From: a virus | Length of the DNA stretch: 64,000 nucleotides | IMG/VR virus record: IMGVR_UViG_3300031576_000002 | Span: 124,001-188,000 of that record | Reading direction: 5' to 3' (one strand) | Shown here: one piece after another, positions 1 to 64,000 of the stretch | Position numbering within the stretch: position 1 is the first letter of the stretch | Layout: every line of letters starts with the position of its first letter | Position numbers and translations under genes: made by a program | The notes under the pieces: generated by a model | What the model saw: only the letters and a program-made list of their open reading frames with translations | The model's database searches: none | What the model was told of the DNA's origin: nothing

Positions 1-421
1 TGACCTGTTCGACCGCGGTCTTGAACGCCTCGGTCCGGCTCTTCACCTCTGAAGGAGACAGATCGTGACGCGGAACGTAAGCGGCTAGCACCTCTGGATC
101 GGTGTAGCCCAGCACATCCACTTGCACCTTGTTGATGGTACTGCCGCGCTCCGCGCTCTTCGCCAGATCGATTGCGATTTCGGTAGGGGTAAAGTCGCTG
201 AGCTGGTACGCCCTCTGCCCTTCCGGGTCTGCCTCGCGCCCTAGCACTTCAAGGTACGCATCCTTCACACGACGGATGCGCTCCTCTGAGCCTTTCAGGA
301 TCAGCGTGAGCTTGTCTTCGGGAGTCTCGGCGTAGTATTCGATCGCACCGGGATCCGGCTCTCGCCCAAGAATGGCGAGAAAGTATCGGCGAACCTTGCC
401 CGCTTGCTCGTTCGTTACCAC
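1..421 (-). CDS. DUF4214-like repeat protein (3' end outside window)
   Basis: Open frame from a GTG at 421 running off the left edge, so the C-terminus is missing. Two similar helical segments are visible, around YFLAILGREPDP and YLEVLGREADPEG; the LGRxxDPxG signature recalls DUF4214, a helical repeat found in some phage and secreted proteins. The start overlaps the stop of the upstream small membrane protein gene by 7 nt, suggesting translational coupling. Family assignment rests on the motif alone; a virion or host-surface role is only a guess. Confidence 0.6.
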   Translation of the reverse strand, partial: MVTNEQAGKVRRYFLAILGREPDPGAIEYYAETPEDKLTLILKGSEERIRRVKDAYLEVLGREADPEGQRAYQLSDFTPTEIAIDLAKSAERGSTINKVQVDVLGYTDPEVLAAYVPRHDLSPSEVKSRTEAFKTAVEQV

Positions 422-738
422 GTTGAGTTCCCTTTCTGCTGCTCGACCCGAACCCGTTCAAGGAGTGCGTAAACGGATCCCGGATCCTCTCTAGCGAGTA
501 GGACGAGAACGGAGTGCAGAACCTCACGGATCTGCGCGATGTTGACACCATACTTCTTGCCTTCCAGTCTCGCAACTTCCAGAGCTAGATCAGTACGATC
601 AATTCGACGCGCTTCGAGTGAAAAGTAGTCAAGCCTCTGGCGAACCTGGATGAGGGAGTAGAGAACAACCCCAAACCCGCCAAGAGCGCAGGAAAGCATT
701 GCCAGAAAGACAACTACCTGTCCGGGCGTGAGCGTCAC
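415..738 (-). CDS. small protein with N-terminal membrane segment
   Basis: 107 residues. A hydrophobic stretch at about residues 7-31 should span the membrane; the rest is charged and helical (REVLHSVLVLLARED). No family recognised. It follows the primase-core gene by about 33 nt and overlaps the next gene, so it sits in the same transcription unit. The topology resembles small accessory membrane proteins of phages, but no holin or spanin signature is seen. Confidence 0.6.
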   Translation of the reverse strand: MTLTPGQVVVFLAMLSCALGGFGVVLYSLIQVRQRLDYFSLEARRIDRTDLALEVARLEGKKYGVNIAQIREVLHSVLVLLAREDPGSVYALLERVRVEQQKGNSTW

Positions 739-771
739 CCCTCAAACGTAGCCTGCAACGAGGCTTGCGAA

Positions 772-1512
772 TCAGCCTTCGTTGCGGATGCAGGCCAGGA
801 AGGCTTTGGCGCTCTTTCGCCGCAGGAACTCGTCCGGGTCTTTTCCTTCGGGAAGGTCGATTCCGGCCACTTGGAGGGAGGCTCTTTCCAACTCGATCCG
901 CGCTTTCTTCGTCGCCGCCTGACCGGCTTTATCAGAGTCCAAGGCCAGGACCGCATTCTCCGTGTAGCGCGCTAAGACGATTCCGTGGAGCGGTGTCACC
1001 GCAGTTCCCATCGTAGCCACTACGTTTCGGATGCCTCGTAGATAGCAGCGGATCGCGTCAAAGTACCCCTCGACCAAAAACACACGGCCCTCTTCCCGAA
1101 TCGCGTCTTTGGCGTGGTGCAGGCCGTAGAGCAGCAGTTTCTTGGAAAAGATGGAGCTTGTGGGCGAGTTCCGGTACTTTGGCTCTTCGCTGCCTAGAGC
1201 CCTTCCTGAGAATCCGACAACTCGGCCGACTGCGTCTTGAATGGGAAAGACCAGCCTGCCCTGGATCAGCCTGCTCAGGTTGGGGTGGATTCTGTCGAGG
1301 GCGTAGCAGTGCTCGCCGTAGCCGATTCGGTAGGGAGCCAGCTCATCGAGATCGTACTCGCGTCCATCAAGGTACTGTCTCGCCGTCCTCCCCTGCTTCT
1401 GGCGCAGGGCTCTCTCCATGAACTGCGTCGCTATCTCGTGATCCCTCAGCAGCCTGTGATTCCGCTTGAGCGCTGGCGATCTCTGCAAGGCGTTTTCCGA
1501 TCGAATTGTCAA
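772..1512 (-). CDS. DnaG-type primase, TOPRIM catalytic core
   Basis: About 246 residues matching the catalytic core of bacterial DnaG: the segment ARQYLDGREYDLDEL, then FPIQDAVGRVVGFSGRAL, the TOPRIM glutamate in VFLVEGYFDAI (about residue 147), and a later acidic cluster ALDSDKAGQAA. DnaG makes RNA primers for lagging-strand synthesis. The N-terminal CHC2 zinc domain and the C-terminal helicase-binding domain are absent, so this is a minimal core. The farthest start is a TTG at 1512; an ATG at 1419 would cut the first helix. It overlaps the upstream gene by up to 146 nt, unusually long, so a frameshift or a later start is possible. Confidence 0.85.
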   Translation of the reverse strand: MTIRSENALQRSPALKRNHRLLRDHEIATQFMERALRQKQGRTARQYLDGREYDLDELAPYRIGYGEHCYALDRIHPNLSRLIQGRLVFPIQDAVGRVVGFSGRALGSEEPKYRNSPTSSIFSKKLLLYGLHHAKDAIREEGRVFLVEGYFDAIRCYLRGIRNVVATMGTAVTPLHGIVLARYTENAVLALDSDKAGQAATKKARIELERASLQVAGIDLPEGKDPDEFLRRKSAKAFLACIRNEG

Positions 1513-1735
1513 GGTGTTCGCGGACCTGGTTCAGAATCGCTTCCCAGGACGTACCCACGATTCCGACTACGGTCGCGTTCCTGACTATGTGCATAATACC
1601 ATCCACCGGAATCCTTCCTCCCGTCTCTCCGACGAACCCGCCACAGAAGATAAAGGCTCCGCCCAGTTTGCTCCCTTTGGGGTAGTGGCCCTGTACCAGG
1701 TCATCCACTGTGACTGTCCATGCGCGCTCTTCCAA
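1367..1735 (-). CDS. hypothetical protein overlapping the primase core
   Basis: 122 residues, unrecognised. The first 80 residues look globular (GAFIFCGGFVGETGG, then GIMHIVRNATVVGIVG); the tail is rich in Ala, Glu and Gly and lies in the region shared with the primase frame, so that tail may not be real. The start overlaps the end of the kinase gene. A role with the primase is suggested only by position. Confidence 0.5.
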   Translation of the reverse strand: MEERAWTVTVDDLVQGHYPKGSKLGGAFIFCGGFVGETGGRIPVDGIMHIVRNATVVGIVGTSWEAILNQVREHLDNSIGKRLAEIASAQAESQAAEGSRDSDAVHGESPAPEAGEDGETVP

Positions 1736-2246
1736 GCTGTTCTCCTCGGTAGGCTTTCAACCAGGTTTCTGGGTCTTGAACAGGAATACCTTCTTCTACT
1801 AGGGGAACTTCATAAGAATCTGCCAGCGCGCGAATCCGTTTTTCTCCCAGAGCCTTTTTTCGACGGTACAGGCTCTTCTCCAGCGTTACCTTGAATTCAA
1901 TCACACTCAGGGTAACAGCGGAGGGAAGAAGCTGCCGCAGGCCCTCTAGCTCTTTGCGCCAGTGCTCTCGTATGGACTGGGTCAGGTTGTAGTCGTCGAG
2001 GTAGACCGAAAACCCACTCCAGAGGGCTCCTCTGAAAATAGCTTCTGCTGCGATCTGAATAAGGTCGTCCTGCGCAGGACTCGACGCGGAAGACATCATC
2101 TCGCGCAAGTCTGCTGGACTGACACGGATCCACCCCGGTTCGGCAGATAGACAGTCTTGCCAAAAGACTGTCTTGCCAGAGCCGGGCAAACCTACGGCGA
2201 GAACGACATGGATTGGTGCTTCGTGCGCCGCATACACAACCCCCAT
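1701..2246 (-). CDS. P-loop kinase (polynucleotide-kinase-like, AAA_33 type)
   Basis: Starting at the ATG at 2246, the protein of about 181 residues opens with a Walker A motif GLPGSGKT, followed by helices and SVYLDDYNL, which resembles the acidic Walker B region of small zeta-toxin/polynucleotide-kinase ATPases. No phosphatase domain follows, unlike T4 Pnk. It could phosphorylate a nucleic acid 5' end or a small molecule; the substrate cannot be read. The farthest in-frame start (2339) would include a long palindrome, so the 2246 start is preferred. It follows the glycan operon. Confidence 0.75.
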   Translation of the reverse strand: MGVVYAAHEAPIHVVLAVGLPGSGKTVFWQDCLSAEPGWIRVSPADLREMMSSASSPAQDDLIQIAAEAIFRGALWSGFSVYLDDYNLTQSIREHWRKELEGLRQLLPSAVTLSVIEFKVTLEKSLYRRKKALGEKRIRALADSYEVPLVEEGIPVQDPETWLKAYRGEQLGRARMDSHSG

Positions 2247-2303
2247 AGTACACCCCGTTCTCGTCCACGATTCTTCCTCGATGAAGATAGGCAGGGTTAG
2301 ACG

Positions 2304-2329
2304 ACCTAGTTGTGGTACCACAACTAGGT
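2304..2329. promoter_or_regulatory. perfect 26-bp palindrome upstream of the kinase gene
   Basis: A perfect palindrome centred on GGTACC with arms ACCTAGTTGTG / CACAACTAGGT. It lies between the stop of the glycosyltransferase gene (2343) and the kinase start (2246). On the minus strand it is directly preceded by TTATGCTAC, which contains a plausible -10 (TATGCT), so it could be an operator over the start point. No T-run follows, which argues against an intrinsic terminator. A close relative lies at 32856-32875. Confidence 0.6.
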
Positions 2330-2342
2330 AGCATAACACGAC

Positions 2343-3101
2343 CTATCCTGTGCGCCGCTTCCTGTCCACAAGCGTGGCGCTTCTACGCTCTAGGTTCAGG
2401 TCGGCTTTGATGAGATTCCAGCCCCGTCCTTTCGGATCTTTCGGGTCTTGGGCCAGATGCTCTGCCCCTACATCCCCGCAAAAGCCATAACGGAATCCTG
2501 CTCTACGCATGTCGTGGCCGAAAAAAGCGTCGGAGAAGCCCTCGTACAAGCTCTCATCAAACCGGAACTCGATCAACTCCAAGACCTCCCGCTGGACGAG
2601 GGACAGCCCCATAAGCCAGAAGGGATCTTCGGGTCGTGCTCGAAACGCTGCCTCATCGAACTCGTCATAATAATACCCCTGAGCCGCATGCAACTGATTT
2701 TCGGAAAGGTATTGGCTGAGACGGATGAGCGCATCAGGCGGTGGTAGGACATCGGCTTCTACGCTTAGCCAGTAGTCAAATCCGCCTGTAAGTACCCGCT
2801 GCCGGATTCGATTCTGACTCGCAGCGATTCGTGCGTGAATGGGAAAGCGGGGGTGGGAGACTACACAACGCTCAATGTGAAAATCGGACAGGCTGGTTAG
2901 ACGGCGATTGTAGAAATCCTCGCTAGGCGTGTTGTCAACCAGAACTAGCTCGACCTCAAACTGTGACTTGGAAAATTCTCGAAGCTCTCGGAGCGAGGTA
3001 ACGTAGCGCTCCAGTGCGTACTCCTTGCACGCATGGATTGGAGCACCTGCTACTACTTTGAAGCTAGGCAAGCGGAAGATCACCGTTAAGAAGTCGTGCA
3101 A
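2343..3101 (-). CDS. glycosyltransferase, GT-A/family-2-like
   Basis: 252 residues. The N-terminal strand VVAGAPIHACKEYAL and VELVLVDNTPSEDF fit the nucleotide-binding half of a GT-A fold; SVEADVLPPPDAL near residue 115 supplies the acidic metal-binding motif, and FGHDMRRAGFRYGF resembles the acceptor-side motif of processive family-2 enzymes. It would transfer a sugar from a nucleotide-sugar. The start overlaps the upstream GT-B gene by 38 nt. It is the last gene of the glycan operon. Confidence 0.75.
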   Translation of the reverse strand: MHDFLTVIFRLPSFKVVAGAPIHACKEYALERYVTSLRELREFSKSQFEVELVLVDNTPSEDFYNRRLTSLSDFHIERCVVSHPRFPIHARIAASQNRIRQRVLTGGFDYWLSVEADVLPPPDALIRLSQYLSENQLHAAQGYYYDEFDEAAFRARPEDPFWLMGLSLVQREVLELIEFRFDESLYEGFSDAFFGHDMRRAGFRYGFCGDVGAEHLAQDPKDPKGRGWNLIKADLNLERRSATLVDRKRRTG

Positions 3102-4113
3102 AAGTGTTTTCGTACAGAGGCTTCAGTCTTTCCCACGAGATAGAGTCGGCGTAGCGGTCAGACTGTGCAGAGAGCGCAGCTACCAATCCCGGCTCTTTGT
3201 AAAGCTCGACGATCTTTCTCGCGATCAACTGCGGCGTAGTCTCGTACACGTCCACCGATGTGCGTGCTACGAAGCTCTTACTCTTTCTCGCGGGCAGGAG
3301 CGCCCTTCCCGGCAAGTAGCGAATCTGTGGATCAATCGCAGGTGCGATAACAGGCATCCCACAGGAAGCTGCTTCTGCCATGGCTAGGCACAAGCCTCCA
3401 AACTTTCTCGGCATGATGAACACATCCTCTTGATTATACAACTTCCAGTATTCGTCTACGCTGGCATGAATCATTTCGATTCGGGCAGGACACGGATTGT
3501 CAAAACGTGCTTGTGTCCGAAGGCGTAAGCAAACGTCAACACCTGAAGGAAGTAGACGCATAGCTTCTAGCAAAAGCCCGGTACCATTCCGGTCGTGGAT
3601 TGCGGGAATTCCTGCAATGTGCAGGATCGTTCGTAATTGCTCCCTCTTCTGAAAAGGCAGCACGTCTCTACTCACAGGAACGGGCAGAAAGACTTTGTTC
3701 CGGAAAGGTACGTCTTCCCACCGCCACAGAGAGGGGGCTGCAAACAAGTCTGGCGCAGGGAGAGAGGAATCCGCCAGGTTGTCCAGAAATTCATAGTTAT
3801 ACTGAAGCACTGTCTTTACGCCACGCTCGCGGGCACGCACATAGAGCCAGAAGTTGTACGGAGTCTCGCACGTAAAGACTATGTCAAGCCCGACTAAGAA
3901 ATTGTCAAGTACAGGATCATTATCGACACGGTTAGCGGGGTAACAGGACTTGTATATCTCTGCACCAGGGTACATAGCAGGGTTAAAGACTAGACCTGGA
4001 TTCCAAGCAGGCTGGATTACAAGCGTCTTGTGCGGACGCATGTGTCTCCAAAATTCAAAGGTCTGTACTGCTAGACCCGTTTTGTCTGCACGCACGATAA
4101 GACCAATTTTCAA
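3064..4113 (-). CDS. glycosyltransferase, GT-B fold, family-4-like
   Basis: 349 residues. The N-terminus MKIGLIVRADKTG and the C-terminal block MPRKFGGLCLAMAEAASCG, where an acidic-site region contacts the donor, match GT4-type enzymes; FLPVPVSRDVLP and HIAGIPAIHDRNGTGLLL are the usual linker and donor-domain strands. The canonical EGFGL motif is replaced by RKFGGLCLA. It starts 4 nt inside the previous gene (ATGA overlap), so the two are co-translated. Confidence 0.8.
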   Translation of the reverse strand: MKIGLIVRADKTGLAVQTFEFWRHMRPHKTLVIQPAWNPGLVFNPAMYPGAEIYKSCYPANRVDNDPVLDNFLVGLDIVFTCETPYNFWLYVRARERGVKTVLQYNYEFLDNLADSSLPAPDLFAAPSLWRWEDVPFRNKVFLPVPVSRDVLPFQKREQLRTILHIAGIPAIHDRNGTGLLLEAMRLLPSGVDVCLRLRTQARFDNPCPARIEMIHASVDEYWKLYNQEDVFIMPRKFGGLCLAMAEAASCGMPVIAPAIDPQIRYLPGRALLPARKSKSFVARTSVDVYETTPQLIARKIVELYKEPGLVAALSAQSDRYADSISWERLKPLYENTFARLLNGDLPLA

Positions 4114-5831
4114 GGTATGTCCGCCGGAGGAGCACCAAGTGGAACTGGACCGTCGTAAGAATTGATTTGCGGAAGAGGCGGATCTGTCTCACGCCCGTCA
4201 AGATGAAAGCTCCGACGAATACTACCTGGCGGGGTATATACCCATGTCCCCCATTTCAACCAGTTAGACACTGAACCTTGAATGCTTCGCGCTACTACCC
4301 CGTACATAACATTCTCGATCATAGCGCGCGCACGAACTCCAAAATGGTTATGGATAATCCATCGATACCATTCCGTCTTGGCGATGTGAGGCTGCTGGCT
4401 CCACTGAATCGCTCGGATCATCGGCAGTCCATCCACATCGCGCGGATCCTTGTCAAGGTACATGTGAAGGCGATAAGGCGAAATCTCGTGCTCCCAGTTG
4501 AAACAAACGTAATTGACATCAGAACGGTTTTGCACGACGTCGCACACCTTCGTAAAAGGTATCTCTCCGAACGGGTGAAAATCGTGCTCGACGAAATAGA
4601 TCAACGGGGTTCTGACCAACGTAAGCGCGTAGCGGGTCATATTGGCTTGGTGCGTATGCCGGTCGAACACGAGTGGCAAACACCCATGAAACGCCGGATC
4701 CCAGTTGCACAGGTCAATTAGACGGCGAGTGTACTCTGCGTAATCAGCCGCTCGACTCTGATGTTCCTCCCGGACACCGTCGAGCATAATGATAATTTCG
4801 CACTCGGCGATTTCTGGGTAGGTCCGAATCTGGCGAATGGCTTCTGCAATCTTGTCCGTACTAGGGTGTGAAGGTATTGGGCTTGACGGCATAAGAATTG
4901 TGACACGATCGCGCAAGTCGTCCCGCACAGGACGCCCAGCAAATCGGGTAATGTCGTCACTAAGGCTCCAAGCCATCTGACGCTTCTTCCCGATCCACCA
5001 AGCAGCCGATCGATTGATAATATGCTGACTGCCAACTACGGAGTTAAGAACTTCGGGAAGCTCGGACCAATGATCTACGACGGGATAAGGGGGCTGCTCC
5101 CCCCATAAAAACTGCCAGTAGTCTTGCTCCTTCGACCAGGTCGGCATGCGTCGGTCACAAATGGGAAGAGCCCCCGCTTCGAGTGCTTCGTACACTCGAA
5201 ACGAATCGGGGCTGTCTGAACCCGCAGGACACAGTACAGTCTGAGATCGGAGCAAAATATCAACGTACTCCTGGTATGGATAGCCAGATGCAAATCCTTT
5301 GTTACTCACAAAGAGGTGTCCAGGGCGCGTAAGAGCTTGCGCCTGCCGGACACACTCACGCCGAAATTCATGCTGGACTTGTCCCGCAAAAGACCACACA
5401 TAGTCACGGGCTCGCGACACGGAACGCGCGACTTGAAGCGTAGAGCGCGTATCGCAGCGAAAGCCTGTGGGCAAGCGAAGGGGAATCAGGTCATGCACTC
5501 CAGGGCACGGGTACTGTACCCACGTACTACGATTGGCTCCGGTCGGAAGTACCTGCCACTGAAAGCCGTGCCCTTCGTCGCTGGTCAGAATACATACGCT
5601 CCACGGGTACGAATTCAGATGTTCAACTATTGTGCTCGCCTGCTCTCGGTACGCGCCCCCGCACACTACCAGTACAGACCCTTCTCCTGGATGATCCCGG
5701 GTCAACCGTTCGTCAAAATCTCGCGGCACAAGTCCGGCACCGTACAGGGTGCCATTTAGGAATTCAGCGACAATGCCGTGATCCCACATTCCCTTCGTTC
5801 CCTGATACCACAAAACCGGGATTCTGTTCAT
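4110..5831 (-). CDS. bifunctional glycosyltransferase (exostosin-like plus GT2-like)
   Basis: 573 residues in two halves. The first resembles exostosin/GT47-type enzymes: SFAGQVQHEFRRECV and LCPAGSDSPDSFRVYEALE, where the donor is bound. The second half, from VTILMPSSPIPSHPSTDK, resembles a GT-A domain with YFVEHDFHPFGE as the likely metal site. Two transferases in one chain suggests successive sugar additions. It overlaps both neighbours by 4 nt in the operon. Confidence 0.7.
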   Translation of the reverse strand: MNRIPVLWYQGTKGMWDHGIVAEFLNGTLYGAGLVPRDFDERLTRDHPGEGSVLVVCGGAYREQASTIVEHLNSYPWSVCILTSDEGHGFQWQVLPTGANRSTWVQYPCPGVHDLIPLRLPTGFRCDTRSTLQVARSVSRARDYVWSFAGQVQHEFRRECVRQAQALTRPGHLFVSNKGFASGYPYQEYVDILLRSQTVLCPAGSDSPDSFRVYEALEAGALPICDRRMPTWSKEQDYWQFLWGEQPPYPVVDHWSELPEVLNSVVGSQHIINRSAAWWIGKKRQMAWSLSDDITRFAGRPVRDDLRDRVTILMPSSPIPSHPSTDKIAEAIRQIRTYPEIAECEIIIMLDGVREEHQSRAADYAEYTRRLIDLCNWDPAFHGCLPLVFDRHTHQANMTRYALTLVRTPLIYFVEHDFHPFGEIPFTKVCDVVQNRSDVNYVCFNWEHEISPYRLHMYLDKDPRDVDGLPMIRAIQWSQQPHIAKTEWYRWIIHNHFGVRARAMIENVMYGVVARSIQGSVSNWLKWGTWVYTPPGSIRRSFHLDGRETDPPLPQINSYDGPVPLGAPPADIP

Positions 5832-6463
5832 GGCACCGCCCTATGAGCAAACATGATACTTTTGTAAAAATGCACGCTATCCAGCGACTGCCGAAAGACA
5901 GAACAATCAGAAAAACCCGCCACCCGACGAACGTCGCCCACGCCAACCACGTCATCGCCGCGGAGATTCACGTCATCCACCAACCTCTTGAAAACGTCAA
6001 GCGCTGTGTCTGGTTTCATGTCCCGCCAAGGTCCAACTTCGGTGATGTACGAAGTGTGAAGATCTTCTACCGCGTAGATACCGTTCGGGTTGAGCCGCGG
6101 AAACAAATGGTAGAAAGATGCGACCTGGTGACTGTTGATGTGACTGCCATCGTCAATAATTATGTCAATGCCCAAGTCAGTAATTCGATTTCTCAGGTCG
6201 GCGTCAGTCTCGTCCCCGTAAAAGACATGGATCCGATCTTCGTCAAAAACCCACTCCGGGTTAGCCTCTAGCCCGTAAATCTGGGCATACGGAAAATAGT
6301 CCCGCCACATTCGTAGACTGCCGCCCTTAAAGACTCCGATTTCCAGCAGCTTGAGTGCCTCTTTACGGCGAGGCTCAAAGTGCTGCTCGTAGCGCCGTGT
6401 ATAGTTGTGCGTGTAGCTGCTCTTGTCCACTTGATAGTGGATTGCTAACTCGTCGAGATTCAT
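5828..6463 (-). CDS. SAM-dependent methyltransferase, macrocin O-methyltransferase-like
   Basis: 211 residues. The pattern YQVDKSSYTHNYTRRYEQHF, then LLEIGVFKGGSLRMWRDYFP (SAM-binding loop), IYGLEANPE and DIIIDDGSH is that of TylE/TylF-like sugar O-methyltransferases. It would methylate a hydroxyl on a sugar made by the surrounding transferases. ATGA-type overlaps with both neighbours. Confidence 0.8.
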   Translation of the reverse strand: MNLDELAIHYQVDKSSYTHNYTRRYEQHFEPRRKEALKLLEIGVFKGGSLRMWRDYFPYAQIYGLEANPEWVFDEDRIHVFYGDETDADLRNRITDLGIDIIIDDGSHINSHQVASFYHLFPRLNPNGIYAVEDLHTSYITEVGPWRDMKPDTALDVFKRLVDDVNLRGDDVVGVGDVRRVAGFSDCSVFRQSLDSVHFYKSIMFAHRAVP

Positions 6464-7155
6464 ATTCCATACCGTTGTCGCAAGACTTCGACGGAATTAG
6501 GCTCCCAGTAGTCAATCGGGACATTCATTCCAAACGGGGTTTCGTACACTTCTTGGTGAGTCTCTCCTCCCCATTTTCTCCGGTAGTAGTCGGCACATGC
6601 GCCATAGTTCACCTTTACTCCACTCTTCATCGCGTGAGCATCGGTTTGGCAAGAAGCATTTACTTCGATTTTCGGCAGCATAAACTCGCAGCCTGCTCGG
6701 TGCGGATGGAGCTTTTGAATGTGCGCGCGACGCATGAAGTCTGTATCTTCAAAGTACGCAGGGTAGAAGTTCTCGTCAAAGAACCCTACCCGCTTGACCA
6801 TCTCACGCCCAATCCCTACTAGGTGCCAAGCCTGATTCGTGAGCAGCCCGAACGTGTTTGCGTGGTACTCCTGGAGTCGGACGACCTGGCTGAAGCCCAT
6901 GTTAAAAATGAGAGACGCGGATACTAGCCAGGTAATGTCTCGATCTTCACGAAGCCCGATGTTCCAGCTACGGCCTACTCCTAGATTTTCAGGGTAGGAG
7001 CGAACCTGGATGCCGCGAGCATGGTACTTGGCAGCAAATCCACTAGGACTGTTGTCAACCACGAGAACATTATCCGTTGGAATATCTAGCGTTTCCACAC
7101 AGCGATCGGTCACACTTTCTACAATGGCTGGAATGACAACAAGGTAGGTCCGCAT
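6460..7155 (-). CDS. glycosyltransferase family 2 (rhamnosyltransferase-like)
   Basis: 231 residues with VVIPAIVESV, VLVVDNSPSG, ENLGVGRSWNIGL and FFDENFYPAYFEDTDFMRRA, the last being the acceptor/catalytic ED motif of family-2 enzymes. The usual DXD after the first Rossmann half is replaced by a hydrophobic stretch (VSASLIFNMG), so metal binding may differ. Second-to-fourth gene region of the glycan operon. Confidence 0.8.
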   Translation of the reverse strand: MRTYLVVIPAIVESVTDRCVETLDIPTDNVLVVDNSPSGFAAKYHARGIQVRSYPENLGVGRSWNIGLREDRDITWLVSASLIFNMGFSQVVRLQEYHANTFGLLTNQAWHLVGIGREMVKRVGFFDENFYPAYFEDTDFMRRAHIQKLHPHRAGCEFMLPKIEVNASCQTDAHAMKSGVKVNYGACADYYRRKWGGETHQEVYETPFGMNVPIDYWEPNSVEVLRQRYGI

Positions 7156-7160
7156 GACTG

Positions 7161-7769
7161 TTACAACACCTCAAGAAGAGTGATACCACGTGGAGTCGGC
7201 AGGCGGAGTAGGTTCACGTCTCGCAACTCGGCAATCTTACCGTGCAAGTCTTTCCCATCCGGAAAGTGCGCGCCGGCTCCATGTAGCGGAGCCGTATCGT
7301 GAAAACAGGCGATGCTCCCCCTTCGCATAAAGGGCCGGTACCGCTCGAACTCGGGGACGCGCAGATGAAACGCAGAATCTGAAAAGAGTAGATCAACTTG
7401 CCCTGTAGGATTGTAGTCCATTGAACTTTGGACTACCACCTTGACAGGTAATCCGTGGCAACGGCCCGCGGCGTACCCCGCCCGAAAAGGATCGATCTCC
7501 AGTGCTACGCACTGTCCATGTGAATTTCTGGTAAGCGCTAGCCCGATCTCGCGGGTCGTCTGCCCCCAGGCAGCTCCTGCCTCGACACACAAGGCTGGCT
7601 GAAGTACCCGTACCAACCCCCCTATGAACTCGCTAACCTCCAATTCCGTAGAATCGGAATCAGTCGAGTGCCAGTTCTCAGGAAGGGGGCAAAGCAGCGA
7701 AGGCGCTGTAAAGCGCCGCTCCGAGGCCAGCTCTTGCGGAAAATACGGATCGTCGCTACTCATGTTCAA
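7161..7769 (-). CDS. class I SAM-dependent methyltransferase
   Basis: 202 residues. CVEAGAAWGQTTREIGLAL is the glycine-rich SAM loop, CVALEIDPFRAGYA the acidic ribose contact, and DLLFSDSAFH motif II; the layout resembles Methyltransf_24. The end AHFPDGKDLHGKIAEL is unassigned. It starts inside the upstream methyltransferase gene by an ATGA overlap. Probably acts on the glycan. Confidence 0.7.
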   Translation of the reverse strand: MNMSSDDPYFPQELASERRFTAPSLLCPLPENWHSTDSDSTELEVSEFIGGLVRVLQPALCVEAGAAWGQTTREIGLALTRNSHGQCVALEIDPFRAGYAAGRCHGLPVKVVVQSSMDYNPTGQVDLLFSDSAFHLRVPEFERYRPFMRRGSIACFHDTAPLHGAGAHFPDGKDLHGKIAELRDVNLLRLPTPRGITLLEVL

Positions 7770-8275
7770 AATTCCTTCCTTACGGCCTCAAAGAGAGACT
7801 GCTCTTGCCACACCCCAAACTCCACAGCTTTCAGGTCCGTATCGTCAAACACAACATCTAATTCCGCGCGCGTCATGTGACTGACCCATCCGTTTTTTAC
7901 ACGGTCTTCAATGTTTCCGGACGCCACGGCGTACGAAAGCAAAATTCGAGGCGCCCACTTCGCGACTGTAGCAAGTGCATGCCGCGGACCGTATAAATAC
8001 TCCAGAATTCCGCTCATCACGGCAGTGTCCGCCTTGAGGCAAGGGGGCGACCCTCTGCTATCAAAATCGTAAAAAATGGGAGAAGTCTCCACACAGTCCA
8101 GAGGAAGGTACAGGCAGTCGGGACTGATTAGCCCCCGCAAGGCGCGACTTCCTGCACCTACATCGATTACGACCTCCCCCGGAACTATCCGAGCGGCCAT
8201 AATTTTTAAGCGCTCTTCCCACGGCGAAAAGTCTTGTTCGGCAAGGCGTTCCCAACGAGTACGGTCGGTCATCAC
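7766..8275 (-). CDS. small SAM-dependent methyltransferase-like protein
   Basis: 169 residues. VIDVGAGSRALRGLI is a SAM-loop motif, followed by YLPLDCVETSP and DTAVMSGILEYLYGP, the layout of MetW-like methyltransferases; the domain is short. Linked by 4-nt overlaps to both neighbours. Confidence 0.65.
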   Translation of the reverse strand: MMTDRTRWERLAEQDFSPWEERLKIMAARIVPGEVVIDVGAGSRALRGLISPDCLYLPLDCVETSPIFYDFDSRGSPPCLKADTAVMSGILEYLYGPRHALATVAKWAPRILLSYAVASGNIEDRVKNGWVSHMTRAELDVVFDDTDLKAVEFGVWQEQSLFEAVRKEF

Positions 8276-9048
8276 AGATCTCGAAGTTCCGCAGGAAATG
8301 CTGCTAAGAGCCCATCCCGAATACTGCTAACGGCAGCCCTTTCCCTGGTGCGCGTCTGAACTACCAAAGACTCAGTAGAACTGTCCTCTGCCACCACTAT
8401 AGGGGTTGGAACTTCATCTTGGTACAGACTGCTGTAATCGTGAAACTTGAAAGTCCCTCCGGAGAGTTTGTCTGATAGTTTTGTCCAGCCATTTCTTACC
8501 CCGTAAGCGTCCGCTACGATAAGCCCGTGAAGACTGGAGGATAATACTGCTTGAGAGCTTTGAATGTCCCGCAAGACTTGTAGAACAGGCTGGCATGGAT
8601 CGATCACATGCACGTCCGGATTCCGCCGCAAAAACTTACAAAGTTCATCATCATTCATGTCTACATAGTGAGGCAAGATAGAAAGTTCGTACTTCACGCA
8701 CTGATCCCATGAGGTTGGGATTAGGTTTGCCAAAAGCGCAGGATCTCCGAGGGCGCTCGGGGTGGCCTGCGGAATGCGGCAACGGGTAAGTAGTCCTCGC
8801 ACGGCTCGCACTTTTGCATCTGACAGGCTGATTGCGCTCTCCTCGAACATAGCCCCTGTTCCCCATACGAACTGGGAGTAGGAAACGGGGATCTCAGACA
8901 AAATGCTACCCACCGAAATCAAGTCGGCCTCTTCCATCGTGTGCGCACGCTCGACGACTACTCCCAGGACTTCCTGCAAGATGAAAGGTGTCAGCTCGTC
9001 CCCGAAGTTACCATGTCGGTAGCCGCAGGTGCGCCAGTAGGCTTTCAA
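8272..9048 (-). CDS. polysaccharide pyruvyl transferase family protein
   Basis: 258 residues. YRHGNFGDELTPFILQEVLG at the N-terminus, VWGTGAMF, SALGDPALLANLIP and AVLSSSLHGLIVADAYGV are the hallmark motifs of the ExoV/WcaK/CsaB pyruvyl transferases, which add a ketal-linked pyruvate to a sugar using PEP. Such acidic groups anchor or mask surface glycans. Its presence among transferases and methyltransferases strongly supports a glycan pathway. Confidence 0.85.
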   Translation of the reverse strand: MKAYWRTCGYRHGNFGDELTPFILQEVLGVVVERAHTMEEADLISVGSILSEIPVSYSQFVWGTGAMFEESAISLSDAKVRAVRGLLTRCRIPQATPSALGDPALLANLIPTSWDQCVKYELSILPHYVDMNDDELCKFLRRNPDVHVIDPCQPVLQVLRDIQSSQAVLSSSLHGLIVADAYGVRNGWTKLSDKLSGGTFKFHDYSSLYQDEVPTPIVVAEDSSTESLVVQTRTRERAAVSSIRDGLLAAFPAELRDL

Positions 9049-10928
9049 AGGAGTTCCGACCAGCCTTCGCGCAAAGCTACATGGCGCAGCATTTCTTGAA
9101 GGCGATTCGTGTAGGTACAGTTAGCTTTCACGAATTCGTGCGCGGCGTCGCGAATTCGTAAGCGCTCGTCTTCATGAGCCAAGTAGTAGTCAATCTTGGC
9201 CTTGAGTTCATCCCATTGATTGTAGCGGTAAAAGACAATGGTCTTACCGTCTTCAAACTCTTCCTGCATGCCTTCAATAAAAGGGTGAATAATGAATCCG
9301 CCCCGCCCAAGAGTCTCGTAGACTCGGTCGCTCGTGTAGCGAGGATGATTGAATCCAGGACATAGTGTATCCCCCACTATGATCTTCACGCTCGCATACA
9401 GTGCATTCAGATCCTCGTTGCGCACAGCCGGCTGCCCAGGCTTGGGCCAGTACCGAAACTGTGGTCCGTACCAAGCTGTCAGGTTCTGCTTGATCTTCTG
9501 CCGATAGGGCAGCCACTCCGGATGGTAGTCGTCTAGCGCCCCGACAAAACCGACATCCGCTGTAAACCTACTGTCTGGGGCAGCCTTGTAACACTCTGGC
9601 TGGAAAACTCCAGCCCGCATGTGAATATGGTTGATACCTGCCAGCCTGAACTGATCCTCTGAACCTCCATCAGCCGTAAAGACGAATTTCGTATTCCAGA
9701 ATGGATCGCCCACGATCGAGTTCTGACGAGCAATTCCCCAGTACAAGTCAAGATGGTAAGAAGCCGTTGGCACGCCGACCGCGTGAAGATCACGGAAGAG
9801 CTTGTTTCCGTCTCCCGCAAAACCCCACGTCCGGGTGTAAAGCAGTAACCGTGTTCCAGTCTCTCGAACTCGCTGCCAGATCGTAGCCGCATCCACTTTG
9901 TTCTCTTGCAGCCGGTGGACGCGGTGCCCCAGCGTTTCAAGAGTCTGAGCTACATGATTTTCGGTCGAGTGCCGAGGCTCAAAATTGCCGATATAGGAAA
10001 TGTCCAACTGTTTTCCTCTTCGCGAACAAACGGCATCCATGAATGCAGCCGTTTCCGCCAGACTGCGCTCGGCTGTACTGAATCTCTGCTGGATCTTCTG
10101 CGCGGCCTCCTGCATGTTTTCCACCTGCTGATTACGACTTCCAGGTCGGCAGTGGGCTATATAAAGCGCTTTGGAGACAGGTTGAATGTCAGCACCGTCA
10201 AACTCTGCCTTTAGCCATAGTGCCCAGTCTTCCAGCGCGGCGTAGTCATCAAACCCGCCTAGCCGTAGGAATTGCTCACGCCGTATCATCGCGCCTATAA
10301 CGATGTAGTTACCGCTTAGAAGTGGACGCTTGCCTGCAATAAAGGGAGCGCCCTTCTTGTTATGTACTACCTTAACCAGAGACGGGTACCGCACATCTCC
10401 AGGTCCCGCAAGCATCTGCTGAATATACGCAGAATCAAGCTCATCGTCTGCGTCCAAAAAGATAAGCCACGCCGAAGTTGCTGCTTCTGCCCCTTTGTTA
10501 CGGGCAGTCTGAATGTTACTAGAATGCACACGGATGATCTCGTTCGGCTTGCGCGTCTGATTCTGCGCCGACAGTACCGCTCGCCCCGCTATCGCATTCC
10601 AGGTCGGCTCGTGCCCGTACGCGGCGATGATGACGGCAACTGTCTCTTCCGTAGGAGCATCCAAGCGCGTCACGGTCACGCGCGTCGCTTCAGGGGCGAC
10701 AGGTGGAACCGCTCCAGGCCGTACAGGCGGGATGAACGGCAGGCGGCCTTTAGGCGCTGACTTCGCCACACCTACGGCGATATTCTGAGCAGACTTCGCG
10801 GCTACATGCGCTTGGCGATCCGCTAGCAGTGCGCGGATCCTCGCGGCCTTGGCAGCGACCGCAGGAGATACGCCTCTACGAGTAGGAATGACAACGCCGC
10901 GCCGCGCCACGATTAGCTTTCTGCCCAT
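9045..10928 (-). CDS. two-domain glycosyltransferase (GT2 plus CgeB-like) with basic leader
   Basis: 627 residues. The first 80 residues are rich in Ala, Arg and Pro (AAKAARIRALLADRQ) and look unstructured. A GT-A domain follows (VAVIIAAYGH, WLIFLDADDELD with the metal site, EDWALWLKAEF). The C-terminal half resembles CgeB/GT1_2 enzymes: DVGFVGALDDYHP and YTSDRVYETLGRGGFI. The first real gene of the glycan operon in transcription order. The leader could be a docking region; this is inference. Confidence 0.8.
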   Translation of the reverse strand: MGRKLIVARRGVVIPTRRGVSPAVAAKAARIRALLADRQAHVAAKSAQNIAVGVAKSAPKGRLPFIPPVRPGAVPPVAPEATRVTVTRLDAPTEETVAVIIAAYGHEPTWNAIAGRAVLSAQNQTRKPNEIIRVHSSNIQTARNKGAEAATSAWLIFLDADDELDSAYIQQMLAGPGDVRYPSLVKVVHNKKGAPFIAGKRPLLSGNYIVIGAMIRREQFLRLGGFDDYAALEDWALWLKAEFDGADIQPVSKALYIAHCRPGSRNQQVENMQEAAQKIQQRFSTAERSLAETAAFMDAVCSRRGKQLDISYIGNFEPRHSTENHVAQTLETLGHRVHRLQENKVDAATIWQRVRETGTRLLLYTRTWGFAGDGNKLFRDLHAVGVPTASYHLDLYWGIARQNSIVGDPFWNTKFVFTADGGSEDQFRLAGINHIHMRAGVFQPECYKAAPDSRFTADVGFVGALDDYHPEWLPYRQKIKQNLTAWYGPQFRYWPKPGQPAVRNEDLNALYASVKIIVGDTLCPGFNHPRYTSDRVYETLGRGGFIIHPFIEGMQEEFEDGKTIVFYRYNQWDELKAKIDYYLAHEDERLRIRDAAHEFVKANCTYTNRLQEMLRHVALREGWSELL

Positions 10929-11125
10929 CGCAGGTAGAGGTTATATTCGGCGCTAGTTCCGCTATAGATAGCGCGTTGCACGATCCGTGAAAGAATCACA
11001 TCCAGATCGTAGTGAGCGAGCAGATACTCTTCCGCCTCTTCCCGCGTTGAGAACGTCCCCACCCGCCGAAACAGCAGCTCGCTGAAGCGCTTCAACAGTG
11101 GCGCTGGACGGTAGCCCGCAGTCAT
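10913..11125 (-). CDS. small hypothetical protein
   Basis: 70 residues, charged and helical (STREEAEEYLLAHYDLDVI). It starts at the stop of the upstream gene (ATGA-type overlap) and runs 16 nt into the large glycosyltransferase. Not recognised; possibly a virion neck or tail accessory given its position before the glycan genes, but this is a guess. Confidence 0.55.
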   Translation of the reverse strand: MTAGYRPAPLLKRFSELLFRRVGTFSTREEAEEYLLAHYDLDVILSRIVQRAIYSGTSAEYNLYLRWAES

Positions 11126-11358
11126 CGCTTTCGACGTTGGTTGATCGTATCGCGAAGGACATCGGCCACGTCCGCATGCTGCTCTTTGCGCGCCTTGATG
11201 CGCGGAGACCCACGTTCTCCCCGCTCTGGCAAGTTTGCAGGCTGGAAGTGATGCCCAACTGCTCTAGGCGTATTCCAGTTCTTGCACTCTTCCAGGATCG
11301 TGAGGCGGGCTACTTCGTTGACGGCCATGCCGAGATAGGTGAGATTCGTGCGGCTCAT
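11122..11358 (-). CDS. small basic hypothetical protein
   Basis: From the ATG at 11358 (RBS-like AAAGTGGA), 78 residues rich in Arg/Lys (NQRRKR at the end). Helix MAVNEVARLTILEECKNWN. Unrecognised. The in-frame extension to 11457 is not chosen because that stretch reads, in another frame, as a displaced Nudix tail. Confidence 0.6.
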   Translation of the reverse strand: MSRTNLTYLGMAVNEVARLTILEECKNWNTPRAVGHHFQPANLPERGERGSPRIKARKEQHADVADVLRDTINQRRKR

Positions 11359-11371
11359 TTCCACTTTGACC

Positions 11372-11466
11372 TCAAAGCAAGTTGTTAACGGCGTAGGCGA
11401 CACCAGAATGGAGCGAACTGGGCAGGCTGTCAAGCTCAAACCACCCCCAGTCATCATTTTTCTTTT
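11372..11466 (-). pseudogene. displaced C-terminal tail of a Nudix gene
   Basis: Directly after the HNH stop, one frame reads DDWGWFELDSLPSSLHSG and ends NNLL-stop at 11372. This matches the end of the intact Nudix gene upstream (EWGWFSPEALPSPVHPN): W-GWF, LPS, H and V align. It has no start codon. It is best explained as the original 3' end of the Nudix gene, cut off when the HNH gene arrived with a replacement tail. Confidence 0.7.
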
Positions 11467-11472
11467 TCTGCA

Positions 11473-12033
11473 TCAACCCGTCTGCTTCAATTTTAACGCT
11501 CTGTACCTAGCTCTTTGCCTTTGCTTAGCCTTTTCCCGAAATTCTGCACGGGTCTTGTACCATCGGTTTTTCTTATCTCTATCCCACTTTCTTACTTTTT
11601 CACGATACGCAGAATCTGTTAAAAACTTCTCTTTACGATCTGTACGAACTCTAGCGTTCCAGCAAGCAATGCAAGCTCTTCCGCCACTAACTGCGCGCAC
11701 ATTAGACCCTTCAAGCCTGTGCAAACCTTTCAAGCACATATTATTTAAGTGCGCTATAATAAAAGGATTCCTCCCTCGGTGACAATTTTCTCTCGGAGTT
11801 ACCGGCTCTAAGTGCTGCGGGTTTACGCATGCTGGAACTCGGCATAAATGGTCTATTTGAAGATTTACTGGAATCGGTCCCACCTGGACGGTGTAAGAGT
11901 AACGGTGTGCCCACACTGCTGTACCGTTTACAGAAGTTTTTCCGTAACCCTTTACATTAGTAGGACCTTTCCATAGCCAGCATCCGTCCGATTTCCGGAC
12001 CCTCGCCCAAAACCTTTCTTCCGATTCTGTCAT
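11473..12033 (-). CDS. HNH homing endonuclease (HNH1)
   Basis: 186 residues. Core LQIDHLCRVPACVNPQHLEP carries the HNH metal site (H, N, H); a second zinc-type pair CIACW lies downstream and the C-terminus is strongly basic (REKAKQRQRARYRALK), fitting DNA binding. The N-terminal FWARVRKSDGCWLW is typical of free-standing phage HNH enzymes. Start overlaps the Nudix stop by 4 nt. Same architecture as HNH2 (13903-14493). Confidence 0.85.
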   Translation of the reverse strand: MTESEERFWARVRKSDGCWLWKGPTNVKGYGKTSVNGTAVWAHRYSYTVQVGPIPVNLQIDHLCRVPACVNPQHLEPVTPRENCHRGRNPFIIAHLNNMCLKGLHRLEGSNVRAVSGGRACIACWNARVRTDRKEKFLTDSAYREKVRKWDRDKKNRWYKTRAEFREKAKQRQRARYRALKLKQTG

Positions 12034-12500
12034 AAGAGCGCTTTTACATTTGGGTGCACAGGAGATGGCAAAGCCTCTGGACTAAACCACCCCCACTCAG
12101 AATTTTCCCAGTTTAGTGCTACATTGCGCGACATCGCTTCCGCAGCGCCTTCTTCCACTTCGACCAGATAAGTAGTGTATGCGAAACCGCCGGAACGATA
12201 TACCGTCTCGCCCGCTCTATGCACTTCTGGCAGCCCGCCAAGCTCTTCCTCCGCTTCTGAAATTGCGCCTGCCCACTCGCTCTCACCAGGTTCTACTCTC
12301 CCGCCGGGAATGCCCCAGAGCCCTGGATCCATCACGTCTTGCGAGCGCTTCACGAGCAGGATTCTACCATCGCCTCGCCGGATCAAAAGTCCGGCTGCGC
12401 GCTTGCCCCACCGCACACGACCTTCCTCGTCACGAGAAAGCTCGCCGCCTTCATCGCGCGGAGCGCCCCACTTGCGTAGAATGGCGACTACTGGCGACAT
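12030..12500 (-). CDS. Nudix hydrolase
   Basis: 156 residues. The Nudix box is GGRVEPGESEWAGAISEAEE: the glycine, the first glutamate and the EExG end fit, but the arginine of the canonical REUXEE is serine. It would hydrolyse a nucleoside diphosphate linked to another moiety, for example a damaged nucleotide or a nucleotide sugar. Overlaps the upstream gene by 13 nt. The last 30 residues resemble the orphan tail at 11372-11466. Confidence 0.85.
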   Translation of the reverse strand: MSPVVAILRKWGAPRDEGGELSRDEEGRVRWGKRAAGLLIRRGDGRILLVKRSQDVMDPGLWGIPGGRVEPGESEWAGAISEAEEELGGLPEVHRAGETVYRSGGFAYTTYLVEVEEGAAEAMSRNVALNWENSEWGWFSPEALPSPVHPNVKALL

Positions 12501-13486
12501 GCCTGTCTCACCAAGAACCTGCCTGTCCGATCTCCAATCGTGAGCGTCTCTTCCTTGAATCCGTAGGACTTAGCCAAGTTTTTGTAGTAGATCGTGACTT
12601 TGTTTGCGTCCAGAGTAGGATCCCGCTGCCGCAGCGTCTCTTCCGTGTGGATCGCAACTCGATCAATTCCTTTCGATCTCGCCCACTGAAGCAGCGTCGC
12701 CATGCCTTCTTCAGCCCAGTCTGCAAAAAGTGAGAGCGCGTACCGCTTCATCTTGTCCAGCTCTTCGATCGTCAACCCTCTTCGCTCGAACTCGGCCTTG
12801 GTCGCTCCGAACCGCCACGGCTCCACCTTCTCCAGCACTTGCTCTCGGACCTTCACGTTCTCAATGCTCTCGACGAATTCCTCGTACGTCTCGTGCGTCA
12901 AGATCGTCTTGGCCTGATCGAACGCTGTGAATACGTCGCCCTGGATTTCGTCTACCAGGAGAAGATCGTTACTGACCTTGTCCAGCCGGATCCAGCCAAC
13001 AGTCTTCTCTCTAACCGGATGCTTGGAGTAATGGCTACCCTTGTAGATCACGTCAAGGAATTCCTCGAACTCTTCGTACTTGGCGACTAGCTCATCAAGA
13101 TGCGCGGAACGATTGATCTGCATGACGATCTGCTTCGCATCCCGGTAGCTAGTCTCGGGATCGTGATACTTGCCGTAGGATACTTCGTACCTTCCCGGCT
13201 CCAGGTGCTCTAGGTAGGCTTCAATATCTTCGCGCTTCACAACAGGCTGGTTTTTTCTCAGATCTGTGAGCTGCTGTGTATACCTCTGCGAGATGCTCTG
13301 GAACTTGCGCTGGAACTCCCGCCAAGGAAGTTGGTCGAGGTTTTCCCGCTCGTACACTCCAAGAACGTAGCGCAGAGAATCTTCCAGCCGGGAGAGCGTC
13401 TGCTGGGGAACGTCTTGGCCCCGGCGCTTGAGCCTAGTTGGAGTGCTCCCGCCTAAGCATTGAATGGCTTTACGCAATCGTTCCAT
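12488..13486 (-). CDS. EIQSD-domain protein, single copy
   Basis: About 332 residues from the ATG at 13486. After a helical N-terminus comes GWIRLDKVSNDLLLVDEIQG, then helices and GIDRVAIHTEETL followed by YYKNLAKSYGF. The same order (aromatic-strand-DEIQ[SG]D, helix, strand, YYxKL) occurs twice in the large protein at 16195-19623. Phage multidomain proteins with an EIQSDWHQ motif share this layout, probably a small alpha/beta domain. Function unknown. Confidence 0.7.
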   Translation of the reverse strand: MERLRKAIQCLGGSTPTRLKRRGQDVPQQTLSRLEDSLRYVLGVYERENLDQLPWREFQRKFQSISQRYTQQLTDLRKNQPVVKREDIEAYLEHLEPGRYEVSYGKYHDPETSYRDAKQIVMQINRSAHLDELVAKYEEFEEFLDVIYKGSHYSKHPVREKTVGWIRLDKVSNDLLLVDEIQGDVFTAFDQAKTILTHETYEEFVESIENVKVREQVLEKVEPWRFGATKAEFERRGLTIEELDKMKRYALSLFADWAEEGMATLLQWARSKGIDRVAIHTEETLRQRDPTLDANKVTIYYKNLAKSYGFKEETLTIGDRTGRFLVRQACRQ

Positions 13487-13487
13487 A

Positions 13488-13823
13488 TCAGTAAACCGTA
13501 TCTCTTTCTGCGCGGCGGTATTGCGATTCCCAAGAAGTCGCCCAGATGTCGTACACATTCCTGTGACAGTGCGGATGGATCCAGGCGTACTGCAAAGTTT
13601 TTGTGTGCGGCTTTCTACAGATCAAGCAGTTAACGACTTTGGGGAAAGCACGAGGTTTCAGGGGTTTCTTGAAATTCCGCGCAATGCTCTGCGCGACCTT
13701 ACGAGCAGCTCTCTTGCGGCACGTCCTCGTACAACGCTTAACGGCAAAGCCTGCCTTGAACTTCTTCCCGCACATATCGCACACCTTCGTGTAGAGCGGG
13801 CGCTTCTTTTTCATCGGCGTCAC
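13488..13823 (-). CDS. zinc-finger protein
   Basis: From the GTG at 13823 (or ATG at 13814), about 111 residues. Cysteine pairs CDMCGKKF and CTRTC, then CLIC and HPHCH, make two zinc sites; the middle is very basic (KRAARKVAQSIARNFKK). Likely a nucleic-acid binder. The GTG overlaps the stop of the displaced tail (GTGA), so it was coupled to the gene that tail came from. Confidence 0.65.
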   Translation of the reverse strand: MTPMKKKRPLYTKVCDMCGKKFKAGFAVKRCTRTCRKRAARKVAQSIARNFKKPLKPRAFPKVVNCLICRKPHTKTLQYAWIHPHCHRNVYDIWATSWESQYRRAERDTVY

Positions 13824-13906
13824 TTTAGAGCGCGCAGCAGCGGACTGTCAGAACCGTCTTTGGCCTTTAGCGCGTAGTCTGGGTCGCAGTAAAAGGAGTA
13901 GTTCAC
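13820..13906 (-). pseudogene. displaced C-terminal tail, probably of the glycosidase gene
   Basis: A startless coding-like frame beginning at the HNH2 stop: NYSFYCDPDYALKAK, then DGSDSPLLRALK-stop. It resembles the end of the glycosidase upstream (YGLVGGADGDSQLLAEL): Y-x-L, D and S-x-LL-x-x-L line up. Its stop overlaps the next start as GTGA, typical of an ancestral gene junction. Similarity is moderate, so this is less secure than the Nudix tail. Confidence 0.55.
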
Positions 13907-14493
13907 TTCTCCGAGAGTTTAAGCAGTCTACGCTTTTTCTTGTTTTTAACGGCAATAAATAGCTTATTATTTTCATAGTAGAGCTTAGAGGCGGCTCTTG
14001 CCTTTTCCCGGTAGACAGGGTCTTTAGCGTACCTCTCGCACTTTCTCGCGGCACTAGCCTGCAACCAGGCGTCCGTGCTTTTCTCGATCCGATCGCGCTC
14101 TGTACGACAGGCAATACAGGTCCTACGGCCTTGGTACCAGTATACGTTAGCACCTTCTAGCGCGTGCATACCTTTTTTACAGATATTGGTACGGTGTACA
14201 ATAGCCGAGGGGGCTTTCCCGCGCCCTATATTCTCTGCCTGTGTACACACCTGAAGATGATCTGGATTCACGCAGTCCCTCCGACCACAAACCATGTGAT
14301 CTATTACTAAGCCCGGTGGAATAGGCCCCATGAACATTTCCCACGCTACTCGATGCGCTCCAACCGGCCTGCCATTCTTAGAAAACTTTCCGTAACCTAA
14401 AGCCTTAGACCCGCTCCACAGAAGACAGCCTTCTTCGGACTCCTGGATATAACTCAAGAAGCGTTCTGCAAAGTTAGTAAGCCGTGGAGCCAT
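13903..14493 (-). CDS. HNH homing endonuclease (HNH2)
   Basis: 196 residues. HNH core LVIDHMVCGRRDCVNPDHLQ, N-terminal FLSYIQESEEGCLLWSG, CIACRTERDRI and a basic tail rich in Lys. Closely resembles HNH1 in order and spacing. Starts about 23 nt after the glycosidase stop and ends exactly where an orphan coding tail begins. Confidence 0.85.
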   Translation of the reverse strand: MAPRLTNFAERFLSYIQESEEGCLLWSGSKALGYGKFSKNGRPVGAHRVAWEMFMGPIPPGLVIDHMVCGRRDCVNPDHLQVCTQAENIGRGKAPSAIVHRTNICKKGMHALEGANVYWYQGRRTCIACRTERDRIEKSTDAWLQASAARKCERYAKDPVYREKARAASKLYYENNKLFIAVKNKKKRRLLKLSEK

Positions 14494-14515
14494 TTATACC
14501 GTCCGGAGCAGCCGA

Positions 14516-15391
14516 TTAGGGCGCCCTACTCGTAGCTCTAAGCTCAGCTAAAAGTTGAGAATCACCGTCTGCTCCGCCTACAAGTCCGTAGCCGTTTTCT
14601 TCACGCCAGGCATACCACGTCCACAAATCCACTTTCACGCCCAGCCGTGCCCACACGGCGGGCGTCTGCCGGAAGTAGTCGAGATGCTCGTTGCGCTTCG
14701 GACGGCCAAATTCGGTCACCCAGACTTGTTTGCCCTTCTTCCACACATCGTCCACCAGCTCGGCAACCGCAGGCACCCTTTCCCATGAGTCCCCGTACAC
14801 ATGCAGCCCGAACACATCTACCAGGTCAAGACCTCCTCTTTTCACAAACTCTTCATTCAGCCGTAACTTTCCTTCATAGGTCGGTGGAAGCGTTGCCGCA
14901 GAAACGAGTAGTTTCCCCGGCGAGCGCCTGCGTATCTCAGGAGAGATCACACGCAACCAGTCTAGGTACTCCCCAAGTGACCAGCATAAAAATCCTGCCG
15001 CACAGTTGTCTACTTCGTTTTCAAGTTCCCACCCTATCACCCGGCTGTCGTCGCGAAATTTGTCCACCAGTGTAAGATCTGTAGAGGATGTAAGGATCAA
15101 CAAGAATCTGGCATTCAGTGGAGAGTTTTTTACCAGTCTTTCTACGAAACTCTCTGTATCTTTTGGAACTTGCATGCGAATCATCGAAGCGACTGCCATG
15201 ATAGCTGGAACATCTTCTGGTAGGGCTCCACTAGGGTGCAGGTGAATCCCCCGCTGCTTGTAGCTCAGCAGCGGCTGCTCGTCCGGGGGCACGAGAATAT
15301 CCGCAAGCTCAGCACAAGAAGCTGTCAGCGCAAGCGCGGTCAACAGAGATAGGAAGCGCTGCAAGGATCGGCCTTTCGGGTAAGTTGACAT
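14516..15391 (-). CDS. lipoprotein glycoside hydrolase (TIM-barrel, GH5/GH39-like)
   Basis: 291 residues. Signal peptide FLSLLTALALTASC ends in a lipobox cysteine at about residue 26, so a secreted lipoprotein is predicted. The barrel has VIGWELENEVDN (proton donor Glu, about residue 140) and QVWVTEFGRPK (nucleophile Glu, about residue 245), plus FGLHVYGDS. These are clan GH-A features. It would cleave a beta-glycoside; the substrate is unknown. Preceded by a GTATAGTAAG promoter 13 nt upstream of the ATG. A phage-coded lipoprotein glycosidase is unusual. Confidence 0.8.
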   Translation of the reverse strand: MSTYPKGRSLQRFLSLLTALALTASCAELADILVPPDEQPLLSYKQRGIHLHPSGALPEDVPAIMAVASMIRMQVPKDTESFVERLVKNSPLNARFLLILTSSTDLTLVDKFRDDSRVIGWELENEVDNCAAGFLCWSLGEYLDWLRVISPEIRRRSPGKLLVSAATLPPTYEGKLRLNEEFVKRGGLDLVDVFGLHVYGDSWERVPAVAELVDDVWKKGKQVWVTEFGRPKRNEHLDYFRQTPAVWARLGVKVDLWTWYAWREENGYGLVGGADGDSQLLAELRATSRAP

Positions 15392-15412
15392 TTTCAGGAT
15401 TCTTACTATACT
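15385..15412 (+). promoter_or_regulatory. bidirectional promoter (plus strand TTGACA-16-TATACT)
   Basis: Plus strand: TTGACA at 15385-15390 and TATACT at 15407-15412, 16 bp apart, 6 nt before a GTG start at 15419. Minus strand: TATAGT at 15405-15410, 13 nt before the glycosidase ATG. The two -10 boxes overlap, so the two directions probably compete. Confidence 0.65.
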
Positions 15413-15418
15413 ACTCTC

Positions 15419-15625
15419 GTGGAACTAGATCCAGAAGTTCTCCAGGAGATCGCTGAGCGCGCTGCTCGAATCTCTAGTCGTGCTCGGTCCATCAATGCCC
15501 GTCTCACTCAGGTAAACGCCAAGGTGGAGGCGCTAGCCCTCAAAGCCTCGGTACGTCGTGATAACCTTGAGCACCTCCTCGACGTTCGAGACTCGAAGGT
15601 CGATCCGCTCAAGGTCCGCGTCTAG
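15419..15625 (+). CDS. putative small coiled-coil protein
   Basis: 68 residues from a GTG 6 nt after a good -10 box, so the mRNA would be leaderless. AERAARISSRARSINARL and AKVEALALKAS form a heptad-like helix. Its 3' end overlaps a convergent minus-strand gene by 93 nt. One of few plus-strand genes; the coding evidence is moderate. Confidence 0.45.
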   Translation: MELDPEVLQEIAERAARISSRARSINARLTQVNAKVEALALKASVRRDNLEHLLDVRDSKVDPLKVRV

Positions 15626-15721
15626 CGTCCTCAAGACGCTCAAGACGTTGCTCAAGTCGTCCTCACTTACCGGCGCATCTACGGCAGTCAGCAGGCTCAG
15701 GACTGCTTGGATCTCTTTCAT
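15533..15721 (-). CDS. small coiled-coil hypothetical protein
   Basis: 62 residues, helical (LRTLDADLERIDLRV, NVEEVLKVITTY). Starts by ATGA overlap with the ART-like gene, so translational coupling is likely. No family recognised. Confidence 0.6.
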   Translation of the reverse strand: MKEIQAVLSLLTAVDAPVSEDDLSNVLSVLRTLDADLERIDLRVSNVEEVLKVITTYRGFEG

Positions 15722-16198
15722 CGTCGCTCCCAGCCGGGCCGATACACTACGTTGATCTGGCTCGCTTCAATCTTGCCAATGTAGATTGCAGAGTAGGCTC
15801 CGGTTTCATCATCAATGGCAGAGTTCCAAGATACTCCCGCCGCCTTTACCTGTTCAAGTATCTGCTCCCCGTTAAGGATTAAAAAATCTCGAATATCGTA
15901 TTGGGGCTCCTCTTCCCCAAAGACCTTCTCCCAGAGCGCAGAACCGCCCACGTTAAAATCTGGAATAAGCCGAGTAGCGTCTACTTCAACTTCAAGTACG
16001 GCAGCGTCCTTACCCCCCCGCACTAGAATACGCTCTAGCCCAGTGTTCGGCAGCATCCGGGTCGTCTACAAGAAACGGGTAGTACAGTCCTTTTTCTAGT
16101 TTCTCGTCGAGGAACTCTTCTCTGACGCCGTGATAGAGCGTAACCGTTCCGGCCAGGAGCTTGATGGATTGGCGGAGAGCACTCATACACTGGCTCAC
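15718..16198 (-). pseudogene. ADP-ribosyltransferase-like protein, frameshifted
   Basis: Two frames meet at a run of seven G on the coding strand (16013-16019). The first frame starts at a GTG (16198) that overlaps the large upstream gene's stop: TLYHGVREEFLDEKLEKGLY and DPDAAEHWARAY; the second continues KDAAVLEVEVDATRLIP. Removing one G joins them. The pattern (YHG strand, helix, aromatic, then VLEV) resembles ART/RES-type NAD-using folds common in phage accessory proteins. Either an assembly indel, a decayed gene, or programmed +1 shifting. Confidence 0.55.
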
Positions 16199-19100
16199 CA
16201 GATCCGGGTTTCTATCCCGCTCGGCACGACCAAGAATGCGCGGAAGGGAGGACGCCCAATGCGGGCAGCCAAACGAGAAATCTTACTAGCAATCTTCTTC
16301 TGCCAGATACGGTACGTGTGCTCTTGCTCCTCTTCGTCACCACGCGGAACGAACGAAATCTCTCCCGGCTGGAATCCCATCTGCTGCGGCAGCTTCTCGT
16401 AGTAGCGCCGCACCTTTCTACTCTTTGGCATTCCACCCTCGGAGAGAAGGCCGCCGCGCGTAATGCGCAAAGTATCGTCCGTAGCAAGGTAGAGCATCTT
16501 GACGCCCTTCTCCCTTGCGGCCTCAGCAACGGCTTGAATGAGTGCGTACTCCCACTGCCCCAGCACTTTCTCGATCTGAGGCTTGACCTTGCGGTACATC
16601 GCACTAGGATCGGCTACATCTTGCCCCTTCTCCCAAAGTGTAGGCCAGCCTTTCGGCAAGTCCCTTGAATCATCTGCGACACCGGCTAGCACCTCGTCGA
16701 GCTTCAAAAACTGCTCGTACACATCCGACTGAATCTCGTCCACAAACCATTCCGTATCCGAGAGTGGGTCTATTCTCGCCCAGCCGATCGTCTCTTGACT
16801 CCGCACGGGATGACCCGCGTAAGTGCCCTCTTTCAGCAGGTACTCCATGACTTTCCGAGCAGGTGGCGTCATGCCCTCCAACATCTCTTCTGTCATGTCC
16901 AGGCGGAGAACGGTCTGCCTGACGTTCCTAGATCGCTGGAGTCCGGTCCAGCCCTTGTAAGAAACATCGAACGTATTGCCGGAGCTATCCAGGTAGGCTT
17001 GGATCGACTGCGTGGTGACGTTGTTGCCTTTGACAATACGATCTTTGAAAGACCAGTTCTCAATCCATGGATAGCGCTTCTTGATCTCCCGGAATGGAAT
17101 CGCACCGCCTGCCACTTCTACCTCTTTGAGAAGGGTGCGGAGGAATTCTTTTCCGGGGACGTACTCCACTTTTGAAGATGCTGCACCTGCACCGCCTATG
17201 GTCGCGGGCAGGAATGGATGCTTGCTCCTTAAACTGTTGTACTCCTCTTCTATGTGCTCTACGACATCGTCGAGTCCTGGCGCCAAAGCTGCGGATGAGT
17301 CCAAGATAGCGTGAGCCGCTGTAAGCAGCGGCGGAAGCGTGTCAAAGTGCTCGCATAGACTGCGCAGCTTCTCGTATTTCACGGGGAGTACATCGCCCAA
17401 TTCCTCGTCTAGCTGTTCCAGCAGTGATTCGACAGCAAAATCATGAGCCAACCCTCTGAGCCAGTCGCCCTGGCTGTCGCGTATGAACTTTTCTAGGTCC
17501 TCGTCACTGGCATAGTCGCCAATAAAAGCCGGCCATTCATTGCTGAATTCCTTGACCCAGTCAACATTGTAGCCTTTCGATAACCACTCCATCGTGCTGA
17601 CAACGCCGTAATTAGCGATCTCCTCCTGAAGCGACTCTCCTTCTAAAAAGTTAGCCTTCGCAGAAGGATCCAGTTTACCAAAAACTTTTTCTACGTCATC
17701 GGCGCTCACACGATTCTTAGCGAAGAGGTACTCGTAGAATCCCTCTAGCGCTCTTGCGTCTTCGGCCAGACTGTTATTTTCCGCGTACGTCTTATAGTCA
17801 GACTCGTCCATGTCTTCTACACGGCTCCGCACTTCCTGTTCAAAGTTGTCCTCTACAAGATCCTCGCTCGGATCCTCCATTCTGTACTTGCCCGGCTCTT
17901 CTTGGCAGAAAAGATCATAAAGATAGTCGTGGACTTCCGCGACAAAAGCTTGCTGGCGACGAGTCTCTTCCTGCTGCAAGCGCTCCTGCTCCGCAGGATT
18001 AAGCGGAATCAGTTCCAGTTGCCGCGAATCCGTCGGTATAAGGGGCTCGTACACAGGCGGCTGAAGATCTTCCTGCCCAAGAATGCCAAGCGCTGTCTTC
18101 AAGCGACTGGCGCCTTTACGGGCGCCCAAATCTTTCACCCACAAGTCCGCGTACACTTCCCCGTACAATTTGATCGGGTCTTCAATTTTCTTGAAGCCCT
18201 CTTCTGCGGGCAGCTTCTCGTAGAAGCGCTCCAGCGTCTCGTCTGATGCGCCGCCCCACCGATTCGCCTGGATCTCTGCATTCGTCCAGATCAGATAGCG
18301 AATGTTGTTACGCCGTGCAGCATCCTCCAAGTAATCAATAACCATATCGGTCCAGTCGGAGAATCGGTTAATCAGCGCATTTACAATCCGGTGGACTTTC
18401 TGCTTGCTCAGTTTGTAATCCACCGCCAACTTGCCAATCACTTCTTTATCGAGGTAGCGGTAGATGCTGCGCATGAAATCGCTTTGAATGTTCTCCACCA
18501 CCCACGCCTTGCCAGATTCCCCCACGCTCGGAACAGCAATCCACTCGGGTTCACCATCGATGCGGATGTAGGCAATGGCTTCGCCGTAGTGACCTGGCAA
18601 ACTTTGGCCGTACAGCTTTCGCGCCAGCACCCATCCCGGTTCGCCCGCAATCTGTTTTCCGTCTGCGACAACTGCATTCCAGATTTCATCGGTAGGGTAG
18701 AACGCAAACGTATAGGGCACGTCTGATATTGTAGCGCCCTTGTACTCCTTCTCGCCGCGCTCGACATGAAATGTCATCGGATCTAGGCGCGCTACCGCTT
18801 CCTGAAGCTCGGCTACGGTCGCCTCTGTTCCAATCCGTGCGATAATGTCGCGCCGGATGTAACCCGGCACGTTGCGGAGCAAAGCCTCGATGTCACTCTG
18901 GATGAGCTGTTCATCGGGAGTCCGGCCCTCAAGCTGCTTCTCTACTTCTTGCACACTACGCGGAAGGTGGTCGGCGCTACCGGCATGGTCAATGTCTATT
19001 TCTTCAATTCTTGCTTCTTCTGCCTCATCGCGCTTCTCTTGCGCGATCTCCATGAAACGCTCAAGAGTGGGAATGCCGCGGTTGGAGTAGCCTTGCGCCA

Positions 19101-19623
19101 AATTCATTACCACCCCAGCATCTGCACTGACTATCCAATTATGTTGACTATTAGCTAGAAACTCCTCTCCTAGTGCGTACATGGGATCAGCGTCCGGCCA
19201 GTCTACCCCGTTCCACCATTCCTCTTTCCACGCCCGCAAGCTATCAAATAGCAGGACGTCGATTTTCGCCTGATCCAGACTGGGCAGCACAACCTTCAAA
19301 GCTGCTTCAAGTTCATCGCCGTCAAACTTACTGCTTACGGGGTCTGCCTCTTCAAGAGCATTCCCCGCTTCCTCGCCATGATCTTTTCGGACAATGTCTA
19401 CCGCTGACGACCAAATATCTTTCCCGCCGTCAATGCTTGGACGGTCCTCATCATTCCAATACTCCCATACGTCAAACTCGACATCGGTGCGTCCTACGAC
19501 TACATCAGGAACAAGGTAACGTCCGTAGCGAGCGTCCGCCCCATGGTCCAAGTTCCAGATCGCCTCGTGGGGGAAGAGTTCCTCGATCGCTGCTACAACG
19601 TCTTCGCTACGAATCCCAGGCAT
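16195..19623 (-). CDS. large multidomain protein with two EIQSD domains
   Basis: 1143 residues from the ATG at 19623 (an upstream in-frame ATG at 19665 is less likely). Domain order: acidic N-terminus; helical middle with long Glu/Arg-rich stretches; first EIQSD domain at about residue 370 (VVENIQSDFMRS, then FYEKLPAEEGF); a second Glu-rich linker; second EIQSD domain at about residue 955 (WFVDEIQSDVYEQF, then YYEKLPQQMGF). This is the look of phage polyvalent proteins injected with the genome. No catalytic motif is recognised. Followed directly by the ART-like frame with a GTGA overlap. Confidence 0.7.
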   Translation of the reverse strand: MPGIRSEDVVAAIEELFPHEAIWNLDHGADARYGRYLVPDVVVGRTDVEFDVWEYWNDEDRPSIDGGKDIWSSAVDIVRKDHGEEAGNALEEADPVSSKFDGDELEAALKVVLPSLDQAKIDVLLFDSLRAWKEEWWNGVDWPDADPMYALGEEFLANSQHNWIVSADAGVVMNLAQGYSNRGIPTLERFMEIAQEKRDEAEEARIEEIDIDHAGSADHLPRSVQEVEKQLEGRTPDEQLIQSDIEALLRNVPGYIRRDIIARIGTEATVAELQEAVARLDPMTFHVERGEKEYKGATISDVPYTFAFYPTDEIWNAVVADGKQIAGEPGWVLARKLYGQSLPGHYGEAIAYIRIDGEPEWIAVPSVGESGKAWVVENIQSDFMRSIYRYLDKEVIGKLAVDYKLSKQKVHRIVNALINRFSDWTDMVIDYLEDAARRNNIRYLIWTNAEIQANRWGGASDETLERFYEKLPAEEGFKKIEDPIKLYGEVYADLWVKDLGARKGASRLKTALGILGQEDLQPPVYEPLIPTDSRQLELIPLNPAEQERLQQEETRRQQAFVAEVHDYLYDLFCQEEPGKYRMEDPSEDLVEDNFEQEVRSRVEDMDESDYKTYAENNSLAEDARALEGFYEYLFAKNRVSADDVEKVFGKLDPSAKANFLEGESLQEEIANYGVVSTMEWLSKGYNVDWVKEFSNEWPAFIGDYASDEDLEKFIRDSQGDWLRGLAHDFAVESLLEQLDEELGDVLPVKYEKLRSLCEHFDTLPPLLTAAHAILDSSAALAPGLDDVVEHIEEEYNSLRSKHPFLPATIGGAGAASSKVEYVPGKEFLRTLLKEVEVAGGAIPFREIKKRYPWIENWSFKDRIVKGNNVTTQSIQAYLDSSGNTFDVSYKGWTGLQRSRNVRQTVLRLDMTEEMLEGMTPPARKVMEYLLKEGTYAGHPVRSQETIGWARIDPLSDTEWFVDEIQSDVYEQFLKLDEVLAGVADDSRDLPKGWPTLWEKGQDVADPSAMYRKVKPQIEKVLGQWEYALIQAVAEAAREKGVKMLYLATDDTLRITRGGLLSEGGMPKSRKVRRYYEKLPQQMGFQPGEISFVPRGDEEEQEHTYRIWQKKIASKISRLAARIGRPPFRAFLVVPSGIETRIW

Positions 19624-19695
19624 TGGACCCTCGACGCAAAAAATCGGACACGGCATCTGCCGCATCCGAGGCTACAGGACCGCAACTGAAAAGCG

Positions 19696-20403
19696 CTAAG
19701 TCGGGTTGGACTCGAAGGGAGCTTCTTCGGTCTCGGCTGCGTGAACAGCCTGCTGGAGCCTCTGAAGCAGGGTCGAGCCATTCGGCAACTTCTGGAGAAC
19801 AGCTTCTACTTCTCGACGTAGATCCGAATTCGGCTGGCGTAGCTCTGGATTGTGCAGGATCAACTGGATGGCGTCGGCCTGGTCCTTGACCCTCTTCGAG
19901 TCAAGCTTATAGCCCAGCAAGAGCCCCAGAGAGGGCACGAGAAGCTCCGTACCATGCACGGCCGTACGCGCGGACTCACCGCTCATCGCTGCATCGAGCT
20001 TGTCAGGATGGAACACCACTAGCTCGATTACAACGCCTTCCTTGGCGTGCCGCAACTTCACGGGATCCAGGTTACCGCCCTCCCCCGTGACTCGGTCGAA
20101 CCCGTACTTCTTGGAGAGCGCCATGATTGGAGTGAGCGCGTTGTAGTCCACGGCAAAGTCAATATCCTTCGTCGCTCGCGTATAGTTGTAGACGTGCAGC
20201 GCATTGGATCCGATCAAGACGAACTCAACTCCGGCAGCGTTCAAGAGTTTGACGGCATCCTTCATCGCTGCTGCGAAGTTGCCGCCCGCTCGGATATGGA
20301 GTCGTTGGAAAGACTCGCGGAGAAAGGTCGAGTTGAGCGCCATCACCTCATCGAGAGAGGCGGTGGGTGCCAAGCGATTCGCCAAGTTCTTGAGCCGTTC
20401 CAT
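19696..20403 (-). CDS. nucleotidyltransferase (MNT/AbiEii-like)
   Basis: 235 residues. FVLIGSNALHVYNYTRATKDIDFAVD is the GS plus D-x-D signature of minimal nucleotidyltransferases; such proteins are toxins in AbiE systems or tRNA/ligand modifiers. A metal-site DID is intact. A PIN-like gene starts 42 nt upstream, so a toxin-antitoxin-like arrangement is possible. Confidence 0.7.
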   Translation of the reverse strand: MERLKNLANRLAPTASLDEVMALNSTFLRESFQRLHIRAGGNFAAAMKDAVKLLNAAGVEFVLIGSNALHVYNYTRATKDIDFAVDYNALTPIMALSKKYGFDRVTGEGGNLDPVKLRHAKEGVVIELVVFHPDKLDAAMSGESARTAVHGTELLVPSLGLLLGYKLDSKRVKDQADAIQLILHNPELRQPNSDLRREVEAVLQKLPNGSTLLQRLQQAVHAAETEEAPFESNPT

Positions 20404-20445
20404 AGCGTGCAGTCTAGCAGAGCTTGCCCAAAAACGTCTCCGGCC

Positions 20446-20946
20446 TTACCGTTCCCGCACAGAGGTCAGGTCAACGATTTCGGCCTGTCCAAACCCCGCT
20501 CTCACCATCCACGGCTTTGGCCTTGTCCAAAGGCTGAACCGGATGATTACATCTGAAATGCGCTTGGCTGCCTTCTTAGAATCTGCCAGGATCCGCTGAT
20601 CTACCACAATAACACCCAACTCATACTCCATTGCAAGAAACACGAAATCCCCTGCATTAGAAGTAATCACGATCTCCCCAGCAGCGACCGTCTTCGCGAT
20701 CTGAGGATCCTTCATTCCCCCCGGTACAGCCTTGACGGTGATGTTCACGGCCTGCAAGCTGTCCAGAATAGAAGAGACGTCTTCATCCAGGACCACACGG
20801 CCTAGGGCCATGCCGGCTCTATCAAGCACCGCCTGAACTTTGCGAAGACGTTTCATCGCGATCTCAGAGATAGGCTTGGTGAGGTAGGCTAGAAGATAGT
20901 GCAAAGAGGGCGGCAGCATGCCACTTTCGTAGGCCCGGCTCCGCAC
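20446..20946 (-). CDS. PIN-like protein (DUF5615-type)
   Basis: Up to 166 residues. RVVLDEDVSSILDSLQ and EIVITSNAGDFVFLA match the two acidic motifs of DUF5615/PIN-like nucleases, and GVIVVDQRILADSKKAAK follows. Such proteins are often toxins. Start uncertain: ATG at 20946 or an internal ATG at 20856. A phage promoter lies 85 nt upstream. Confidence 0.65.
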   Translation of the reverse strand: MRSRAYESGMLPPSLHYLLAYLTKPISEIAMKRLRKVQAVLDRAGMALGRVVLDEDVSSILDSLQAVNITVKAVPGGMKDPQIAKTVAAGEIVITSNAGDFVFLAMEYELGVIVVDQRILADSKKAAKRISDVIIRFSLWTRPKPWMVRAGFGQAEIVDLTSVRER

Positions 20947-21030
20947 CGGATCTACAGGAGTGTGTGGCTACATCCCGCTGCGCAGGCGCCAGGGCTTCCC
21001 AGTCCCCCGGGCACTTACTGCCGCCCTTCT

Positions 21031-21062
21031 ACTATACCCCTCAGAATCACGATTACGCGCGG
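21031..21062 (-). promoter_or_regulatory. phage promoter, GGTATAGTAG type
   Basis: Minus strand reads GCGTAATCGTGATTCTGAGG followed by GGTATAGTAG; -10 TATAGT is at 21031-21036. It precedes the PIN-like gene and overlaps the end of an orphan coding stretch. Confidence 0.6.
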
Positions 21063-21162
21063 GCAGCCTCTACGGCCTCACCAGAAGCAACGATCTGCGT
21101 AGACTTGCGTCGAACCCTTTTTAGCGCCTCGACTTGAAGTTCGAGCGGCTGCCCGGCAGCAT
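21053..21162 (-). other. coding-like tail without start codon
   Basis: After the stop of the split gene's C-part, the same frame crosses a second TAG and then reads PLELQVEALKRVRRKSTQIV to a TAA at 21053. It looks coding but has no start. It may be the original end of the upstream gene after a nonsense change, or a displaced tail like those beside HNH1 and HNH2. It also overlaps the promoter at 21031. Confidence 0.35.
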
Positions 21163-21178
21163 CGCAACCCTAACTTCT

Positions 21179-21802
21179 CTACGGCCCCAAAAGACGAATT
21201 GCTCTTCTGAGGTAGCCTGCTTGTACCGGCCCGTGCTCGCAATCATTCAGGCTCGGCCGCAAGCGGTGGTAGTAGTTCATGCGAATGGCCCAGTCCATCA
21301 CACTCTTGACTCTGGACGGCTCAGGCGACTCGCCAGGATCTCCCGTGCAGATGTAGCCTTGCAGATTGTCCTCGACGTCAAACACCTTGATTCCGTGCCC
21401 GCCCTCCCAGACAAGCCGGTGCCCGGTCTTCGGATCCTCGTCCTCGATGAGCGGCTCGACTTTGCCGTACTCACCCACGTTCGCGGGATCCGTTTCATCC
21501 CACCAGTGCGCGAGCAGATGCTTCAACCGCGACTCTCGCCGGTGAGGCCGAATCCTTGAAGTCGTGTCCATGTAGCCAAGCCTCCGGTAGTCGAACCCTG
21601 GCAGAATAGCAATCTTCTGCTCCGGGAAATATCCACGCCTTTCCGTTACCGCGGACTGCCCCACGACCTCCGTAAACAGCGCTGGCAGCGCGGCAGGAGG
21701 AACCGTCGCAGCATGCCGGTTGTAGGCTGCGACTTCTCCACGCCCTGAGAAATCAAAGGATCCGGCTAGATGTGCAAGGATGTCATGCACGCCGTTTATC
21801 AT
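21179..21802 (-). pseudogene. C-terminal part of a gene split by HNH3
   Basis: Starts at ATG 21802 but the frame NGVHDILAHLAGSFDFSGRG continues a family whose N-terminal part ends NLHFRG at 22337; phage proteins of this type have N-x-x-FR-x-x-HD in one chain. The rest includes ALFTEVVGQSAVTERRGYF. The HNH gene between the two parts ends inside this frame. Whether both parts are made and associate is unknown; it could still be translated from the internal ATG. Confidence 0.65.
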
Positions 21803-22316
21803 GAGGGCAGTAACCGTACAAACCGAGACTCATATTGCAATTACAGCACAAAACCCGGTAACCCTCCGGATAGCCCTCTATTCTAAGCTCGTGAAATATC
21901 TCGCCCCTGTACCGAGATTTAGCTCTATGCTGCCCACCCCCTCCACGGACGTGATCTAAGCACAAAAATTCGAGTAGCTCTTCCCCGCAGCATGCGCAGG
22001 CAGGGTGATCCAGCTTGCTGTAATGGCATAGAGCTTCGTAGCGCTTGCTTCGCCGCCACTGCTTCAAATAAATTCGTCTCCTCTCCCGGAAAACAGGATC
22101 CTTTCCCCGTCGCCTGCTGTACTCTCGGAACTTCTCGGGACTAGCTTTGAAATACTCACGCGCCTGCCCCAAGACCTTCGCTCGAAACTCGGGCTCTTCG
22201 TGATACCGTTTGCGCTTGGCGGCAAGCATGCACGCCTTGCACTTCCCGTAGGTACGGTAAAATTCTCTGCGTAGCTTAGCCGTCCCGCACCGATTACATA
22301 TCTTTAGAGTGTCCAT
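21783..22316 (-). CDS. HNH endonuclease (HNH3)
   Basis: 177 residues. N-terminal zinc ribbon CNRCGTAK and CKAC, basic helices, then CACCGEELLEFLCLDHVRGG carrying HNH residues and CCNCNMSLGLYGYCPH. Free-standing homing enzyme; it sits between the two halves of a conserved phage gene, at FRG / NGVHD, with no room for a group I intron. Confidence 0.8.
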   Translation of the reverse strand: MDTLKICNRCGTAKLRREFYRTYGKCKACMLAAKRKRYHEEPEFRAKVLGQAREYFKASPEKFREYSRRRGKDPVFRERRRIYLKQWRRSKRYEALCHYSKLDHPACACCGEELLEFLCLDHVRGGGGQHRAKSRYRGEIFHELRIEGYPEGYRVLCCNCNMSLGLYGYCPHDKRRA

Positions 22317-22688
22317 GCACGTAGCATAACATGAAAATACCCCGAAAGTGAAGGTTCTGATCTTGGGTAAAGAAAGGGTGCTCCGGACCTCCGGTGAATA
22401 CCTTGAGCCGGTTGTTCTGCGTTACGTCCTCGACCATCTCCTCCGCATTGGCGTAAGGATTCTCGTCCACATACTCCACTTCAAACTTAGAAGTAATCCT
22501 GCGGAAAAGCTTGTCAAGATGAGCTACGAGTGCTTGGTAGGACGGCACCGCAGACGCATCGTGAGCAGGCGCTTTCTCGTAAGCAGTAGCAACGGCTTCG
22601 AGGTATTCATCCCAGTCCACTGGCATCAACTTGGCCAAACGCTCAAGTAACTGCGCGTTTTTCTCTGGCGCAGGTGTATAGTAGTCAG
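22294..22688 (-). pseudogene. middle part of a gene split by HNH3 and by a TnpB element
   Basis: Frame PAPEKNAQLLERLAKLMPVD to HPFFTQDQNLHFRG. The annotated-looking ATG at 22695 lies in the element's inverted repeat, so the real start is across the element at 23940. The 3' end runs on into HNH3's upstream region (stop at 22294). Real function unknown; the family is seen in other phages. Confidence 0.7.
22652..22682 (+). promoter_or_regulatory. plus-strand phage promoter, GTGTATAGTAG type
   Basis: Plus strand GCGCGTTTTTCTCTGGCGCA then GGTGTATAGTAG; -10 TATAGT at 22677-22682. It would drive the plus-strand gene at 23939 but is now separated from it by the TnpB element inserted just after the -10. 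It lies inside the split gene's coding sequence on the other strand. Confidence 0.5.
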
Positions 22689-23914
22689 CATGCATGACTG
22701 CTTAAGCCGCCACTTGCATAGCAGGTAAGCAGCCTTCTCGTTTCACAGAGGAACTTACAAGCGTATCCTCTCCACGAAGGGATAGCAGAGCCCGGTTTAA
22801 GACGTTTTTAGCCGCGTTGACATCTCTATCAAGGACCAAGCCACAAGCAGAGCAGATATGGACTCTTTCACTCAAACTCTTCTTCACAGTCATTCCACAT
22901 CCGCTGCACTCTTGGCTGGTGCCTCTGGGATTGACTTTTACCACTATCCTACCAGCTTCTTCCGCTTTGTAGGACAGCATGTGGAGCAACATCCCCATTC
23001 CAACATCTTTGAAGCTACGCCTGAATCCACGGCTGAGACCCTGGCTCATACCTTTCAGGTTCAAGTCTTCCACCGCAATCAGATCATACTCTTTGACCAA
23101 AGACTTAGACACTCCATCAAGAATATGCTTCCGAGTTCTTGTAACTTTCTGCCAAGCCTTAGCCAGTACCTTGACGGCTTTCCTTCTACGCTTAGATCCC
23201 TTCTGTCTCCTGGATACCGTTCTTTGAGCATGCTTGAGCTTCTTCTCGTTCTTGGCGTAAACACGTTGCCGCTCAATCAAGATGCCGTCTGAGGTAGCGA
23301 CTAGAGCTTGCATGCCTAGATCAATGCCAATGACTTTGCCAGTCTTGAGAAGAGGAGCTGGAAGCGGTAGCTCACAGGATAAGACGGCGTACCAGCCGTC
23401 AGCTTCTCTTTTGACTGTGACCTCTTTAACCTTGGCATCAGGCGGAAGCTCCCGATAAGGATTCCAGCGGAAGTGTCCCAGCTTGGAAAGATGTAGCTTT
23501 TTGCTGTCAAACTTGAAACCTGACTGATTGTATGTGAAGGAGTCGTACCGATCCCTACTCTTGAATCTGGGAAAGCCTGGCTTCTCTCCACGCTTGACTC
23601 TTCTGAAGAAAGCCTTGTACGTTTTGTCCAGTTTTTGAAGGACTGGGTGAAGAACTCTTGAATAGATCGTGTCATAGCCTTCTACCTGCTTTGAAACATA
23701 CTTAAGCTCTAGGCACTGATCGTAGAAGCTGAGAGTTCTATTATGCTGCTTCCACTCCAGGATTCGTTGTTCCAAAGCACAGTTGTAGAGGAAGCGGCAG
23801 AAATCCAGAAGCCGCTGGAGATTGATCTCCTGGGCCTTGGTAGGTTGGAGGCGGAACTTGTAGGAACGGCGCACGGCTAGAGTGTATCACAAGGGAGTTA
23901 AGGAATCACGCATG
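22689..23914 (-). mobile_element. TnpB-only transposable element, copy 1 (1226 bp)
   Basis: Boundaries set by 17-bp imperfect inverted repeats: 22689-22705 and 23898-23914 (CATGCGTGATTCCTTAA in tnpB orientation; 14 of 17 match). Flanked by 10-bp direct repeats TAGTAGTCAG (22679-22688) and TAGTAGTTAG (23915-23924), 9 of 10 identical. Removing the element and one repeat restores a continuous frame starting MAEPFTNYYTPAPEK. Same length and ends as the copy at 36048-37273. No transposase gene inside. Confidence 0.85.
22702..23874 (-). CDS. tnpB: TnpB RNA-guided nuclease, copy 1
   Basis: 390 residues from a GTG. OrfB_IS605-type: N-terminal RSYKFRLQPTKAQEINLQRL, RuvC-I Asp in GKVIGIDLGMQALVATSDG (about 183), RuvC-II Glu in IAVEDLNLKGM (about 265), zinc ribbon CSGCG/CSACG, RuvC-III Asp in LDRDVNAAKN (about 348). 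TnpB cuts DNA guided by an element-derived RNA. All catalytic residues present. The stop TAA lies in the right inverted repeat. Confidence 0.9.
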   Translation of the reverse strand: MRRSYKFRLQPTKAQEINLQRLLDFCRFLYNCALEQRILEWKQHNRTLSFYDQCLELKYVSKQVEGYDTIYSRVLHPVLQKLDKTYKAFFRRVKRGEKPGFPRFKSRDRYDSFTYNQSGFKFDSKKLHLSKLGHFRWNPYRELPPDAKVKEVTVKREADGWYAVLSCELPLPAPLLKTGKVIGIDLGMQALVATSDGILIERQRVYAKNEKKLKHAQRTVSRRQKGSKRRRKAVKVLAKAWQKVTRTRKHILDGVSKSLVKEYDLIAVEDLNLKGMSQGLSRGFRRSFKDVGMGMLLHMLSYKAEEAGRIVVKVNPRGTSQECSGCGMTVKKSLSERVHICSACGLVLDRDVNAAKNVLNRALLSLRGEDTLVSSSVKREGCLPAMQVAA

Positions 23915-23940
23915 TAGTAGTTAGTGAAGGGCTCGGCCAT
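23915..23940 (-). pseudogene. 5' stub of the TnpB-interrupted gene
   Basis: ATG at 23940 followed by GCCGAGCCCTTCACTAAC (M-A-E-P-F-T-N), then the element. The frame continues after the element as YYTPAPEKN. An in-frame TGA sits two codons before the ATG, confirming the start. No strong ribosome binding site is seen. Confidence 0.7.
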
Positions 23941-24406
23941 GAGTCAACCAGTAAAAAAAATCTCACACCGCTTCACTTGGAGCGACATCATCCGGGAGTC
24001 GGCATGGGCACAGTGGATTCGTATGACTCGGCCGCCAGGCTCGCGAATAACGCATACTCCGTGGGGGTGCATCCTCTCCGACATTCCTTCTGCCCAGCAG
24101 AAAATTGAAGCTCGAAAACTGCGCCGGGCTTACGAGTCTTGGATCGCCCAGGATGAAGAGCGTGCTCGTGACGCAGAGTTGTTCCGATTCTGGACCGCCG
24201 TGTTCCCTCCGCATCGCTTGCTCGTAGAGGTCACCGAAGCTTACGCGGCCGGCTTGCCGTACAAGAATATCCTCCGCGAGTACCGGCTACGGTTCAAAGT
24301 TCAGCCTCTCGGCTGGGCAAAGTGGGAAGCATTTGTTCGAGATCCGGAATCCGGCGGCGGAGTTCTCGTTCCATTCCGGGGTAGCCAAGAAGGAACGTCA
24401 CGATAG
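23939..24406 (+). CDS. hypothetical plus-strand protein
   Basis: 155 residues from ATG 23939; GAAGGG precedes as a weak RBS. Helical and charged (QQKIEARKLRRAYESWIAQD; LLVEVTEAYAAGLPYKNI). Its start codon overlaps the opposite-strand start of the interrupted gene, and its end overlaps the convergent minus gene by 113 nt. Its promoter is probably cut off by the TnpB element. Coding-like, family unknown. Confidence 0.5.
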   Translation: MSQPVKKISHRFTWSDIIRESAWAQWIRMTRPPGSRITHTPWGCILSDIPSAQQKIEARKLRRAYESWIAQDEERARDAELFRFWTAVFPPHRLLVEVTEAYAAGLPYKNILREYRLRFKVQPLGWAKWEAFVRDPESGGGVLVPFRGSQEGTSR

Positions 24407-25499
24407 CGTCTGGACTCTGAAGTACCACGTCTCTCCAAGAGAGCGGGTACTTGGAGTAGGTGAGCTTGATCCCCAGCTCTTCAAAGTTCAATCCAAGCGC
24501 TGGACCGAATTTACGAAACCGGGAAGGAAACTTTCCTATCTCCTCTTCAGGGATGTGCCCTTTGACGTCAAAAGCGAGCGATACGATCACTTCGCTATCC
24601 CTGAGACGGTACATGCCCACGGGTCCGCCAGAGGGCTTGAAAATGATGGATTCTTGATCGAACCAGTTTCCCAGCTCCACCGCATCACGCCACTCCACCC
24701 CTTCTACTAGAATCGACCGCTCCCGCTCAGCGTAGAATCCGTAGACTGGCGTCCAGGAGTACCCTCGACGTTCAAGCTCTGAAGTCAACTCTCCGTGGCG
24801 ACGCCGGTTCTCGGCCCTCGACCTGTTTTCCTTTTCAGTGCGCTCCTCGATCTCCCGATCCCGCCAACGGATCCTCTCCGGTCGCGGAGAGGTCTGAAAC
24901 TCCTTCTCTCGGTCACGCTGTCTCTCCCACTGTTCCGGTACCTTTGGATCGAACTTCACGGCTCTGGGGTCGGGGCGGTAAGCAGACAGAACCGTGTAGG
25001 CTGCGCCCGGCCGCTGAAGGTACTCCAGATCCGTCACGCTAATCCCCAGCAAAGCTATCGCCCGTCCGAGAATGCCGGCCTGCACCTTGGGCACGTTAGA
25101 CCGCCATCCCGATCCGGGCGGCTTCTCGCGCGGATCTTTGCTGACAACCATCTCCTCCCAGAATTCCCTTACGCCAGGGCCTAGCAGTTGCCGCATCGGT
25201 CGCACGGCTTCCATGGGAACGGTTGGATAGATGCCGTCCCCACCAAGCTGACCGCTGAGAAGATCAACTTCGACTCCACCCGGCAATAGATTCCAGTTGT
25301 GGACTTGCCCGTCTGGGAGACGGCCATAGGCGATCTTGCCGCCTAGCTCTTGCTGCACGGCAAAGGCCACAGCAAGCGAATCCTTGGCCGTCGCTCCTTG
25401 GCTGTGAACGAGGCGCTGTACCTCTTGAAGTAGCGGCACAAAGTCGGCTGGAACTTCTCGCCCCTGCCCCAGCAGACTCAGAGCCCTGGCAAGAATCAT
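24294..25499 (-). CDS. hypothetical multidomain protein
   Basis: About 401 residues from ATG 25499 (GGGAG RBS). N-terminal helices (ILARALSLLGQGREVPADF), a glycine/proline region, a long Arg/Glu-rich segment (RDREIEERTEKENRSRAEN) and a C-terminal globular part. The N-terminal half resembles helical linker proteins of phage polyvalent type. No motif recognised. Upstream gene ends 23 nt before. Confidence 0.6.
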   Translation of the reverse strand: MILARALSLLGQGREVPADFVPLLQEVQRLVHSQGATAKDSLAVAFAVQQELGGKIAYGRLPDGQVHNWNLLPGGVEVDLLSGQLGGDGIYPTVPMEAVRPMRQLLGPGVREFWEEMVVSKDPREKPPGSGWRSNVPKVQAGILGRAIALLGISVTDLEYLQRPGAAYTVLSAYRPDPRAVKFDPKVPEQWERQRDREKEFQTSPRPERIRWRDREIEERTEKENRSRAENRRRHGELTSELERRGYSWTPVYGFYAERERSILVEGVEWRDAVELGNWFDQESIIFKPSGGPVGMYRLRDSEVIVSLAFDVKGHIPEEEIGKFPSRFRKFGPALGLNFEELGIKLTYSKYPLSWRDVVLQSPDAIVTFLLGYPGMERELRRRIPDLEQMLPTLPSREAEL

Positions 25500-25521
25500 C
25501 ACGTCTCCCGAAAAGCCACGC

Positions 25522-25902
25522 TCAAGGCACAGGTAGGTAAGCCTTGGCCGCACTGACCAGGAGTACGCCAAAGGTCTGGCCTACCTTGCCGAGCAGCGCG
25601 TTCAGCTTCTCGCGGTCGCAGTTGCCCCGCTGAAGCGTCGCCAGGTCCGCCTTGGAGATCTCGATCCTGGCCTCGGGAGTCAGATTCTTCATGAGCAGGT
25701 CACGGGCTTCCTGGCTCATCTTGGCGCCGCGAATGGCGTGAACGATGTCAAACCAGATGTCCTGCGCGAACGCCTTGAGAAGATCCCGGATCTCAGGATC
25801 TTCAAGCATGCCCCCGATCTCGTCTTTGATCGTGTCCCGAAACCCGAGATCGTTGAGCAGAACGCCGAGCGTGCCCTTGATGTTGTCAAGCGAGTTAGCC
25901 AT
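25522..25902 (-). CDS. hypothetical helical protein
   Basis: 126 residues; alternating amphipathic helices with hydrophobic runs (TLGVLLNDLGFRD, FGVLLVSAAKAYLPV). Start overlaps the lipoprotein gene's end by 8 nt. A virion or membrane-associated role is possible but unsupported. Confidence 0.55.
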   Translation of the reverse strand: MANSLDNIKGTLGVLLNDLGFRDTIKDEIGGMLEDPEIRDLLKAFAQDIWFDIVHAIRGAKMSQEARDLLMKNLTPEARIEISKADLATLQRGNCDREKLNALLGKVGQTFGVLLVSAAKAYLPVP

Positions 25903-26476
25903 TCGATACCTCGGTTACGGGCTCCACGGCAGGAGCCGGCTCAGATGCAGGCGGGGGCTCCGCCGGTGGAATCGGCTCCACGGGTGCAGTTTCTTCCTTG
26001 AAGAGCAGATCAAACAGGCTCCCGAATACTCCGCCGAGGCCCTTATGGATACCGCCCCAGATCCCTCCCAGCAGCGCCAACGGGCCAGACTCGCGGTCCA
26101 AGTGCTCGACCACTTCCTTGGCCTTCAGCGCTTCAAGGCTCATCGCCTCCTTGGCTGGAGGGCACAGGTTGGAGTCTGCCGTACAGTCGCAGGCGGTCGC
26201 TTCCGTGCGAGCGGCGAGGTCATCGATCTCAACCGCGTAGATCCGGTAGGTCGATTCCTCTGGCATGGTCAGGGTGAGTACCTTCACCCTCGCCTCCCCG
26301 TACAGAGAGACGCGCGCTACGCACGAAGCGCACTCTTGGCAGTTCACCTCACTGTAGTCCTCTGCAAAGGCCCTGACGATGCTGACCGAGTTCGCAAAGC
26401 TCTCTTCCTGCTGAGCCGTGAACGCAGAACAGCTCGTGAGCAAAACGACGATGATCCCGGCGTAGATGGATCGCAC
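25895..26476 (-). CDS. lipoprotein with proline-rich tail
   Basis: About 193 residues from a GTG (26476) after a GGGGGG-type RBS. The signal segment RSIYAGIIVVLLTSC ends in a lipobox cysteine; two cysteine pairs (CQECASC) and later CDCTADSNLC follow, then a glycine-rich part and a Pro/Glu tail (PPAEPPPASEPAPAVEP). Likely a surface or periplasmic protein of the infected cell or virion. No family recognised. Confidence 0.65.
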   Translation of the reverse strand: MRSIYAGIIVVLLTSCSAFTAQQEESFANSVSIVRAFAEDYSEVNCQECASCVARVSLYGEARVKVLTLTMPEESTYRIYAVEIDDLAARTEATACDCTADSNLCPPAKEAMSLEALKAKEVVEHLDRESGPLALLGGIWGGIHKGLGGVFGSLFDLLFKEETAPVEPIPPAEPPPASEPAPAVEPVTEVSNG

Positions 26477-26510
26477 GGCACCCCCCTTTACCCTAGTATC
26501 GAGGAGTTCG

Positions 26511-27077
26511 CTACTGCCGCTTCGACGGTCGTTTCCTAGGCTTCCGGGATTCCACAAGTAACCTAGCTATCTCGTCGAACTCTTTCACAGCGTCGGGATC
26601 TACGATCGCCAGCAGCGCTCTCACCGTCGCCGGCTCGAAGGCTCCGGCGTCGTGCAACGCTTGGATGTCCCACAGGTCAAGAGGCTGGTTGGCGTAGAAC
26701 TTTGCCATGACCAGCAGTTCCACGGGAAAGGTAGGAGCGTTCGTCCCCCACAACGTCTTCTGCACGGGATGGTCGATCGCCGAGGCTTCGGGTTCGTCCT
26801 CGGCGAAGAGCACGTCTACACGTTCCTTCACCCCACTAGCACCTGGAGGAAGGGCGATGTAGTGGTGCGGCGCAAAAACACGGTCCACTTGGAACCCGGC
26901 TTCCCGCAACGTCTTGAGCACTCGCCCCCTATCTCCCGGGCGGAAGAATGCGTCTACGTCCGCCGTGTACCGCGCAACGCCGTGCGCGTTCACAGCGGCT
27001 CCGCCTCCGACGGCATAGTCGATGCCCGCAGGCCCGACTGCTTGCACCAGGAGCTTCAGGATCTCTGCGGCTGTCAC
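26511..27077 (-). CDS. nucleotidyltransferase (DUF6036/AbiEii-like)
   Basis: 188 residues. YAVGGGAAVNAHGVARYTADVDAFF carries the GG-x-A and DVD motif of minimal nucleotidyltransferases; KERVDVLFAED follows. A basic tail KPRKRPSKRQ ends it. Overlaps the next gene's end by 4 nt. Second nucleotidyltransferase in the window (compare 19696). Confidence 0.65.
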   Translation of the reverse strand: MTAAEILKLLVQAVGPAGIDYAVGGGAAVNAHGVARYTADVDAFFRPGDRGRVLKTLREAGFQVDRVFAPHHYIALPPGASGVKERVDVLFAEDEPEASAIDHPVQKTLWGTNAPTFPVELLVMAKFYANQPLDLWDIQALHDAGAFEPATVRALLAIVDPDAVKEFDEIARLLVESRKPRKRPSKRQ

Positions 27078-27277
27078 GGTTCTTTCTTAGACGGCTTACT
27101 CACAGCCTTGGCCTGGAATGCCTGCATGACCTTCTGCCGGATGAGCTGGGGATTCACGGCGACATCCACGAACCCCAAAATCTCGTAGGCCGATGTGAAC
27201 CCCGACCAGGTAATGCTCACGCCCTTCCCGTCTTCTTCCGAGATCGTGATCTTGCGCGTCTTGCTGTCTTTCTTCAA
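27074..27277 (-). CDS. small basic hypothetical protein
   Basis: About 67 residues from a TTG start (27277) preceded by GGAGG six bases away; a farther in-frame ATG at 27307 lies in the hairpin and is less likely. GVSITWSGFTSAYEILGF. Unknown; sits directly after the hairpin at 27293-27320. Confidence 0.5.
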   Translation of the reverse strand: MKKDSKTRKITISEEDGKGVSITWSGFTSAYEILGFVDVAVNPQLIRQKVMQAFQAKAVSKPSKKEP

Positions 27278-27292
27278 GGTATCCTCCAAATA

Positions 27293-27320
27293 GAAACGGG
27301 GACGCAAGCGTCCCCGTTTC
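27293..27320 (-). terminator. 13-bp perfect hairpin between two genes
   Basis: GAAACGGGGACGC followed after 2 bases (AA) by its complement. On the minus strand it follows the stop of the AT-hook gene and is followed by TATTTGG, a weak T-run, so a rho-independent terminator is plausible for that gene. Confidence 0.55.
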
Positions 27321-27339
27321 TCAAGCGCTGATAGCGGAC

Positions 27340-28116
27340 TCAGTCGTCGCTACCGTCATCGCCATCATCATCGTCGGTGCTGTCGTCGTCGTCACCATCA
27401 TCGTCCGACGCCTCCGCCTTGGCAGTGCCCTCGTCGTCCTCTCCGCCTCCCTCGGCTGCCTCCTCTTCCTTCACCTTCTTGGCCTTCTTGACCTTCTTGG
27501 GAGCTTCCTCCTCCTCCTCAGCCTTGGCCTTCTTCACCTTCTTGGGGGCCTCCTCCGGCGCCTCAGCGGCCTTGGCCTTCTTACCCTTGCCCGTGTACTC
27601 GCCCCGGCCAACCTTCCTGAGTTCGCCCGCGTCACAGGCACGCTTGAGGTGGCCACTCGCACCCACGGCTTCGATCTCGAAGTGCTTCGCCACGTCGGTC
27701 GGGCTCACGACGTCCTTCTGCGCAGAGACCCACTCCACGACGGCCGACATCTTGAGCCGCTTCTTCTCACTCTTTGCAACCTTCGGCTTCTCCGTACCGG
27801 CTGCCTTCACCTTGGCAGGCCGTCCGCGCTTTTTCGGCGCCTCGGTCGTCTCCTCCACCTTCACCTTGGCGGGCCGCCCCCGACGCTTCACGGGTGCGTC
27901 GCCGTCTCCCGTGGACTCGGCCGAAGCCGCCTTCACGAACGCGGAGACGAGCCCCAGTGGAATGCTGGACGCTCCCACGGTCACGTTGCCGGTGCCGTTC
28001 GCGCTGAACAGCACTTCGTCGCCCGCGTGCAGGGTCACTCGGCCACCCTTGGAGGACACGAGGCCGACGCCCTTCTGGTACTCCTGGCTCTTCGCAACTT
28101 CGATCCTGAAATCCAT
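27340..28116 (-). CDS. AT-hook protein with winged-helix-like core and acidic tail
   Basis: 258 residues. A small strand-rich N-terminus, then two AT-hook GRP motifs (KRRGRPAK and KKRGRPAK), a helical middle resembling a winged helix (MSAVVEWVSAQKDVVS, HLKRACDAGELRKVG), lysine-rich repeats (APKKVKKAK three times) and a tail of about 60 residues nearly all Asp/Glu/Gly/Ser. It resembles histone H1/HMG-type chromatin proteins. Likely a DNA-binding architectural protein. RBS GGGAGG. Confidence 0.7.
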   Translation of the reverse strand: MDFRIEVAKSQEYQKGVGLVSSKGGRVTLHAGDEVLFSANGTGNVTVGASSIPLGLVSAFVKAASAESTGDGDAPVKRRGRPAKVKVEETTEAPKKRGRPAKVKAAGTEKPKVAKSEKKRLKMSAVVEWVSAQKDVVSPTDVAKHFEIEAVGASGHLKRACDAGELRKVGRGEYTGKGKKAKAAEAPEEAPKKVKKAKAEEEEEAPKKVKKAKKVKEEEAAEGGGEDDEGTAKAEASDDDGDDDDSTDDDDGDDGSDD

Positions 28117-28134
28117 GCTGCCTCCCGATTAGAT

Positions 28135-28189
28135 GCGAACGACATGTTCGCTCTCACTATTGATTAGCTTGTACTCCCGTTGCTGTCAA
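28135..28189 (-). promoter_or_regulatory. promoter with operator-like palindrome for the AT-hook gene
   Basis: Minus strand TTGACA (28184-28189), 17-bp spacer, weak -10 TAATCA (28161-28166). Between the promoter and the ATG lies a perfect inverted repeat GCGAAC-N5-GTTCGC (28135-28151), an operator or mRNA hairpin candidate, 20 nt from the start codon. Confidence 0.5.
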
Positions 28190-28197
28190 GCCCAATC

Positions 28198-28428
28198 CTA
28201 GAAATTTCCTACATCGTGCTGATAGCCGAGGCTGTAGCGACGCGCAGAGGAATTGTTCGGGTAGCCTCGCTGCCCGGAAACGGTGGGACTCCCGTCCGTG
28301 TAGTAACACGGTACAAGCCAGATCGTGTCTACTCTCTGCTGCCGCCAGTACGCCAGCTCTCTGGCAACCTCTCCCGTCGGAATCTCGGCCCAGCCTGGAA
28401 TCTTGATGACAGGTGCGCTAGTCGTCAT
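28198..28428 (-). CDS. small hypothetical protein
   Basis: 76 residues from ATG 28428, coupled to the previous gene by ATGA. Contains PTGEVARELAYWRQQRVDTI and PCYYTDG. No family recognised. Confidence 0.6.
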   Translation of the reverse strand: MTTSAPVIKIPGWAEIPTGEVARELAYWRQQRVDTIWLVPCYYTDGSPTVSGQRGYPNNSSARRYSLGYQHDVGNF

Positions 28429-29192
28429 GCAGCCTCCGCGTACCACCCGCAGAACTGGCACCACGTTCCGCTTGAAGGATGGCGGTAGTTGTAGATCTTC
28501 TCCACGGGCTTACACTCTTCAGGAGTCGGGCGCGTCGCGTACCGCCCCCACCAATCCCCCGGGTAGCGCTGCGGGGGATTCTCGATCAGATCGAGACACG
28601 GCTGGTGCTCGGGGTAGAACTCTCGAATACGCCGGACAGCCTTGTGGTTATCCGGGTACACCAGCTTCCGCCGCGCCTCAATGATCTCGGAGTTGGCCTG
28701 CTCGATCGCAGCCTTCTCCTTCGTCCGCCGCTCATCAGAGAAGCGCGGATCATCGTGGAAGTGCTTCAACTCGTAGGAGGGTACCGGCCAGATTCCCGTA
28801 TACCCTCTCCGCGTACCGCTCGGGTCGTAGTAGCAGTGCTTGGAGTACTGGTAATGGCTGCTGATCCAAGCCTGAACGCGCGGATGGTCCTCGGGCAGAG
28901 GAATGTAGAGTTCCCGGTGCAGCGCGTCTCGCTTCGCCTTGTGAGCCTCCCAGGTCGTGAACGAGTCTCCGGCCGATTCGATCACAAGTCCGAGCAGGAT
29001 GAGCGTCGGACCTCTGGGAGGAGTGTTTCCAGCCGGGGTGTAGACGTTCTTTGTGAAGTAAGTCGGATAGCCCGGCGGGTCGCCGTAGCACCCATTTCCG
29101 GGATCCTGCTGGAGATGGTAGCTACCCGCAATCTTGGCGGTCGGGAGCTTCTCCAGGCGTTCCCGGTTGATCGTGCTCAAATCGTATTTCAT
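28425..29192 (-). CDS. hypothetical protein with C-terminal CxxC
   Basis: 255 residues from ATG 29192 behind GGAG. Many aromatic residues; KEKAAIEQANSEIIEARRKL is a coiled-coil-like stretch and TWCQFCGWYAEAA ends the chain with a zinc-type pair. Promoter of the GTATGATA kind lies just upstream, next to the tRNA. Confidence 0.6.
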   Translation of the reverse strand: MKYDLSTINRERLEKLPTAKIAGSYHLQQDPGNGCYGDPPGYPTYFTKNVYTPAGNTPPRGPTLILLGLVIESAGDSFTTWEAHKAKRDALHRELYIPLPEDHPRVQAWISSHYQYSKHCYYDPSGTRRGYTGIWPVPSYELKHFHDDPRFSDERRTKEKAAIEQANSEIIEARRKLVYPDNHKAVRRIREFYPEHQPCLDLIENPPQRYPGDWWGRYATRPTPEECKPVEKIYNYRHPSSGTWCQFCGWYAEAA

Positions 29193-29211
29193 GGAGTCTC
29201 CTTTCAAAAAT

Positions 29212-29245
29212 ATCATACAACCGCATTCAAAAAATTTCCGGTGGG
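29212..29245 (-). promoter_or_regulatory. phage promoter beside the tRNA gene
   Basis: Minus strand GGAAATTTTTTGAATGCGGT then TGTATGATA; -10 TATGAT at 29212-29217. It fits the recurring window motif (A/T patch about 20 nt before the -10). It starts at the tRNA 3' end and drives the gene at 29192. Confidence 0.5.
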
Positions 29246-29315
29246 CACGGAAGGAATCGAACCTTCGACCACTCGGTTAAAAGCCGAATGCTCTAACCAA
29301 CTGAGCTACGCGCCC
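29242..29315 (-). tRNA. tRNA-Lys(UUU)
   Basis: Cloverleaf with acceptor GGGCGCG pairing CGUGCCC, D-arm GCUC-GAGC, anticodon stem UUCGG/CCGAG with loop CUUUUAA (anticodon UUU), T-arm GAAGG-UUCGAUU-CCUUC, and discriminator A. CCA is not encoded. The 5' end overlaps the stop codon region of the gene at 29306. Phage tRNA-Lys often compensates for host cleavage of that tRNA. Confidence 0.9.
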
Positions 29316-29548
29316 GTTTTGCGCGCCTTCAGCCACTGCTCGACGTAGCGTTTCGCAGGAGCGATCGTCTTGTAAGAACGCTGGGTCTCTTCCTTGTGGC
29401 ACCACGCATAGGCGCGGTAACCATAGAGTTTCCAGCACACCATTCCACCCGGCCGACCATTGGTGGTCTGGTAGCCGGTATAGTCGCCAACGCCATCATG
29501 CCGCCATCGCATACTATCCTCCGCATGCTTGCCCTTAGCTTTCTTCAA
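29306..29548 (-). CDS. small aromatic hypothetical protein
   Basis: 80 residues (GGMVCWKLYGYRAYAWCHKE). The stop TAG at 29306 lies inside the tRNA gene (GGGCGCGTAG). No family recognised. Confidence 0.55.
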   Translation of the reverse strand: MKKAKGKHAEDSMRWRHDGVGDYTGYQTTNGRPGGMVCWKLYGYRAYAWCHKEETQRSYKTIAPAKRYVEQWLKARKTGA

Positions 29549-30120
29549 ATGTAGCCTCCTGCAAAGCCTCTCGCAGGATCCCCGTACTTATCCGTCAAAT
29601 CAGCAGCGATTCCCTCACCGCGAAGAAACGCTTCGATCGCTTCCGGCGGGGCACTCTGGAGTACGACCTTGCGCCGCTTGTCCGGCCCCGGACGGGGAAT
29701 AGCAAGGAACGGAATGCCCTCTCTCACTGACGCTTCCGGCAGTTCGGGCACATCGCCCCAACACTCTACAGAGTGCGGACACGCAGGAGCTTTGTTGGAC
29801 GGCAGGTTCGAGTGCGCCCCGCACTTGACTCCGAGCGCTCCCGGCAGAAGATACGCTACTACCGTGCCACCAAGCCGGGGGTGCTGGGCGGGATATTCTT
29901 CGGCCCGAATCCGTGCCAGACGTAGCACCTCACGCGCTCGCTCGACATCTACGAGCAACTCTTGTACGGAGCGCTTCTGGAACGCGGCACGCGAAGATAC
30001 GCGCCAGCTTCCCAGCAACTCCGGATCCACGCCCGGACACTCGCCCCGGTACGCTGCTCCAAGGCAATGGTCAGCAGCAGCGATCCAACGCTGCTCCAGA
30101 GTTGGCTCCTTCCCGAGCAA
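29545..30120 (-). CDS. hypothetical protein
   Basis: 191 residues from a TTG. Contains CGAHSNLPSNKAPACPHSVE, a possible zinc site, and the basic stretch GPDKRRKVVLQS. Overlaps the next gene's end by about 50 nt. Unrecognised. Confidence 0.55.
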   Translation of the reverse strand: MLGKEPTLEQRWIAAADHCLGAAYRGECPGVDPELLGSWRVSSRAAFQKRSVQELLVDVERAREVLRLARIRAEEYPAQHPRLGGTVVAYLLPGALGVKCGAHSNLPSNKAPACPHSVECWGDVPELPEASVREGIPFLAIPRPGPDKRRKVVLQSAPPEAIEAFLRGEGIAADLTDKYGDPARGFAGGYI

Positions 30121-30490
30121 GGTAAGCGTCTGACCGAGCTAGGTACTCGACAGGAGGACGGCCGTAGCCGGGATCGCCCGGATGGTGATGGTCCACCATC
30201 CGAATCGAAATTCCCCGACAACTCGATACGTCATCAGCTTCGTCACGGTAGACCGGATTGAATCCGCACTCCACCAGGTATACGCTCGCGCCCGCAGGCA
30301 CCGTTGAGATCCACGTAGCGAGCGTCACCGTTCGTTCCGCATCCGCTACGCCTTCGCTGGCGTAGGCAACGCCCGAATGTACGCGGTACAAGCCCACGGT
30401 CGCGTACAGAACCCCCTGGCCGTGTTGCCGGAGCACGCTCTCGACCTCTTCCATCTCGGGGTCCGACGCTCCAAGAATGTAGATACTCAC
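30071..30490 (-). CDS. hypothetical protein with DHH-like motif
   Basis: About 139 residues from a GTG (30490). VSIYILGASDPEMEEVESVL, then VDHHHPGDPGYG, recalling the DHH(H) motif of DHH phosphoesterases, but without the second domain. Could be a partial or related domain; function uncertain. Confidence 0.5.
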   Translation of the reverse strand: MSIYILGASDPEMEEVESVLRQHGQGVLYATVGLYRVHSGVAYASEGVADAERTVTLATWISTVPAGASVYLVECGFNPVYRDEADDVSSCRGISIRMVDHHHPGDPGYGRPPVEYLARSDAYLAREGANSGAALDRCC

Positions 30491-30723
30491 TGTTCTTTCT
30501 CCTGGCAGCCTGGACACCACTCGTCCGGGTGCGCCATGTAGGACCGGGCTACGGCTTGCGTGTCGAAGCAAATCACCCCGCCGTGTTCATTGCAGACAAG
30601 TTGCCACTTTCCCGCGTCTGGATCTTCGGACGGCTGGAGGCCGACCAGCGTGCCCGTACTGCGGGCGCGTGTAGCAGTCCTGATACCGTCCCAGTCTGCC
30701 GCAGCAGGATGTATTCTTGACAT
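30487..30723 (-). CDS. small zinc-binding hypothetical protein
   Basis: 78 residues. LVCNEHGGVICF and CPGC near the end form a zinc-type site. ATGA coupling to its neighbour. Unknown function. Confidence 0.6.
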   Translation of the reverse strand: MSRIHPAAADWDGIRTATRARSTGTLVGLQPSEDPDAGKWQLVCNEHGGVICFDTQAVARSYMAHPDEWCPGCQEKEQ

Positions 30724-30729
30724 AAGCGG

Positions 30730-30909
30730 TCAGGGCGCAGCCTTGTGCGTAACGTAGTGCACCTTCATCGTCTTTCCCCGTCGCTCCATCTTTTCAAACA
30801 CGTACCCCTTCGGAGCACCCCCCAGAGCCAGAGCAGCTCCTCCCGCGTAGGGATCTACCGTGAACTCCTTCACGATCCGCTGTCTAACTTTCTCGCCCTT
30901 TTTCTTCAC
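30730..30909 (-). CDS. small basic hypothetical protein
   Basis: 59 residues from GTG 30909 (AAGGGGAAAC upstream). VKKKGEKVRQRIVKEFTV, then GYVFEKMERRGKTMKV. Too short for a standard ORF cut-off, but its spacing, RBS and dedicated promoter 45 nt upstream support it. Confidence 0.6.
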   Translation of the reverse strand: MKKKGEKVRQRIVKEFTVDPYAGGAALALGGAPKGYVFEKMERRGKTMKVHYVTHKAAP

Positions 30910-30953
30910 CGTTTCCCCTTTTAGCCCGTAGGCCGGTTCGCAACCTTACCGCC

Positions 30954-30982
30954 AGTATAGTCTTATGCGCCTATAGTGTCAA
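30954..30982 (-). promoter_or_regulatory. sigma-70 consensus promoter
   Basis: Minus strand TTGACA (30977-30982), 17-bp spacer, TATACT (30954-30959): five or six matches to consensus at each box. It overlaps the end of the upstream zinc-ribbon gene and drives the gene at 30909. Confidence 0.7.
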
Positions 30983-31417
30983 GTCCTTGTGCGTGGCTCT
31001 TAACTTCTCGCGAGCCTGCTCTGCCGTCATCGTCAGCGTCCGGACAGGATCCATCGCCTTCCCACACTTCCGGCAGGGGCGTTCTACGCCATCGTCTGAG
31101 AAGCGTACCCGGTGGCACTTCGGGTTGACGCACTGGAACATCAGACAGGCTTCCAACGTACCTTCCCTGCCCCGCTTCACCACGTCCATGAAGGATTTGA
31201 CCAGCGGGCGCGTACGCTGGATGAATTCAATTTCGTCTTCTACTGCGTCACGCACGATAAGGGGCTGGTTGCGCACGGAATTGATCGTGGTATTTCGGAC
31301 GCAGACTGGACACTTGATATGCCAGCGATCGGCGCGGTGCTCGAACTCCTTACCACAGTCGCAGCGCACCTGGAGAAAGTTGACCCGAGCCGTCCATCGA
31401 GCACCCAGTAGCTTCAA
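30971..31417 (-). CDS. double zinc-ribbon protein
   Basis: 148 residues from a TTG (31417) overlapping the previous stop (TTGA). Zinc pairs: RCDCGKEF...CPVC and FQCVNPKCH...CRKCG. A long helix between. Likely nucleic-acid or protein binding; not recognised further. Confidence 0.65.
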   Translation of the reverse strand: MKLLGARWTARVNFLQVRCDCGKEFEHRADRWHIKCPVCVRNTTINSVRNQPLIVRDAVEDEIEFIQRTRPLVKSFMDVVKRGREGTLEACLMFQCVNPKCHRVRFSDDGVERPCRKCGKAMDPVRTLTMTAEQAREKLRATHKDLTL

Positions 31418-31599
31418 GGCTGCGGACTTTCCTCGCGCTTTTTGAACTGCCCTGACTTCTTACTGAAGGGATTCTTCCCCATCCGATAGGGATGTAGCGG
31501 ACACTCTTTGCTCGTACAACGCTTGACCTCGCTGGGAGCACCGCCCATGCACATCAAGCATAGCGCGCGAATCGCTTTCTTGCGGGACGTGTAGATCAT
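31414..31599 (-). CDS. small Cys-rich phage protein (CLMCMGG type)
   Basis: 61 residues. IRALCLMCMGGAPSEVKRC, then CTSKECPLHPYRMGKNPFSK: a four-cysteine knuckle plus a conserved LHPYRxGKNP that recurs in phage hypotheticals. Function unknown. Confidence 0.75.
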   Translation of the reverse strand: MIYTSRKKAIRALCLMCMGGAPSEVKRCTSKECPLHPYRMGKNPFSKKSGQFKKREESPQP

Positions 31600-31605
31600 T
31601 TTCCC

Positions 31606-31926
31606 TCACGCTTGCGCGGGCTTGATGACCATCACGGGTACACGACCGCCGCGCATCTTCAGGCATTCGTCTATCCGCTCTGCCACGTCTGCGAGCTTTT
31701 CCGCGTCCGCTTCTACTCTAGCCAGAGCTTTGGCATACTCTGCCCGCTCGAAATCTGGAAGATTGCGCAACACGATCGTCGCCGCGCTTCGGCCCAGATA
31801 CACCATAGTAAGAGCCAGGTCGGATAGATCCAGATGTCCCTCATCTATGCAGGTGTTGACAACTGCTTCAAGCCTACTCGTGGCGCGCTGCATGTCCTCC
31901 TGATAGACATCCTCTTCTGAATTCAA
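31606..31926 (-). CDS. helical hypothetical protein
   Basis: 106 residues, mostly helix (LEAVVNTCIDEGHLDLSDLA; KALARVEADAEKLADVAER). ATGA-coupled upstream. No family. Confidence 0.55.
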   Translation of the reverse strand: MNSEEDVYQEDMQRATSRLEAVVNTCIDEGHLDLSDLALTMVYLGRSAATIVLRNLPDFERAEYAKALARVEADAEKLADVAERIDECLKMRGGRVPVMVIKPAQA

Positions 31927-32234
31927 AACGTCCTCCGATCCTCAAACTTGAAGCCTGCGGCTGCAAGGTGGGCGCTTACCTGCGCAATCGCGCGTGCTTG
32001 GTGAGCTGCGTACTCTACCGCGGTTCTGGGGATGTCCAGCTCCCGCTCTGAATTCTCGATCGCGTTCTCCAGGATCTTCCACGGCATCGACTCGACCAAG
32101 GCGAGGGTGTCTTCACTCACACGGCGGAAGATGAGTCCCGCGCTCGGATAGCCCCACATTTCTCCAATAGCGAGGAGGTTGACCTGGTTCTTCGTCCAGG
32201 CTACATGGACAGGGTTGAGAGCTTCAGTCGGCAT
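31923..32234 (-). CDS. hypothetical protein
   Basis: 103 residues (LLAIGEMWGYPSAGLIFRRV; AVEYAAHQARAIAQVSAHL). Overlaps neighbours at both ends in the operon. Unrecognised. Confidence 0.55.
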   Translation of the reverse strand: MPTEALNPVHVAWTKNQVNLLAIGEMWGYPSAGLIFRRVSEDTLALVESMPWKILENAIENSERELDIPRTAVEYAAHQARAIAQVSAHLAAAGFKFEDRRTF

Positions 32235-32544
32235 TTTTGACGGCCTCCCTGACGCTGTCCAGCGTCCGCTCGATATCGCTCAGACGATCTACGATCGGCT
32301 GGACGGCTTCGTTCACATCAGAAGGCTGAGCCGTACTTCCTATCTCGCCAGAGATGTCTTCAAGCCTTTCCAAAATCTTGTCGTAGTCACCCTCGACGCT
32401 GCGGATCCGGTCGCGCAGGTAGCTGAACTCCACCGCCATCCAGCGACGAAGTTGTTCGAGCGTCAGCTCTTCCGAATCGGCCGGCTGCACCGACGGCTGC
32501 AACGGCGACAGAACTGTAGGCTGGAGCTTTTCTGCTTTTTTCAT
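32224..32544 (-). CDS. coiled-coil hypothetical protein
   Basis: 106 residues with heptads EFSYLRDRIRSVEGDYDKIL, and LSDIERTLDSVREAV. Possibly a tail or oligomeric scaffold protein; no family. Confidence 0.55.
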   Translation of the reverse strand: MKKAEKLQPTVLSPLQPSVQPADSEELTLEQLRRWMAVEFSYLRDRIRSVEGDYDKILERLEDISGEIGSTAQPSDVNEAVQPIVDRLSDIERTLDSVREAVKNAD

Positions 32545-32551
32545 CGAGCCC

Positions 32552-32818
32552 TCAGTGCGCCATACACGGCGCTGATTTTGGATGCTTAGAAGAATCGTAA
32601 CGCAGGCGCAAAGTCCGGTAGAGCACGGACAAGTCCGCGTCTTCTGCGCCTCCTACTAGAATACCGTTCTTGTACACGTCGGCGCGGAATACTCGATCTG
32701 CGCCATCCCACCAGACCTCGGCCCAGAATGCTGCCGCTGCTACGGGAGCCCAGACCGCTTGTGCCCGGAGTTGCTCTGCGGTACCAGCTTCTACTTCCAG
32801 GCCGGCGATGTCGGTCAT
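32552..32818 (-). CDS. hypothetical protein
   Basis: 88 residues from ATG 32818 (GAGG RBS); the palindrome at 32856-32875 lies in the leader. WAEVWWDGADRVFRADVYK and a short C-terminal helix. Unrecognised. Confidence 0.6.
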   Translation of the reverse strand: MTDIAGLEVEAGTAEQLRAQAVWAPVAAAAFWAEVWWDGADRVFRADVYKNGILVGGAEDADLSVLYRTLRLRYDSSKHPKSAPCMAH

Positions 32819-32855
32819 GGTCAACGCACTCTCGGATAGCTGAGGAGGGCGCATG

Positions 32856-32875
32856 TAGTTGTGCCAGCACAACTA
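32856..32875. promoter_or_regulatory. near-palindrome related to the one at 2304
   Basis: TAGTTGTGC-CA-GCACAACTA: arms of 9 with 2 bases between. On the minus strand CTACCTAGTTGTG precedes it, as in the 2304-2329 palindrome. It overlaps the stop of the upstream gene and precedes the 32818 start. A shared operator or recombination site. Confidence 0.5.
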
Positions 32876-33148
32876 GGTAGGCTTAGCCTTTCTACTTTCT
32901 AACTGCTCCAGATCTTTATGCGCCGCTCTCAAGGCAACAACAGAGTCCTTCAGGAAGTCGGAGATCACTTCTCGCTCCACCTGAGTCGTCGCTGTATCGA
33001 ACTCTTGCCTGAGAAACTCCAACGCCTTCGTGTGCCGGTGGATCTGTCCAAGAATGCGTGCTCGTGCCTGGCGTATCTCAGATACTTTTCGCTTCTTCTT
33101 GGGCTCTTTCTTGGGCGGAAGTACCCGCGTGGACCCGAAGTCATTCAT
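32873..33148 (-). CDS. basic coiled-coil protein
   Basis: 91 residues. Lys-rich N-terminus PKKEPKKKRKVSEIRQARAR, then long amphipathic helices (LEFLRQEFDTATTQVEREV). The stop is inside the palindrome. Unrecognised. Confidence 0.6.
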   Translation of the reverse strand: MNDFGSTRVLPPKKEPKKKRKVSEIRQARARILGQIHRHTKALEFLRQEFDTATTQVEREVISDFLKDSVVALRAAHKDLEQLESRKAKPT

Positions 33149-33153
33149 GAAGT

Positions 33154-34383
33154 CTTCGGCGGCTGGAAACTATCACCTTTATGCGACAGAAGAGGCCGCT
33201 CTGTGCTACAGTATCGGCTATGATTCAGCTCACCCTCCGACTCAAGCTCAGGCCAACTCCTGAGCAGAAGTCTATCTTCTATACCACCTCGGAGCAGCAT
33301 ACTCAATCTTACAACTACGCCTGCAACTTTGGCTGGAAGAACAGCACTGCCAACCGGATCGAGATTCATCATGGTGTCTACCGTGCCCAAAGAGAGGCGA
33401 CTCAGCTTCCTTCTCAACTTGTCGTATCCAGCATTACCAGGGCTTCTGAATCTCTAGCCTCTGCCAAAGCCTTGAGAAGGAAAAAGAAGAAAGTAGCCTG
33501 TCCAAAGTCCAAACTCTGCCCCATCCGATACGATTCAAGATCCTCCACAGTCAATCTCAAAGAAGGCTTTGCCGCTCTAGCAACCGTATCCGGCAGACAA
33601 AGAGTCCAGTTCAAAGTCCCTGACTTTCAACTTCCATACATTGACTGGAAAGTCTGCTCTTCCGATCTTATCCGGAATAGGAAGGGTAACTACTTCCTTC
33701 ATGTCGTAGTCAGCCGTGAAGAGGAACCGTTCATACCCGTTAAGAGAACAGTCGGAGTCGATCTTGGTATCACGCATCCAGCCGTAACTTCCAAGAACAA
33801 GTTTTTGGGTAAGAGGAGCTGGAAGAACGTAGAAAGGAGAAACTTCAAACTGAGGCGTTCCCTTCAAGCCAAAGGCACAAAATCTGCCAAGAGACATCTT
33901 CAAAAGCTCTCTGGTAGACAGAAACGTTTCCGGCGTGACTGTGACCGTGTCTTGAGTAAGCAGTTGGTCCAGTCTTGTAAGAAGGGTTCTACCTTGGTAT
34001 TTGAAAACTTGAAAGAGATCCGATCCGGTAACTCCAAAGGCAAGAGGTTCAACCGGAAGCTCCACGGTTGGAGCTTTGACCAACTTCAAGCCTTTGTAGA
34101 GTACAAAGCAAAGATGAGAGGTATCCAAGTTGTTTACGTGGATCCCCGGTACACCTCTCAGAAATGCTCCAAGTGTAAGTTCAGGAGCAAGAAAAACCGG
34201 ATCTCTCAAAGTAGCTTCCAGTGTCGAAGCTGCGGGTTCAGGATTCATGCTGATCTCAATGCAGCTAGAAACATACGGAAGCGGTATCTTTTTACTCAGG
34301 CTAAAAGTTTGGGTAACGGGCTTATGTCAACAAGCCTAGTGCAGAGGTCAAAAGATCATCTGCAAGCTGCCTGCTTCGGCCGG
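33154..34383 (+). repeat. possible weak direct repeat flanking tnpB3
   Basis: CTTCGGCGGC at 33154-33163 and CTTCGGCCGG at 34374-34383 share CTTCGGC, about 1220 bp apart, close to the 1226-bp length of the other two TnpB elements. No 17-bp inverted repeats are seen here, so this may be chance. Confidence 0.25.
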
Positions 34384-34386
34384 TAG
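33220..34386 (+). CDS. tnpB: TnpB RNA-guided nuclease, copy 3 (divergent)
   Basis: 388 residues from ATG 33220; a farther in-frame ATG exists at 33181. RuvC-I Asp in TVGVDLGITHPAVTS, RuvC-II Glu in LVFENLKEIRSG, zinc ribbon CSKCKFR/CRSCGF, RuvC-III Asp in IHADLNAARN. Clearly diverged from copies 1 and 2, but the leader CTCTGTGCTAC just before the start is shared with copy 2. No obvious inverted termini. Confidence 0.85.
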   Translation: MIQLTLRLKLRPTPEQKSIFYTTSEQHTQSYNYACNFGWKNSTANRIEIHHGVYRAQREATQLPSQLVVSSITRASESLASAKALRRKKKKVACPKSKLCPIRYDSRSSTVNLKEGFAALATVSGRQRVQFKVPDFQLPYIDWKVCSSDLIRNRKGNYFLHVVVSREEEPFIPVKRTVGVDLGITHPAVTSKNKFLGKRSWKNVERRNFKLRRSLQAKGTKSAKRHLQKLSGRQKRFRRDCDRVLSKQLVQSCKKGSTLVFENLKEIRSGNSKGKRFNRKLHGWSFDQLQAFVEYKAKMRGIQVVYVDPRYTSQKCSKCKFRSKKNRISQSSFQCRSCGFRIHADLNAARNIRKRYLFTQAKSLGNGLMSTSLVQRSKDHLQAACFGR

Positions 34387-34885
34387 TAGTTGATGCCAGA
34401 AAGCACTCCGGCTCTTCCGTCGCGTTCAGGTACAGGCAGCACACCTCCGTCCAGGGTCTGCCATCCGTATCGACCACTTCGGATTGCCAGCAAACCTTCT
34501 CCGGCTGGATCTCGGGACTATCGGTGTGGCAATCGAACGTACAATTCGGATTGACTCGATCGCAAGCGGACAAGAAGATCAGCAAACTGATGACCTTCAC
34601 CCACCTCATCCCGTTCCAGTACATTCCCTTCCCCCGCACTTCTGCCCACCAGCGTTCCACTACAGAATTGTTAAGATACGTCTCGGCCGAGTTGTGATTC
34701 AAGACTTCCTCTCCTCCTGCCGTGAAGACTCGAATCCGATTCCCGTAGCGTCCCTTTCCAGGAATCCGCCACCGGACGCCTCGCGGTTTCCGATCGGTGT
34801 TGCAGTAGCCTTGATCTATCTCAGCCCGCAGACCAAGGCCAGCCCCATTGATTTCGGCCGCGATAGTTTTCAATCGGCGCGACAT
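34322..34885 (-). CDS. basic protein with internal lipoprotein start; 3' end in tnpB3
   Basis: 187 residues. First half basic: GVRWRIPGKGRYGNRIRVF and SVVERWWAEVRGKG. A second ATG at about residue 91 starts MRWVKVISLLIFLSACDR, a lipobox signal, so a nested lipoprotein could be made from the same frame. Tail DGRPWTEVCCLYLN resembles the small lipoprotein at 55756. The last residues come from tnpB3 DNA, so the original 3' end was probably lost. Confidence 0.5.
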   Translation of the reverse strand: MSRRLKTIAAEINGAGLGLRAEIDQGYCNTDRKPRGVRWRIPGKGRYGNRIRVFTAGGEEVLNHNSAETYLNNSVVERWWAEVRGKGMYWNGMRWVKVISLLIFLSACDRVNPNCTFDCHTDSPEIQPEKVCWQSEVVDTDGRPWTEVCCLYLNATEEPECFLASTTTGRSRQLADDLLTSALGLLT

Positions 34886-34895
34886 GTTTTCAGCA

Positions 34896-35138
34896 CTAGG
34901 CGGCCGACTGCTCTTCCGTTGCCAATGCGCTAGCCGCGTTCTCTGCTTCCCACCGTTCCAGATCCACTTCGAACAGGCAGGTCTGCACGAACCCGATCAC
35001 GGCTTCGGCACCCCGCCGCTCCAGCTCGCTGTTCCACTTCGCCTTGCGCTTGTGCTCGACCTTGCCCTCTTCCCGGATGCGTCGGGCTTCCTTGGCCTTC
35101 TTCACCTTCTCCTGCTTGCGCGACTTGGACTTTCGCAT
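34896..35138 (-). CDS. small highly basic protein
   Basis: 80 residues; Lys/Arg/Glu-rich coiled helix (KQEKVKKAKEARRIREEGK), then a hydrophobic helix. RBS AGGAGG at 35147-35152, promoter upstream. Unrecognised; could bind nucleic acid. Confidence 0.6.
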   Translation of the reverse strand: MRKSKSRKQEKVKKAKEARRIREEGKVEHKRKAKWNSELERRGAEAVIGFVQTCLFEVDLERWEAENAASALATEEQSAA

Positions 35139-35158
35139 TTCAGTTGCCTCCTGATTCT

Positions 35159-35191
35159 ACTATACCGCGCCAATCTTAGAATTCCGCACCC
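35159..35191 (-). promoter_or_regulatory. phage promoter, GGTATAGTAG type
   Basis: Minus strand GTGCGGAATTCTAAGATTGG then GCGGTATAGTAG; -10 at 35159-35164. Drives the small basic protein gene with a 20-nt leader holding an AGGAGG. Confidence 0.65.
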
Positions 35192-35195
35192 CTGG

Positions 35196-35996
35196 CTATA
35201 TTTCTGTCCAGGCTCGAACCCGTTCTCGGCACTCCGCCAGATACCCCTCTTGCAGGTCCAGGAAGTGCCAGGACTTGTAAAGAATGAAAGGACTGTGCGA
35301 GGTTGCGATGACCTGGAAACGCTTCGCCAGTTTGGGAACGATCTCATTCCAGAGAACCATTTGATTCGGCAGGCTCAGGCTCATGTCAGGTTCATCGAGC
35401 AGAATCGTACTCGGGCCTGTCCGTGGAAGCGTCTTCACGTACTCCGAGAACGCTGTCCAGCCCTCTACCCACAGGCTGTTATATTTCCGATCTGGATTTT
35501 TTGTAAGGTCCGGAACTTGATCCAGCAACTCTGCGATTCTTTCAATCTTATGGATTCGCCGCTGTCCCTCGCTCGGCTTTTGCGCGATCTCCTGAATCTG
35601 GTCCTTCATCGAAGTCATGCCATCGGCAGAATTCTCGGCCCGGTCCACGAAGAAGGAAAGCCCGTCTCGATCCGCGGCTGCATTGAGAAAGGTTGGAGTC
35701 CCGTCCCATTCTATATTTGCAGTACACTGGCCCGGTGCTCGTATGGCTAAGCAGTCTGGAAGATTGGGCGGCTTCCTCCGCAAAACCCCGATCTCGATAA
35801 TGTCTCCGGGGTCAGGGTGTTTCGACCAGCCTCCTGTCGTGATCCCGCAGTAGACCCCCGTGATCTTGAGCGCAGTCGTCTTCCCGCACCCGTTCGGCCC
35901 AAAGAGAATGTTGACTCCGGGCTTGAACTTGAGCTTGCCCTTGAACGCAGGAAGCTGCGCGGCAAAGCCCGTCTTGACTCGGAAGGACTGGATCAT
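35196..35996 (-). CDS. OLD/RecF-like ATPase (AAA_21 type)
   Basis: 266 residues from ATG 35996. Walker A ILFGPNGCGKTTALKI, signature region near the middle, Walker B STILLDEPDMSLSLP and the H-loop VIATSHSPFIL: the architecture of ABC-type DNA ATPases of the OLD/RecF group, without a TOPRIM nuclease. Such proteins act in DNA repair or abortive-infection systems. Its promoter gives TATAGT 7 nt before the ATG. Confidence 0.8.
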   Translation of the reverse strand: MIQSFRVKTGFAAQLPAFKGKLKFKPGVNILFGPNGCGKTTALKITGVYCGITTGGWSKHPDPGDIIEIGVLRRKPPNLPDCLAIRAPGQCTANIEWDGTPTFLNAAADRDGLSFFVDRAENSADGMTSMKDQIQEIAQKPSEGQRRIHKIERIAELLDQVPDLTKNPDRKYNSLWVEGWTAFSEYVKTLPRTGPSTILLDEPDMSLSLPNQMVLWNEIVPKLAKRFQVIATSHSPFILYKSWHFLDLQEGYLAECRERVRAWTEI

Positions 35997-36003
35997 CGGA
36001 CGT

Positions 36004-36034
36004 ACTATACAGCGCGCTTCCAAAAATACGCACC
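36004..36034 (-). promoter_or_regulatory. phage promoter for the ATPase gene
   Basis: Minus strand GGTGCGTATTTTTGGAAGCG then CGCTGTATAGTAC; -10 at 36004-36009, only 7 nt from the ATG, so the transcript would be nearly leaderless. It begins 4 nt after the original stop of the upstream gene, now interrupted by TnpB copy 2. Confidence 0.65.
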
Positions 36035-36047
36035 TATCCCGTCGAGC

Positions 36048-37273
36048 CATGCGTGACTCCTTAAGCCCTCTGTGCTACCATCCAGCCATGCGGCGTTCCT
36101 ACAAGTTCCGGCTTCAACCGACCAAGGCTCAGGAGATCAATCTCCAGAGGCTCCTGGACTACTGCCGCTTTCTCTACAACTGCGCTTTGGAGCAGCGTAT
36201 TACAGAATACAAACAGCATAAGAGGACTCTCAGCTACTACGATCAAGCCTTAGAACTTAAGCACGTATCCAAGCAGGTAGAAGGCTACGACACAGTCTAC
36301 GCCAAAGTCTTGCAGGTTGTCCTTCAAAAACTGGATCTAGCTTACAAGGCTTTCTTCAGAAGGATCAAGCGTGGAGAGAAGCCGGGCTTTCCACGGTTCA
36401 AGAGTAGGGATCGGTACGACTCCTTTACCTACAACCAGTCTGGTTTCAAGTTTGACAGTCAAAGGCTGCATCTTTCCAAGCTGGGCCATTTCCGCTGGAA
36501 TCCTTATCGACAACTTCCACCAGACGATAAGGTCAAAGAGGTCACAGTCAAAAGAGAAGCCGACGGTTGGTACGCAGTCTTATCCTGTGAGCTACCCCTT
36601 CCAGAACCTCTTCCCGCGACTGGAAAGGTCGTTGGTATTGATCTAGGCATGCAAGCTCTAGTTGCTACCTCAGATGGAATCGTAATTGAACGCCAACGTG
36701 TCTACGCCAAGAATGAGAAGAAGCTCAAGCATGCTCAGAGAACGGTTTCCAGAAGAAAGAAAGGCTCTAACCGTAGAAGAAAAGCAGTCAAGGTATTGGC
36801 TAAGGCTTGGCAGAAAGCTACAAGAACTCGGAAGCATATTCTTGATGGAGTGTCTAAGCAGTTGGTACAGAACTATGATCTGATTGCGGTTGAAGACCTG
36901 AACCTGAAAGGGATGAGTCAAGGGCTCAACCGTGGATTCAGGCGTAGCTTCAAGGATGTCGGAATGGGGATGTTGCTTCACATGCTGTCCTACAAAGCGG
37001 AAGAAGCTGGTAGGATAGTGGTGAAAGTAGATCCCAGAGGAACCAGCCAGGAATGTAGTGGATGCGGAGCAACTGTGAAGAAGAGTTTGAAAGAAAGAGT
37101 TCATAACTGCTCTGCTTGTGGCTTGGTCCTTGATAGAGATGTCAACGCGGCTAAAAACGTCTTAAGCAGGGCTCTGCTATCCCTTCGTGGAGAGGATACG
37201 CTTGTAAGTTCCTCTGTGAAGCGAGAAGATTTCTTAAGTGCTGCTCAGGCAGCGGCTTAAGCAATCACGCATG
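36048..37273 (+). mobile_element. TnpB-only transposable element, copy 2 (1226 bp)
   Basis: Inverted ends 36048-36064 (CATGCGTGACTCCTTAA) and 37257-37273 (15 of 17 match). Flanking direct repeats CCCGTCGA at 36038-36045 and 37274-37281. The insertion cuts the 3' end of the 37602 gene: after excision the frame reads GGDSTG-stop. No transposase inside. Same length as copy 1. Confidence 0.85.
36088..37260 (+). CDS. tnpB: TnpB RNA-guided nuclease, copy 2
   Basis: 390 residues, nearly identical in layout to copy 1: GKVVGIDLGMQALVATSDG, IAVEDLNLKGM, zinc ribbon CSGCGATVKK/CSACG, LDRDVNAAKN. Starts at an ATG (copy 1 uses GTG). A longer in-frame extension upstream to 35860 is not coding-like. The stop TAA is in the right inverted repeat. 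Active residues are all present. Confidence 0.9.
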   Translation: MRRSYKFRLQPTKAQEINLQRLLDYCRFLYNCALEQRITEYKQHKRTLSYYDQALELKHVSKQVEGYDTVYAKVLQVVLQKLDLAYKAFFRRIKRGEKPGFPRFKSRDRYDSFTYNQSGFKFDSQRLHLSKLGHFRWNPYRQLPPDDKVKEVTVKREADGWYAVLSCELPLPEPLPATGKVVGIDLGMQALVATSDGIVIERQRVYAKNEKKLKHAQRTVSRRKKGSNRRRKAVKVLAKAWQKATRTRKHILDGVSKQLVQNYDLIAVEDLNLKGMSQGLNRGFRRSFKDVGMGMLLHMLSYKAEEAGRIVVKVDPRGTSQECSGCGATVKKSLKERVHNCSACGLVLDRDVNAAKNVLSRALLSLRGEDTLVSSSVKREDFLSAAQAAA

Positions 37274-37602
37274 CCCGTCGAATCGCCGCCTGCCCAGGGA
37301 CTTCGCCAGTGGGGGAGGGGTAGGAGGTCATCCGACCGCAGCTCGATCGACATCTCTAGGGCTTGGTACTCGTAGCACTCCAAGCCCGCCAGCCACCAGC
37401 CAGAGGCAATCAGCTCCTCTTCCGAGGCGTCGGTAGGATCCTGCATGCAAACGTCGAATACGATCTGCGGCTCGTCAGCCATACCGCAGGTCGTCCGCTG
37501 AAGGGCCAGGATGGCGCAGAAGAAACCGGCCGGCGCCTTGGCCTCCGCCAACATCGGAATCCGCAAGGTGTGCGCAAGTAGGAGTAAGGCTAAGGCACGC
37601 AT
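37234..37602 (-). CDS. secreted hypothetical protein, 3' end altered by TnpB insertion
   Basis: Signal peptide-like N-terminus MRALALLLLAHTLRIPMLAEA. Then AGFFCAILALQRTTCG and a cysteine-containing domain (VCMQDPTDASEEELIASG). The last dozen residues come from the inserted element; before insertion the chain ended WAGGDSTG followed by TAG. Product is otherwise unknown. Confidence 0.6.
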   Translation of the reverse strand: MRALALLLLAHTLRIPMLAEAKAPAGFFCAILALQRTTCGMADEPQIVFDVCMQDPTDASEEELIASGWWLAGLECYEYQALEMSIELRSDDLLPLPHWRSPWAGGDSTGMRDCLSRCLSST

Positions 37603-37661
37603 GCACCTATGTTACTTGAAGCGGGAGTACAGGACTAACTTACATGGCGCTGCTTCGCTTC

Positions 37662-38105
37662 TCAGCGAATTCCCGGTCGGGCAACTGAAAGGCCAAGGCG
37701 AATCTGTAGTGCCGCCTCTACCATGCCCAGGTCGTCAGCAATCATGCGCTCATGCAAATCAGGAAAGACGCGCACGGTGTCCGGTAGATTGAATGCGCGC
37801 CAAATCCTACTGACCCCTGCCCCTCCTTCCGGTGTGTCGCCACCGTGGTAGATAGCTGGAACAGGACGACCTTCCCCCATCGTCATCGACACTCTACCTC
37901 GTGGGATTCCGGCGTAGTGGCCTTCCAGACCCCGTAACTGTTTCTCCCAGAGCATCCGTAGCTCTTCCAGCACAACCGGCCAAAGACTTGCGTGGTCAGA
38001 ATCGGGATAGTCGCCTTCGTGAAAAGACGTCAGATCCCAGACAAACCCATCCTCAGCCGGAATAGGCAGCCACCAGTAAATCCCTACCGCAGCTCTGCCC
38101 TTCAA
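37662..38105 (-). CDS. hypothetical protein
   Basis: 147 residues from a TTG; start uncertain because the frame is open further upstream without an ATG. WDLTSFHEGDYPDSDHASLW and ARPGIR. No motif recognised. Confidence 0.5.
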   Translation of the reverse strand: MKGRAAVGIYWWLPIPAEDGFVWDLTSFHEGDYPDSDHASLWPVVLEELRMLWEKQLRGLEGHYAGIPRGRVSMTMGEGRPVPAIYHGGDTPEGGAGVSRIWRAFNLPDTVRVFPDLHERMIADDLGMVEAALQIRLGLSVARPGIR

Positions 38106-38177
38106 GCGTAAGCGTGCAAGCCGCGCTCGCCGCAGAGAATCGCGTATTCTACTTTTTGGCGGTTCCCGCGTGGAAGG

Positions 38178-38582
38178 CTAGAGGCGGGGCCGCTCCAGAT
38201 AGTGCAGCTTCAGCGGCTTCGGGAATTCCTGGAGGAACGTGAATCCTGCTTCTTGCACAGGAAGCTCCGCAGAGCTTGCAACTCGTAGCTTCTTCAGCAA
38301 GCGCATCGCCTGCCCGAGCGCCTTCTTCTGCCCGACCTTCTTGCTGTAGGTATCCATGTCGGTGCAAAAAGAGTAGCCGTACAGCTCGATGCCTTCGGGC
38401 GTGGTGATCCGGCATTCCGTGATCGCGGTAATGCCGCGCTCTCTGCCCGTGATCTTCAACCAGACTTGGAGTGGCTGAAAGGGTCCAGCAACGTGCTTTT
38501 TGTTTTTGTCGTAGAAGTTGAGCCCCGACCGGAAGCATGTCCGGTAGCGGACCTTCAACCCATCGTAGTTCTCGACCTCCAT
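38178..38582 (-). CDS. hypothetical protein
   Basis: 134 residues from ATG 38582 (GAGGAGAC RBS). LNFYDKNKKHVAGPF, VGQKKALGQAMRLLKKLRV. A GAATAGTAAG box 22 nt upstream resembles the window promoters. Unrecognised. Confidence 0.6.
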   Translation of the reverse strand: MEVENYDGLKVRYRTCFRSGLNFYDKNKKHVAGPFQPLQVWLKITGRERGITAITECRITTPEGIELYGYSFCTDMDTYSKKVGQKKALGQAMRLLKKLRVASSAELPVQEAGFTFLQEFPKPLKLHYLERPRL

Positions 38583-38605
38583 GATGTCTCCTCGGATTGG
38601 ACTTA

Positions 38606-38839
38606 CTATTCCCCTGGCCTGAACTGCTCGAACGCTTCGGCGGCTTCGTAGAATGCGGGTATCTTCTCCCACAATCGTTTCAGAGCCTCTTTCTTCGTCT
38701 TTCCTCTACCCTGCAAGATCGCGCCGCTCTTTCCCCCAGCCACGCTCTTCAAGACAAGGTCGGCGTACCAACGCCTCGACTTCGGATACGCCTGCCAGAA
38801 GTTGACTTCCAGCTTGTAGGAGAGTTCGGTTTTCGCCAT
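38606..38839 (-). CDS. small dsRBD-like paralogous protein A
   Basis: 77 residues. WYADLVLKSVAGGKSGAILQG, GKTKKEALKRLWEKIPAFY: three strands and a helix, with a G-x-T-x-x-EAL motif shared with genes at 52737 and 60567. The fold recalls dsRBD or HicB-like domains. -10 box TATAGT ends 6 nt before the ATG, so the transcript is probably leaderless. Confidence 0.6.
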   Translation of the reverse strand: MAKTELSYKLEVNFWQAYPKSRRWYADLVLKSVAGGKSGAILQGRGKTKKEALKRLWEKIPAFYEAAEAFEQFRPGE

Positions 38840-38845
38840 GGTTGT

Positions 38846-38877
38846 ACTATACCCCACGCTTTCAAGAATTCCACACT
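38846..38877 (-). promoter_or_regulatory. phage promoter, leaderless type
   Basis: Minus strand GTGTGGAATTCTTGAAAGCG then TGGGGTATAGTAC; -10 at 38846-38851, 6 nt before the ATG 38839. Confidence 0.65.
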
Positions 38878-39059
38878 TCGGTGTCTTCCTGCGGCCAGCC
38901 TCGCTCGTAGTAGATCAGGCGCAGCCGAGTCTCGCAGCGGGCACAGAGAAGGGCCGGAGGATCGCGGCGTGGCGCGTCTACGGCTACGCGCTCACTCATA
39001 CTCTCGCCGTACCCGCAGTTACACCCCCAGCGGTAAATATCGACGCGATAGCTTGTCAT
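38862..39059 (-). CDS. zinc-ribbon hypothetical protein
   Basis: 65 residues. RWGCNCGYGE and ALLCARCETRLRLIYYE form two zinc pairs. Start ATG 39059 overlaps the stop of the next small gene (TAATG). Unrecognised. Confidence 0.65.
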   Translation of the reverse strand: MTSYRVDIYRWGCNCGYGESMSERVAVDAPRRDPPALLCARCETRLRLIYYERGWPQEDTEVWNS

Positions 39060-39172
39060 TAGAAAAACAGGAAGGCGACGAGAAAGATCCAGAGCAGGAT
39101 GTAGAGAACCGCTAGTACGTTCTCCACAAAGTCCCAAACTGCTTTCTTGAACCGCGCCCAAGTTGTCATCAT
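39059..39172 (-). CDS. single-membrane-segment miniprotein
   Basis: 37 residues: basic amphipathic start FKKAVWDFVENV and a hydrophobic stretch LAVLYILLWIFLVAFLFF. Coupled at both ends (TAATG to the next gene; it starts at the previous stop). A tiny membrane protein; too short to assign. Confidence 0.6.
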   Translation of the reverse strand: MMTTWARFKKAVWDFVENVLAVLYILLWIFLVAFLFF

Positions 39173-39736
39173 TCAGCCCAGTACGATCAAGAGCGCGAGA
39201 GCGATGAACATCAGGCCCACCCCGGCTTCCACGGCTGTTCGCCAGAACTCCTCCTGCCGCTGCTCTCTGTAGTAGAGCCGGGACGGGACTGCTTCCGGGA
39301 TTCTATACCGGAACGGATCGTAGCGAAACGGTCTCGCGTCTCTCCTGCTTGCTGCCCACCACCAGGTCGGCTTACCCGGCTCGGCATCTGGGTGAGTCCG
39401 CATGTAGTTGTTTTCCTCGATCATGTCTTCCAGGAATGCCTCCCACCCGTAGACATGCTCAAAGCCTTTCGGCGGATCGCGGAAGTAACTGGGCTGGGTT
39501 CCGCCCCCGCTTTCGGCGGCAGAACCCGCCAGCAATTCGCAGCCTGCAAAACGATCGCTAGTCCGAGTCGGAGTTCCTGGATCTCCCGGCTCGCCGCCAG
39601 AGAAAAAGTGAAGGCGGCTCTCCCTCCAAGACACAGAAGCGGAAGTCCCGTGGATCTTCTCCAGAGCGTAGACTTCCTCGTGCTGGTGGAGAAACTGAGG
39701 ACAACGGTAGAGATTCTGAATGTGTAGGTAACTCAT
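39173..39736 (-). CDS. RNA-ligase-like N-terminus fused to a membrane tail
   Basis: 187 residues. YALEKIHGTSASVSW contains the nucleotidyl-lysine motif I (K-x-H/D-G) of Rnl2-type RNA ligases, followed by LHFFSGGE as in phage ligases. But motifs III-V are absent; the chain turns into Gly/Ser-rich sequence and ends in a hydrophobic helix GLMFIALALLIVLG. Perhaps a remnant or a membrane-anchored adenylyltransferase. Function unsure. Confidence 0.45.
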   Translation of the reverse strand: MSYLHIQNLYRCPQFLHQHEEVYALEKIHGTSASVSWRESRLHFFSGGEPGDPGTPTRTSDRFAGCELLAGSAAESGGGTQPSYFRDPPKGFEHVYGWEAFLEDMIEENNYMRTHPDAEPGKPTWWWAASRRDARPFRYDPFRYRIPEAVPSRLYYREQRQEEFWRTAVEAGVGLMFIALALLIVLG

Positions 39737-39751
39737 TGGTGCTCCGTTATG

Positions 39752-39943
39752 TCAGCGCTTCCAGTCCGGTTTGCCGCGAAAGAAGTACATGACGTGGATT
39801 GGACACATTTCGTCCATCATGTTCTTTACGACTGTCATCCAGTACCTGCCGCGCATACGGTAATCGTCCAGTTTCACTTTGCCCGTGCATACTAAGCACT
39901 GGGCTCGCTTAGGGCGTTTGGCAGTTTTATTTTTCGCGGCCAT
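39752..39943 (-). CDS. small basic zinc protein
   Basis: 63 residues from ATG 39943. Lys/Arg-rich start AKNKTAKRPKRAQCLVCTGK; a CxxC pair and CPIH near the end. Unrecognised. Confidence 0.55.
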   Translation of the reverse strand: MAAKNKTAKRPKRAQCLVCTGKVKLDDYRMRGRYWMTVVKNMMDEMCPIHVMYFFRGKPDWKR

Positions 39944-40121
39944 CAGTTCCCTCTGCGCGCAGCATCGCAGCCATCTGGTCATCTCCCTGTTGCTCGATCG
40001 CGTGCTGCGATCTATAAGCGCATGTCCGCAAACAACTCCACTCTGATATAGACGCGCAGAGCAGCAGGCCCAGCGTAGGGTCATCGCAGAAGAAAAGGGC
40101 GCGGAAGAGGAGATCGTACAT
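39927..40121 (-). CDS. small hypothetical protein
   Basis: 64 residues from ATG 40121. FFCDDPTLGLLLCASISEWS, several cysteines, Gln/Met-rich tail. Overlaps the next gene's start by 17 nt. Unrecognised. Confidence 0.5.
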   Translation of the reverse strand: MYDLLFRALFFCDDPTLGLLLCASISEWSCLRTCAYRSQHAIEQQGDDQMAAMLRAEGTDGREK

Positions 40122-40122
40122 G

Positions 40123-40326
40123 CTACCCTTGATGTTCAGAACACGGCTTGGACAAATCACCGTAGGACTTCACCTCTTTGTGGCAACGCTCACAGTAGGT
40201 TCTAAAAAGCGTTGGCATCTTCTCGACTTCTTCACGATCAAGCCCTTCCTGCAACGCGCCCATTAGCACCAACCGCTCCACGGTGCTGAGACGCGGAATG
40301 GATGCGAGGATTTCCTGTAGCGTCAT
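40123..40326 (-). CDS. small hypothetical protein with HxxC/CxxH
   Basis: 67 residues from ATG 40326. LSTVERLVLMGALQEGLD is a helix; TYCERCHKEVK and CSEHQG suggest a zinc site. No family. Confidence 0.55.
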   Translation of the reverse strand: MTLQEILASIPRLSTVERLVLMGALQEGLDREEVEKMPTLFRTYCERCHKEVKSYGDLSKPCSEHQG

Positions 40327-40345
40327 GGCTTGCTTCCCCCGAGAA

Positions 40346-41047
40346 CTACTCAAACTTCCGCTCTCGCTCCGTGCGTCGCAAAGTATCATACGCGGTTTCC
40401 CCTCGTCTCATCAGATAACTGCACCCCATGGTTCCGCCCTTCCATGAACCTGAGCCTTCTCCCACTTCGTCACAAAACTTCACATTGATACTACGCCTGA
40501 TCTTTCGCGGAAAGGGAATTTGTAGCTTCCTCGAAAGCAGGGGACGCCACTCCAGCTCATCCACCGTGACCTCTGCGCAACGTCTCTGGACTTCCCCGCT
40601 GCGCAGCGTGTAGCGATAGGGGAATTCTTCGCGGTAGAGATCATTGCGTTTGTAGTCGCTCCAGGTCTTGAATGGAACCCAAGTTCCATCCTTACGAAGA
40701 AGGTCGTAACGTATGGCTGCACCCATATCCCAGGGCATGTGAATCAGCCACGTTCGTGAGCCCCAGTTAAGATACAGATCGCCAAGAAAGAACCCGAACC
40801 CCCAAGAGTCCATCGTCTCTTTTGGTTTCCGCCAAGCTGAGCAAACACGGAAGAATACCGACAGCCCAAACAGATCGGTGTGAAGGCCAAAGGCTTCTTC
40901 AGACAGATAGAACTTGATACTGAAGGTTGCCTGCTTCCGGAGTGTCAGCTCGCCCCAACTCATACGGTGGGTACCGTCTGCCTCCCATCGCTTTCCGCCG
41001 AGGGCGTGAAACCACTTCGGGGCTTCGTACAGACTCGCGTCACTCAT
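40346..41047 (-). CDS. hypothetical protein
   Basis: 233 residues, aromatic-rich (WGFGFFLGDLYLNWGSRTWL). Charged loops; the C-terminal region has CDEVGEGSGSWKGG. Not recognised, but the layout looks like a conserved phage protein. The start overlaps the end of the winged-helix gene by ATGA. Confidence 0.6.
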   Translation of the reverse strand: MSDASLYEAPKWFHALGGKRWEADGTHRMSWGELTLRKQATFSIKFYLSEEAFGLHTDLFGLSVFFRVCSAWRKPKETMDSWGFGFFLGDLYLNWGSRTWLIHMPWDMGAAIRYDLLRKDGTWVPFKTWSDYKRNDLYREEFPYRYTLRSGEVQRRCAEVTVDELEWRPLLSRKLQIPFPRKIRRSINVKFCDEVGEGSGSWKGGTMGCSYLMRRGETAYDTLRRTERERKFE

Positions 41048-41376
41048 AGCCCGTCCCCCCGTACCCAGTCCTGTCCTTCGCTGTTACCTACTTCGCGCGC
41101 CTCTTCCAGCCAGCAGAGGGTGCGATACCTACGCACTCCGCCAATCGGCCATGTCTTGATCTCGGACTCCACTTCATCATGTAACCGCCACCACGGCGTT
41201 CTCGGGTCCACCGCAGTCCACTTCTTCTCCCAGTATTCCACACGACCCTCACGCTTGAGTGCGCGTAGCGTACTGCTGATGCGGCGGTCGGGTACATGAA
41301 CAACGCGCCGCAAGTCCGCCAGAGTGCTAGCACCCCCCTTGAGGGCTGCGAGCACCAAGTCTTGGAGTACGATCAC
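41044..41376 (-). CDS. winged-helix-like DNA-binding protein
   Basis: About 110 residues from GTG 41376, which overlaps the previous stop (GTGA). VLQDLVLAALKGGASTLADL and RRISSTLRALKREGRVEYW form a helix-turn-helix plus wing. Likely a regulator of unknown target. Confidence 0.6.
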   Translation of the reverse strand: MIVLQDLVLAALKGGASTLADLRRVVHVPDRRISSTLRALKREGRVEYWEKKWTAVDPRTPWWRLHDEVESEIKTWPIGGVRRYRTLCWLEEAREVGNSEGQDWVRGDGL

Positions 41377-41633
41377 TTGCACGACACCGCCACGCCCTCG
41401 CGGCTCTTGCTTACCACCACTAGACAGACGGTCCCCTTCCAAGTTTCACACTCGTACACACGCGCATCCCGCAAGTCCTTGACATCCGAACAGATGGGAG
41501 AGTCCGAGTGGGGATCCTCTTCCACGGCAATCGCCTGCGGTTCAGTCAAATTCAGCCACACAGCCCAGATCACCACCGCTAAGAGAACGAGTGCAAGAAT
41601 GCCCGGAACGCGCTCTGGAAGCTTTTCCATCAT
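41373..41633 (-). CDS. small membrane-anchored Cys protein A
   Basis: 86 residues from ATG 41633; ILALVLLAVVIWAVWLNL is a signal anchor. The outside part has ARVYECETWKGTVCLVVVS and VAVSCK, a pattern shared with 54432-54752. Probably periplasmic or outside the membrane. Confidence 0.6.
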   Translation of the reverse strand: MMEKLPERVPGILALVLLAVVIWAVWLNLTEPQAIAVEEDPHSDSPICSDVKDLRDARVYECETWKGTVCLVVVSKSREGVAVSCK

Positions 41634-41803
41634 CTCCTCCACCACCGGATGAACCGGCGGATCAACCCCGAGAGCCCCACGTTGCGCCCGCACCCAAGAC
41701 AATAGGCCGCAGCCCATTCGCCCTGCGGGTCATCCTCGTAACTGGTGAACCCGAACCACCAGGACCCGACGATAGGGTCGCCGTACTTGCAGTTGTGTCT
41801 CAT
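41630..41803 (-). CDS. small zinc-type protein
   Basis: 57 residues. CKYGDPIVGSWWFGFTSYED, CLGCGRNVG and an Arg-rich tail IRRFIRWWRR. The promoter-like TATAATGTGG at about 41870 is inside the upstream gene. Unrecognised. Confidence 0.5.
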   Translation of the reverse strand: MRHNCKYGDPIVGSWWFGFTSYEDDPQGEWAAAYCLGCGRNVGLSGLIRRFIRWWRR

Positions 41804-42270
41804 GCCCACCTCCACGGCTGCAAGCCAAGCAATCTTAAAAGCATCCGTTCCAAGTATCCGTTTTCCACATTATACCCCACCAACCTGGCCCACTCCTCCC
41901 CGCCTCGCTTCGACATCCGCTTTTCTTCCGCAAACCATCCGGCGCATAATTCACGCCTATCCGCAAATTCCGCCAGAACCCCACGCGCCTCCGCGACAGC
42001 AAGATAGGTACGCTTGCTGGCGCATATTTGACCGTCTCCTACAAGAAGGGCACCGCGAAGCTCAACCCTAGCGACAACAGTGCCGTACCCGTACCGGAGT
42101 GCATCAATCGCCCGGTTACTACCAGTGAGCGCACGGGGGCCATAACTGGTTGGCGCCGCAACCGTGTGCGTATCACCGCTAACAATCTTCTGGCCGTCGT
42201 AGTTACCATCACTAAAATGCCAACCGCCCGTGTACCCTGCTTCAACCCGTTGAAAATTTTGGCTTTTCAT
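41800..42270 (-). CDS. conserved phage protein (DUF7666-like)
   Basis: 156 residues. Pattern YTGGWHFSDG, then RAIDALRYGYGTVVARVELR, CASKRTYLAVAEA resembles small phage proteins of the GxHFS...DALxY type. Possibly virion-associated. ATGA-coupled upstream. Confidence 0.55.
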   Translation of the reverse strand: MKSQNFQRVEAGYTGGWHFSDGNYDGQKIVSGDTHTVAAPTSYGPRALTGSNRAIDALRYGYGTVVARVELRGALLVGDGQICASKRTYLAVAEARGVLAEFADRRELCAGWFAEEKRMSKRGGEEWARLVGYNVENGYLERMLLRLLGLQPWRWA

Positions 42271-42593
42271 GACGACTTGAGCCTCTCGTACAGTCTGTTG
42301 TCCAGTAGTTCGGCCGGCGCCGGATTACCCCACCCCAGGTCAAGCGATACAACGGGCACCTCTTCCGCCCCTGTCGCGAATATCCAGATATGGAAGAACG
42401 CGGTCCAGTGATGCTTTGGTACATTTGCACTCTTCCGAAACGGCTGCCGCACAATTGCCCTGCCCGTGTACTCTGCGCTCACAACTTGGACCCGTAGGCC
42501 ATACTCACGGCAGTCCGCGGCCTGCTGTTCCAACTTCTGGATGAAGTCGGCAGCATCGCTAGCCGCTAGAAGGCGGGGCCAGAACTGAGTCAT
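42267..42593 (-). CDS. hypothetical protein
   Basis: 108 residues. DFIQKLEQQAADCREYGLRV, HIWIFATGAEEVPVV. ATGA with both neighbours. No family. Confidence 0.55.
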   Translation of the reverse strand: MTQFWPRLLAASDAADFIQKLEQQAADCREYGLRVQVVSAEYTGRAIVRQPFRKSANVPKHHWTAFFHIWIFATGAEEVPVVSLDLGWGNPAPAELLDNRLYERLKSS

Positions 42594-42844
42594 GGGGTGT
42601 AGTCCCCGCTGGGATTCTTGGCGAATCGGGGTTTGAGTTCGCGCATGCGATCTTCAAACCACCGGGCGTTATCTTCTTGCGATTCTTTGCAAGCTTCAAT
42701 CGCTTGCTCCTGGGCTTGCCGGAAGCCTTCGGCAAGGGCTCGCTCATGGGCAAGGGTCGCCCGCTCAGTGACGTAGCGGCAGTATTCACATCTTTCGACA
42801 TAGTGACATTCGCCGGAGCGGGCGTGGGAAAAGCACGGGATCAT
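42590..42844 (-). CDS. CCCH-like zinc protein
   Basis: 84 residues. CFSHARSGECHYVERCEYC is a CCCH-type arrangement; the rest is a long charged helix (EGFRQAQEQAIEACKESQED). Possibly RNA- or DNA-binding. Confidence 0.6.
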   Translation of the reverse strand: MIPCFSHARSGECHYVERCEYCRYVTERATLAHERALAEGFRQAQEQAIEACKESQEDNARWFEDRMRELKPRFAKNPSGDYTP

Positions 42845-42845
42845 C

Positions 42846-43139
42846 TTACACCTCCGGTACTACCTTCCAGGCACGAAATTCCGTCTTGCCCTCTAGCGGG
42901 TGCGAAAACTTCTGGCCCGGCCTTGGGGGTGGAACCTCTAGCGGCGGCATTTCTTCTACCTCGTAGCCGCGCCCCATCAGGTACCGGATCACGCTGGCGG
43001 CGTAGTCTGTCGGCACCGAACGCAGCACCTTCTCCCCGGGGTCGGAATAGCTGACGGCAAACTCGGCCGCCATCGCCAGCGCCACGACGTCTGGGTCGAT
43101 GTATGGTTGCCGTGTGCCCCAATAGGTAGATTTCGGCAT
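42846..43139 (-). CDS. hypothetical protein
   Basis: 97 residues. DPDVVALAMAAEFAVSYS, YAASVIRYLMGRGYEVEE, a proline-rich linker, then a C-terminal strand. Ends 3 nt before the DHH gene's stop region begins. Unknown. Confidence 0.55.
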   Translation of the reverse strand: MPKSTYWGTRQPYIDPDVVALAMAAEFAVSYSDPGEKVLRSVPTDYAASVIRYLMGRGYEVEEMPPLEVPPPRPGQKFSHPLEGKTEFRAWKVVPEV

Positions 43140-43141
43140 CG

Positions 43142-44539
43142 CTACACCTCCATCAGCGCGCGCAGCTCGGGATCCTGCGTGTCGGCGCGGAACGTGAAGC
43201 CTGTAGAATGGGGATGTCCACCCCCGCCATAGCGCTTGGCCAAGAGGCTGATGTCGAGGCGCTCCGGCTTGGAGCGAAGCGAGGCTTCGTACTGCGGTAT
43301 TACCTCCCTGCCAACGAACTGGTACGCTTCTGCGTATTCAGTACAACCACAATTCTCTACCATGCACTTGACCTTGGCATCCAAAAACAATTGATGCCCT
43401 CCGTTCCTATGGCCACAGATACAGAACTTCAAAGCTTCTAAATCGTCAGTTTCCTCCAAATACCGCTCAAACGCAGTCTTCGGTTGTCCTTCTGCCGCCA
43501 CGTCCTCCACCCGCCGAATGCACGCGGCGAAGTCGATGTCGTGCTTCAGGTAGAGGTGCTCGCATACCTCGTCCCGGAGGACGGACGTGCGGACCGCGAG
43601 ACCACTCAATCTGGCGAACACTTCCCTTGGTTTGAATGGGTCACCGGGACACCCACATATACAGCCCGCTACTGTACACTTAAGAGTCTGCAAGCTTTTC
43701 GTTCCCCGGTACTTGTCCTGCATCTCGTGCTCACTAATTTTATGGTGGCAGAGACAGACACCAGTTCCGCTCCCCCGCAGGGTTACGGGCCTCGCCCCCT
43801 GGGCGATCTGCTCGACGAGTTTCTGCTGAGCCCGCAGGATGGCGGTGCCCTGTTCCGCCAGTCGGGCCATCAGGTAGCTATCTCCATCCGGAGTCGGATC
43901 GTTCGTTTGCGTGAGGTTTTCCCACCACGACTGGAACGTCATGGGAAAGCTGCGGATCGCCGCGTTGACCTCGCGCGAATTGGGAAGTTTCCATCGCCAC
44001 AAGTCTCGATCTTGGACGACCCGGACGAGCAAAGGGGAAGGATGGCCATACTCCTCTGGCATGTACCCCGTCTCGTAAACTACACGCTTCATCCACTCGA
44101 CGAAGGATTCGGCAGCCGAGCCTATCGAAGATGGTTCGTCGCCGAACGACAGCAGAACTCCCGATTTGATGTCCCGAATCCACGTAGCGTACTGCCACGC
44201 CAGCCACGCGCCCGAATGATCCATGTCGAAAAAGCAGAAGTCCAAGTCTTTCAACTCATCGGCCGCGCTTTTGTGGTGGTCCAGCACGACCAGGCTCCTG
44301 GCCCGCTGCTTCATATCCAGCAGGGTGACGCGCGGGTAGCTAAGGTCCACGATGATGACGTCGCGGCCCTGCACGTCGGGAGGAGGCAGGTGGTAGCCGC
44401 CGGGGACGAATTCGGCGTCCTTGAGGCCACCCCACATTTCCAAAACGAACCTGGCGCAGTAGCCATCCTGACAACCAATGTCCTCCCCTTTTTCGTTCTT
44501 GGTGCCGTGGTAGAGGACGAGTGTGTTCTTGTCATTCAT
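43142..44539 (-). CDS. DHH/DHHA1 phosphoesterase with cysteine-rich inserts
   Basis: 465 residues. DHH motif in SLVVLDHHKSAADEL (about residue 87), DMDHSGAWLAWQYA, QDRDLWRWKLPN, and DHHA1 motif KRYGGGGHPHSTGF near the end: the layout of nanoRNase/oligoribonuclease-type DHH enzymes. Two inserts VCLCHHKISEHEM...CTVAGCICGC and KFCICGHRNGGHQ...CMVENCGC resemble each other and should bind zinc. Acts on short RNA or signalling dinucleotides by analogy. Confidence 0.8.
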   Translation of the reverse strand: MNDKNTLVLYHGTKNEKGEDIGCQDGYCARFVLEMWGGLKDAEFVPGGYHLPPPDVQGRDVIIVDLSYPRVTLLDMKQRARSLVVLDHHKSAADELKDLDFCFFDMDHSGAWLAWQYATWIRDIKSGVLLSFGDEPSSIGSAAESFVEWMKRVVYETGYMPEEYGHPSPLLVRVVQDRDLWRWKLPNSREVNAAIRSFPMTFQSWWENLTQTNDPTPDGDSYLMARLAEQGTAILRAQQKLVEQIAQGARPVTLRGSGTGVCLCHHKISEHEMQDKYRGTKSLQTLKCTVAGCICGCPGDPFKPREVFARLSGLAVRTSVLRDEVCEHLYLKHDIDFAACIRRVEDVAAEGQPKTAFERYLEETDDLEALKFCICGHRNGGHQLFLDAKVKCMVENCGCTEYAEAYQFVGREVIPQYEASLRSKPERLDISLLAKRYGGGGHPHSTGFTFRADTQDPELRALMEV

Positions 44540-44904
44540 TTTGGTTGGTCTTTCCAGCCCGCACTGAAGTCGTCCAATACAAAAAGGACTTCAGACTTGC
44601 ACATGATCGGCTCTGTGGCGGCCCGCATCTTAGTCATGAAGGCGGCGTCCTCCGCCTCCATTTCCTTCCCTACTTCATCAGCCCGCACCATGCCGTCGAT
44701 CGCCATGAACATCAGGGAATCGTCTACCTCGATGGTGTTGCCCCCAAGGTCGATGAACGAATGCAAGGTTCCTTGTTTGTCCACCCCTCGGAACACCATG
44801 AGGTTGATTGATGGAACCGAGAAGCCGACGCCTTGGTAGCACTTGTCCTCACACTCGATCTCGGGGGAGAGGTAGACCATCAGCGGGCCTTCATTTTCGT
44901 TCAT
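44536..44904 (-). CDS. hypothetical protein (MNENEGPL family A)
   Basis: 122 residues from ATG 44904. N-terminus MNENEGPLMVYLSPEIECED resembles the start of 46487-46768. C-terminal FVLDDFSAGWKDQ. Overlaps the DHH gene start. Unrecognised. Confidence 0.55.
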   Translation of the reverse strand: MNENEGPLMVYLSPEIECEDKCYQGVGFSVPSINLMVFRGVDKQGTLHSFIDLGGNTIEVDDSLMFMAIDGMVRADEVGKEMEAEDAAFMTKMRAATEPIMCKSEVLFVLDDFSAGWKDQPK

Positions 44905-44972
44905 GTTTCTTTCCGCGGGATTAACCTGGCGCACAACGTCTCTAGAATGCGATGGTCCTCCAGGTACTCGAT

Positions 44973-45050
44973 CTAAGCCACCATGGATTTGGCCCGATAC
45001 CAAGCATAGTGCTCCGCCAAAATTTCGAGCCAAAGCTCGAAGTAGCTCAT
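44973..45050 (-). CDS. 25-residue miniprotein
   Basis: SYFELWLEILAEHYAWYRAK, an amphipathic aromatic helix. ATGA overlap with the previous gene. May be a real small protein or a leader peptide. Confidence 0.35.
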   Translation of the reverse strand: MSYFELWLEILAEHYAWYRAKSMVA

Positions 45051-45277
45051 CCTGATTTCCTCTGGGCATCCCACATGTCCACCCCCACGACGATACCGTG
45101 CAGGTAGATCATGAGGCTTGCGGCTAGCGCAATAACCGCCTTGGGTAACTCCGGCACGACCTCGGGTTCCCGAAGCATCAGCGCTAGGTACATCGTCCAG
45201 CACGAAACGAACAACACCACCGTGACGCCGCGTAGCCAGCGGCCCAGCAACTTTGTCTCTTTCGGTGTCATGCTCAT
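45047..45277 (-). CDS. small two-helix membrane protein
   Basis: 76 residues. Two hydrophobic stretches: GVTVVLFVSCWTMYLALML and AVIALAASLMIYLHGIVVGV. Resembles a holin-like topology, but no holin family is recognised. ATGA coupling. Confidence 0.55.
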   Translation of the reverse strand: MSMTPKETKLLGRWLRGVTVVLFVSCWTMYLALMLREPEVVPELPKAVIALAASLMIYLHGIVVGVDMWDAQRKSG

Positions 45278-45519
45278 CTCAGGACCAAGCCGTTCGACCA
45301 AATGGTCACAGATTTCATTATCGTGTCGAAGACCGCCCGCTCCTGTCGGACCGCACGATGAAACTCCTCCACATCATCCCGACACAAATCCACGGGGCGA
45401 CGCCCATCCATGATCGCGTCCCAGACCTTGATACGTCGGGCCTCCAACACCCACATGAGACGATCTCTCAAGACGGCCCCGAACACCAAGGCCTCGGATT
45501 TACTCACGGTCGGTACCAT
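45274..45519 (-). CDS. hypothetical protein
   Basis: 81 residues from ATG 45519. SKSEALVFGAVLRDRLMWVL and WDAIMDGRRPVDLCRDDVEE. -10 TATTAT at 45562-45567 lies about 43 nt upstream. Unrecognised. Confidence 0.5.
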   Translation of the reverse strand: MVPTVSKSEALVFGAVLRDRLMWVLEARRIKVWDAIMDGRRPVDLCRDDVEEFHRAVRQERAVFDTIMKSVTIWSNGLVLR

Positions 45520-45591
45520 TTGATTCCCCCCAATCCCTTCCGTCGTACTGCCCCACCAGAGATAATACACCAACCAGTAGTGCAACCAGAC

Positions 45592-45918
45592 CTACACTAC
45601 CGTCTCGAACAACCGCTTAGTGTCTTCGGTCTCGTCGATCCAAGTGGCGCCACACCAGTAGCAGTGGCGGTGCAGATGCTCGCGCCCAGGGCAGTCCGAG
45701 CAGCACCTTTCCCACGGGCGGAAGAGGAAGCGCTCGATCAAGCGGCTGAGCCACCAGGGTTGTCCAGGCGCCCAGCAGGTCGCGAGTTCCGATTCGACCC
45801 CGCACTTGCGACACTGGCCCTGGGTGCCGGGCAGCCCCCGATAGCCCCAGGGGTAGCCCACGGGGGCCAGCGGGGGGATGCGCTCGACAAACGATGGGCG
45901 TGGCCCCTGGATCGTCAC
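45592..45918 (-). CDS. zinc-ribbon hypothetical protein
   Basis: 108 residues. CRKCGVESE, CCSDCPGREHLHRHCYWCG: two zinc-type pairs. ATGA with the previous gene. Unrecognised. Confidence 0.6.
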   Translation of the reverse strand: MTIQGPRPSFVERIPPLAPVGYPWGYRGLPGTQGQCRKCGVESELATCWAPGQPWWLSRLIERFLFRPWERCCSDCPGREHLHRHCYWCGATWIDETEDTKRLFETVV

Positions 45919-46139
45919 GGTAGAATCCTTCCCCAGTACCGTCCGTGCGACCGCTGGACCGCCGCCAAGGACTCGCCCCGCAGCACCACGACCTCGACAT
46001 GGGACTTGTCCCTAGCCTCCTCGCGATCAATCCGGAAGCGCTCTGCCAGAGCTTCACGGCCCCGCGTACCGAAGTCTTCCAGCCGCAGGAGCTTGCCCGC
46101 GGGCCGGTCGTACACGATGAGGAAGTTGAGCATCTCCAT
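45915..46139 (-). CDS. small hypothetical protein
   Basis: 72-74 residues. FGTRGREALAERFRIDREEA. The -10 TATTAT ends 2 nt before ATG 46139 and 8 nt before ATG 46133, so translation probably begins at 46133 on a leaderless transcript. No family. Confidence 0.55.
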   Translation of the reverse strand: MEMLNFLIVYDRPAGKLLRLEDFGTRGREALAERFRIDREEARDKSHVEVVVLRGESLAAVQRSHGRYWGRILP

Positions 46140-46141
46140 AG

Positions 46142-46170
46142 ATAATACACCAGCGCACGCCGGAATATGC
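46142..46170 (-). promoter_or_regulatory. TATTAT-type promoter
   Basis: Minus strand GCGTGCGCTGGTGTATTATC; -10 TATTAT at 46142-46147, just before the ATG at 46133/46139. The box at 55856 is similar. Confidence 0.5.
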
Positions 46171-46183
46171 GCCGTGCTTCGCG

Positions 46184-46483
46184 CTACGCCTGGTATTTGC
46201 GCCACAATCGGCTACTCACAGTCTTGGAGGGTTTCCAAGCTGAGCACGCGCGAAACAGTTCTGCTTCCGTCGCGTTCCGGACGTTATCCCCGTTGCCCGT
46301 GCCCTTTAGCTGGTTGCACCAGCCATGCACCGCCTGTGTGTTCTCTAGCGTGTCCTTGCCGCCTTGCGATCTTGGAATGATGTGATCTACGGTAGCGTTG
46401 CGCCGATGCAGCTTTCTACCGCACAGGGCGCACACGTTCCCTTGATCTTTCATATTCTTGTCTAGCAAGTGTCGGTAGCTCAA
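46184..46483 (-). CDS. HNH endonuclease (HNH4)
   Basis: 99 residues. CALCGRKLHRRNATVDHIIP is the zinc pair plus the HNH first histidine; RSQGGKDTLENTQAVHGWCN completes the fold. A small free-standing HNH protein of the classical type. Located between two unrelated small genes, overlapping none strongly. Confidence 0.85.
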   Translation of the reverse strand: MSYRHLLDKNMKDQGNVCALCGRKLHRRNATVDHIIPRSQGGKDTLENTQAVHGWCNQLKGTGNGDNVRNATEAELFRACSAWKPSKTVSSRLWRKYQA

Positions 46484-46486
46484 GCC

Positions 46487-46768
46487 TCAGTTCTCTCGTG
46501 GTGGCAGATCCCGCTGGTACGTGACCAACTCGCCAGCACCATTACGGAAAATGATCTCGATACAATCGTCCACTACTTTGAACAGTGCAGCTATGTGGCC
46601 ATCCGTACCGAGCAGCACAGCCGCCTGGTACTCCCTGGAATCAAGTGCGGCGTAGATGCGGGCCAGGGCGGCGTCGAGCGGAAGCGACTCGCTCTCTTGC
46701 ACCGTCAGGCAGACGCGCTTCCCGTCGCGGAAGAACGGGACCGTCAGGGGACCTTCGTCTTCATTCAC
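46487..46768 (-). CDS. hypothetical protein (MNENEGPL family B)
   Basis: 93 residues from GTG 46768: NEDEGPLTVPFFRDGKRVC, matching the N-terminus of 44536-44904. SLPLDAALARIYAALDS. Unrecognised otherwise. Confidence 0.55.
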   Translation of the reverse strand: MNEDEGPLTVPFFRDGKRVCLTVQESESLPLDAALARIYAALDSREYQAAVLLGTDGHIAALFKVVDDCIEIIFRNGAGELVTYQRDLPPREN

Positions 46769-46772
46769 GGCA

Positions 46773-47837
46773 CTAGGCCACCTTGTAAATGAGATGCCCG
46801 AACTCAGGGCGAAGAAACTTTCCTTCTTGCCGACTGCTGAACAGTCCCTGCCGCATCTCGAATTTCTCACCTGTTTCAAGCTGCTTGTACTTGACGGAAG
46901 CAGCGTGAGCTGGGAATCTGCTCGGGTCACTGGACTCCCTCACGGTAGAGAACAGTTGCACGATCCAGCCGTCCACCTCCGTCTCCGTATGACCCGACCC
47001 ACGCCCGCAGTCCAACTTGTACATCTGACCCCAGAAGGTCGGATCCTGCCACGAATCGGCAATGCGGTGGATCAAAGATGCAACCCGCTTGATCCAATAG
47101 AGTTGCGTCTTTGTCTGATCGTAAGTATCAAGAATGTTGATGTCCCTGCCAGACCAGCTACCGCTGTGCTTGCTGTACGGGACGGCCGCCACTTCGTACT
47201 GGTTCTCCATTCGCGGAAAAAAGATTGACTGCAACTTGTCCCACGAACTACGCAACAGCTCCCAGTCATCCCGCGACCCTTGGACGTCAATTGCGGGAAA
47301 ACCGCACAAAGTCGTGGAGTAGTAGTAGTAAGGACTCACCATGTCGGCGAGAGCGGCGTACCGTGCGAATCGTTCGCGCTCACCTGAAGTCGTGAACTCG
47401 GGGAAAAAAGTGCTGGTGTCGGTAGGAACGTACTTCTTCAGTTCCTCAATCAAACTGTCCATCGGCATCGTGTCCATGGAGCCCGATACGACTACTACCA
47501 AGGCTTTGTCCTCCCGTGTCGTAAACAAATCCCGAAAGGCAGCAGGATCTTTCGATACCATCTCCGTCAGCTCGCACAGGATCGTGTACCAGATGATGTC
47601 CGGCGTCACAACGATTCCTTGGTGCGTTGCCCAAGCGTATGTGAGGTAGTCCACCCAGTTGCGGTGAAAGACTTCGCCCGTCAGGTTGTGCTTGATTAGG
47701 TTTGGCTTCTTGCCTTTTGGCTTTTCGCGATGTCGCTGACTGAACAGATCCAGCGTTTCCGATGCCCGTCCCAGCGCTCGCTTTGAACCGTGTTTCCGAG
47801 GCACAACTTCCAGGTTTTCATCCAAGTTCAGAATCAT
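46773..47837 (-). CDS. DUF4419 domain protein
   Basis: 354 residues. GIVVTPDIIWYTILCELTE, VVVVSGSMDTMPMDSLIEEL, GFPAIDVQGSRDDWELLRSS and FWGQMYKLDCGRGSGHTE are the core motifs of DUF4419, a domain seen in fungal and bacterial proteins and some phages. Function unknown. Starts behind GGAG. Confidence 0.75.
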   Translation of the reverse strand: MILNLDENLEVVPRKHGSKRALGRASETLDLFSQRHREKPKGKKPNLIKHNLTGEVFHRNWVDYLTYAWATHQGIVVTPDIIWYTILCELTEMVSKDPAAFRDLFTTREDKALVVVVSGSMDTMPMDSLIEELKKYVPTDTSTFFPEFTTSGERERFARYAALADMVSPYYYYSTTLCGFPAIDVQGSRDDWELLRSSWDKLQSIFFPRMENQYEVAAVPYSKHSGSWSGRDINILDTYDQTKTQLYWIKRVASLIHRIADSWQDPTFWGQMYKLDCGRGSGHTETEVDGWIVQLFSTVRESSDPSRFPAHAASVKYKQLETGEKFEMRQGLFSSRQEGKFLRPEFGHLIYKVA

Positions 47838-47859
47838 TTCAATCTCCTATCGTTGACTG

Positions 47860-48129
47860 TCACCATCCCAAGTCCTTCTTGACGTCTTCTGGGTCGCATC
47901 CCCAGCGCTTGCGGAACCCGATCCTGAGTCGATCCGCCAGTGAGAAGAGGAACAAAGAGATACCGAAATGAACCCCCATCAAGACGCCAGCAGTACGATC
48001 CCGCAGACCGAGCCACACGACAAACGCAAGCACCGCCCCAAAGGCCCCCACGTTGAGCCCCAGGCACGCGAGGCCCGTCCGCCGCACGTCGCGCTGGAGG
48101 GATCGGGTCTTGATGCCGTCAGGCTTCAT
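47860..48129 (-). CDS. two-helix membrane protein
   Basis: 89 residues from ATG 48129. LACLGLNVGAFGAVLAFVVW and GVLMGVHFGISLFLFSLA form two segments. Overlaps the upstream gene's end by 11 nt. Unrecognised. Confidence 0.6.
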   Translation of the reverse strand: MKPDGIKTRSLQRDVRRTGLACLGLNVGAFGAVLAFVVWLGLRDRTAGVLMGVHFGISLFLFSLADRLRIGFRKRWGCDPEDVKKDLGW

Positions 48130-48550
48130 CGTCCCACTTGCCCTCCGGCCATCCCGTAGCGTCGCCCCACTCTTCCCGCTTCCATCCGTTTTCGCCATCA
48201 ACTGGGTCCAGCAGCGCCCGGTGGGTTGCGCAGGCGTCGGGTGGATCGCAGGCGTCCGCCTTCGACTTCGCGGCAATATCCGCGAGGATAGCGCGTTTCT
48301 CGTCTTCGAGTTTGGACTCGTCGATCCCGAAGAATTCGGCCAGCAATGACTTGATGCTGAAGGGCACCGGAATCAGTTCGTCCTGCCGCAGCCCGCAGCG
48401 CCGCTCTCCATCTTGGTCACAACGGTCGTCATGCCGATGGTACTTCGCCAGCGTGAGGCCCTTGCGGAAACTCGACACGAGCCAGTCGAGTAACTCCCCA
48501 CATGCCTGGGACTTGTCCGCCACCAGGCGCAGCTTATCGTGTTCAGTCAT
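48119..48550 (-). CDS. hypothetical protein
   Basis: 143 residues. CGELLDWLVSSFRKGLTLA, CDQDGERRCGLRQDELIPVP, DACDPPDACATHRALLD. Several cysteine pairs suggest metal binding. Family unknown, but it looks conserved. Confidence 0.6.
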   Translation of the reverse strand: MTEHDKLRLVADKSQACGELLDWLVSSFRKGLTLAKYHRHDDRCDQDGERRCGLRQDELIPVPFSIKSLLAEFFGIDESKLEDEKRAILADIAAKSKADACDPPDACATHRALLDPVDGENGWKREEWGDATGWPEGKWDDEA

Positions 48551-48562
48551 TCTACCTCTCGC

Positions 48563-48748
48563 CTACTTCGGGCGAGCGTGCGCCAAACCAGAAGATACAT
48601 CCGCCGCTCTATGGCGTTCGTGCTCTGACATTCGATTCCAAAGTTTATCCATCTGGCCCAGTATTGCATCCACGGCTTCGGACTCGTCCTCATCTATCGG
48701 CACCAACTCGTGCAGCAGCTTGATGTATTCTTCGTAGTCAGCGTTCAT
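48563..48748 (-). CDS. small helical hypothetical protein
   Basis: 61 residues from ATG 48748 (or 48763). YIKLLHELVPIDEDESEAVD. The upstream D-F-G-E-L-P-D-I-R frame lacks a start and may also belong to it. Unrecognised. Confidence 0.5.
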   Translation of the reverse strand: MNADYEEYIKLLHELVPIDEDESEAVDAILGQMDKLWNRMSEHERHRAADVSSGLAHARPK

Positions 48749-48838
48749 GTCTTCCCGGCGCAACTCGGGCTCCGCTCGAATATCGGGCAGCTCGCCAAAG
48801 TCCTTTTGGGTAGAGCTGCCCGAATAGGAGGGTTCTCT

Positions 48839-49057
48839 TCATCTCGTAACTCGATCGGGGAGTTGGCAACGCACCAACTCGGCTGCGTCGTGCGCCCGCA
48901 CCCGGGACTCACCCTTGAACCAGACGCAGTCAGGATCATACAACTGATCCTCCAGTTGGTTTTCTGCCTTCCTCCAGACTTGCTCTTCGTCCTCTCCCCA
49001 CCACAGTTGCAACTCAGTGATTCCTAGTCCACCAGTTCCTCGTGCCACAACCCACAT
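48839..49057 (-). CDS. hypothetical protein
   Basis: 72 residues from ATG 49057. WVVARGTGGLGITELQLWWG. Ends with a Asp/Arg-rich helix. Unrecognised. Confidence 0.5.
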   Translation of the reverse strand: MWVVARGTGGLGITELQLWWGEDEEQVWRKAENQLEDQLYDPDCVWFKGESRVRAHDAAELVRCQLPDRVTR

Positions 49058-49065
49058 GTCGCCCC

Positions 49066-49359
49066 CTATTTCTTCTTCGCCGCCTTCGGCTTCGCTGCCT
49101 TGACGAGCGCACGGCACAGCGCCTCATTCAGCGTCTTGCCCTGGACCCAATCCGTAAGTGCGTCGTGGGAATGGCAGGATCCAACCTTCCACTCATCGCG
49201 CAGGTGCGAAATATGGAGGTCGCCATCGGGCAAGCGGTAGACGAGTTCTTCGATCAGGTCAGGAATCGTACTCGGATCTCTGGACGGCCAGCGTGCGCAC
49301 ATGTTTGGGTACACTTTCCAAACGTCGCGATCAAGCTTTATCGGATCTGGAATCTTCAT
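49066..49359 (-). CDS. small basic hypothetical protein
   Basis: 97 residues from ATG 49359. LRDEWKVGSCHSHDALTDWV and a Lys-Ala tail. A TATAAT box (49388-49393) lies 29 nt upstream. Unrecognised. Confidence 0.55.
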   Translation of the reverse strand: MKIPDPIKLDRDVWKVYPNMCARWPSRDPSTIPDLIEELVYRLPDGDLHISHLRDEWKVGSCHSHDALTDWVQGKTLNEALCRALVKAAKPKAAKKK

Positions 49360-49546
49360 GTGGTATGTCTTTCCTGCCCCGTAAAGGATTATACACCGAC
49401 AGACCGCCAAAGTAGCGGTCGTAGAACTCGTGGATCTTGTCGTCAGCTTCCAGCACCGGCAGCACGTCCTGGGGGTTGTAGTAGCGCGGCGCCAGGACAA
49501 GGGCTGCCGGGGCTGCGTCCGCGCTTCTATCGGCGATGAGTTTCAT
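49331..49546 (-). CDS. hypothetical protein
   Basis: 71 residues. VLEADDKIHEFYDRYFGGLS. Overlaps the next gene's start by 29 nt. Unrecognised. Confidence 0.5.
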   Translation of the reverse strand: MKLIADRSADAAPAALVLAPRYYNPQDVLPVLEADDKIHEFYDRYFGGLSVYNPLRGRKDIPHEDSRSDKA

Positions 49547-50046
49547 CGGCGTGGTCGGGTAGACTTCTTACGGTCGCGCCAACTCTGCACCCAGAACACC
49601 GATAGCTGCACCGGATTCACCAGGTAGAAAGTGAAACCATCATCGGCTGGAACATTGAGGAAATTCCAGTCCTGCTCTCGCTTGCACCACTCCCTGTATG
49701 AAACTAGGGAACCCTTGTCTACTTGAGTTTGGTAATGATAGTCGCGAAACCACCTCTGTCCTCGGAACCACTCATACCGCGCGTGATCCTGAATGAAATA
49801 GGTGCCAAGAATCTTTTTCTCGAAAAAGTAGATGATGACATCGGCCATGAGACGGTATTGATAGAGGGCTGCAAGCGCGGCTTCGTTCTTCCCGTACTCA
49901 GAGGAATCCAGCACTGCCGGCAAATACGCACTGGCTTCCGCAAGCGCCCACTCCGTATGCTGGAGCTGGAGTTTCTTGAGTTGCTTCATCAGACGCGCAG
50001 GATTCCCGTGGCTGACCCAAAAGCCTGTGGGTATCTTGGTGCTCAT
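49543..50046 (-). CDS. hypothetical protein
   Basis: 167 residues. AEASAYLPAVLDSSEYGKN, HARYEWFRGQRWFRDYHYQT, and a basic tail RKKSTRPRR. Aromatic-rich; no family recognised. Confidence 0.55.
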   Translation of the reverse strand: MSTKIPTGFWVSHGNPARLMKQLKKLQLQHTEWALAEASAYLPAVLDSSEYGKNEAALAALYQYRLMADVIIYFFEKKILGTYFIQDHARYEWFRGQRWFRDYHYQTQVDKGSLVSYREWCKREQDWNFLNVPADDGFTFYLVNPVQLSVFWVQSWRDRKKSTRPRR

Positions 50047-50267
50047 TTTTCGTCATCCTGGAAGATCAACCACAGGATCTCGCGTGCCGCGGCGTTCCGA
50101 ACCGAGATGTCGGTCAAGCCGTAGCGATCGTGCAGCAACATCGCGACGTTCGCGACGTAGCCCTGGAAGAACCCGGGGTCCGCTTCGAAGGCGTCGCGCA
50201 TCACTTGGCATGCTTCAGCCTCGCGCCACGCTTGCGCGGCCCATCCTCGTGCTTCCGATTCGGTCAT
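50043..50267 (-). CDS. helical hypothetical protein
   Basis: 74 residues from ATG 50267; AWREAEACQVMRDAFEADPG. ATGA-coupled to the gene that follows in the operon. Unrecognised. Confidence 0.55.
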   Translation of the reverse strand: MTESEARGWAAQAWREAEACQVMRDAFEADPGFFQGYVANVAMLLHDRYGLTDISVRNAAAREILWLIFQDDEK

Positions 50268-50748
50268 GACCTCTCCTCCACAGTTCGCACTTGAAGTATC
50301 GAGCGCATTATGCTGGGCACATTTGTGCAATCGGACAGAAAGTCTACGGTAAGCTTCCCAAGCACTTCCCCATCAGTCGGTTCCCGCCGCAACTTTTTCG
50401 CCATCTGGGTGCGAACACCTTGAACGTGAAGGCGCGCCATACCTTCCCGGAGCAAGAGTTCGCGCTGTTCTTCCGGAGTCAGTAAAAGTTGTAGAAGATC
50501 GAACGGACGAACCAAGTAGCGCCAGCTCACAAGACGGCCATGCTCAAACCGGAGGGCTACATCGAAGTAGGTTGTCTTTGCGTGGGCATCGCACCACACG
50601 GTCGCGTCCTCTTCAAACGCTTCCGTGTCGGGCAGTCGGGTCTTAACCCGCGCACGTAGCACTTGAACTGGGCCTCGACGTTATCTCGTGCCATACCGCA
50701 GGTAGGGCACTTCCACCCGTCGATGAAGGCACTGTCAAACATTCCCAT
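50264..50748 (-). pseudogene. MGMFD-type phage protein split by a frameshift
   Basis: Two frames: an N-terminal part from ATG 50748 (MGMFDSAFIDGWKCPTCG) and a C-terminal part ending at 50264 (TEAFEEDATVWCDAHAK). The MGMFD start with a zinc pair and a later C-D-x-H site is a known phage layout, so the two parts belong together; a single base change near 50680 joins them. Overlaps the Cys-rich gene at the start. Confidence 0.5.
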
Positions 50749-50905
50749 GGTTCACCTCGGCTTTCGGTTCTGGAGGAGGACATACACAGCACGAATCGTC
50801 TTGGTCCTCCGGCCGTCCATCGCGGCACTCAGGACACATCAAGCCGCACCGATACCCACCATCCCCGATCCGGTGCTGCCCTCGCCCGCAATCTTCCTGC
50901 TTCAC
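50735..50905 (-). CDS. small Cys-rich protein
   Basis: 56 residues from GTG 50905, which overlaps the Thg1 gene's stop (GTGA). CGRGQHRIGDGGYRCGLMCP, then CRDGRPEDQDDSCCVC: eight cysteines, a zinc-type layout. Too short for usual ORF calls, but coding-like and well placed. Confidence 0.65.
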   Translation of the reverse strand: MKQEDCGRGQHRIGDGGYRCGLMCPECRDGRPEDQDDSCCVCPPPEPKAEVNHGNV

Positions 50906-51726
50906 GGTGGAATAATCGGATCCGCCTCGTGAAAAATGACGTCTACACGGTTGGTAACGGAACTGAATTTGGGAAGAGTCAGAAGAACAACGTCCGATCT
51001 TTCGACTGACAGATTTGGATTCTGACGGGCGTCATGTTTGGGCGGCAGTCGATCAATTTCTTCTGGGGCAAATGGGCGATTGACGGTCCGCCGTTGGTAG
51101 AAACTACCGCGTTTGAGAGGCGCTGCCAGATCATTCCAATTGTAACCCTTCTGGAACAGCATTTCTTGCATGTCTGACTGCTTCTTACCGTGCAGCTCTT
51201 TGTGAGAAAAATGAGCACGAGCCAGCATCTGGACGCTGTTTTTGGCAGCGTCTTGCTCTCGCCACAATACCGCGTTCGCGGCCTCCCACAACGTAGGCAC
51301 TGTGTAAGCTCGGCAATCAAACGAAACTCTCGCCCATTCTTCATCGTGACGTCTAATAAATAGCGGCCCCTGGAGGACAAAGGCGGTGGTTGCCATTGAA
51401 GCGATGACCGATACCAATTTCTGGATTCGGCCGTTGAAGAAAATCTCACTCGCGTAGGAGTCGGAGTACAGCACCAAGGTGATTTCGTCGGACTGGCAGT
51501 ATCCGATTCGAGCGTTGGTTTGTTCGACGAGATGACGAGTGACCGCCCTCATCAAGTTGACAAATCCGACGTCAAAGGGACGCTCTAGGCCAACGGTGAA
51601 AGTATGAAAAGAACGGCCGTCGATACGAACAATAACAGGCAGCAAAGGCATAAACTTCTCACCTGCATGGATACTTTCCAGCATTTTCATCCGGTCGCCC
51701 AAATCATCGGGGCCTGGATAACCCAT
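50902..51726 (-). CDS. Thg1-like 3'-5' polymerase (tRNA-His guanylyltransferase family)
   Basis: 274 residues from ATG 51726. PVIVRIDGRSFHTFTVGLE carries the first metal-binding Asp and the FHxF motif; GYCQSDEITLVLYSDS carries the other. These are the Thg1 signatures. Enzymes of this family add nucleotides to the 5' end of tRNA; the phage/archaeal type can repair truncated tRNAs. Sits beside small zinc proteins. Likely acts with host or phage tRNA. Confidence 0.85.
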   Translation of the reverse strand: MGYPGPDDLGDRMKMLESIHAGEKFMPLLPVIVRIDGRSFHTFTVGLERPFDVGFVNLMRAVTRHLVEQTNARIGYCQSDEITLVLYSDSYASEIFFNGRIQKLVSVIASMATTAFVLQGPLFIRRHDEEWARVSFDCRAYTVPTLWEAANAVLWREQDAAKNSVQMLARAHFSHKELHGKKQSDMQEMLFQKGYNWNDLAAPLKRGSFYQRRTVNRPFAPEEIDRLPPKHDARQNPNLSVERSDVVLLTLPKFSSVTNRVDVIFHEADPIIPP

Positions 51727-51754
51727 GTTTCTCACGGAGTCTCTCCCTCCTGCT

Positions 51755-52120
51755 TCACTTGAACACCAGGACAGCCTTCTGGTCACCCGGGATCTTATCG
51801 AGCACGTCCTGCATCTTGATGTTGCGCCCGCTCAGGATCTCGGCCACCAGCGGGTGGGGATCCTTCCCGAAAGACCCCAACTCGTGCGTCCAGACGGACC
51901 GTCCAACCAGCGCTTCTAAGCGCTCGTGCACCAGCTCAAACGGAACCGTCAGGGGGGTCATGAACAAGAGGCTCAGCTCTTCGGCCCGCTCTTCACGAGG
52001 CGCCGCCCGGACCGACTCCATCGTGCTGCGCAGCCGCGCTCGGCAAGCCTCGCACCACTCCTTCGCCCCTACCTTCTGGTTGCAAATCCCACAGGTTCTC
52101 GTGCCCAGTTCGGCGCTCAT
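51755..52120 (-). CDS. zinc-finger hypothetical protein
   Basis: 121 residues. TCGICNQKVGAKEWCEACRA is a zinc ribbon; a long helical middle (ERAEELSLLFMTPLTV); ends with KIPGDQKAVLVFK. Overlaps the next start by ATGA. Unrecognised. Confidence 0.6.
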   Translation of the reverse strand: MSAELGTRTCGICNQKVGAKEWCEACRARLRSTMESVRAAPREERAEELSLLFMTPLTVPFELVHERLEALVGRSVWTHELGSFGKDPHPLVAEILSGRNIKMQDVLDKIPGDQKAVLVFK

Positions 52121-52509
52121 GTCAGCGCTCCATTCCGTTTTGTTAGTTTCGTTACAGCGTCAAGGACTCGAAGCAAGAAATCATTTCTCTGTTTATACTC
52201 CGGAAATAGACGATCCCACACTTTGCACTCTTTCGACGTTCGGTCTGCCTCTGCATGACAGTCCGTAAAATCCAATTCTTCCACATGACGGAGCAGACTT
52301 GCGTCTTTTTCTACGCAAGACAGACAGTGTTCAACTACCGTAGCAACGTAGTCGTCTCTCTTCCTTGTTCTTGGCCAGTAGAATTTAGTCTCTCCGGCGC
52401 TATCAACGAGGAAGAACGAAAATGATCTCAAAGTGACGAACACTGGACTGCCAACTTCTATCGCGGCGCCACATCCCGAGCAGAAATGTTTCTTGCCAGA
52501 TGGATCCAT
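52117..52509 (-). CDS. zinc-finger hypothetical protein
   Basis: 130 residues from ATG 52509. KHFCSGCGAAIEVG, HCLSCVEKD and DFTDCHAEADR. Two zinc sites and a helical end. Unrecognised. Confidence 0.6.
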   Translation of the reverse strand: MDPSGKKHFCSGCGAAIEVGSPVFVTLRSFSFFLVDSAGETKFYWPRTRKRDDYVATVVEHCLSCVEKDASLLRHVEELDFTDCHAEADRTSKECKVWDRLFPEYKQRNDFLLRVLDAVTKLTKRNGALT

Positions 52510-52510
52510 G

Positions 52511-52723
52511 TCAGTTCTCCAACGGGTTCGGCTCGACAATCTTGGTTCGGAAGGGCCACCAGCAGGGCGCCACCCACACGACTCCGGTTGGCCCCGCGGC
52601 CCGCTCGATTCTCTTGCCATCGGGCAGGTAGGCAACGCCTGGCCCTCGTAGAAACTCTACCAGGTGCCACCCCAGCCAAATCTTCAGGCGAGGGAACCGG
52701 CCGAGGCTGGAATGTTGGTACAT
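52511..52723 (-). CDS. small hypothetical protein
   Basis: 70 residues from ATG 52723. SSLGRFPRLKIWLGWHLVEF and PVGVAYLPDGKRI-like strand segments. Unrecognised; the farther in-frame ATG at 52747 is less likely. Confidence 0.5.
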   Translation of the reverse strand: MYQHSSLGRFPRLKIWLGWHLVEFLRGPGVAYLPDGKRIERAAGPTGVVWVAPCWWPFRTKIVEPNPLEN

Positions 52724-52736
52724 GCCCGGTGCCCCC

Positions 52737-52988
52737 TCACCAGTCACAGGGCGTGACCTTCCCGCTCTTGATGTGCTTCTCTGCCCGAAGTATCACTTCA
52801 CGCAGCATCTTTGCACGCGCGGCTAGGTCGTCCAGCGCATCCTTCCTCGTGTCGCCCTCGCCTTCGATCAACGCCATCCCTACGGGATTCATGATGGCGG
52901 CTCGCCACCACGTCTGCCTTCGCCCTACGACTACTTCCCCGAGGGTCTTGTCTAAAAAATCAATGAACACGCTACTTGGCTTCTTCAT
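52737..52988 (-). CDS. small dsRBD-like paralogous protein B
   Basis: 83 residues. WWRAAIMNPVGMALIEGEGD, TRKDALDDLAARAKML: same three-strand/one-helix layout with the G-x-T/x-R-x-D-A-L motif as 38606 and 60567. Function unknown. Confidence 0.6.
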   Translation of the reverse strand: MKKPSSVFIDFLDKTLGEVVVGRRQTWWRAAIMNPVGMALIEGEGDTRKDALDDLAARAKMLREVILRAEKHIKSGKVTPCDW

Positions 52989-53650
52989 GGCTCGTCCTCT
53001 CGCTCAGTCAGCTCGAACCGAATCGAGTCGCCCAGCACGATAACTTGACCGCAGCCCTCGACAGGACACACGCCCCCAACACCCGGATCCTTGAACGCTT
53101 CCGACTTGCTCTGCTCTCTGTGAGCCGGGCAGTAGTTCTCGTACTTCGCCACCACGTAGCTCCAACCCTTCGTCTTGCCTGCGGACTCGGGTAGCGTGCC
53201 GGTGAGGCCCAAGAGGATGCCGACGAGCCCTTCATGCCCGGGTGGTCGCCGTTCATGCGTCAGGCCGGTCTTGAGATCGTGGTAAGGAGCGAGTCGGCAA
53301 TCCTGCACCTGAATGGCCGGATCCATCAGCAATGTTTCGTTGCACCAAACTCGCTGCTGGATCAGACTCGCTATTGCGTCGCGGTCCGTTTTGGTTGCCC
53401 GGTTCATCACCTCGATGATGCGGCGGGCGATCAGGCGGTTGACGGAGTCGGGTGTAGGGGAGTCGCGCGTCATGCCTTCTACGCAACCACGATACCCTCC
53501 TCCACACTCGTGAACTACTATGGCGCAACCATCTGCAATCTTGCGCTGCTCCTCATCACAGGCATGGCAATCGGCTATCAAACCGGAAAGAGACTCACGT
53601 TTTACCGCCACGAACTCGTGGTTCAACTGGTCCATCAGTGGGTCAGCCAT
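52985..53650 (-). CDS. hypothetical protein with cysteine pairs
   Basis: 221 residues from ATG 53650. DCHACDEEQRKIADG, VVHECGGGYRGCVEG, YENYCPAHREQS, VCPVEGCGQ: three zinc-type pairs. Helices between. Unrecognised; ATGA at the downstream end. Confidence 0.6.
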   Translation of the reverse strand: MADPLMDQLNHEFVAVKRESLSGLIADCHACDEEQRKIADGCAIVVHECGGGYRGCVEGMTRDSPTPDSVNRLIARRIIEVMNRATKTDRDAIASLIQQRVWCNETLLMDPAIQVQDCRLAPYHDLKTGLTHERRPPGHEGLVGILLGLTGTLPESAGKTKGWSYVVAKYENYCPAHREQSKSEAFKDPGVGGVCPVEGCGQVIVLGDSIRFELTEREDEP

Positions 53651-54050
53651 TGGGCGTTCCTTTCCCGGCCAAGATGCCATACGCAAGACACCCAAACCGC
53701 ATATCGTCATCGGTCTCGCCCGGCACGAACCTCTTGCGGCAAAGGTTGATGTCTACTATCTCAAAGCCTGCGGGAATTGCGTGGTACCATTCGCCTGGAA
53801 ACAGCAGCAACACACCGCCACTAGCGTCCAGTTCATCCCAAGGGCGCAGCCCCATCTCGCACAACGCAAGATATGACATGGTGCGGAGCGACTCCCAGTC
53901 GCAGGGAGCGCACGCTGGGATCGGAGCACCGGCCTCGCGCTCAAACTGCGGCGTCACGATGTTGACTGGATCGTCAGGGCCAGCGCCAATAGCACGCCGA
54001 AGCCGGGCGGCCAACTTGGACTCCCGTCCACTCTGTAGTAGATCAGCCAT
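53643..54050 (-). CDS. hypothetical protein
   Basis: 135 residues from ATG 54050. LAARLRRAIGAGPDDPVNIV, GGVLLLFPGEWYHAIPAGFE, FGCLAYGIL. Looks globular. No family. Confidence 0.6.
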   Translation of the reverse strand: MADLLQSGRESKLAARLRRAIGAGPDDPVNIVTPQFEREAGAPIPACAPCDWESLRTMSYLALCEMGLRPWDELDASGGVLLLFPGEWYHAIPAGFEIVDINLCRKRFVPGETDDDMRFGCLAYGILAGKGTPNG

Positions 54051-54435
54051 GATTCTCACAGTTTTCCTTTCGCCGGCCGCAGCAGAAGCAAACACCTATC
54101 AAGGACAAATTCTCTTCATCCTCTGCCAACCTCTTAGCAAAGGCTGCGTCTTCTTCCGGGGTGTAGCTTTCTGGACTCGGGTTCCAGATACTAAGTTCAT
54201 TGTGAAACTTGCCGACATCAAACGCGCTCCACCCGGAAGGAATCTCTTTTCCCGTCTTAGTCCAGTTTCTTCTAGCGTCAGATTTGCTCTTGAAGGCCAT
54301 CAGCATAACCAGCAAGTCGTACATATCAGTAGTTGGCTCCACCGTAATTACTTCTTCTTCGTCGGGAAAAATCAGCTTTTTATCCCCTTCTTTGAGATTT
54401 CCAAGTACCATCACGTTCAACACACGCTTTTTCAT
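54043..54435 (-). CDS. hypothetical protein
   Basis: 130 residues from ATG 54435. LNVMVLGNLKEGDKKLIFPD and VCFCCGRRKENCENHG (zinc-type tail). Unrecognised. Confidence 0.6.
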   Translation of the reverse strand: MKKRVLNVMVLGNLKEGDKKLIFPDEEEVITVEPTTDMYDLLVMLMAFKSKSDARRNWTKTGKEIPSGWSAFDVGKFHNELSIWNPSPESYTPEEDAAFAKRLAEDEENLSLIGVCFCCGRRKENCENHG

Positions 54436-54752
54436 TTCGGCATTTCGGCTGGCAGTACGGGCCGTGGGAAGCACGACAGCGTGATACCCGACGAATCGCT
54501 AACGAAGAAACATACTTCTGCGTCCGACCAACATCTCGTAATCACTGCTCCAAATCTTCCACCCTGTTGCACCCATTCGTCGCACTGTCTACCCCCCGCG
54601 ACCTCGGGCTGGGGCGCTGGCGCAGCAGGGGGCTGATTCAACTTGCTCGTGTCCAGGGTTGAACGTGGCGCGACGACGGCCTGGACCAGCATGCCACCAC
54701 CCGCGGCGAACAAGGTTAACCCAAAAACTAAGAAATACTCGGTGCGTTTCAT
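54432..54752 (-). CDS. small membrane-anchored Cys protein B
   Basis: 106 residues. Signal anchor YFLVFGLTLFAAGGGMLVQA, proline-rich linker, then CWSDAEVCFFVSDSSG and LSCFPRP. The Cys/VCFFV/SC pattern matches 41373-41633. Periplasmic or outside-facing by prediction. Confidence 0.6.
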   Translation of the reverse strand: MKRTEYFLVFGLTLFAAGGGMLVQAVVAPRSTLDTSKLNQPPAAPAPQPEVAGGRQCDEWVQQGGRFGAVITRCWSDAEVCFFVSDSSGITLSCFPRPVLPAEMPK

Positions 54753-54994
54753 TTTGCCCTCCGCTTCCTCAGTTCTGCCGCACGATCGGCTGCCTTCGTA
54801 AGCCGTGCGCTGGCCCGCGTGAATTGATGAGCCCGGTAACGCAGGGATACTTCCAGCTTGCGCAGAGCCGCGACTTCAGTGTCGGCGTATTCAACCGCTG
54901 TCTCCGGTCTGTTTGAGTGTGTTCTCGCAGTAGCCGCCCAATCAAGTTTCGACCAGCCAGGTATACGATTATAATTCTTTGTCCAAACTTTCAT
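54749..54994 (-). CDS. basic helical hypothetical protein
   Basis: 81 residues. LRKLEVSLRYRAHQFTRASA and a basic tail. No family. ATGA coupling with neighbours. Confidence 0.55.
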   Translation of the reverse strand: MKVWTKNYNRIPGWSKLDWAATARTHSNRPETAVEYADTEVAALRKLEVSLRYRAHQFTRASARLTKAADRAAELRKRRAK

Positions 54995-55212
54995 GTGCGC
55001 CGCTTTCTCGGTTGAAAGTCTTGCCAGTACTCCGACCGTATCCCGGGCTTCACTCCGCTCAGAGCCAGCAGAGCGTCCTGGAGTCCAGCCGCGTACCCAC
55101 CCTCAAACCCTTCACGTGCGAACCCGCGGGGATAAATCAAATATGCATTGCGGGAGGCCGCGATTGACTCGTCTACACGCTTGATCGCTTTCAGGATGTT
55201 GCGCTTAGACAT
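54991..55212 (-). CDS. small hypothetical protein
   Basis: 73 residues. GFAREGFEGGYAAGLQDALL, basic tail RKRRT. Ends where the next gene's frame begins. Unrecognised. Confidence 0.55.
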   Translation of the reverse strand: MSKRNILKAIKRVDESIAASRNAYLIYPRGFAREGFEGGYAAGLQDALLALSGVKPGIRSEYWQDFQPRKRRT

Positions 55213-55769
55213 CGGTCTTTAGCTCCAGTGGCCGTGCGCCAATGCGCTCAACCCGCGTGATGGCCGCCACGTCCCAGATGCAACCCGAGGCGCAATCCCA
55301 GCCGTAGTACCACAGCATTCCAGGGTGCAGCCGCAGACCCCACTGGTACGGCGCGATTTCGATCCCGGCATACCGCTCGGCTACCGCGTGCCAGTCCGGC
55401 GGATCCGAATAATACGGCCGGGCCTGGGGAACAAACTCGTGGTGGAATGCGAGCAAACTCCTCCTCGCTGCGGATCACCAAGATCCGGTCCAGCGCGACC
55501 TCGAAGCGGTACCAGTGGGGGCGGAGGCCAGAGAGGAAACTCTCGGCCTGGCACCACTCTATCCATGAGTTACCGACGCCGTACCAGACACCTGGCGGCT
55601 TTCCATTTGGCCGCGCCTTGAACTCCGCGAGAGACTGGAGCACCAGCGCGTCCTCATCGGAGCTATGGATCCTGTCGTCTGGCCCCACGGCTTCCGGCAC
55701 CATGCAGAAGCGGTTCTCTCCCTGCGCGGAAGGACACGCGACGTAGGCCACAGGGTTAACCTCCGGCTG
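55205..55769 (-). pseudogene. conserved phage protein split by a frameshift
   Basis: N-terminal frame from ATG 55769 reads VWYGVGNSWIEWCQAESF, HWYRFEVALDRILVIRSEEE; then the frame must shift by one base near 55455 to reach LAFHHEFVPQARPY, GIEIAPYQWGLRLHPG and YYGWDCASGCIWD. Those motifs occur together in bacterial and phage proteins, so this is one gene. Removing one T in a TTT run joins the frames. Family: conserved, unknown function. Confidence 0.6.
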
Positions 55770-55941
55770 CATCAACGTCCTCACACACGGTCGAGTTCCC
55801 CTCGGTGCAGCACTCGGAAGCCCAAGTAGTTCCATCCACACGCTCCCCTGAGTAGATAATACACCGCGCAGGATCAGATTCTACGCCGCAGCCAAGCAGG
55901 AGCACTACCACCGCCCAGCAAATAACATCAATCACATTCAT
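55756..55941 (-). CDS. small lipoprotein
   Basis: 61 residues from ATG 55941. VICWAVVVLLLGCGVESDPA is a lipobox signal; the mature part has DGTTWASECCTEGNSTVC. Its tail pattern (DG...W...CC...C) resembles the lipoprotein part of 34322-34885. Outer-membrane or virion lipoprotein by prediction. Confidence 0.6.
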   Translation of the reverse strand: MNVIDVICWAVVVLLLGCGVESDPARCIIYSGERVDGTTWASECCTEGNSTVCEDVDAAGG

Positions 55942-56170
55942 ACCACATCTCCCCTCGGCGCCGCTCGACAAGAACTCCACCTTCGTCGAACAGTCCGAGA
56001 TCAAGATTCGTCGTGCGGCATAGGTGACGGTATGCCAACCACGCCTGTTTGAGATCATCTGCAAGAACAAGATCGACGGGGAACTCGGCCAGCGGAGAGT
56101 TCCAAGCGATACGGATGGGATAAATCAAACTGTTTACCGGGTAGTGCCCCTTGGGCCTGATAGCGAACAT
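55928..56170 (-). CDS. hypothetical protein
   Basis: 80 residues from ATG 56170. ADDLKQAWLAYRHLCRTTNL and VLVERRRGEMWYECD. Start overlaps the stop of a 30-residue frame. Unrecognised. Confidence 0.55.
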   Translation of the reverse strand: MFAIRPKGHYPVNSLIYPIRIAWNSPLAEFPVDLVLADDLKQAWLAYRHLCRTTNLDLGLFDEGGVLVERRRGEMWYECD

Positions 56171-56262
56171 CACTTCCTCGGCAGTACCAGCTTACGGATT
56201 TTGGGGCGTATCTGCTGACGTATCTTCCAAAGATCAAAGGATCCTTGCGCGTTTAGCCACAC
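56170..56262 (-). CDS. possible 30-residue protein
   Basis: From GTG 56262: VWLNAQGSFDLWKIRQQIRP, ending RKLVLPRK; its stop overlaps the next start (TGATG). Coding-like but unconfirmed. Confidence 0.35.
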   Translation of the reverse strand: MWLNAQGSFDLWKIRQQIRPKIRKLVLPRK

Positions 56263-56282
56263 ATCAGGCGACGTGCGGAAGG

Positions 56283-56534
56283 CTACCCCCAGCCGAGATG
56301 GTCGCGGATCTTGGCCTGCATCTGGGCGAGGTCGCGTTCAGTTGGAACGCTATCCTCAGAACTCTTGGCCGGTTCTACTCCATGTGCCCCGTACTTCTCC
56401 TTCCAGCACTCCAAGCAGAGCCCGTCGAATTCAACGTGGAACCGCTCATACTCTCCGGAAGAAAAACCACAGGCATGGCAGGTAACCCGGCGGGCACGAG
56501 GCTGACTACTGGAGGACTCTTTCAAATCGCTCAT
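56283..56534 (-). CDS. zinc-type hypothetical protein
   Basis: 83 residues from ATG 56534. TCHACGFSSGE, GLCLECWKEKYG. Helical end. Unrecognised; ATGA with the next gene. Confidence 0.6.
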   Translation of the reverse strand: MSDLKESSSSQPRARRVTCHACGFSSGEYERFHVEFDGLCLECWKEKYGAHGVEPAKSSEDSVPTERDLAQMQAKIRDHLGWG

Positions 56535-56785
56535 GGCTCCCTCGGATACAACCGTGCTAACTCTTTCACTGCCCACCGAATTCGACCTACATCGTACAAA
56601 GTCAGAGGCTCTCCGGTTAACGCCAGGCCCGTCGTATACGTTTTGTACGGAGCGATCAGAGTCACCAACTGCTTCAGTTCTTCCGGCACTCCAGCGGCCT
56701 CAATCGCTTCAGCAATAGACATAGACGGATGCTCACGGCTAACCCAATTTGTACCCGCAAGAAGTAGTTTTTCGTGCCTAGTCAT
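56531..56785 (-). CDS. helical hypothetical protein
   Basis: 84 residues. SIAEAIEAAGVPEELKQLVT and RIRWAVKELARLYPREP. Overlaps the upstream gene by 8 nt. Unrecognised. Confidence 0.55.
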   Translation of the reverse strand: MTRHEKLLLAGTNWVSREHPSMSIAEAIEAAGVPEELKQLVTLIAPYKTYTTGLALTGEPLTLYDVGRIRWAVKELARLYPREP

Positions 56786-57197
56786 GGCTTCCTCGACAGA
56801 GTTGACCGATGCGCTGCTTCAATCCCTCGCGCAGCATCCCCTTGATTGTCTCGATCGCAGTATCCGGATTCGCCAGTACCTCGCGCGTCCATGTCTTCGT
56901 GGCTTCTCGCTCCGCTCGCAAGCTCGCCACCTTGGCCCCGTGGTAGGCGGGATCAAGGCAAAGATAGATCGGATGCAGGTTCATCTCTTGGAGCATGGGC
57001 TTGCAGAGATTCAGCAACGCTTGTACGAATCGCTCTTCGCGTGCCCCGACATTACAATACAATTCAAATACGTCGATTCGGCAGCCGGGTGGATCCTCAA
57101 TCCTGCGGTACCCTACGAGCACCTCTTCATCAAGTAGCAGGCGAACGGCATTCCGCACGATCTCAAGTCCAGCTTCGATGGCGGGTGATTTATTCAT
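56778..57197 (-). CDS. hypothetical protein
   Basis: 139 residues. AVRLLLDEEVLVGYRRIEDP, YLCLDPAYHGAKVASLRAER. No family recognised. Confidence 0.55.
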   Translation of the reverse strand: MNKSPAIEAGLEIVRNAVRLLLDEEVLVGYRRIEDPPGCRIDVFELYCNVGAREERFVQALLNLCKPMLQEMNLHPIYLCLDPAYHGAKVASLRAEREATKTWTREVLANPDTAIETIKGMLREGLKQRIGQLCRGSHD

Positions 57198-57412
57198 GGG
57201 CCGATCCTATCTGTGCGACCGTGGCGACGTGCTGGACCGTACACCTGTTCCCAGCACACGCGCTTTGAGTTTCCGCTAGCCCGGCAATGGTCGTAGGCAT
57301 CACGCGACGGGTTCACGACTTTGGGCGCCAACACACACAGCACGAGTAGAACGAAGAGCGCCGCTACCAGGAGCGCACACGCTTTGAACTGTTCTCGTGC
57401 GCGTGTATCCAT
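57194..57412 (-). CDS. small membrane protein
   Basis: 72 residues from ATG 57412. FKACALLVAALFVLLVLCVL is one membrane segment; basic tail. Its start overlaps the end of the frameshifted gene. Unrecognised. Confidence 0.55.
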   Translation of the reverse strand: MDTRAREQFKACALLVAALFVLLVLCVLAPKVVNPSRDAYDHCRASGNSKRVCWEQVYGPARRHGRTDRIGP

Positions 57413-57414
57413 AT

Positions 57415-57824
57415 TTACTTTGTAGACGCCCAACCAGCCGCCCGTACTTCTGCCATCCACGGTGGATCTTCGTCAGGCAGTCCCAGCGCCTTCCGAATTG
57501 GCTTCCGGTCTTCGTAACTTTCAGCCGTAGCGAGCAGCACTTTCTTAGGCACTGGACGCAACGGAGGCCCATGGGCGTTGTCCGCCCAGCACTTTCCATC
57601 TGCGTCAATCGCCCACGTAGAAGGAATGTCCCAGCCTTTGTGGTGAAGAAATCCATGCCCGCGCAGAGGAAGGGGGGGGGGGGGGGAAACTTCTTGCTGA
57701 TGTCGAACACGACGCGGCCGCCTGGTACCGGAAGTCGTGCCAACCCCTCCTGCACGTGTCCATTTACACGATCCCGCGCGTAGTTCATGACGGGATCGAA
57801 TCCGAGCGGTAGCTTGACAGCCAT
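57415..57824 (-). pseudogene. hypothetical gene frameshifted at a 15-G homopolymer
   Basis: From ATG 57824 (GGAGG RBS) the frame AVKLPLGFDPVMNYARDRVN reaches a C15 run (57672-57686 on the plus strand) encoding Pro residues. The coding-like continuation GWDIPSTWAIDADGKCWADN is in another frame, ending TAA at 57415. One extra base, or two fewer, would join them. Either a sequencing indel or a slippage-controlled gene. No family recognised. Confidence 0.55.
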
Positions 57825-57825
57825 C

Positions 57826-58086
57826 TCAGCCTCCGTTCTCTTCCGCCTGCATTTCATCGGCACAGTCCGCAGCATTCAGAAGCTGCTTGGCAAACGCACG
57901 AACTGCGGGCGTAGAAGCGGTCCAAGTCATCGAAGCAGAGCCAGACTGAATCTGGAACTGGACGCCTTGGACGCCGAGGATCCGCATGATCTTGATGGAA
58001 GGAAAATCGCAGCCGCGTGAAGGAGGGGACGGCGGAGAGAGAGGCGGCTTCACCTCTTCCGGCTTGGTGCTTTTCTCTCTAATCAT
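57826..58086 (-). CDS. small hypothetical protein A (M-KEK-KP start)
   Basis: 86 residues from ATG 58086. IREKSTKPEEVKPPLSPPSP, then a strand-helix part. N-terminus resembles the neighbour at 58079-58372. Unrecognised. Confidence 0.5.
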   Translation of the reverse strand: MIREKSTKPEEVKPPLSPPSPPSRGCDFPSIKIMRILGVQGVQFQIQSGSASMTWTASTPAVRAFAKQLLNAADCADEMQAEENGG

Positions 58087-58372
58087 GGCGCTTGGCCCCG
58101 TAGACCCGCTCGACAAAGTGCCGCGCCTCCGAGGCGCACTCCTTATCCATTTGCCGCTTCTCCGCTTCCGCTGCCTTCTTGGTCGCCACGATATAGCACG
58201 GCTCCCGGCCTGGACCGTAACGCAGGGCCGCCTCACAGTAGATGCCCCATCCCAAGGCAACAAGCTCTGGCGCAGGCACTTGGCGACTACGTTTCGACTT
58301 GGAGGTGGACTTGCGACTGCGTGAAAGAGAGGGCTTCAATCCTCCCGGCTTGATGTTCTTTTCTTTGGTCAT
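58079..58372 (-). CDS. small hypothetical protein B (M-KEK-KP start)
   Basis: 97 residues from ATG 58372. TKEKNIKPGGLKPSLSRSRK, then YIVATKKAAEAEKRQMDKEC. Linked by ATGA to the DUF1566 gene upstream. Unrecognised. Confidence 0.5.
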   Translation of the reverse strand: MTKEKNIKPGGLKPSLSRSRKSTSKSKRSRQVPAPELVALGWGIYCEAALRYGPGREPCYIVATKKAAEAEKRQMDKECASEARHFVERVYGAKRHD

Positions 58373-58677
58373 GTCTTTCTCGTACGCACAGGCAAGGCAC
58401 AACAGTCGGAAAAATTTACAAGGTCGCGGAAGAAATAGCGACCGGATAAGGCAACGGCAGCCGCTTCATCCATGCCACGCAAAGTTGAAGTCCAAATCCA
58501 ATTTGGTTGCGGATTGATTCTAACAATCACTACGGCTTCATCAACAGTAGGCAATCGCCAGTCCGAGAAGCCTCCTTCCCGATAAGACTTGGCGTACCTC
58601 TTGGCAGCATTCCAGTCCAAACGATGGCTTGAAAAAGTTGCTACCTGCAACTCGGTCTTGATTGCGCTCTTGGTCAT
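58369..58677 (-). CDS. DUF1566-like protein
   Basis: 102 residues. YREGGFSDWRLPTVDEAVVI, WIWTSTL, CALPVRTRKT: the DUF1566 (Lcl C-terminal-like) pattern around a WRLPT motif. Such domains often carry sugars or surface ligands in bacteria. Tandem relative of the next gene. Confidence 0.65.
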   Translation of the reverse strand: MTKSAIKTELQVATFSSHRLDWNAAKRYAKSYREGGFSDWRLPTVDEAVVIVRINPQPNWIWTSTLRGMDEAAAVALSGRYFFRDLVNFSDCCALPVRTRKT

Positions 58678-59246
58678 ACTCTTGCCCCATCCGCGCTATA
58701 CCCCCGCCCATGAACCGCGACTGAGAAATAGGTTCCATCATCCGCACGGAACTCAGCTCGTTCCGTGCTGGGATTGTCTGAGAGGATCTGCTGAAGCAGC
58801 GACACCGCGAGCATCTGAGCATTGCGCTGGTCCACCCGAACCATGATGTTATTGGGGCCTTTCCTATCCTTCCACTGCACGATCTCCAGCTTGAGGACCG
58901 GCTTCGGCATGGGCTCGGTAGAGGCGCGCTTCGGCTTTTCCGAGGACTTGCAACTGCGCACCGGCAAAGCGCGGCCGTCGTAGGAGTGGCCCTGGTCGAA
59001 GAAGCCGGAGTAGCCAAAGCTGAGGCCGACGTAAGCCGCCTCCGAGCCGCGCGATTCGGAGGTCCAAACCCACACTGGTTGTGGATTGGTTCTGGCGATC
59101 TCTTTCGCCTCAGCAATAGTAGGAAGACGCCAATCAGTATGACCGCCTTCTCGGTAGTCCTTGGCGTATTCCGCCGCCTGCTTCCAAGTCAGATAGACGC
59201 TCGTCGTGGGCGCTACCTGCAATTCAGCCTTTGCTCGCTTAGTCAT
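58674..59246 (-). CDS. DUF1566-like protein with C-terminal extension
   Basis: 190 residues. YREGGHTDWRLPTIAEAKEI, VWTSESRGSEAAYVGLSF, YDGRALPVRSCK; then a separate alpha/beta tail (MVRVDQRNAQMLAVSLLQQI). Clearly paralogous to 58369-58677. Possibly a surface-binding or virion protein. Confidence 0.65.
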   Translation of the reverse strand: MTKRAKAELQVAPTTSVYLTWKQAAEYAKDYREGGHTDWRLPTIAEAKEIARTNPQPVWVWTSESRGSEAAYVGLSFGYSGFFDQGHSYDGRALPVRSCKSSEKPKRASTEPMPKPVLKLEIVQWKDRKGPNNIMVRVDQRNAQMLAVSLLQQILSDNPSTERAEFRADDGTYFSVAVHGRGYSADGARV

Positions 59247-59287
59247 CTCAATCCTTCCAGTTGCAGTCGAACACGGATCTGCCCTTT

Positions 59288-59437
59288 TTACACCTGAACT
59301 TCTTGCAAAGAATCGGGCGGACCAGAAGGATCAAGTGCAGGATCGAGCGCCAGCACGATGTCGCCATCCTTGATCGGGATTGAAGCTCGCCCCCCAACCA
59401 CCGGCTCCGCCACCGACGCGATCTCATTGTTCCGCAT
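59288..59437 (-). CDS. C-terminal part of a frameshifted protein
   Basis: 49 residues from ATG 59437: RNNEIASVAEPVVGG, IPIKDGDIVLALDPALDPS. It looks like the end of the gene at 59424-59732 read one base out of phase (compare YFIGCRVRTLQQVEQDARPE before it). Confidence 0.5.
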   Translation of the reverse strand: MRNNEIASVAEPVVGGRASIPIKDGDIVLALDPALDPSGPPDSLQEVQV

Positions 59438-59732
59438 GTTGCTCAGCAGGATCGAGTCCTCGGGGCGGGCATCCTGCTCGACCTGCTGGAGCGTCCGTAC
59501 CCGACACCCGATAAAGTACCGCGGGCTCCGCGCGCGGCTCGAAGTCCTCTGGCCCTCTTGCCCTCGTGGTGAACTGGAAGCAGTAGGGAGTGGCTCCGTA
59601 GCGCTCGACAATCCCACGGGCCATATGACGAGCTGAATCGACATCCCACTGATCGATCTCGCGAGACGTCTCCTCCGCGAAGAGGGCGCCGGGGCTGTAG
59701 AACGTGACAAAGTGCTTTGTAGGGCTAGACAT
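59424..59732 (-). pseudogene. conserved phage protein, N-terminal frame
   Basis: From ATG 59732 (AGGAG RBS): KHFVTFYSPGALFAEETSRE, GIVERYGATPYCFQFTTRAR. The frame loses sense after EDFEPRAEP; a one-base shift near 59520 leads to RYFIGCRVRTLQQVEQDARP and the NMRNNE motif of the same family. A promoter sits at 59756. Either decay or an assembly indel. Confidence 0.6.
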
Positions 59733-59755
59733 TGAAGTCTCCTTGGCTCGAACTT

Positions 59756-59790
59756 ACTATACCGGCGCGATCTTATTTTTACACATCTGT
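59756..59790 (-). promoter_or_regulatory. phage promoter, GGTATAGTAAG type
   Basis: Minus strand ATGTGTAAAAATAAGATCGC then CCGGTATAGTAAG; -10 at 59756-59761. Drives the gene at 59732. Confidence 0.65.
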
Positions 59791-59794
59791 CTTT

Positions 59795-59945
59795 CAGAAG
59801 ACTTGAAGGAGCGCAGAAGTGAGCCCCGGTCGCGGCCCGTTCAACAACACTCACTTGTCGGCTGCGCCACTATCCACCAGTGCCGCAATTCACCGGTTAT
59901 CGGAAACTCATGGCGAAACCTATCCGCGCTCCTTCAAATCCTCTG
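59795..59945 (-). ncRNA. candidate structured RNA: 23-bp stem closing a 105-nt loop
   Basis: Minus-strand RNA 59945-59923 (CAGAGGAUUUGAAGGAGC...) pairs with 59817-59795 over 23 bases including three G-U pairs. The loop holds a second imperfect stem (TGCGGCACT / AGTGGCGCA). The 5' arm is the end of the gene at 59920; the rest is untranslated and lies before a promoter. G-U pairs suggest selection on RNA pairing rather than simple inversion. No known family recognised. Confidence 0.5.
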
Positions 59946-60342
59946 TGTAGCCTGGAATCGGATTCTCTTCCCGCCACGCGACCAATTCGACGTATGGGGG
60001 CTTAACATCGCTCCAAACCGCGTTTAGCCGCAGTTCAACCGTTTCTTTTATCGCAGCTTCAAAAAATTGGAGCGTAGTATCCCGGGCTGCGGGAAACTCC
60101 TTTCGCGCAATCCGCTCAAATCTCACCCAGCCAAAACTAAGATCTGAGCAGCGATGAATGAAATGCCCCCGCTCAAACTGCGCCCCGTAGTAACTCGGGG
60201 CGCCATCCTTCTCAGGATCGTAGGGGCGCGTCAGGATCCTTTCGTCCTCGATCATATCGTTGAGCACGTCAGAATAGGCCGCGCTCACGCCGCAGCCAGA
60301 GCACTTGAGGAAGATGCGCCAGTGATCGCCTTTGGCCAGCAT
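59920..60342 (-). CDS. zinc-type hypothetical protein
   Basis: 140 residues from ATG 60342. IFLKCSGCGVSAAYSDVLND, HFIHRCSDLSFGWVRFERI. The 3' end forms one arm of the RNA stem. Unrecognised. Confidence 0.6.
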   Translation of the reverse strand: MLAKGDHWRIFLKCSGCGVSAAYSDVLNDMIEDERILTRPYDPEKDGAPSYYGAQFERGHFIHRCSDLSFGWVRFERIARKEFPAARDTTLQFFEAAIKETVELRLNAVWSDVKPPYVELVAWREENPIPGYTEDLKERG

Positions 60343-60533
60343 CAGGACTCCTTGAGTGGAAACAACTTCTCCCACTCTGCCCCCGAGCACTCTTTGCAGG
60401 TACGGATGCAACCGTCGGGGTGGTCAGCCCGCAATCCGGCTCGGCGGAACCAGTCGCCACAGTAGAAGCGGTGGAGAAATCCCAACGCAACGACGACTTT
60501 CTCCAATCGGTCGATGCGATCTTCAATCTTCAT
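60342..60533 (-). CDS. small Cys-type protein
   Basis: 63 residues. HPDGCIRTCKECSGAEWEKL; coiled-coil start. Promoter E (60566-60596) 33 nt upstream. Unrecognised. Confidence 0.6.
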   Translation of the reverse strand: MKIEDRIDRLEKVVVALGFLHRFYCGDWFRRAGLRADHPDGCIRTCKECSGAEWEKLFPLKES

Positions 60534-60565
60534 AGGACTTCCCCTTCCTACTACCCGCGCTAACT

Positions 60566-60596
60566 ACTATACAACTCGATTCTTATTTTTACGCAC
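60566..60596 (-). promoter_or_regulatory. phage promoter, TTGTATAGTAG type
   Basis: Minus strand GTGCGTAAAAATAAGAATCG then AGTTGTATAGTAG; -10 at 60566-60571. One of the clearest copies of the recurring motif. Confidence 0.65.
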
Positions 60597-60848
60597 GGGC
60601 TTGCAATTCTTTTTTGGGATCGTCCTCGCTGCCATGTGGCCGCCCGGAAGCGTACCCACGTAGTACAGCAGCTCCACCTCCGCCATGACAATCTGGAGTC
60701 GCAAGCGATTCTCTGCTTCCGCCTTGGTACTGCCAGAACTGCTGATAATGCCCTCTCCCGTTTCTGCTACGGTGAGCGCCGCGTTCCACCGGAAGGCCGC
60801 TGCGGGGGGTTCCCCCGTCTTCCACGTTTCAACTTGAAAGAGTGGCAT
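60567..60848 (-). CDS. small dsRBD-like paralogous protein C
   Basis: 93 residues. FRWNAALTVAETGEGIISSS, GSTKAEAENRLRLQIV: same strand-strand-strand-helix and G-S-T-K-A-E-A motif as 38606 and 52737; a basic tail follows. The promoter overlaps its 3' end. Confidence 0.55.
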   Translation of the reverse strand: MPLFQVETWKTGEPPAAAFRWNAALTVAETGEGIISSSGSTKAEAENRLRLQIVMAEVELLYYVGTLPGGHMAARTIPKKNCKPVRKNKNRVV

Positions 60849-61668
60849 TCGCGCCTCCGCCTTTGTTAGTTACGATCACGCTGTAGGTTCCAGTTCCGAT
60901 CGCCTGCGGTCGCGTCTCTACCTTGCACGCTTCGCTCTTCTCCAACGTATAAACCGCAAGCTTGCGCTGCTCGTCCGTCCAGTAGTGGAAGCGGACATTC
61001 ATAAAGTTCCGGTAGAACGGCCCCAGGTAGACTTCCTTGCCGTACTCTTGCGTAGCTCGCTGCACGAGCTTCAAACATTCCGCCTGGCTCTCGGGACTGG
61101 TGGGATCCAGCAGCGGCGAACCTGGCAGCGGAATCTCGGCGGGTGCGACACCTGCAACCCGCACAGCGGTCTTCGCTTTGACCCGCTCCGTCACGTCAAA
61201 GAAATCCCAGCAGTTCTCCTCGCCGACCAAGTTGAGAAGATCCGTGGACAGCGTGTCTTGTCCCGCGACCACGATCAGGCTCAGCCCCGCTTCCAAAATC
61301 CTACGAGCCAGCGGCATGTAGTCGCGGTCCCCGCCCACGATCACGAACTGATCGCAGAGTCCAGCTCGCAGCGAATCTTGCGCGTCCAGCGATAGCTCGA
61401 TGTCGGCACTCGACTTGCCCCGCTTCGCCTGCACGTAGATCGGCGTCACGCCAATGGTTTGGAGCGCACCTTGCGCTCCTACCATGCCCACGTCCTCCCA
61501 GTCAGCGTACGCTCTCCTCAGCACCACCTTCTCTACCTCTCCCGTCAGAGTACGGAGCAGCTTTCGGATCTGCTCAATCGTGTAGCCTCCAGGTTGCGGT
61601 AGCTGCGCGCGTAGGTTCTGCACTGCCCGAAGTACATTCTCGTAGTCGATGTAAACCGCAGTACGCAT
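60829..61668 (-). CDS. NYN-domain (LabA/DUF88-like) nuclease
   Basis: 279 residues from ATG 61668. AVYIDYENVLRAVQNL supplies the first acidic site, SADIELSLDA the middle, and FVIVGGDRDYMPLARRI the C-terminal Asp; the PIN-like fold cuts RNA. C-terminal 100 residues are an extra domain (RFHYWTDEQRKLAVYTLEKS). Possible RNase for host transcripts or tRNA. Confidence 0.8.
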   Translation of the reverse strand: MRTAVYIDYENVLRAVQNLRAQLPQPGGYTIEQIRKLLRTLTGEVEKVVLRRAYADWEDVGMVGAQGALQTIGVTPIYVQAKRGKSSADIELSLDAQDSLRAGLCDQFVIVGGDRDYMPLARRILEAGLSLIVVAGQDTLSTDLLNLVGEENCWDFFDVTERVKAKTAVRVAGVAPAEIPLPGSPLLDPTSPESQAECLKLVQRATQEYGKEVYLGPFYRNFMNVRFHYWTDEQRKLAVYTLEKSEACKVETRPQAIGTGTYSVIVTNKGGGANATLSS

Positions 61669-61669
61669 A

Positions 61670-62002
61670 TTAGACACCCCTCTTGGCTTGAGCCTCGCAC
61701 TCGTCGAGTGCATCAATCACGTCGATCCAGGCTGTCGCGTTCTCGTTCTCGACCTCCTCCAGCTCCTTCCTCCAGTCCGGGTTGCGTTGGTCAAGCGTCT
61801 CCAGCAGGACTCTGGCCGCTTCCACCAGCCGGTCGCAGGGAGACGGTTCCTTCTGGGGCTCAACAATCGACGGCAATGGCGTCGATTTTGGGCCGTAGAC
61901 TGCTTTCTGCGGCTGGGCCGGACTACGACGGCCACTTCGCGGTGACTGCCTCCCCAGGGCCTGGCCTGGCCGCACTTTCGCCTCTGCACGCTTCTTGGTC
62001 AT
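61670..62002 (-). CDS. hypothetical protein
   Basis: 110 residues from ATG 62002. Basic Pro-rich N-terminus (GRQSPRSGRRSPAQPQKAV) and an acidic helical end (ELEEVENENATAWIDVIDAL). Unrecognised. Confidence 0.55.
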   Translation of the reverse strand: MTKKRAEAKVRPGQALGRQSPRSGRRSPAQPQKAVYGPKSTPLPSIVEPQKEPSPCDRLVEAARVLLETLDQRNPDWRKELEEVENENATAWIDVIDALDECEAQAKRGV

Positions 62003-62265
62003 TTCTTGCCTCGTTTTATTTTGGCTAGGGTGGTACCAACACTTTTTCGTGCCCATCCCGTCCGTTCCGCGATCTGCTGAATCTTCAATCCTTCTGCTTT
62101 CAGTTTCTTCAGCTTCTCGATTTCCACAATGCGGCGGTGCGGTTCAACGCCGAGCTGGGGTAGCCGCTCACGGATCGCGGAAATCTGCGATCCGTCCATG
62201 CACGCAGTCTTGAGGAGGGAGAGACCCGCTCTATGCAACTTCAGAATTTCTTCGTCTGGCAGCAT
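61999..62265 (-). CDS. helix-turn-helix DNA-binding protein
   Basis: 88 residues from ATG 62265. GLKIQQIAERTGWARKSVGT is a helix-turn-helix, followed by a basic tail. Probably a regulator; it overlaps the next start. Confidence 0.65.
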   Translation of the reverse strand: MLPDEEILKLHRAGLSLLKTACMDGSQISAIRERLPQLGVEPHRRIVEIEKLKKLKAEGLKIQQIAERTGWARKSVGTTLAKIKRGKK

Positions 62266-62539
62266 TCTTAGTCTTTCTCTCGCACGCACCCTGTCGCGCA
62301 TCAACCGCTTTCAGAATCAACACAAAACGGTCTGAATCATCTTTTCCTCGCCACCGTGTACACCAGCGGCGATAAGCTCCTGTGACCAGCGCCATATCCT
62401 CTAGCATTCCACAGACTCTGAGATCTTCAAGTGCTTCTGGCATCAGAGATGTTACAACTTCTTTTTGGCGTAGATAGGTCTTCCGGACCTCGCTCAACTT
62501 TCGCGGGGCTCTCTTTTTAGCTGGGCGCTTTGTTGCCAT
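62231..62539 (-). CDS. basic hypothetical protein
   Basis: 102 residues. Basic N-terminus TKRPAKKRAPRKLSEVRK, then helices. Unrecognised; overlaps the next gene's start by 35 nt. Confidence 0.55.
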   Translation of the reverse strand: MATKRPAKKRAPRKLSEVRKTYLRQKEVVTSLMPEALEDLRVCGMLEDMALVTGAYRRWCTRWRGKDDSDRFVLILKAVDARQGACERKTKNAARRRNSEVA

Positions 62540-63018
62540 TACTCACGCCCCTTAATCAACTTCTTGAGCTTGGACAGCGTCCGTTCCAGCCGCTCCATTC
62601 GGTGCTCGACCAGGTGACTCTTCATCATCGCACCGACTAGCGTGTCGTTCCCCTGAGCGCTGTCAATCGTGTACCCACAGTAGCGACAGCGCAGCCAGAA
62701 CTTCTCTGCACTCCCCCCGTCTTGAACCACGTTTCGGTCGGGAGAGGAGTCGTGCGTTTCGTACCGCCAGCGGAAATCTACATAGCCCGCTCCGACGCGG
62801 AACTCATAGGCACAGGGAGAACTCGTCAAATGCTCCAGCACTTTCCGATCCGTCAGCGGTAGCCGCGCCCAAACTTTCTCACCGGGGTCGAGGAACTTCG
62901 TAGACTTGGAATCTTGCCGAAGCGCTGCGCGGATTGCTACGTCGCACGCAATCGCATACTTCTCTGTCGCGTGCCTGGACTCGGCAGGTAGCTCGACTTT
63001 GAGGATTTTTTCAGCCAC
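62539..63018 (-). CDS. hypothetical protein with zinc-type site
   Basis: 159 residues from GTG 63018. WLRCRYCGYTIDSAQ near the end is a CxxC site with a following helix (LERTLSKLKKLIKGRE). ATGA-type coupling. Unrecognised. Confidence 0.6.
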   Translation of the reverse strand: MAEKILKVELPAESRHATEKYAIACDVAIRAALRQDSKSTKFLDPGEKVWARLPLTDRKVLEHLTSSPCAYEFRVGAGYVDFRWRYETHDSSPDRNVVQDGGSAEKFWLRCRYCGYTIDSAQGNDTLVGAMMKSHLVEHRMERLERTLSKLKKLIKGRE

Positions 63019-63214
63019 GGTCGAGTACCTGGTCGATGAGCGCGTGAAGCTGCTCTCGCAGCAGAGCACGCTGAACCGGATCTTTCAAGGCAGCGTCTGG
63101 AATTTCGGCGCGGAACTTGAGCACTCGCCCCGTACCTAGAAAGAGAGATCCGTCCCATCCGTGGGAGAACGCTTTGGGAACTGGCACATCTTCTACCCGA
63201 GCCGGCGATTCCAT
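63011..63214 (-). CDS. small hypothetical protein
   Basis: 67 residues. FSHGWDGSLFLGTGRVLKFR and a helical tail. Stop overlaps the next GTG start. Unrecognised. Confidence 0.55.
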   Translation of the reverse strand: MESPARVEDVPVPKAFSHGWDGSLFLGTGRVLKFRAEIPDAALKDPVQRALLREQLHALIDQVLDRG

Positions 63215-63215
63215 G

Positions 63216-63620
63216 TCAATCCTCCAATCTGATCTTGGGCAGCGGATCCGGCGCAGTCTTCATCGGCGTGTCAAAGCAGACTTTCACTCCACCTTCGGGG
63301 TGTTCCTTCCAGCTAACGGCGTGCCGAATCACCTGGAGTAGGTCGTAGGAGCGTTTCGCCTCCACGGCGAGAGCAGACTCCGTACACCCCAAGGAGCCGC
63401 TGTCCAGCCCGTACAGGACCTTCCTCAAAAGAGCGAACGCCTCGTTCACCTCCCACGAGTACATCTTATCCAGGTCCGGCCACTGTCCATTCGACATGGG
63501 ACGGTTAGAACGGATATATCTGATCTCGACTAGCTGCCCCATGTGAATGCGGCCGTGCAGGTCCAGCGCATTCAACAGTGCGTCTACCTGCTCTCGCGTG
63601 AGTTCCAGAGTGATCTTCAT
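63216..63620 (-). CDS. hypothetical protein
   Basis: 134 residues from ATG 63620. KITLELTREQVDALLNALDL and SYDLLQVIRHAVSWKEHPEG. A TATAGT box ends 6 nt before the ATG (leaderless arrangement). Unrecognised. Confidence 0.55.
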   Translation of the reverse strand: MKITLELTREQVDALLNALDLHGRIHMGQLVEIRYIRSNRPMSNGQWPDLDKMYSWEVNEAFALLRKVLYGLDSGSLGCTESALAVEAKRSYDLLQVIRHAVSWKEHPEGGVKVCFDTPMKTAPDPLPKIRLED

Positions 63621-63626
63621 AATTGT

Positions 63627-63657
63627 ACTATACAACCCGCGTCAGAATTTTTCCCAC
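63627..63657 (-). promoter_or_regulatory. phage promoter, leaderless type
   Basis: Minus strand GTGGGAAAAATTCTGACGCG then GGTTGTATAGTAC; -10 at 63627-63632, 6 nt before ATG 63620. Confidence 0.65.
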
Positions 63658-63854
63658 TACCCGCCTTCCAGCTCGCGCTCCTCGGCCAGCCATCCGGGAA
63701 TCGTAACTGACTCTCCGTCGCGGTCTACGATCTGGGAGAGTGGAATCCAGACCTGACGGCCGTCCTGCTCAACTAGCAGGGCTCGATCCGTCTCGCGAAC
63801 GATTCGTACTTCGCAGCGCACGCTGGCGTCATCTTCAAATCCATTGAATCTCAT
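63657..63854 (-). CDS. small hypothetical protein
   Basis: 65 residues. VRIVRETDRALLVEQDGRQV and IPGWLAEERELEGG. ATGA overlap with the methyltransferase gene. Unrecognised. Confidence 0.55.
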   Translation of the reverse strand: MRFNGFEDDASVRCEVRIVRETDRALLVEQDGRQVWIPLSQIVDRDGESVTIPGWLAEERELEGG

Positions 63855-64000
63855 TTGGGCACCTCCTTGTGGAGCATGTCTGCGGCTCTTACGCGCTTCT
63901 TGGCAATCTTGGCGTAGCTCTCATCCTGCTCGATGCCATAGTACCGGAAGCCTTCCAAGAGAGCTGCTACTCCAATCGAACCTGAACCTGCGAACGGATC
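63851..64000 (-). CDS. DNA methyltransferase C-terminus (5' end outside window)
   Basis: Frame entering from the right edge: DPFAGSGSIGVAALLEGFRY, GIEQDESYAKIAKKRVRAA, ending EVPK. DPFxGSG is SAM motif I of the beta-class N4/N6 DNA methyltransferases, where it lies near the C-terminus. Protects or marks phage DNA, or acts as a partner to a restriction function; the rest is not in view. Confidence 0.75.
   Translation of the reverse strand, partial: DPFAGSGSIGVAALLEGFRYYGIEQDESYAKIAKKRVRAADMLHKEVPK

Follow-up and report, generated by a model that had tools for sequence, protein, structure and literature searches.

How can a homing endonuclease gene enter a coding sequence and leave the host gene whole? 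A homing gene that lands within coding sequence is usually taken to require an intron, an intein or a host protein able to withstand division into two parts. The question is raised by a tightly packed minus-strand locus in an environmental virus record of 205,227 bases (IMGVR_UViG_3300031576_000002, a single metagenomic contig), of which we analysed a stretch of 64,000 nt, hereafter the window. The locus comprises, in order, a 356-aa gene (13558..12488), a Nudix gene (12500..12030), an HNH endonuclease gene (HNH1, 12033..11473) and a second Nudix 3' end (11473..11372). A sequence-only reading had correctly delimited this arrangement at 11372..12500 and had described a complete Nudix end, HNH1 and a second Nudix tail after the HNH1 stop, all of which we confirm. 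The Nudix gene, the only one in the record, matches PF00293 (E = 7.9e-18) and terminates normally in NWENSEWGWFSPEALPSPVHPNVKALL followed by a stop. Its body (residues 1–132, 12105..12500, 60% GC) is continued by the tail now in use, NSEWGWFSPEALPSPVHPNVKALL and a stop (12030..12104), the final stretch of which is SPEALPSPVHPNVKALL, also written ...WGWFSPEALPSPVHPNVKALL. The Nudix stop overlaps the start of HNH1 as ATGA. HNH1 is an intact gene with an HNH_3 domain (Pfam, E = 1e-10) and a match to phrog_826 (E = 3.8e-40), and it has the attributes of a free-standing phage HNH homing endonuclease, namely an HNH domain with the conserved motif in a lone gene among phage genes.

Past the HNH1 stop, positions 11473..11372 of the minus strand encode MQKKKNDDWGWFELDSLPSSLHSGVAYAVNNLL and a stop, which we divide into a linker, ATGCAGAAAAAGAAA (11459..11473), and the orphan tail, NDDWGWFELDSLPSSLHSGVAYAVNNLL and a stop (11372..11458), ending in LHSGVAYAVNNLL. 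This frame had been described as a startless Nudix tail; it does read as a Nudix tail to a stop, but it is not startless, because the ATG of the linker (11473..11471) opens it and overlaps the HNH1 stop as TGATG. The claimed resemblance of the two tails holds, with a BLOSUM62 local score of 69 compared to a mean of 22.8 (sd 4.1) and a maximum of 51 in 20,000 shuffles. When 2332 stop-terminated six-frame pieces of the window were compared, the orphan alone stood out, the query genes' own ends aside; the query of that comparison also held other proteins, and the clean figure is the tail-versus-tail score. An HMM of 32 HNH-less relatives, built with no window sequence and run on all loci translated in six frames, recovers the orphan frame with E = 1.1e-5. 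At the DNA level, 20 of 23 bases agree between the tails, including an identical 12-mer, TGGGGGTGGTTT, which codes WGWF and forms a direct repeat bracketing the in-use tail and HNH1 (copy 1, 12084..12095; copy 2, inside the orphan tail, 11438..11449). The layout is that of an element that replaces 3' ends: a complete host gene, a nuclease gene directly downstream and a fragment of the host 3' end past the nuclease.

A Nudix tail in this position could also be the second exon of a gene interrupted by a group I intron or an intein that contains HNH1, and HNH_3 nucleases can be intron-borne in phages, such as ICP1 (PMC10448857). For the present locus this is extremely unlikely. Only about 75 + 15 nt are free outside HNH1, the 75 nt upstream encode a genuine Nudix tail, and no Rfam match to E 1 occurs within 10500..15000; lack of room and of an Rfam match exclude the intron. 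RNA structure after HNH1 was no better than in shuffled sequences. That the contig is a metagenomic misassembly of an HNH-bearing and an HNH-less Nudix allele is scarcely credible: the record is a single contig and a 12-bp identical repeat could mislead an assembler, but assembler k-mers are normally longer than 12 bp, and no reading frame or gene overlap (ATGA, TGATG) is disrupted.

To decide which of the two tails belongs to the Nudix body, we gathered phage Nudix relatives by alignment-based scans; single-sequence scans with the Nudix gene or the 356-aa upstream gene did not find close relatives. The body belongs, by its sequence, to a subfamily with the signature L[DN]WEN[DT]DxGWF, members of which often lie on contigs of 290–530 kb (L182, L188, L197, L268, L272, L275): it scores 109.8 bits against the subfamily HMM versus 86.0 bits against a generic phage Nudix HMM. 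The orphan tail likewise prefers the subfamily (27.6 versus 22.3 bits), whereas the intact tail prefers the generic model (25.7 versus 18.7 bits), and joined to the body the orphan reaches 152.6 bits against the subfamily HMM compared to 143.4 bits for the intact tail. The orphan starts NDDWGWF exactly at the WENDDxGWF position of the subfamily. The sequence-only reading had staked itself on HNH-less relatives with an ending like the orphan; many HNH-less phage Nudix proteins have one, and all 14 relatives closest in body score the orphan above the intact tail. The scan patterns were biased towards WEN[DTE][DE], but the result for the closest relatives stands with those columns left out, and since it is also obtained with only the columns after WGWF, search-pattern bias plays no part in it. 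Post-WGWF scores for orphan and intact tail were 49 versus 20 in L264 and 45 versus 19 in L182; both carry LNWENDYWxWFxxxxLPxNLHKGVIFA, the orphan counterpart of which is NDDWGWFELDSLPSSLHSGVAYA, and both end in LHKGVIFA, the orphan in LHSGVAYA. Farther away, generic phage Nudix tails favour the intact tail (44/49 on all 24 columns, 38/49 after WGWF), as does the more distant subgroup L006/L186, and among 20 relatives carrying the N-terminal scan pattern the post-WGWF preference is tied at 9 versus 9. The signal thus comes from the closest relatives, as expected if the orphan is native. This assignment is statistical, because the tails span 24–28 residues and even the nearest relatives are only 43–47% identical in the body.

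The preference of the relatives bears directly on a simpler explanation, in which insertion merely duplicated the tail and the two copies then diverged. The 20 of 23 bases common to both tails around TGGGGGTGGTTT would be its residue, but DNA similarity is lost outside them; moreover, a discarded copy should drift faster, yet here it is the discarded copy that fits the relatives. Because that copy is the better preserved, we consider duplication with drift very improbable.

We also correlated body similarity with tail similarity (rho) over 90 non-redundant relatives. The median rho of the relatives with their own tails was 0.45; the intact tail gave −0.17, below all 90, and the orphan 0.34, at the 33rd percentile. 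Base composition separates the tails as well: GC is 60% in the body, 48% in the intact tail, 46% in HNH1 and 53% in the orphan. The intact tail lies below every 75-nt window of the body (51–71%) and within the range of HNH1 (33–56%), and the orphan falls inside the body range; the in-use tail resembles HNH1 in base composition and is unlike the body. Finally, the next gene (11122..11359, minus strand, starting MSRTNLTYLGMAV...) has its ATG about 12 nt past the orphan stop, a gap that is the spacing expected if the orphan were the original end of the Nudix gene.

Concordance and gene spacing tell against two further explanations. Had there been two tandem Nudix genes, with an HNH insertion or a deletion erasing all of the second except its tail, the order body, first tail, HNH and second tail would result without any exchange of tails. 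We regard this as quite unlikely, since it leaves unexplained why the body disagrees with the first tail while agreeing with the second, two complete Nudix genes in tandem occur in no relative of the subfamily, and the orphan begins at the homologous point of the gene. The opposite polarity, with a native intact tail and an orphan that HNH1 brought along as a relic of a previous host site, has a precedent in the WHO10 elements of Torulaspora globosa, which carry host-gene fragments downstream of the nuclease, and the L006/L186 subgroup resembles the intact tail. It is nonetheless unlikely: it is the intact tail that disagrees with the body and has the GC of HNH1 instead of that of the body, the orphan stop lies just before the next ATG, and HNH-less relatives at 43–47% body identity already point to an orphan-like ending. 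Given the preference of the relatives, the concordance and the GC content, the orphan is most likely the native Nudix end and the in-use tail most likely arrived with HNH1. These three lines of evidence also support the earlier proposal that HNH1 brought a replacement 3' end and that the original end was left over.

We therefore return to the import of a tail together with a nuclease: a free-standing HNH homing gene probably entered the phage Nudix gene along with a substitute 3' end. The duplicated tail, the mismatch of body and in-use tail, the match of body and orphan and the HNH-like composition of the in-use tail can be read from the sequence, and HNH is absent from the locus in all relatives found; cleavage by HNH1, the position of the cut, the donor and the direction of transfer are what we infer. 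The observation is well supported and the mechanism moderately so. During mixed infection, cleavage by HNH1 would fall close to the WEN..WGWF codons of a Nudix allele that lacks HNH, and the break would be repaired from an HNH-bearing donor, whose tail and HNH gene would be copied in at the WEN/WGWF point. The product would be a complete chimeric Nudix gene (resident body, donor tail), immediately followed by the HNH gene, and the resident's original tail would be pushed downstream as an untethered fragment. The displaced native tail would constitute the right-hand homology arm, and with the two halves of the target kept apart, the locus would be guarded against recutting.

Structure prediction gives the chimeric protein a whole Nudix domain (mean pLDDT 88, tail blocks 89–98), in which the in-use tail contributes the final strand and the helix at the C terminus; according to this structure model, the in-use tail completes the Nudix fold. 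Separately, a suspected lesion of the Nudix box (R81 to S) was dropped because the same position also varies in close relatives (H, D, K, S).

Viral scans and a genome scan found no donor, meaning a Nudix gene that has the in-use tail and an HNH1-like gene behind it; the single match to a DNA pattern of donor tails, in L263, is unrelated. Since distant subfamily members split, with L006/L186 favouring the intact tail, the donor may have been a phage like these or one with a generic Nudix gene. None of the subfamily relatives has an HNH gene beside the Nudix gene or a second tail around one. Tail duplication was likewise absent among 80 HNH1 relatives, which gave low-complexity matches only, and at two further HNH genes in the record. 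Because no second case was seen among those 80 relatives, this layout is either uncommon or soon loses its traces. Another HNH_3 gene (L167, 1261..2100, minus strand, at record position about 16.8 kb) overlaps glycosyltransferase-like genes on both sides by about 30–70 nt; a tail duplication was looked for at this locus, and none was seen.

Tail replacement is already known in kind from other systems; what appears to be new is the phage and HNH_3 setting. In the published model of yeast WHO elements (Torulaspora, Lachancea; eLife 2020, PMC7282813), a chimeric gene joins the 5' end of the recipient to the 3' end of the donor, and behind it lie the nuclease gene and a remnant of the 3' end that the recipient had before. 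As we propose for the phage locus, a host 3' end (that of FBA1) is replaced, the order is chimera, nuclease and fragment, splicing is not required, and the fragment has been proposed as a second homology arm. WHO elements differ in having a LAGLIDADG intein-like nuclease with a zinc finger, a eukaryotic nuclear setting, clusters formed by repeated integration and demonstrated cleavage of FBA1, whereas the phage locus has an HNH_3 nuclease, a phage host, one insertion and a cleavage that we only infer. HNH1, with HNH_3 only and neither LAGLIDADG nor zinc finger, is accordingly not a member of the WHO family proper, although it would work alike. In mitochondrial mORFs, described for atp6 of Allomyces and for atp6, atp9, cox2 and nad3 of Glomus sp. 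(PMC3630166), a nuclease ORF likewise comes with an imported C-terminal coding end, the native end lies downstream, and the native tail matches insertion-free relatives while the imported tail does not. Their nucleases are LAGLIDADG or GIY-YIG and their genomes mitochondrial; their polarity is certain because the native tails share 91–98% DNA identity with the tails of a close relative, compared to the 43–47% protein identity of the closest relatives here. The phage locus shares with free-standing phage homing endonucleases (T4 mob/seg, Aeh1 mobE in nrdA; PMC2988022) the start–stop overlap between phage genes, and the homing of those genes copies flanking sequence (co-conversion). Known in-gene insertions in phages (Aeh1 nrdA, T4 gene 60 and gene 43; PMC2988022) split the host protein in two; at the present locus it remains whole and carries a substitute tail.

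Tail replacement offers homing insertions within genes a further way out, seen so far in yeast nuclei and fungal mitochondria, and a full-text search of open-access papers found no phage case. If true, a phage case would make the strategy cross-kingdom and independent of nuclease family, and it would explain some chimeric phage genes next to HNH genes. More tentatively, and with slightly less than even confidence, we propose that free-standing HNH genes of phages can act as autonomous tail-replacement elements, the unit being a host 3' end plus nuclease and the displaced native tail a second homology arm, convergent with WHO elements and mORFs; the orphan peptide, started at TGATG, might still be translated.

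Several other features of the window were noted. The 356-aa protein (12488..13558, minus strand) is homologous to the C-terminal part of a 1156-aa protein (16195..19665, minus strand; 23% identity over 285 columns, E = 4e-13), and a Pfam search assigned a family to neither. A 111-aa Cys/His-rich protein (13488..13823, minus strand), encoded between HNH2 (13903..14493) and the 356-aa gene, shows weak similarity to part of the phage HNH endonuclease family phrog_1271 (E = 1.3e-4) and could be either a remnant or a DNA-binding protein of HNH origin. The ORF list, inspected by eye, shows a run of glycosyltransferase- and methyltransferase-like genes at 2343..10928 (minus strand), among them one for a 627-aa protein (9045..10928) with matches to phage glycosyltransferase families. 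Three TnpB/OrfB_IS605-like genes (22702..23874, minus strand; 33181..34386 and 36088..37260, plus strand) carry Pfam OrfB_IS605 and Cas12f1-like_TNB domains, and the proteins of the first and third are 89% identical.

What the first reader, a model, noticed from the sequence alone, without database searches (positions are those of the whole stretch)
22679..37283. Two 1226-bp tnpB-only elements with inverted termini and target-site repeats
The elements at 22689-23914 (minus) and 36048-37273 (plus) are the same length, carry only a full-length tnpB, and end in 17-bp inverted repeats (14 and 15 of 17 match). Each is flanked by a short direct repeat: TAGTAGTCAG/TAGTAGTTAG and CCCGTCGA/CCCGTCGA. 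Removing each with one repeat restores a sensible gene. IS200/IS605-type tnpB elements, as known, have subterminal hairpins and no target duplication, so this pair suggests a different mobilisation route, perhaps in trans by a DDE-type transposase or by homing-like repair.
Basis: partly seen in the sequence, partly recalled or inferred. Interest (0 to 1): 0.9.

Follow-up and report, generated by a model that had tools for sequence, protein, structure and literature searches.

The report
TnpB genes in transposon-like inverted-repeat cassettes
A large bacterial virus carries three copies of a small RNA-guided DNA-cutting gene (tnpB), each packed between inverted repeats and flanked by a 10-base duplicated target, the marks of an ordinary cut-and-paste transposase that bacterial tnpB elements are reported not to carry.

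Summary
A third 1226-bp copy lies elsewhere in the same 205-kb phage record. All three have 17-bp terminal inverted repeats (14, 15, 14 of 17 matching) and 10-bp direct repeats in one exact register (9, 8 and 9 of 10 matching; 26/30 summed, against a mean of 7.9 ± 2.4 at other registers). Copies differ by 13-15% of bases, so the insertions look old and the repeat mismatches look like decay.

The ends satisfy the published ISH8-subgroup signature of the IS4 family (CAT...T15, 10-bp duplication) and part of the IS231 signature. The left end has no IS605 hairpin. The right end keeps an IS605-type ωRNA hairpin whose 3' strand is the right inverted repeat. TnpB keeps its D-E-D site and is under purifying selection.

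Best reading: non-autonomous cassettes (like MIC231) moved in trans by a DDE transposase, probably IS4-type, carrying a TnpB/ωRNA unit. No transposase was found in the phage, and no empty site or outside copy was found, so the mobilising enzyme is inferred. Eukaryotic Fanzors are known inside DDE transposons, including IS4-like ones in an algal virus; I found no report of this for bacterial TnpB.

The parts
22679..22688 (.). copy 1, direct repeat (TAGTAGTCAG)
   Evidence: 9/10 match to 23915-23924 in the shared register
22689..23914 (-). copy 1 of the 1226-bp TnpB cassette
   Evidence: 86% identical to copy 2, identical length
22689..22705 (-). copy 1 right terminal inverted repeat; contains the tnpB stop codon and the 3' end of the predicted omegaRNA scaffold
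   Evidence: TTAAGCAGTCATGCATG, 14/17 to the left end
22694..22824 (-). copy 1 predicted omegaRNA (guide-RNA scaffold) region
   Evidence: homologous position to canonical TnpB right ends; terminal hairpin folds
22702..23874 (-). copy 1 tnpB (GTG start, 390 aa)
   Evidence: Pfam OrfB_IS605, Cas12f1-like_TNB, HTH_OrfB_IS605
23881..23886 (-). copy 1 putative -10 box TACACT, 6 nt before the start codon
   Evidence: same spacing in all three copies; sequence inspection only
23898..23914 (-). copy 1 left terminal inverted repeat CATGCGTGATTCCTTAA
23915..23924 (.). copy 1, direct repeat (TAGTAGTTAG)
36038..36047 (.). copy 2, direct repeat (CCCGTCGAGC)
   Evidence: 8/10 match to 37274-37283
36048..37273 (+). 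copy 2 of the 1226-bp TnpB cassette
36048..36064 (+). copy 2 left terminal inverted repeat CATGCGTGACTCCTTAA
   Evidence: 15/17 to the right end
36076..36081 (+). copy 2 putative -10 box TACCAT, 6 nt before ATG (leaderless-type)
   Evidence: sequence inspection
36088..37260 (+). copy 2 tnpB (390 aa); RuvC acidic residues aligned to ISDra2 TnpB
37138..37268 (+). copy 2 predicted omegaRNA region overlapping the 3' end of tnpB and the right inverted repeat
   Evidence: 2/42 four-fold-site changes in element positions 1121-1180 over the three pairs; terminal hairpin
37257..37273 (+). copy 2 right terminal inverted repeat TTAAGCAATCACGCATG; includes the tnpB stop codon
37274..37283 (.). copy 2, direct repeat (CCCGTCGAAT)

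Best explanation
Each 1226-bp unit is a non-autonomous transposable cassette: a TnpB RNA-guided nuclease gene with its own omegaRNA, lying between terminal inverted repeats of about 17-20 bp (CATGYGTGAYNNCTTAAGCC). A DDE transposase supplied in trans, most likely of the IS4 family (ISH8/IS231-type ends), bound these repeats and pasted the unit with a 10-bp staggered cut. Gap filling then duplicated 10 bp of target. Shown: three copies, common ends, 10-bp duplications in register, no left-end IS605 hairpin, retained right-end omegaRNA-type hairpin, intact and selected TnpB. Inferred: the IS4-type transposase, trans action, and that the omegaRNA is made. The right repeat and the omegaRNA 3' end are the same bases, so one sequence would serve both transposase binding and guide-RNA folding; the guide would start at or just before the element end and run into the flank. 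Whether TnpB helps the cassette persist, as in IS605 elements, or is only a passenger is open. The flanks left of the duplications share no motif that could serve as a fixed TAM.
For: Third copy with the same ends and its own 10-mer duplication. Register test 26/30 against mean 7.9, sd 2.35, next best 15; per-copy chance 6.6e-4 to 6.7e-5. Published IS4 table: ISH8 ends CAT-----------T-----, repeat 10 bp; IS231 ends CAT-------AA--TAA---, 10-12 bp (PMC2266710). Ours have CAT at 1-3, T15, TAA at 15-17, 10 bp. Control TnpB elements of other phages, plasmids and virus contigs, and the two unrelated TnpBs in this phage, score at most 20 in the inverted-plus-direct-repeat scan (20 from one AT-rich locus; null maximum 19), against 23, 21 and 23 for the copies. 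Purifying selection: 90-111 third-position against 20-32 first- or second-position differences per pair. A canonical relative in Thermus phage phiLo has a large left-end hairpin that is absent here. MIC231 is a precedent for trans-mobilised cassettes (PMC3913671).
Against: No DDE_Tnp_1, Transposase_mut, rve or Y1 domain in the phage and no convincing YREK match. No IS with these ends was found in viral contigs; host genomes could not be searched properly. IS231's AA at 11-12 is not matched, and the ISH8 signature is only four fixed bases, so the family call is weak. No empty site was seen in any relative. Only three copies, all in one genome.
Confidence: 0.68

Rival explanations
1. A DDE transposase of a family other than IS4 (or an undescribed one) moves the cassettes; the resemblance to IS4 ends is chance.
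For: The ISH8 signature has few fixed bases; IS231's AA at positions 11-12 is missing. No IS4-like transposase found.
Against: Both the end signature and the duplication length agree with one published subgroup; duplication of about 10 bp is described there as typical of IS4 relative to neighbouring families.
Confidence: 0.18
2. They are decayed IS200/IS605-type (IS1341-like) TnpB elements moved by a Y1 TnpA in trans; inverted ends and flanking repeats are accidental.
For: TnpB belongs to the ISDra2-like group and the right end keeps an IS605-type hairpin followed by TCAC, as in canonical relatives.
Against: No left-end hairpin, no common left-flank motif, 14-15/17 inverted ends and 26/30 direct-repeat matches in one register in three copies. 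IS200/605 insertion gives no target duplication (PMC8612924).
Confidence: 0.06
3. Homing by TnpB: a guide-directed break in a recipient is repaired by copying the element, and the repeats come from filling in the staggered break.
For: TnpB makes staggered breaks with 5' overhangs (PMC8612924); copies keep an intact nuclease.
Against: The break lies 15-21 bp from the TAM, not at the element edge; expected duplication about 6 bp; the three sites share no target sequence, and homing does not create new unrelated sites.
Confidence: 0.05
4. TnpB was captured once between IS4-type ends and is now domesticated in the phage (for example against competing phages), the cassettes being immobile relics. 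This concerns present role and is compatible with the best explanation for origin, so the confidences overlap.
For: Copies are 13-15% diverged and duplications decayed, yet protein-level selection persists; patches of identity between copies 2 and 3 suggest gene conversion.
Against: The predicted guides fully match only their own junctions in this phage, so no target is known; no functional data.
Confidence: 0.25

Closest known systems
MIC231 and other mobile insertion cassettes (IS231/IS4 family), PMC3913671
   Same: Inverted repeats around a non-transposase gene, target duplication, no transposase in cis; IS231A transposase mobilises MIC231A1 in trans.
   Different: Cargo here is an RNA-guided nuclease whose omegaRNA overlaps the right inverted repeat; the mobilising IS is unknown; found in a phage.
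Fanzor1 in IS4-type elements of Ectocarpus siliculosus virus-1 (ESvi-1A/1B, ESv-2 = ISvEsV1_1), PMC3627910
   Same: TnpB-family protein inside an IS4-like unit with about 18-bp inverted repeats and a target duplication, in a large DNA virus; some units carry only Fanzor.
   Different: Fanzor1 is a eukaryotic lineage, duplication 8 bp; here a bacterial ISDra2-like TnpB, duplication 10 bp, bacteriophage.
Fanzor2* captured by eukaryotic cut-and-paste transposons; SfAV Fanzor1 reRNA containing the inverted repeat and target duplication (PMC10711439)
   Same: The guide RNA's 3' part doubles as the transposase-recognised terminal repeat.
   Different: Those are eukaryotic; there the short duplication becomes part of the scaffold, here a non-fixed 10-bp duplication would fall in the guide.
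ISDra2 and other IS200/IS605 (IS1341-type) TnpB elements
   Same: TnpB sequence and domain order, right-end omegaRNA hairpin overlapping or following the tnpB 3' end.
   Different: No left-end hairpin; terminal inverted repeats; 10-bp target duplications; no TAM-like left flank.

Membership tests
IS200/IS605 (IS1341-type) element | subterminal hairpins at both ends | tested here: not met
   right hairpin present, none at left in any of three copies
IS200/IS605 (IS1341-type) element | no target duplication, no terminal inverted repeats | tested here: not met
   10-bp duplications and 14-15/17 inverted ends in three copies
IS200/IS605 (IS1341-type) element | fixed TAM at the left flank | tested here: not met
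   left flanks CTAACTACTA, CCCGTCGAGC, GGTGGAGCGG share nothing
IS607 element | no inverted repeats or target duplication; serine TnpA in autonomous forms | tested here: not met
   ends and duplications as above; serine recombinase itself not searched for
IS4 family, ISH8/IS231 subgroup ends | ISH8 ends CAT...T15 and 10-bp repeat | tested here: met
   table
IS4 family, ISH8/IS231 subgroup ends | IS231 ends CAT...AA(11-12)..TAA(15-17) | tested here: not met
   CAT and TAA met, AA not
IS4 family, ISH8/IS231 subgroup ends | DDE transposase with YREK motif in the element | tested here: not met
   only tnpB inside; no PF01609 in the phage. So not an IS4 IS; at most a derivative
Mobile insertion cassette (MIC) | inverted repeats plus target duplication around a non-transposase gene | tested here: met
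Mobile insertion cassette (MIC) | trans-acting transposase with matching ends | tested here: inconclusive
   none in phage or viral contigs; host genomes not searchable
TnpB RNA-guided nuclease | RuvC D-E-D and zinc finger | tested here: met
   alignment to ISDra2 TnpB, Pfam
TnpB RNA-guided nuclease | omegaRNA expressed and bound, cleaves TAM-flanked target | not testable with these tools
   only sequence conservation and folding

The most novel reading that the evidence does not exclude
A prokaryotic TnpB-omegaRNA unit has been captured by DDE (IS4-type) transposon ends so that the right terminal inverted repeat and the 3' end of the guide-RNA scaffold are one sequence under joint selection. 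TnpB would then support maintenance of a DDE cassette in a phage, a prokaryotic parallel to Fanzor capture.
Probability: 0.35. Interest if true: 0.8.

Novelty: new variant of a known kind. Interest (0 to 1): 0.62.

Why it matters
Bao and Jurka (2013, PMC3627910) argued against TnpB being a captured passenger gene because bacterial TnpBs occur only in IS200/605 and IS607 elements, and stated that TnpB-only elements lack inverted repeats and target duplications. Three cassettes here have both. If confirmed, TnpB's link to Y1 and serine transposases is not obligatory in prokaryotes. The capture of TnpB-family nucleases by DDE transposons, so far described for eukaryotic Fanzors, would have a bacterial counterpart in which the overlap of inverted repeat and guide-RNA scaffold can be studied. 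Library searches found no paper joining TnpB with mobile insertion cassettes, but the library is incomplete.

Tried and rejected
Empty sites: three viral-contig scans with the copy-2 neighbour ATPase, DNA polymerase and portal found no relative of this phage. Sister cassettes: protein scans gave at most 45% identity without such ends; DNA searches of phages and plasmids gave only short partial hits in Thermus and relatives. Terminal-repeat pattern scans of viral contigs gave 8 and 10 unpaired hits, within chance by my estimate. The genome-contig scan returned one 32% relative. Searching host clades was impossible without a genome handle. No Rfam match to the omegaRNA region. Predicted guides (element end plus flank) match only their own junctions fully in the phage. 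Pair covariation of the hairpin on three sequences is not significant by shuffling (212/500), although sliding the pairing drops paired cells from 92% to at most 49%. Two other TnpB genes in the phage were checked for the same ends and lack them. A genome-wide leaderless-promoter signal was sought with a naive gene call and not seen.
Full report
What is there. The window is 124001-188000 of a 205,227-bp virus record. Its first 227 bases recur at its end, so it is probably complete. It encodes a DNA polymerase, a UvsX-like recombinase, a portal and a tail sheath, so it is a contractile-tailed phage. No near relative was found in the collections. The host is unknown.

A search of the whole record found a third copy of the same length, 85-87% identical, at 2734-3959 on the minus strand. 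A pattern search allowing two mismatches found the terminal repeat six times in the record, all at element ends. There are therefore no solo ends or miniature derivatives.

Ends and duplications. Oriented with tnpB, the left ends read CATGCGTGATTCCTTAA, CATGCGTGACTCCTTAA and CATGTGTGACGTCTTAA. The right ends are their inverse with 14, 15 and 14 of 17 matches. In copies 2 and 3 the match continues through AAGCC. The ten bases before CATG and the ten after the final CATG are CTAACTACTA/CTGACTACTA, CCCGTCGAGC/CCCGTCGAAT and GGTGGAGCGG/GGTGGAGCGA. The summed match is 26/30 at this register. Over 900 registers the mean is 7.9 (sd 2.35) and the next best is 15. In random 1226-bp pairs of this genome, 8 or more matches occur at 6.6e-4 and 9 or more at 6.7e-5. 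The copies differ from one another by 13-15%, so the four mismatches in 30 are what old duplications should show.

What the cargo is. Each element holds one 390-aa TnpB with HTH, OrfB and Cas12f1-like TNB domains. It is closest among solved proteins to ISDra2 TnpB, with aligned RuvC acidic residues. Differences between copies concentrate at third codon positions (90-111 per pair against 20-32 at each other position), so the protein is under purifying selection. Within element positions 1121-1180, four-fold sites are nearly invariant (0/14, 1/14, 1/14), against roughly 20-33% elsewhere by my sum of that table. That indicates a second, nucleotide-level constraint where the omegaRNA should lie.

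The omegaRNA and the right repeat. Canonical relatives (Thermus phage phiLo, Paenibacillus, Deinococcus) end ...GAGAAG (or close), hairpin, AGTNGTCAC or similar, then guide, and phiLo has a large left-end hairpin. The three copies end ...GAGAAG (GAGAGG in copy 3), hairpin with CTTAAG arms, NRTCAY, then GCATG, and have no left-end hairpin. The 3' arm of the hairpin and the TCAY motif are the right inverted repeat. The hairpin folds in all copies. With three sequences the covariation statistic is not significant, but sliding the pairing destroys it. The guide would therefore be GCATG plus flank, or the flank itself if the scaffold runs to the element end; this is undecided. If the guide begins with GCATG, it would not match an empty site, and IS605-style self-reinstatement would fail. 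If it begins at the flank, the TAM would have to lie left of the duplication, where the three sites share no motif.

Mechanism. Inverted ends with a fixed 10-bp duplication at unrelated sites are the mark of a DDE transposase. The IS4-family review gives ISH8-subgroup ends as CAT-----------T----- with 10-bp repeats, and IS231-subgroup ends as CAT-------AA--TAA--- with 10-12 bp (PMC2266710). The copies meet the ISH8 signature fully and the IS231 signature except AA at 11-12. IS231 transposase mobilises cassettes lacking a transposase (MIC231; PMC3913671). The phage has no DDE_Tnp_1, Transposase_mut, rve or Y1 domain, so any such enzyme would act in trans, presumably from the host. This step is inferred.

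Controls. Other TnpB loci from virus contigs, plasmids and phages (not every one of the fourteen gave a scorable gene) and two phiLo copies, scanned for inverted ends plus direct repeats, score at or near the null. The two other TnpB genes of this phage score at most 18. The configuration is specific to this family.

Sites. Copy 1 lies just downstream of a promoter-like GTATAGTA (+ strand) that otherwise precedes the + gene starting at 23939. Copy 2 lies upstream of the promoter-like motif of the ATPase gene 35196-36002 (-). Copy 3 splits two genes that overlap as ATGA. These are tolerable places, as expected for survivors.

Comparison with the literature. Bao and Jurka (PMC3627910) stated that TnpB-only elements lack inverted repeats and duplications and that bacterial TnpBs sit only in IS200/605 and IS607 elements. 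They reported Fanzor1 in IS4-type elements of an algal virus (18-bp inverted repeats, 8-bp duplication). PMC10711439 showed Fanzor2s captured by cut-and-paste transposons, and a Fanzor1 guide RNA that includes the inverted repeat. No held paper joins TnpB and mobile insertion cassettes. The case here is a bacterial, phage-borne counterpart: a new variant of a known kind.

Noticed in passing
window 33220-34386 (+): A fourth, unrelated TnpB gene 1.7 kb from copy 2, without the terminal or direct repeats; also preceded by a TANNNT box 7 nt before its ATG.
   Followed up: partly
G000:C1:37930-39075 (-), L011:17930-19075: A fifth TnpB, of another family, with apparent IS605-type hairpins at both ends (CCTCAAAATTTGAGG left, GTTTAGCACGGCTAAAC right).
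   Followed up: partly
window-wide; e.g. 36003-36010: TACTATAC occurs 16 times in the phage, 15 on the + strand (reverse-order control 1), i.e. GTATAGTA in front of minus-strand genes: probably a phage promoter -10 motif, often with an A-rich stretch upstream.
   Followed up: partly
all five TnpB genes: A TANNNT box lies 6-7 nt before the start codon, suggesting leaderless tnpB transcripts.
   Followed up: partly
L012:9811-11688 and L011:1115-4426 (minus strands): UvsX-like recombinase and portal genes appear to contain inserted endonuclease (intein-like) segments.
   Followed up: no
element positions about 821-1000, copies 2 and 3: Stretches with almost no differences between copies 2 and 3 beside diverged stretches suggest gene conversion between cassettes.
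   Followed up: no
window 29240-29315 (-): tRNA-Lys (TTT) gene.
   Followed up: no
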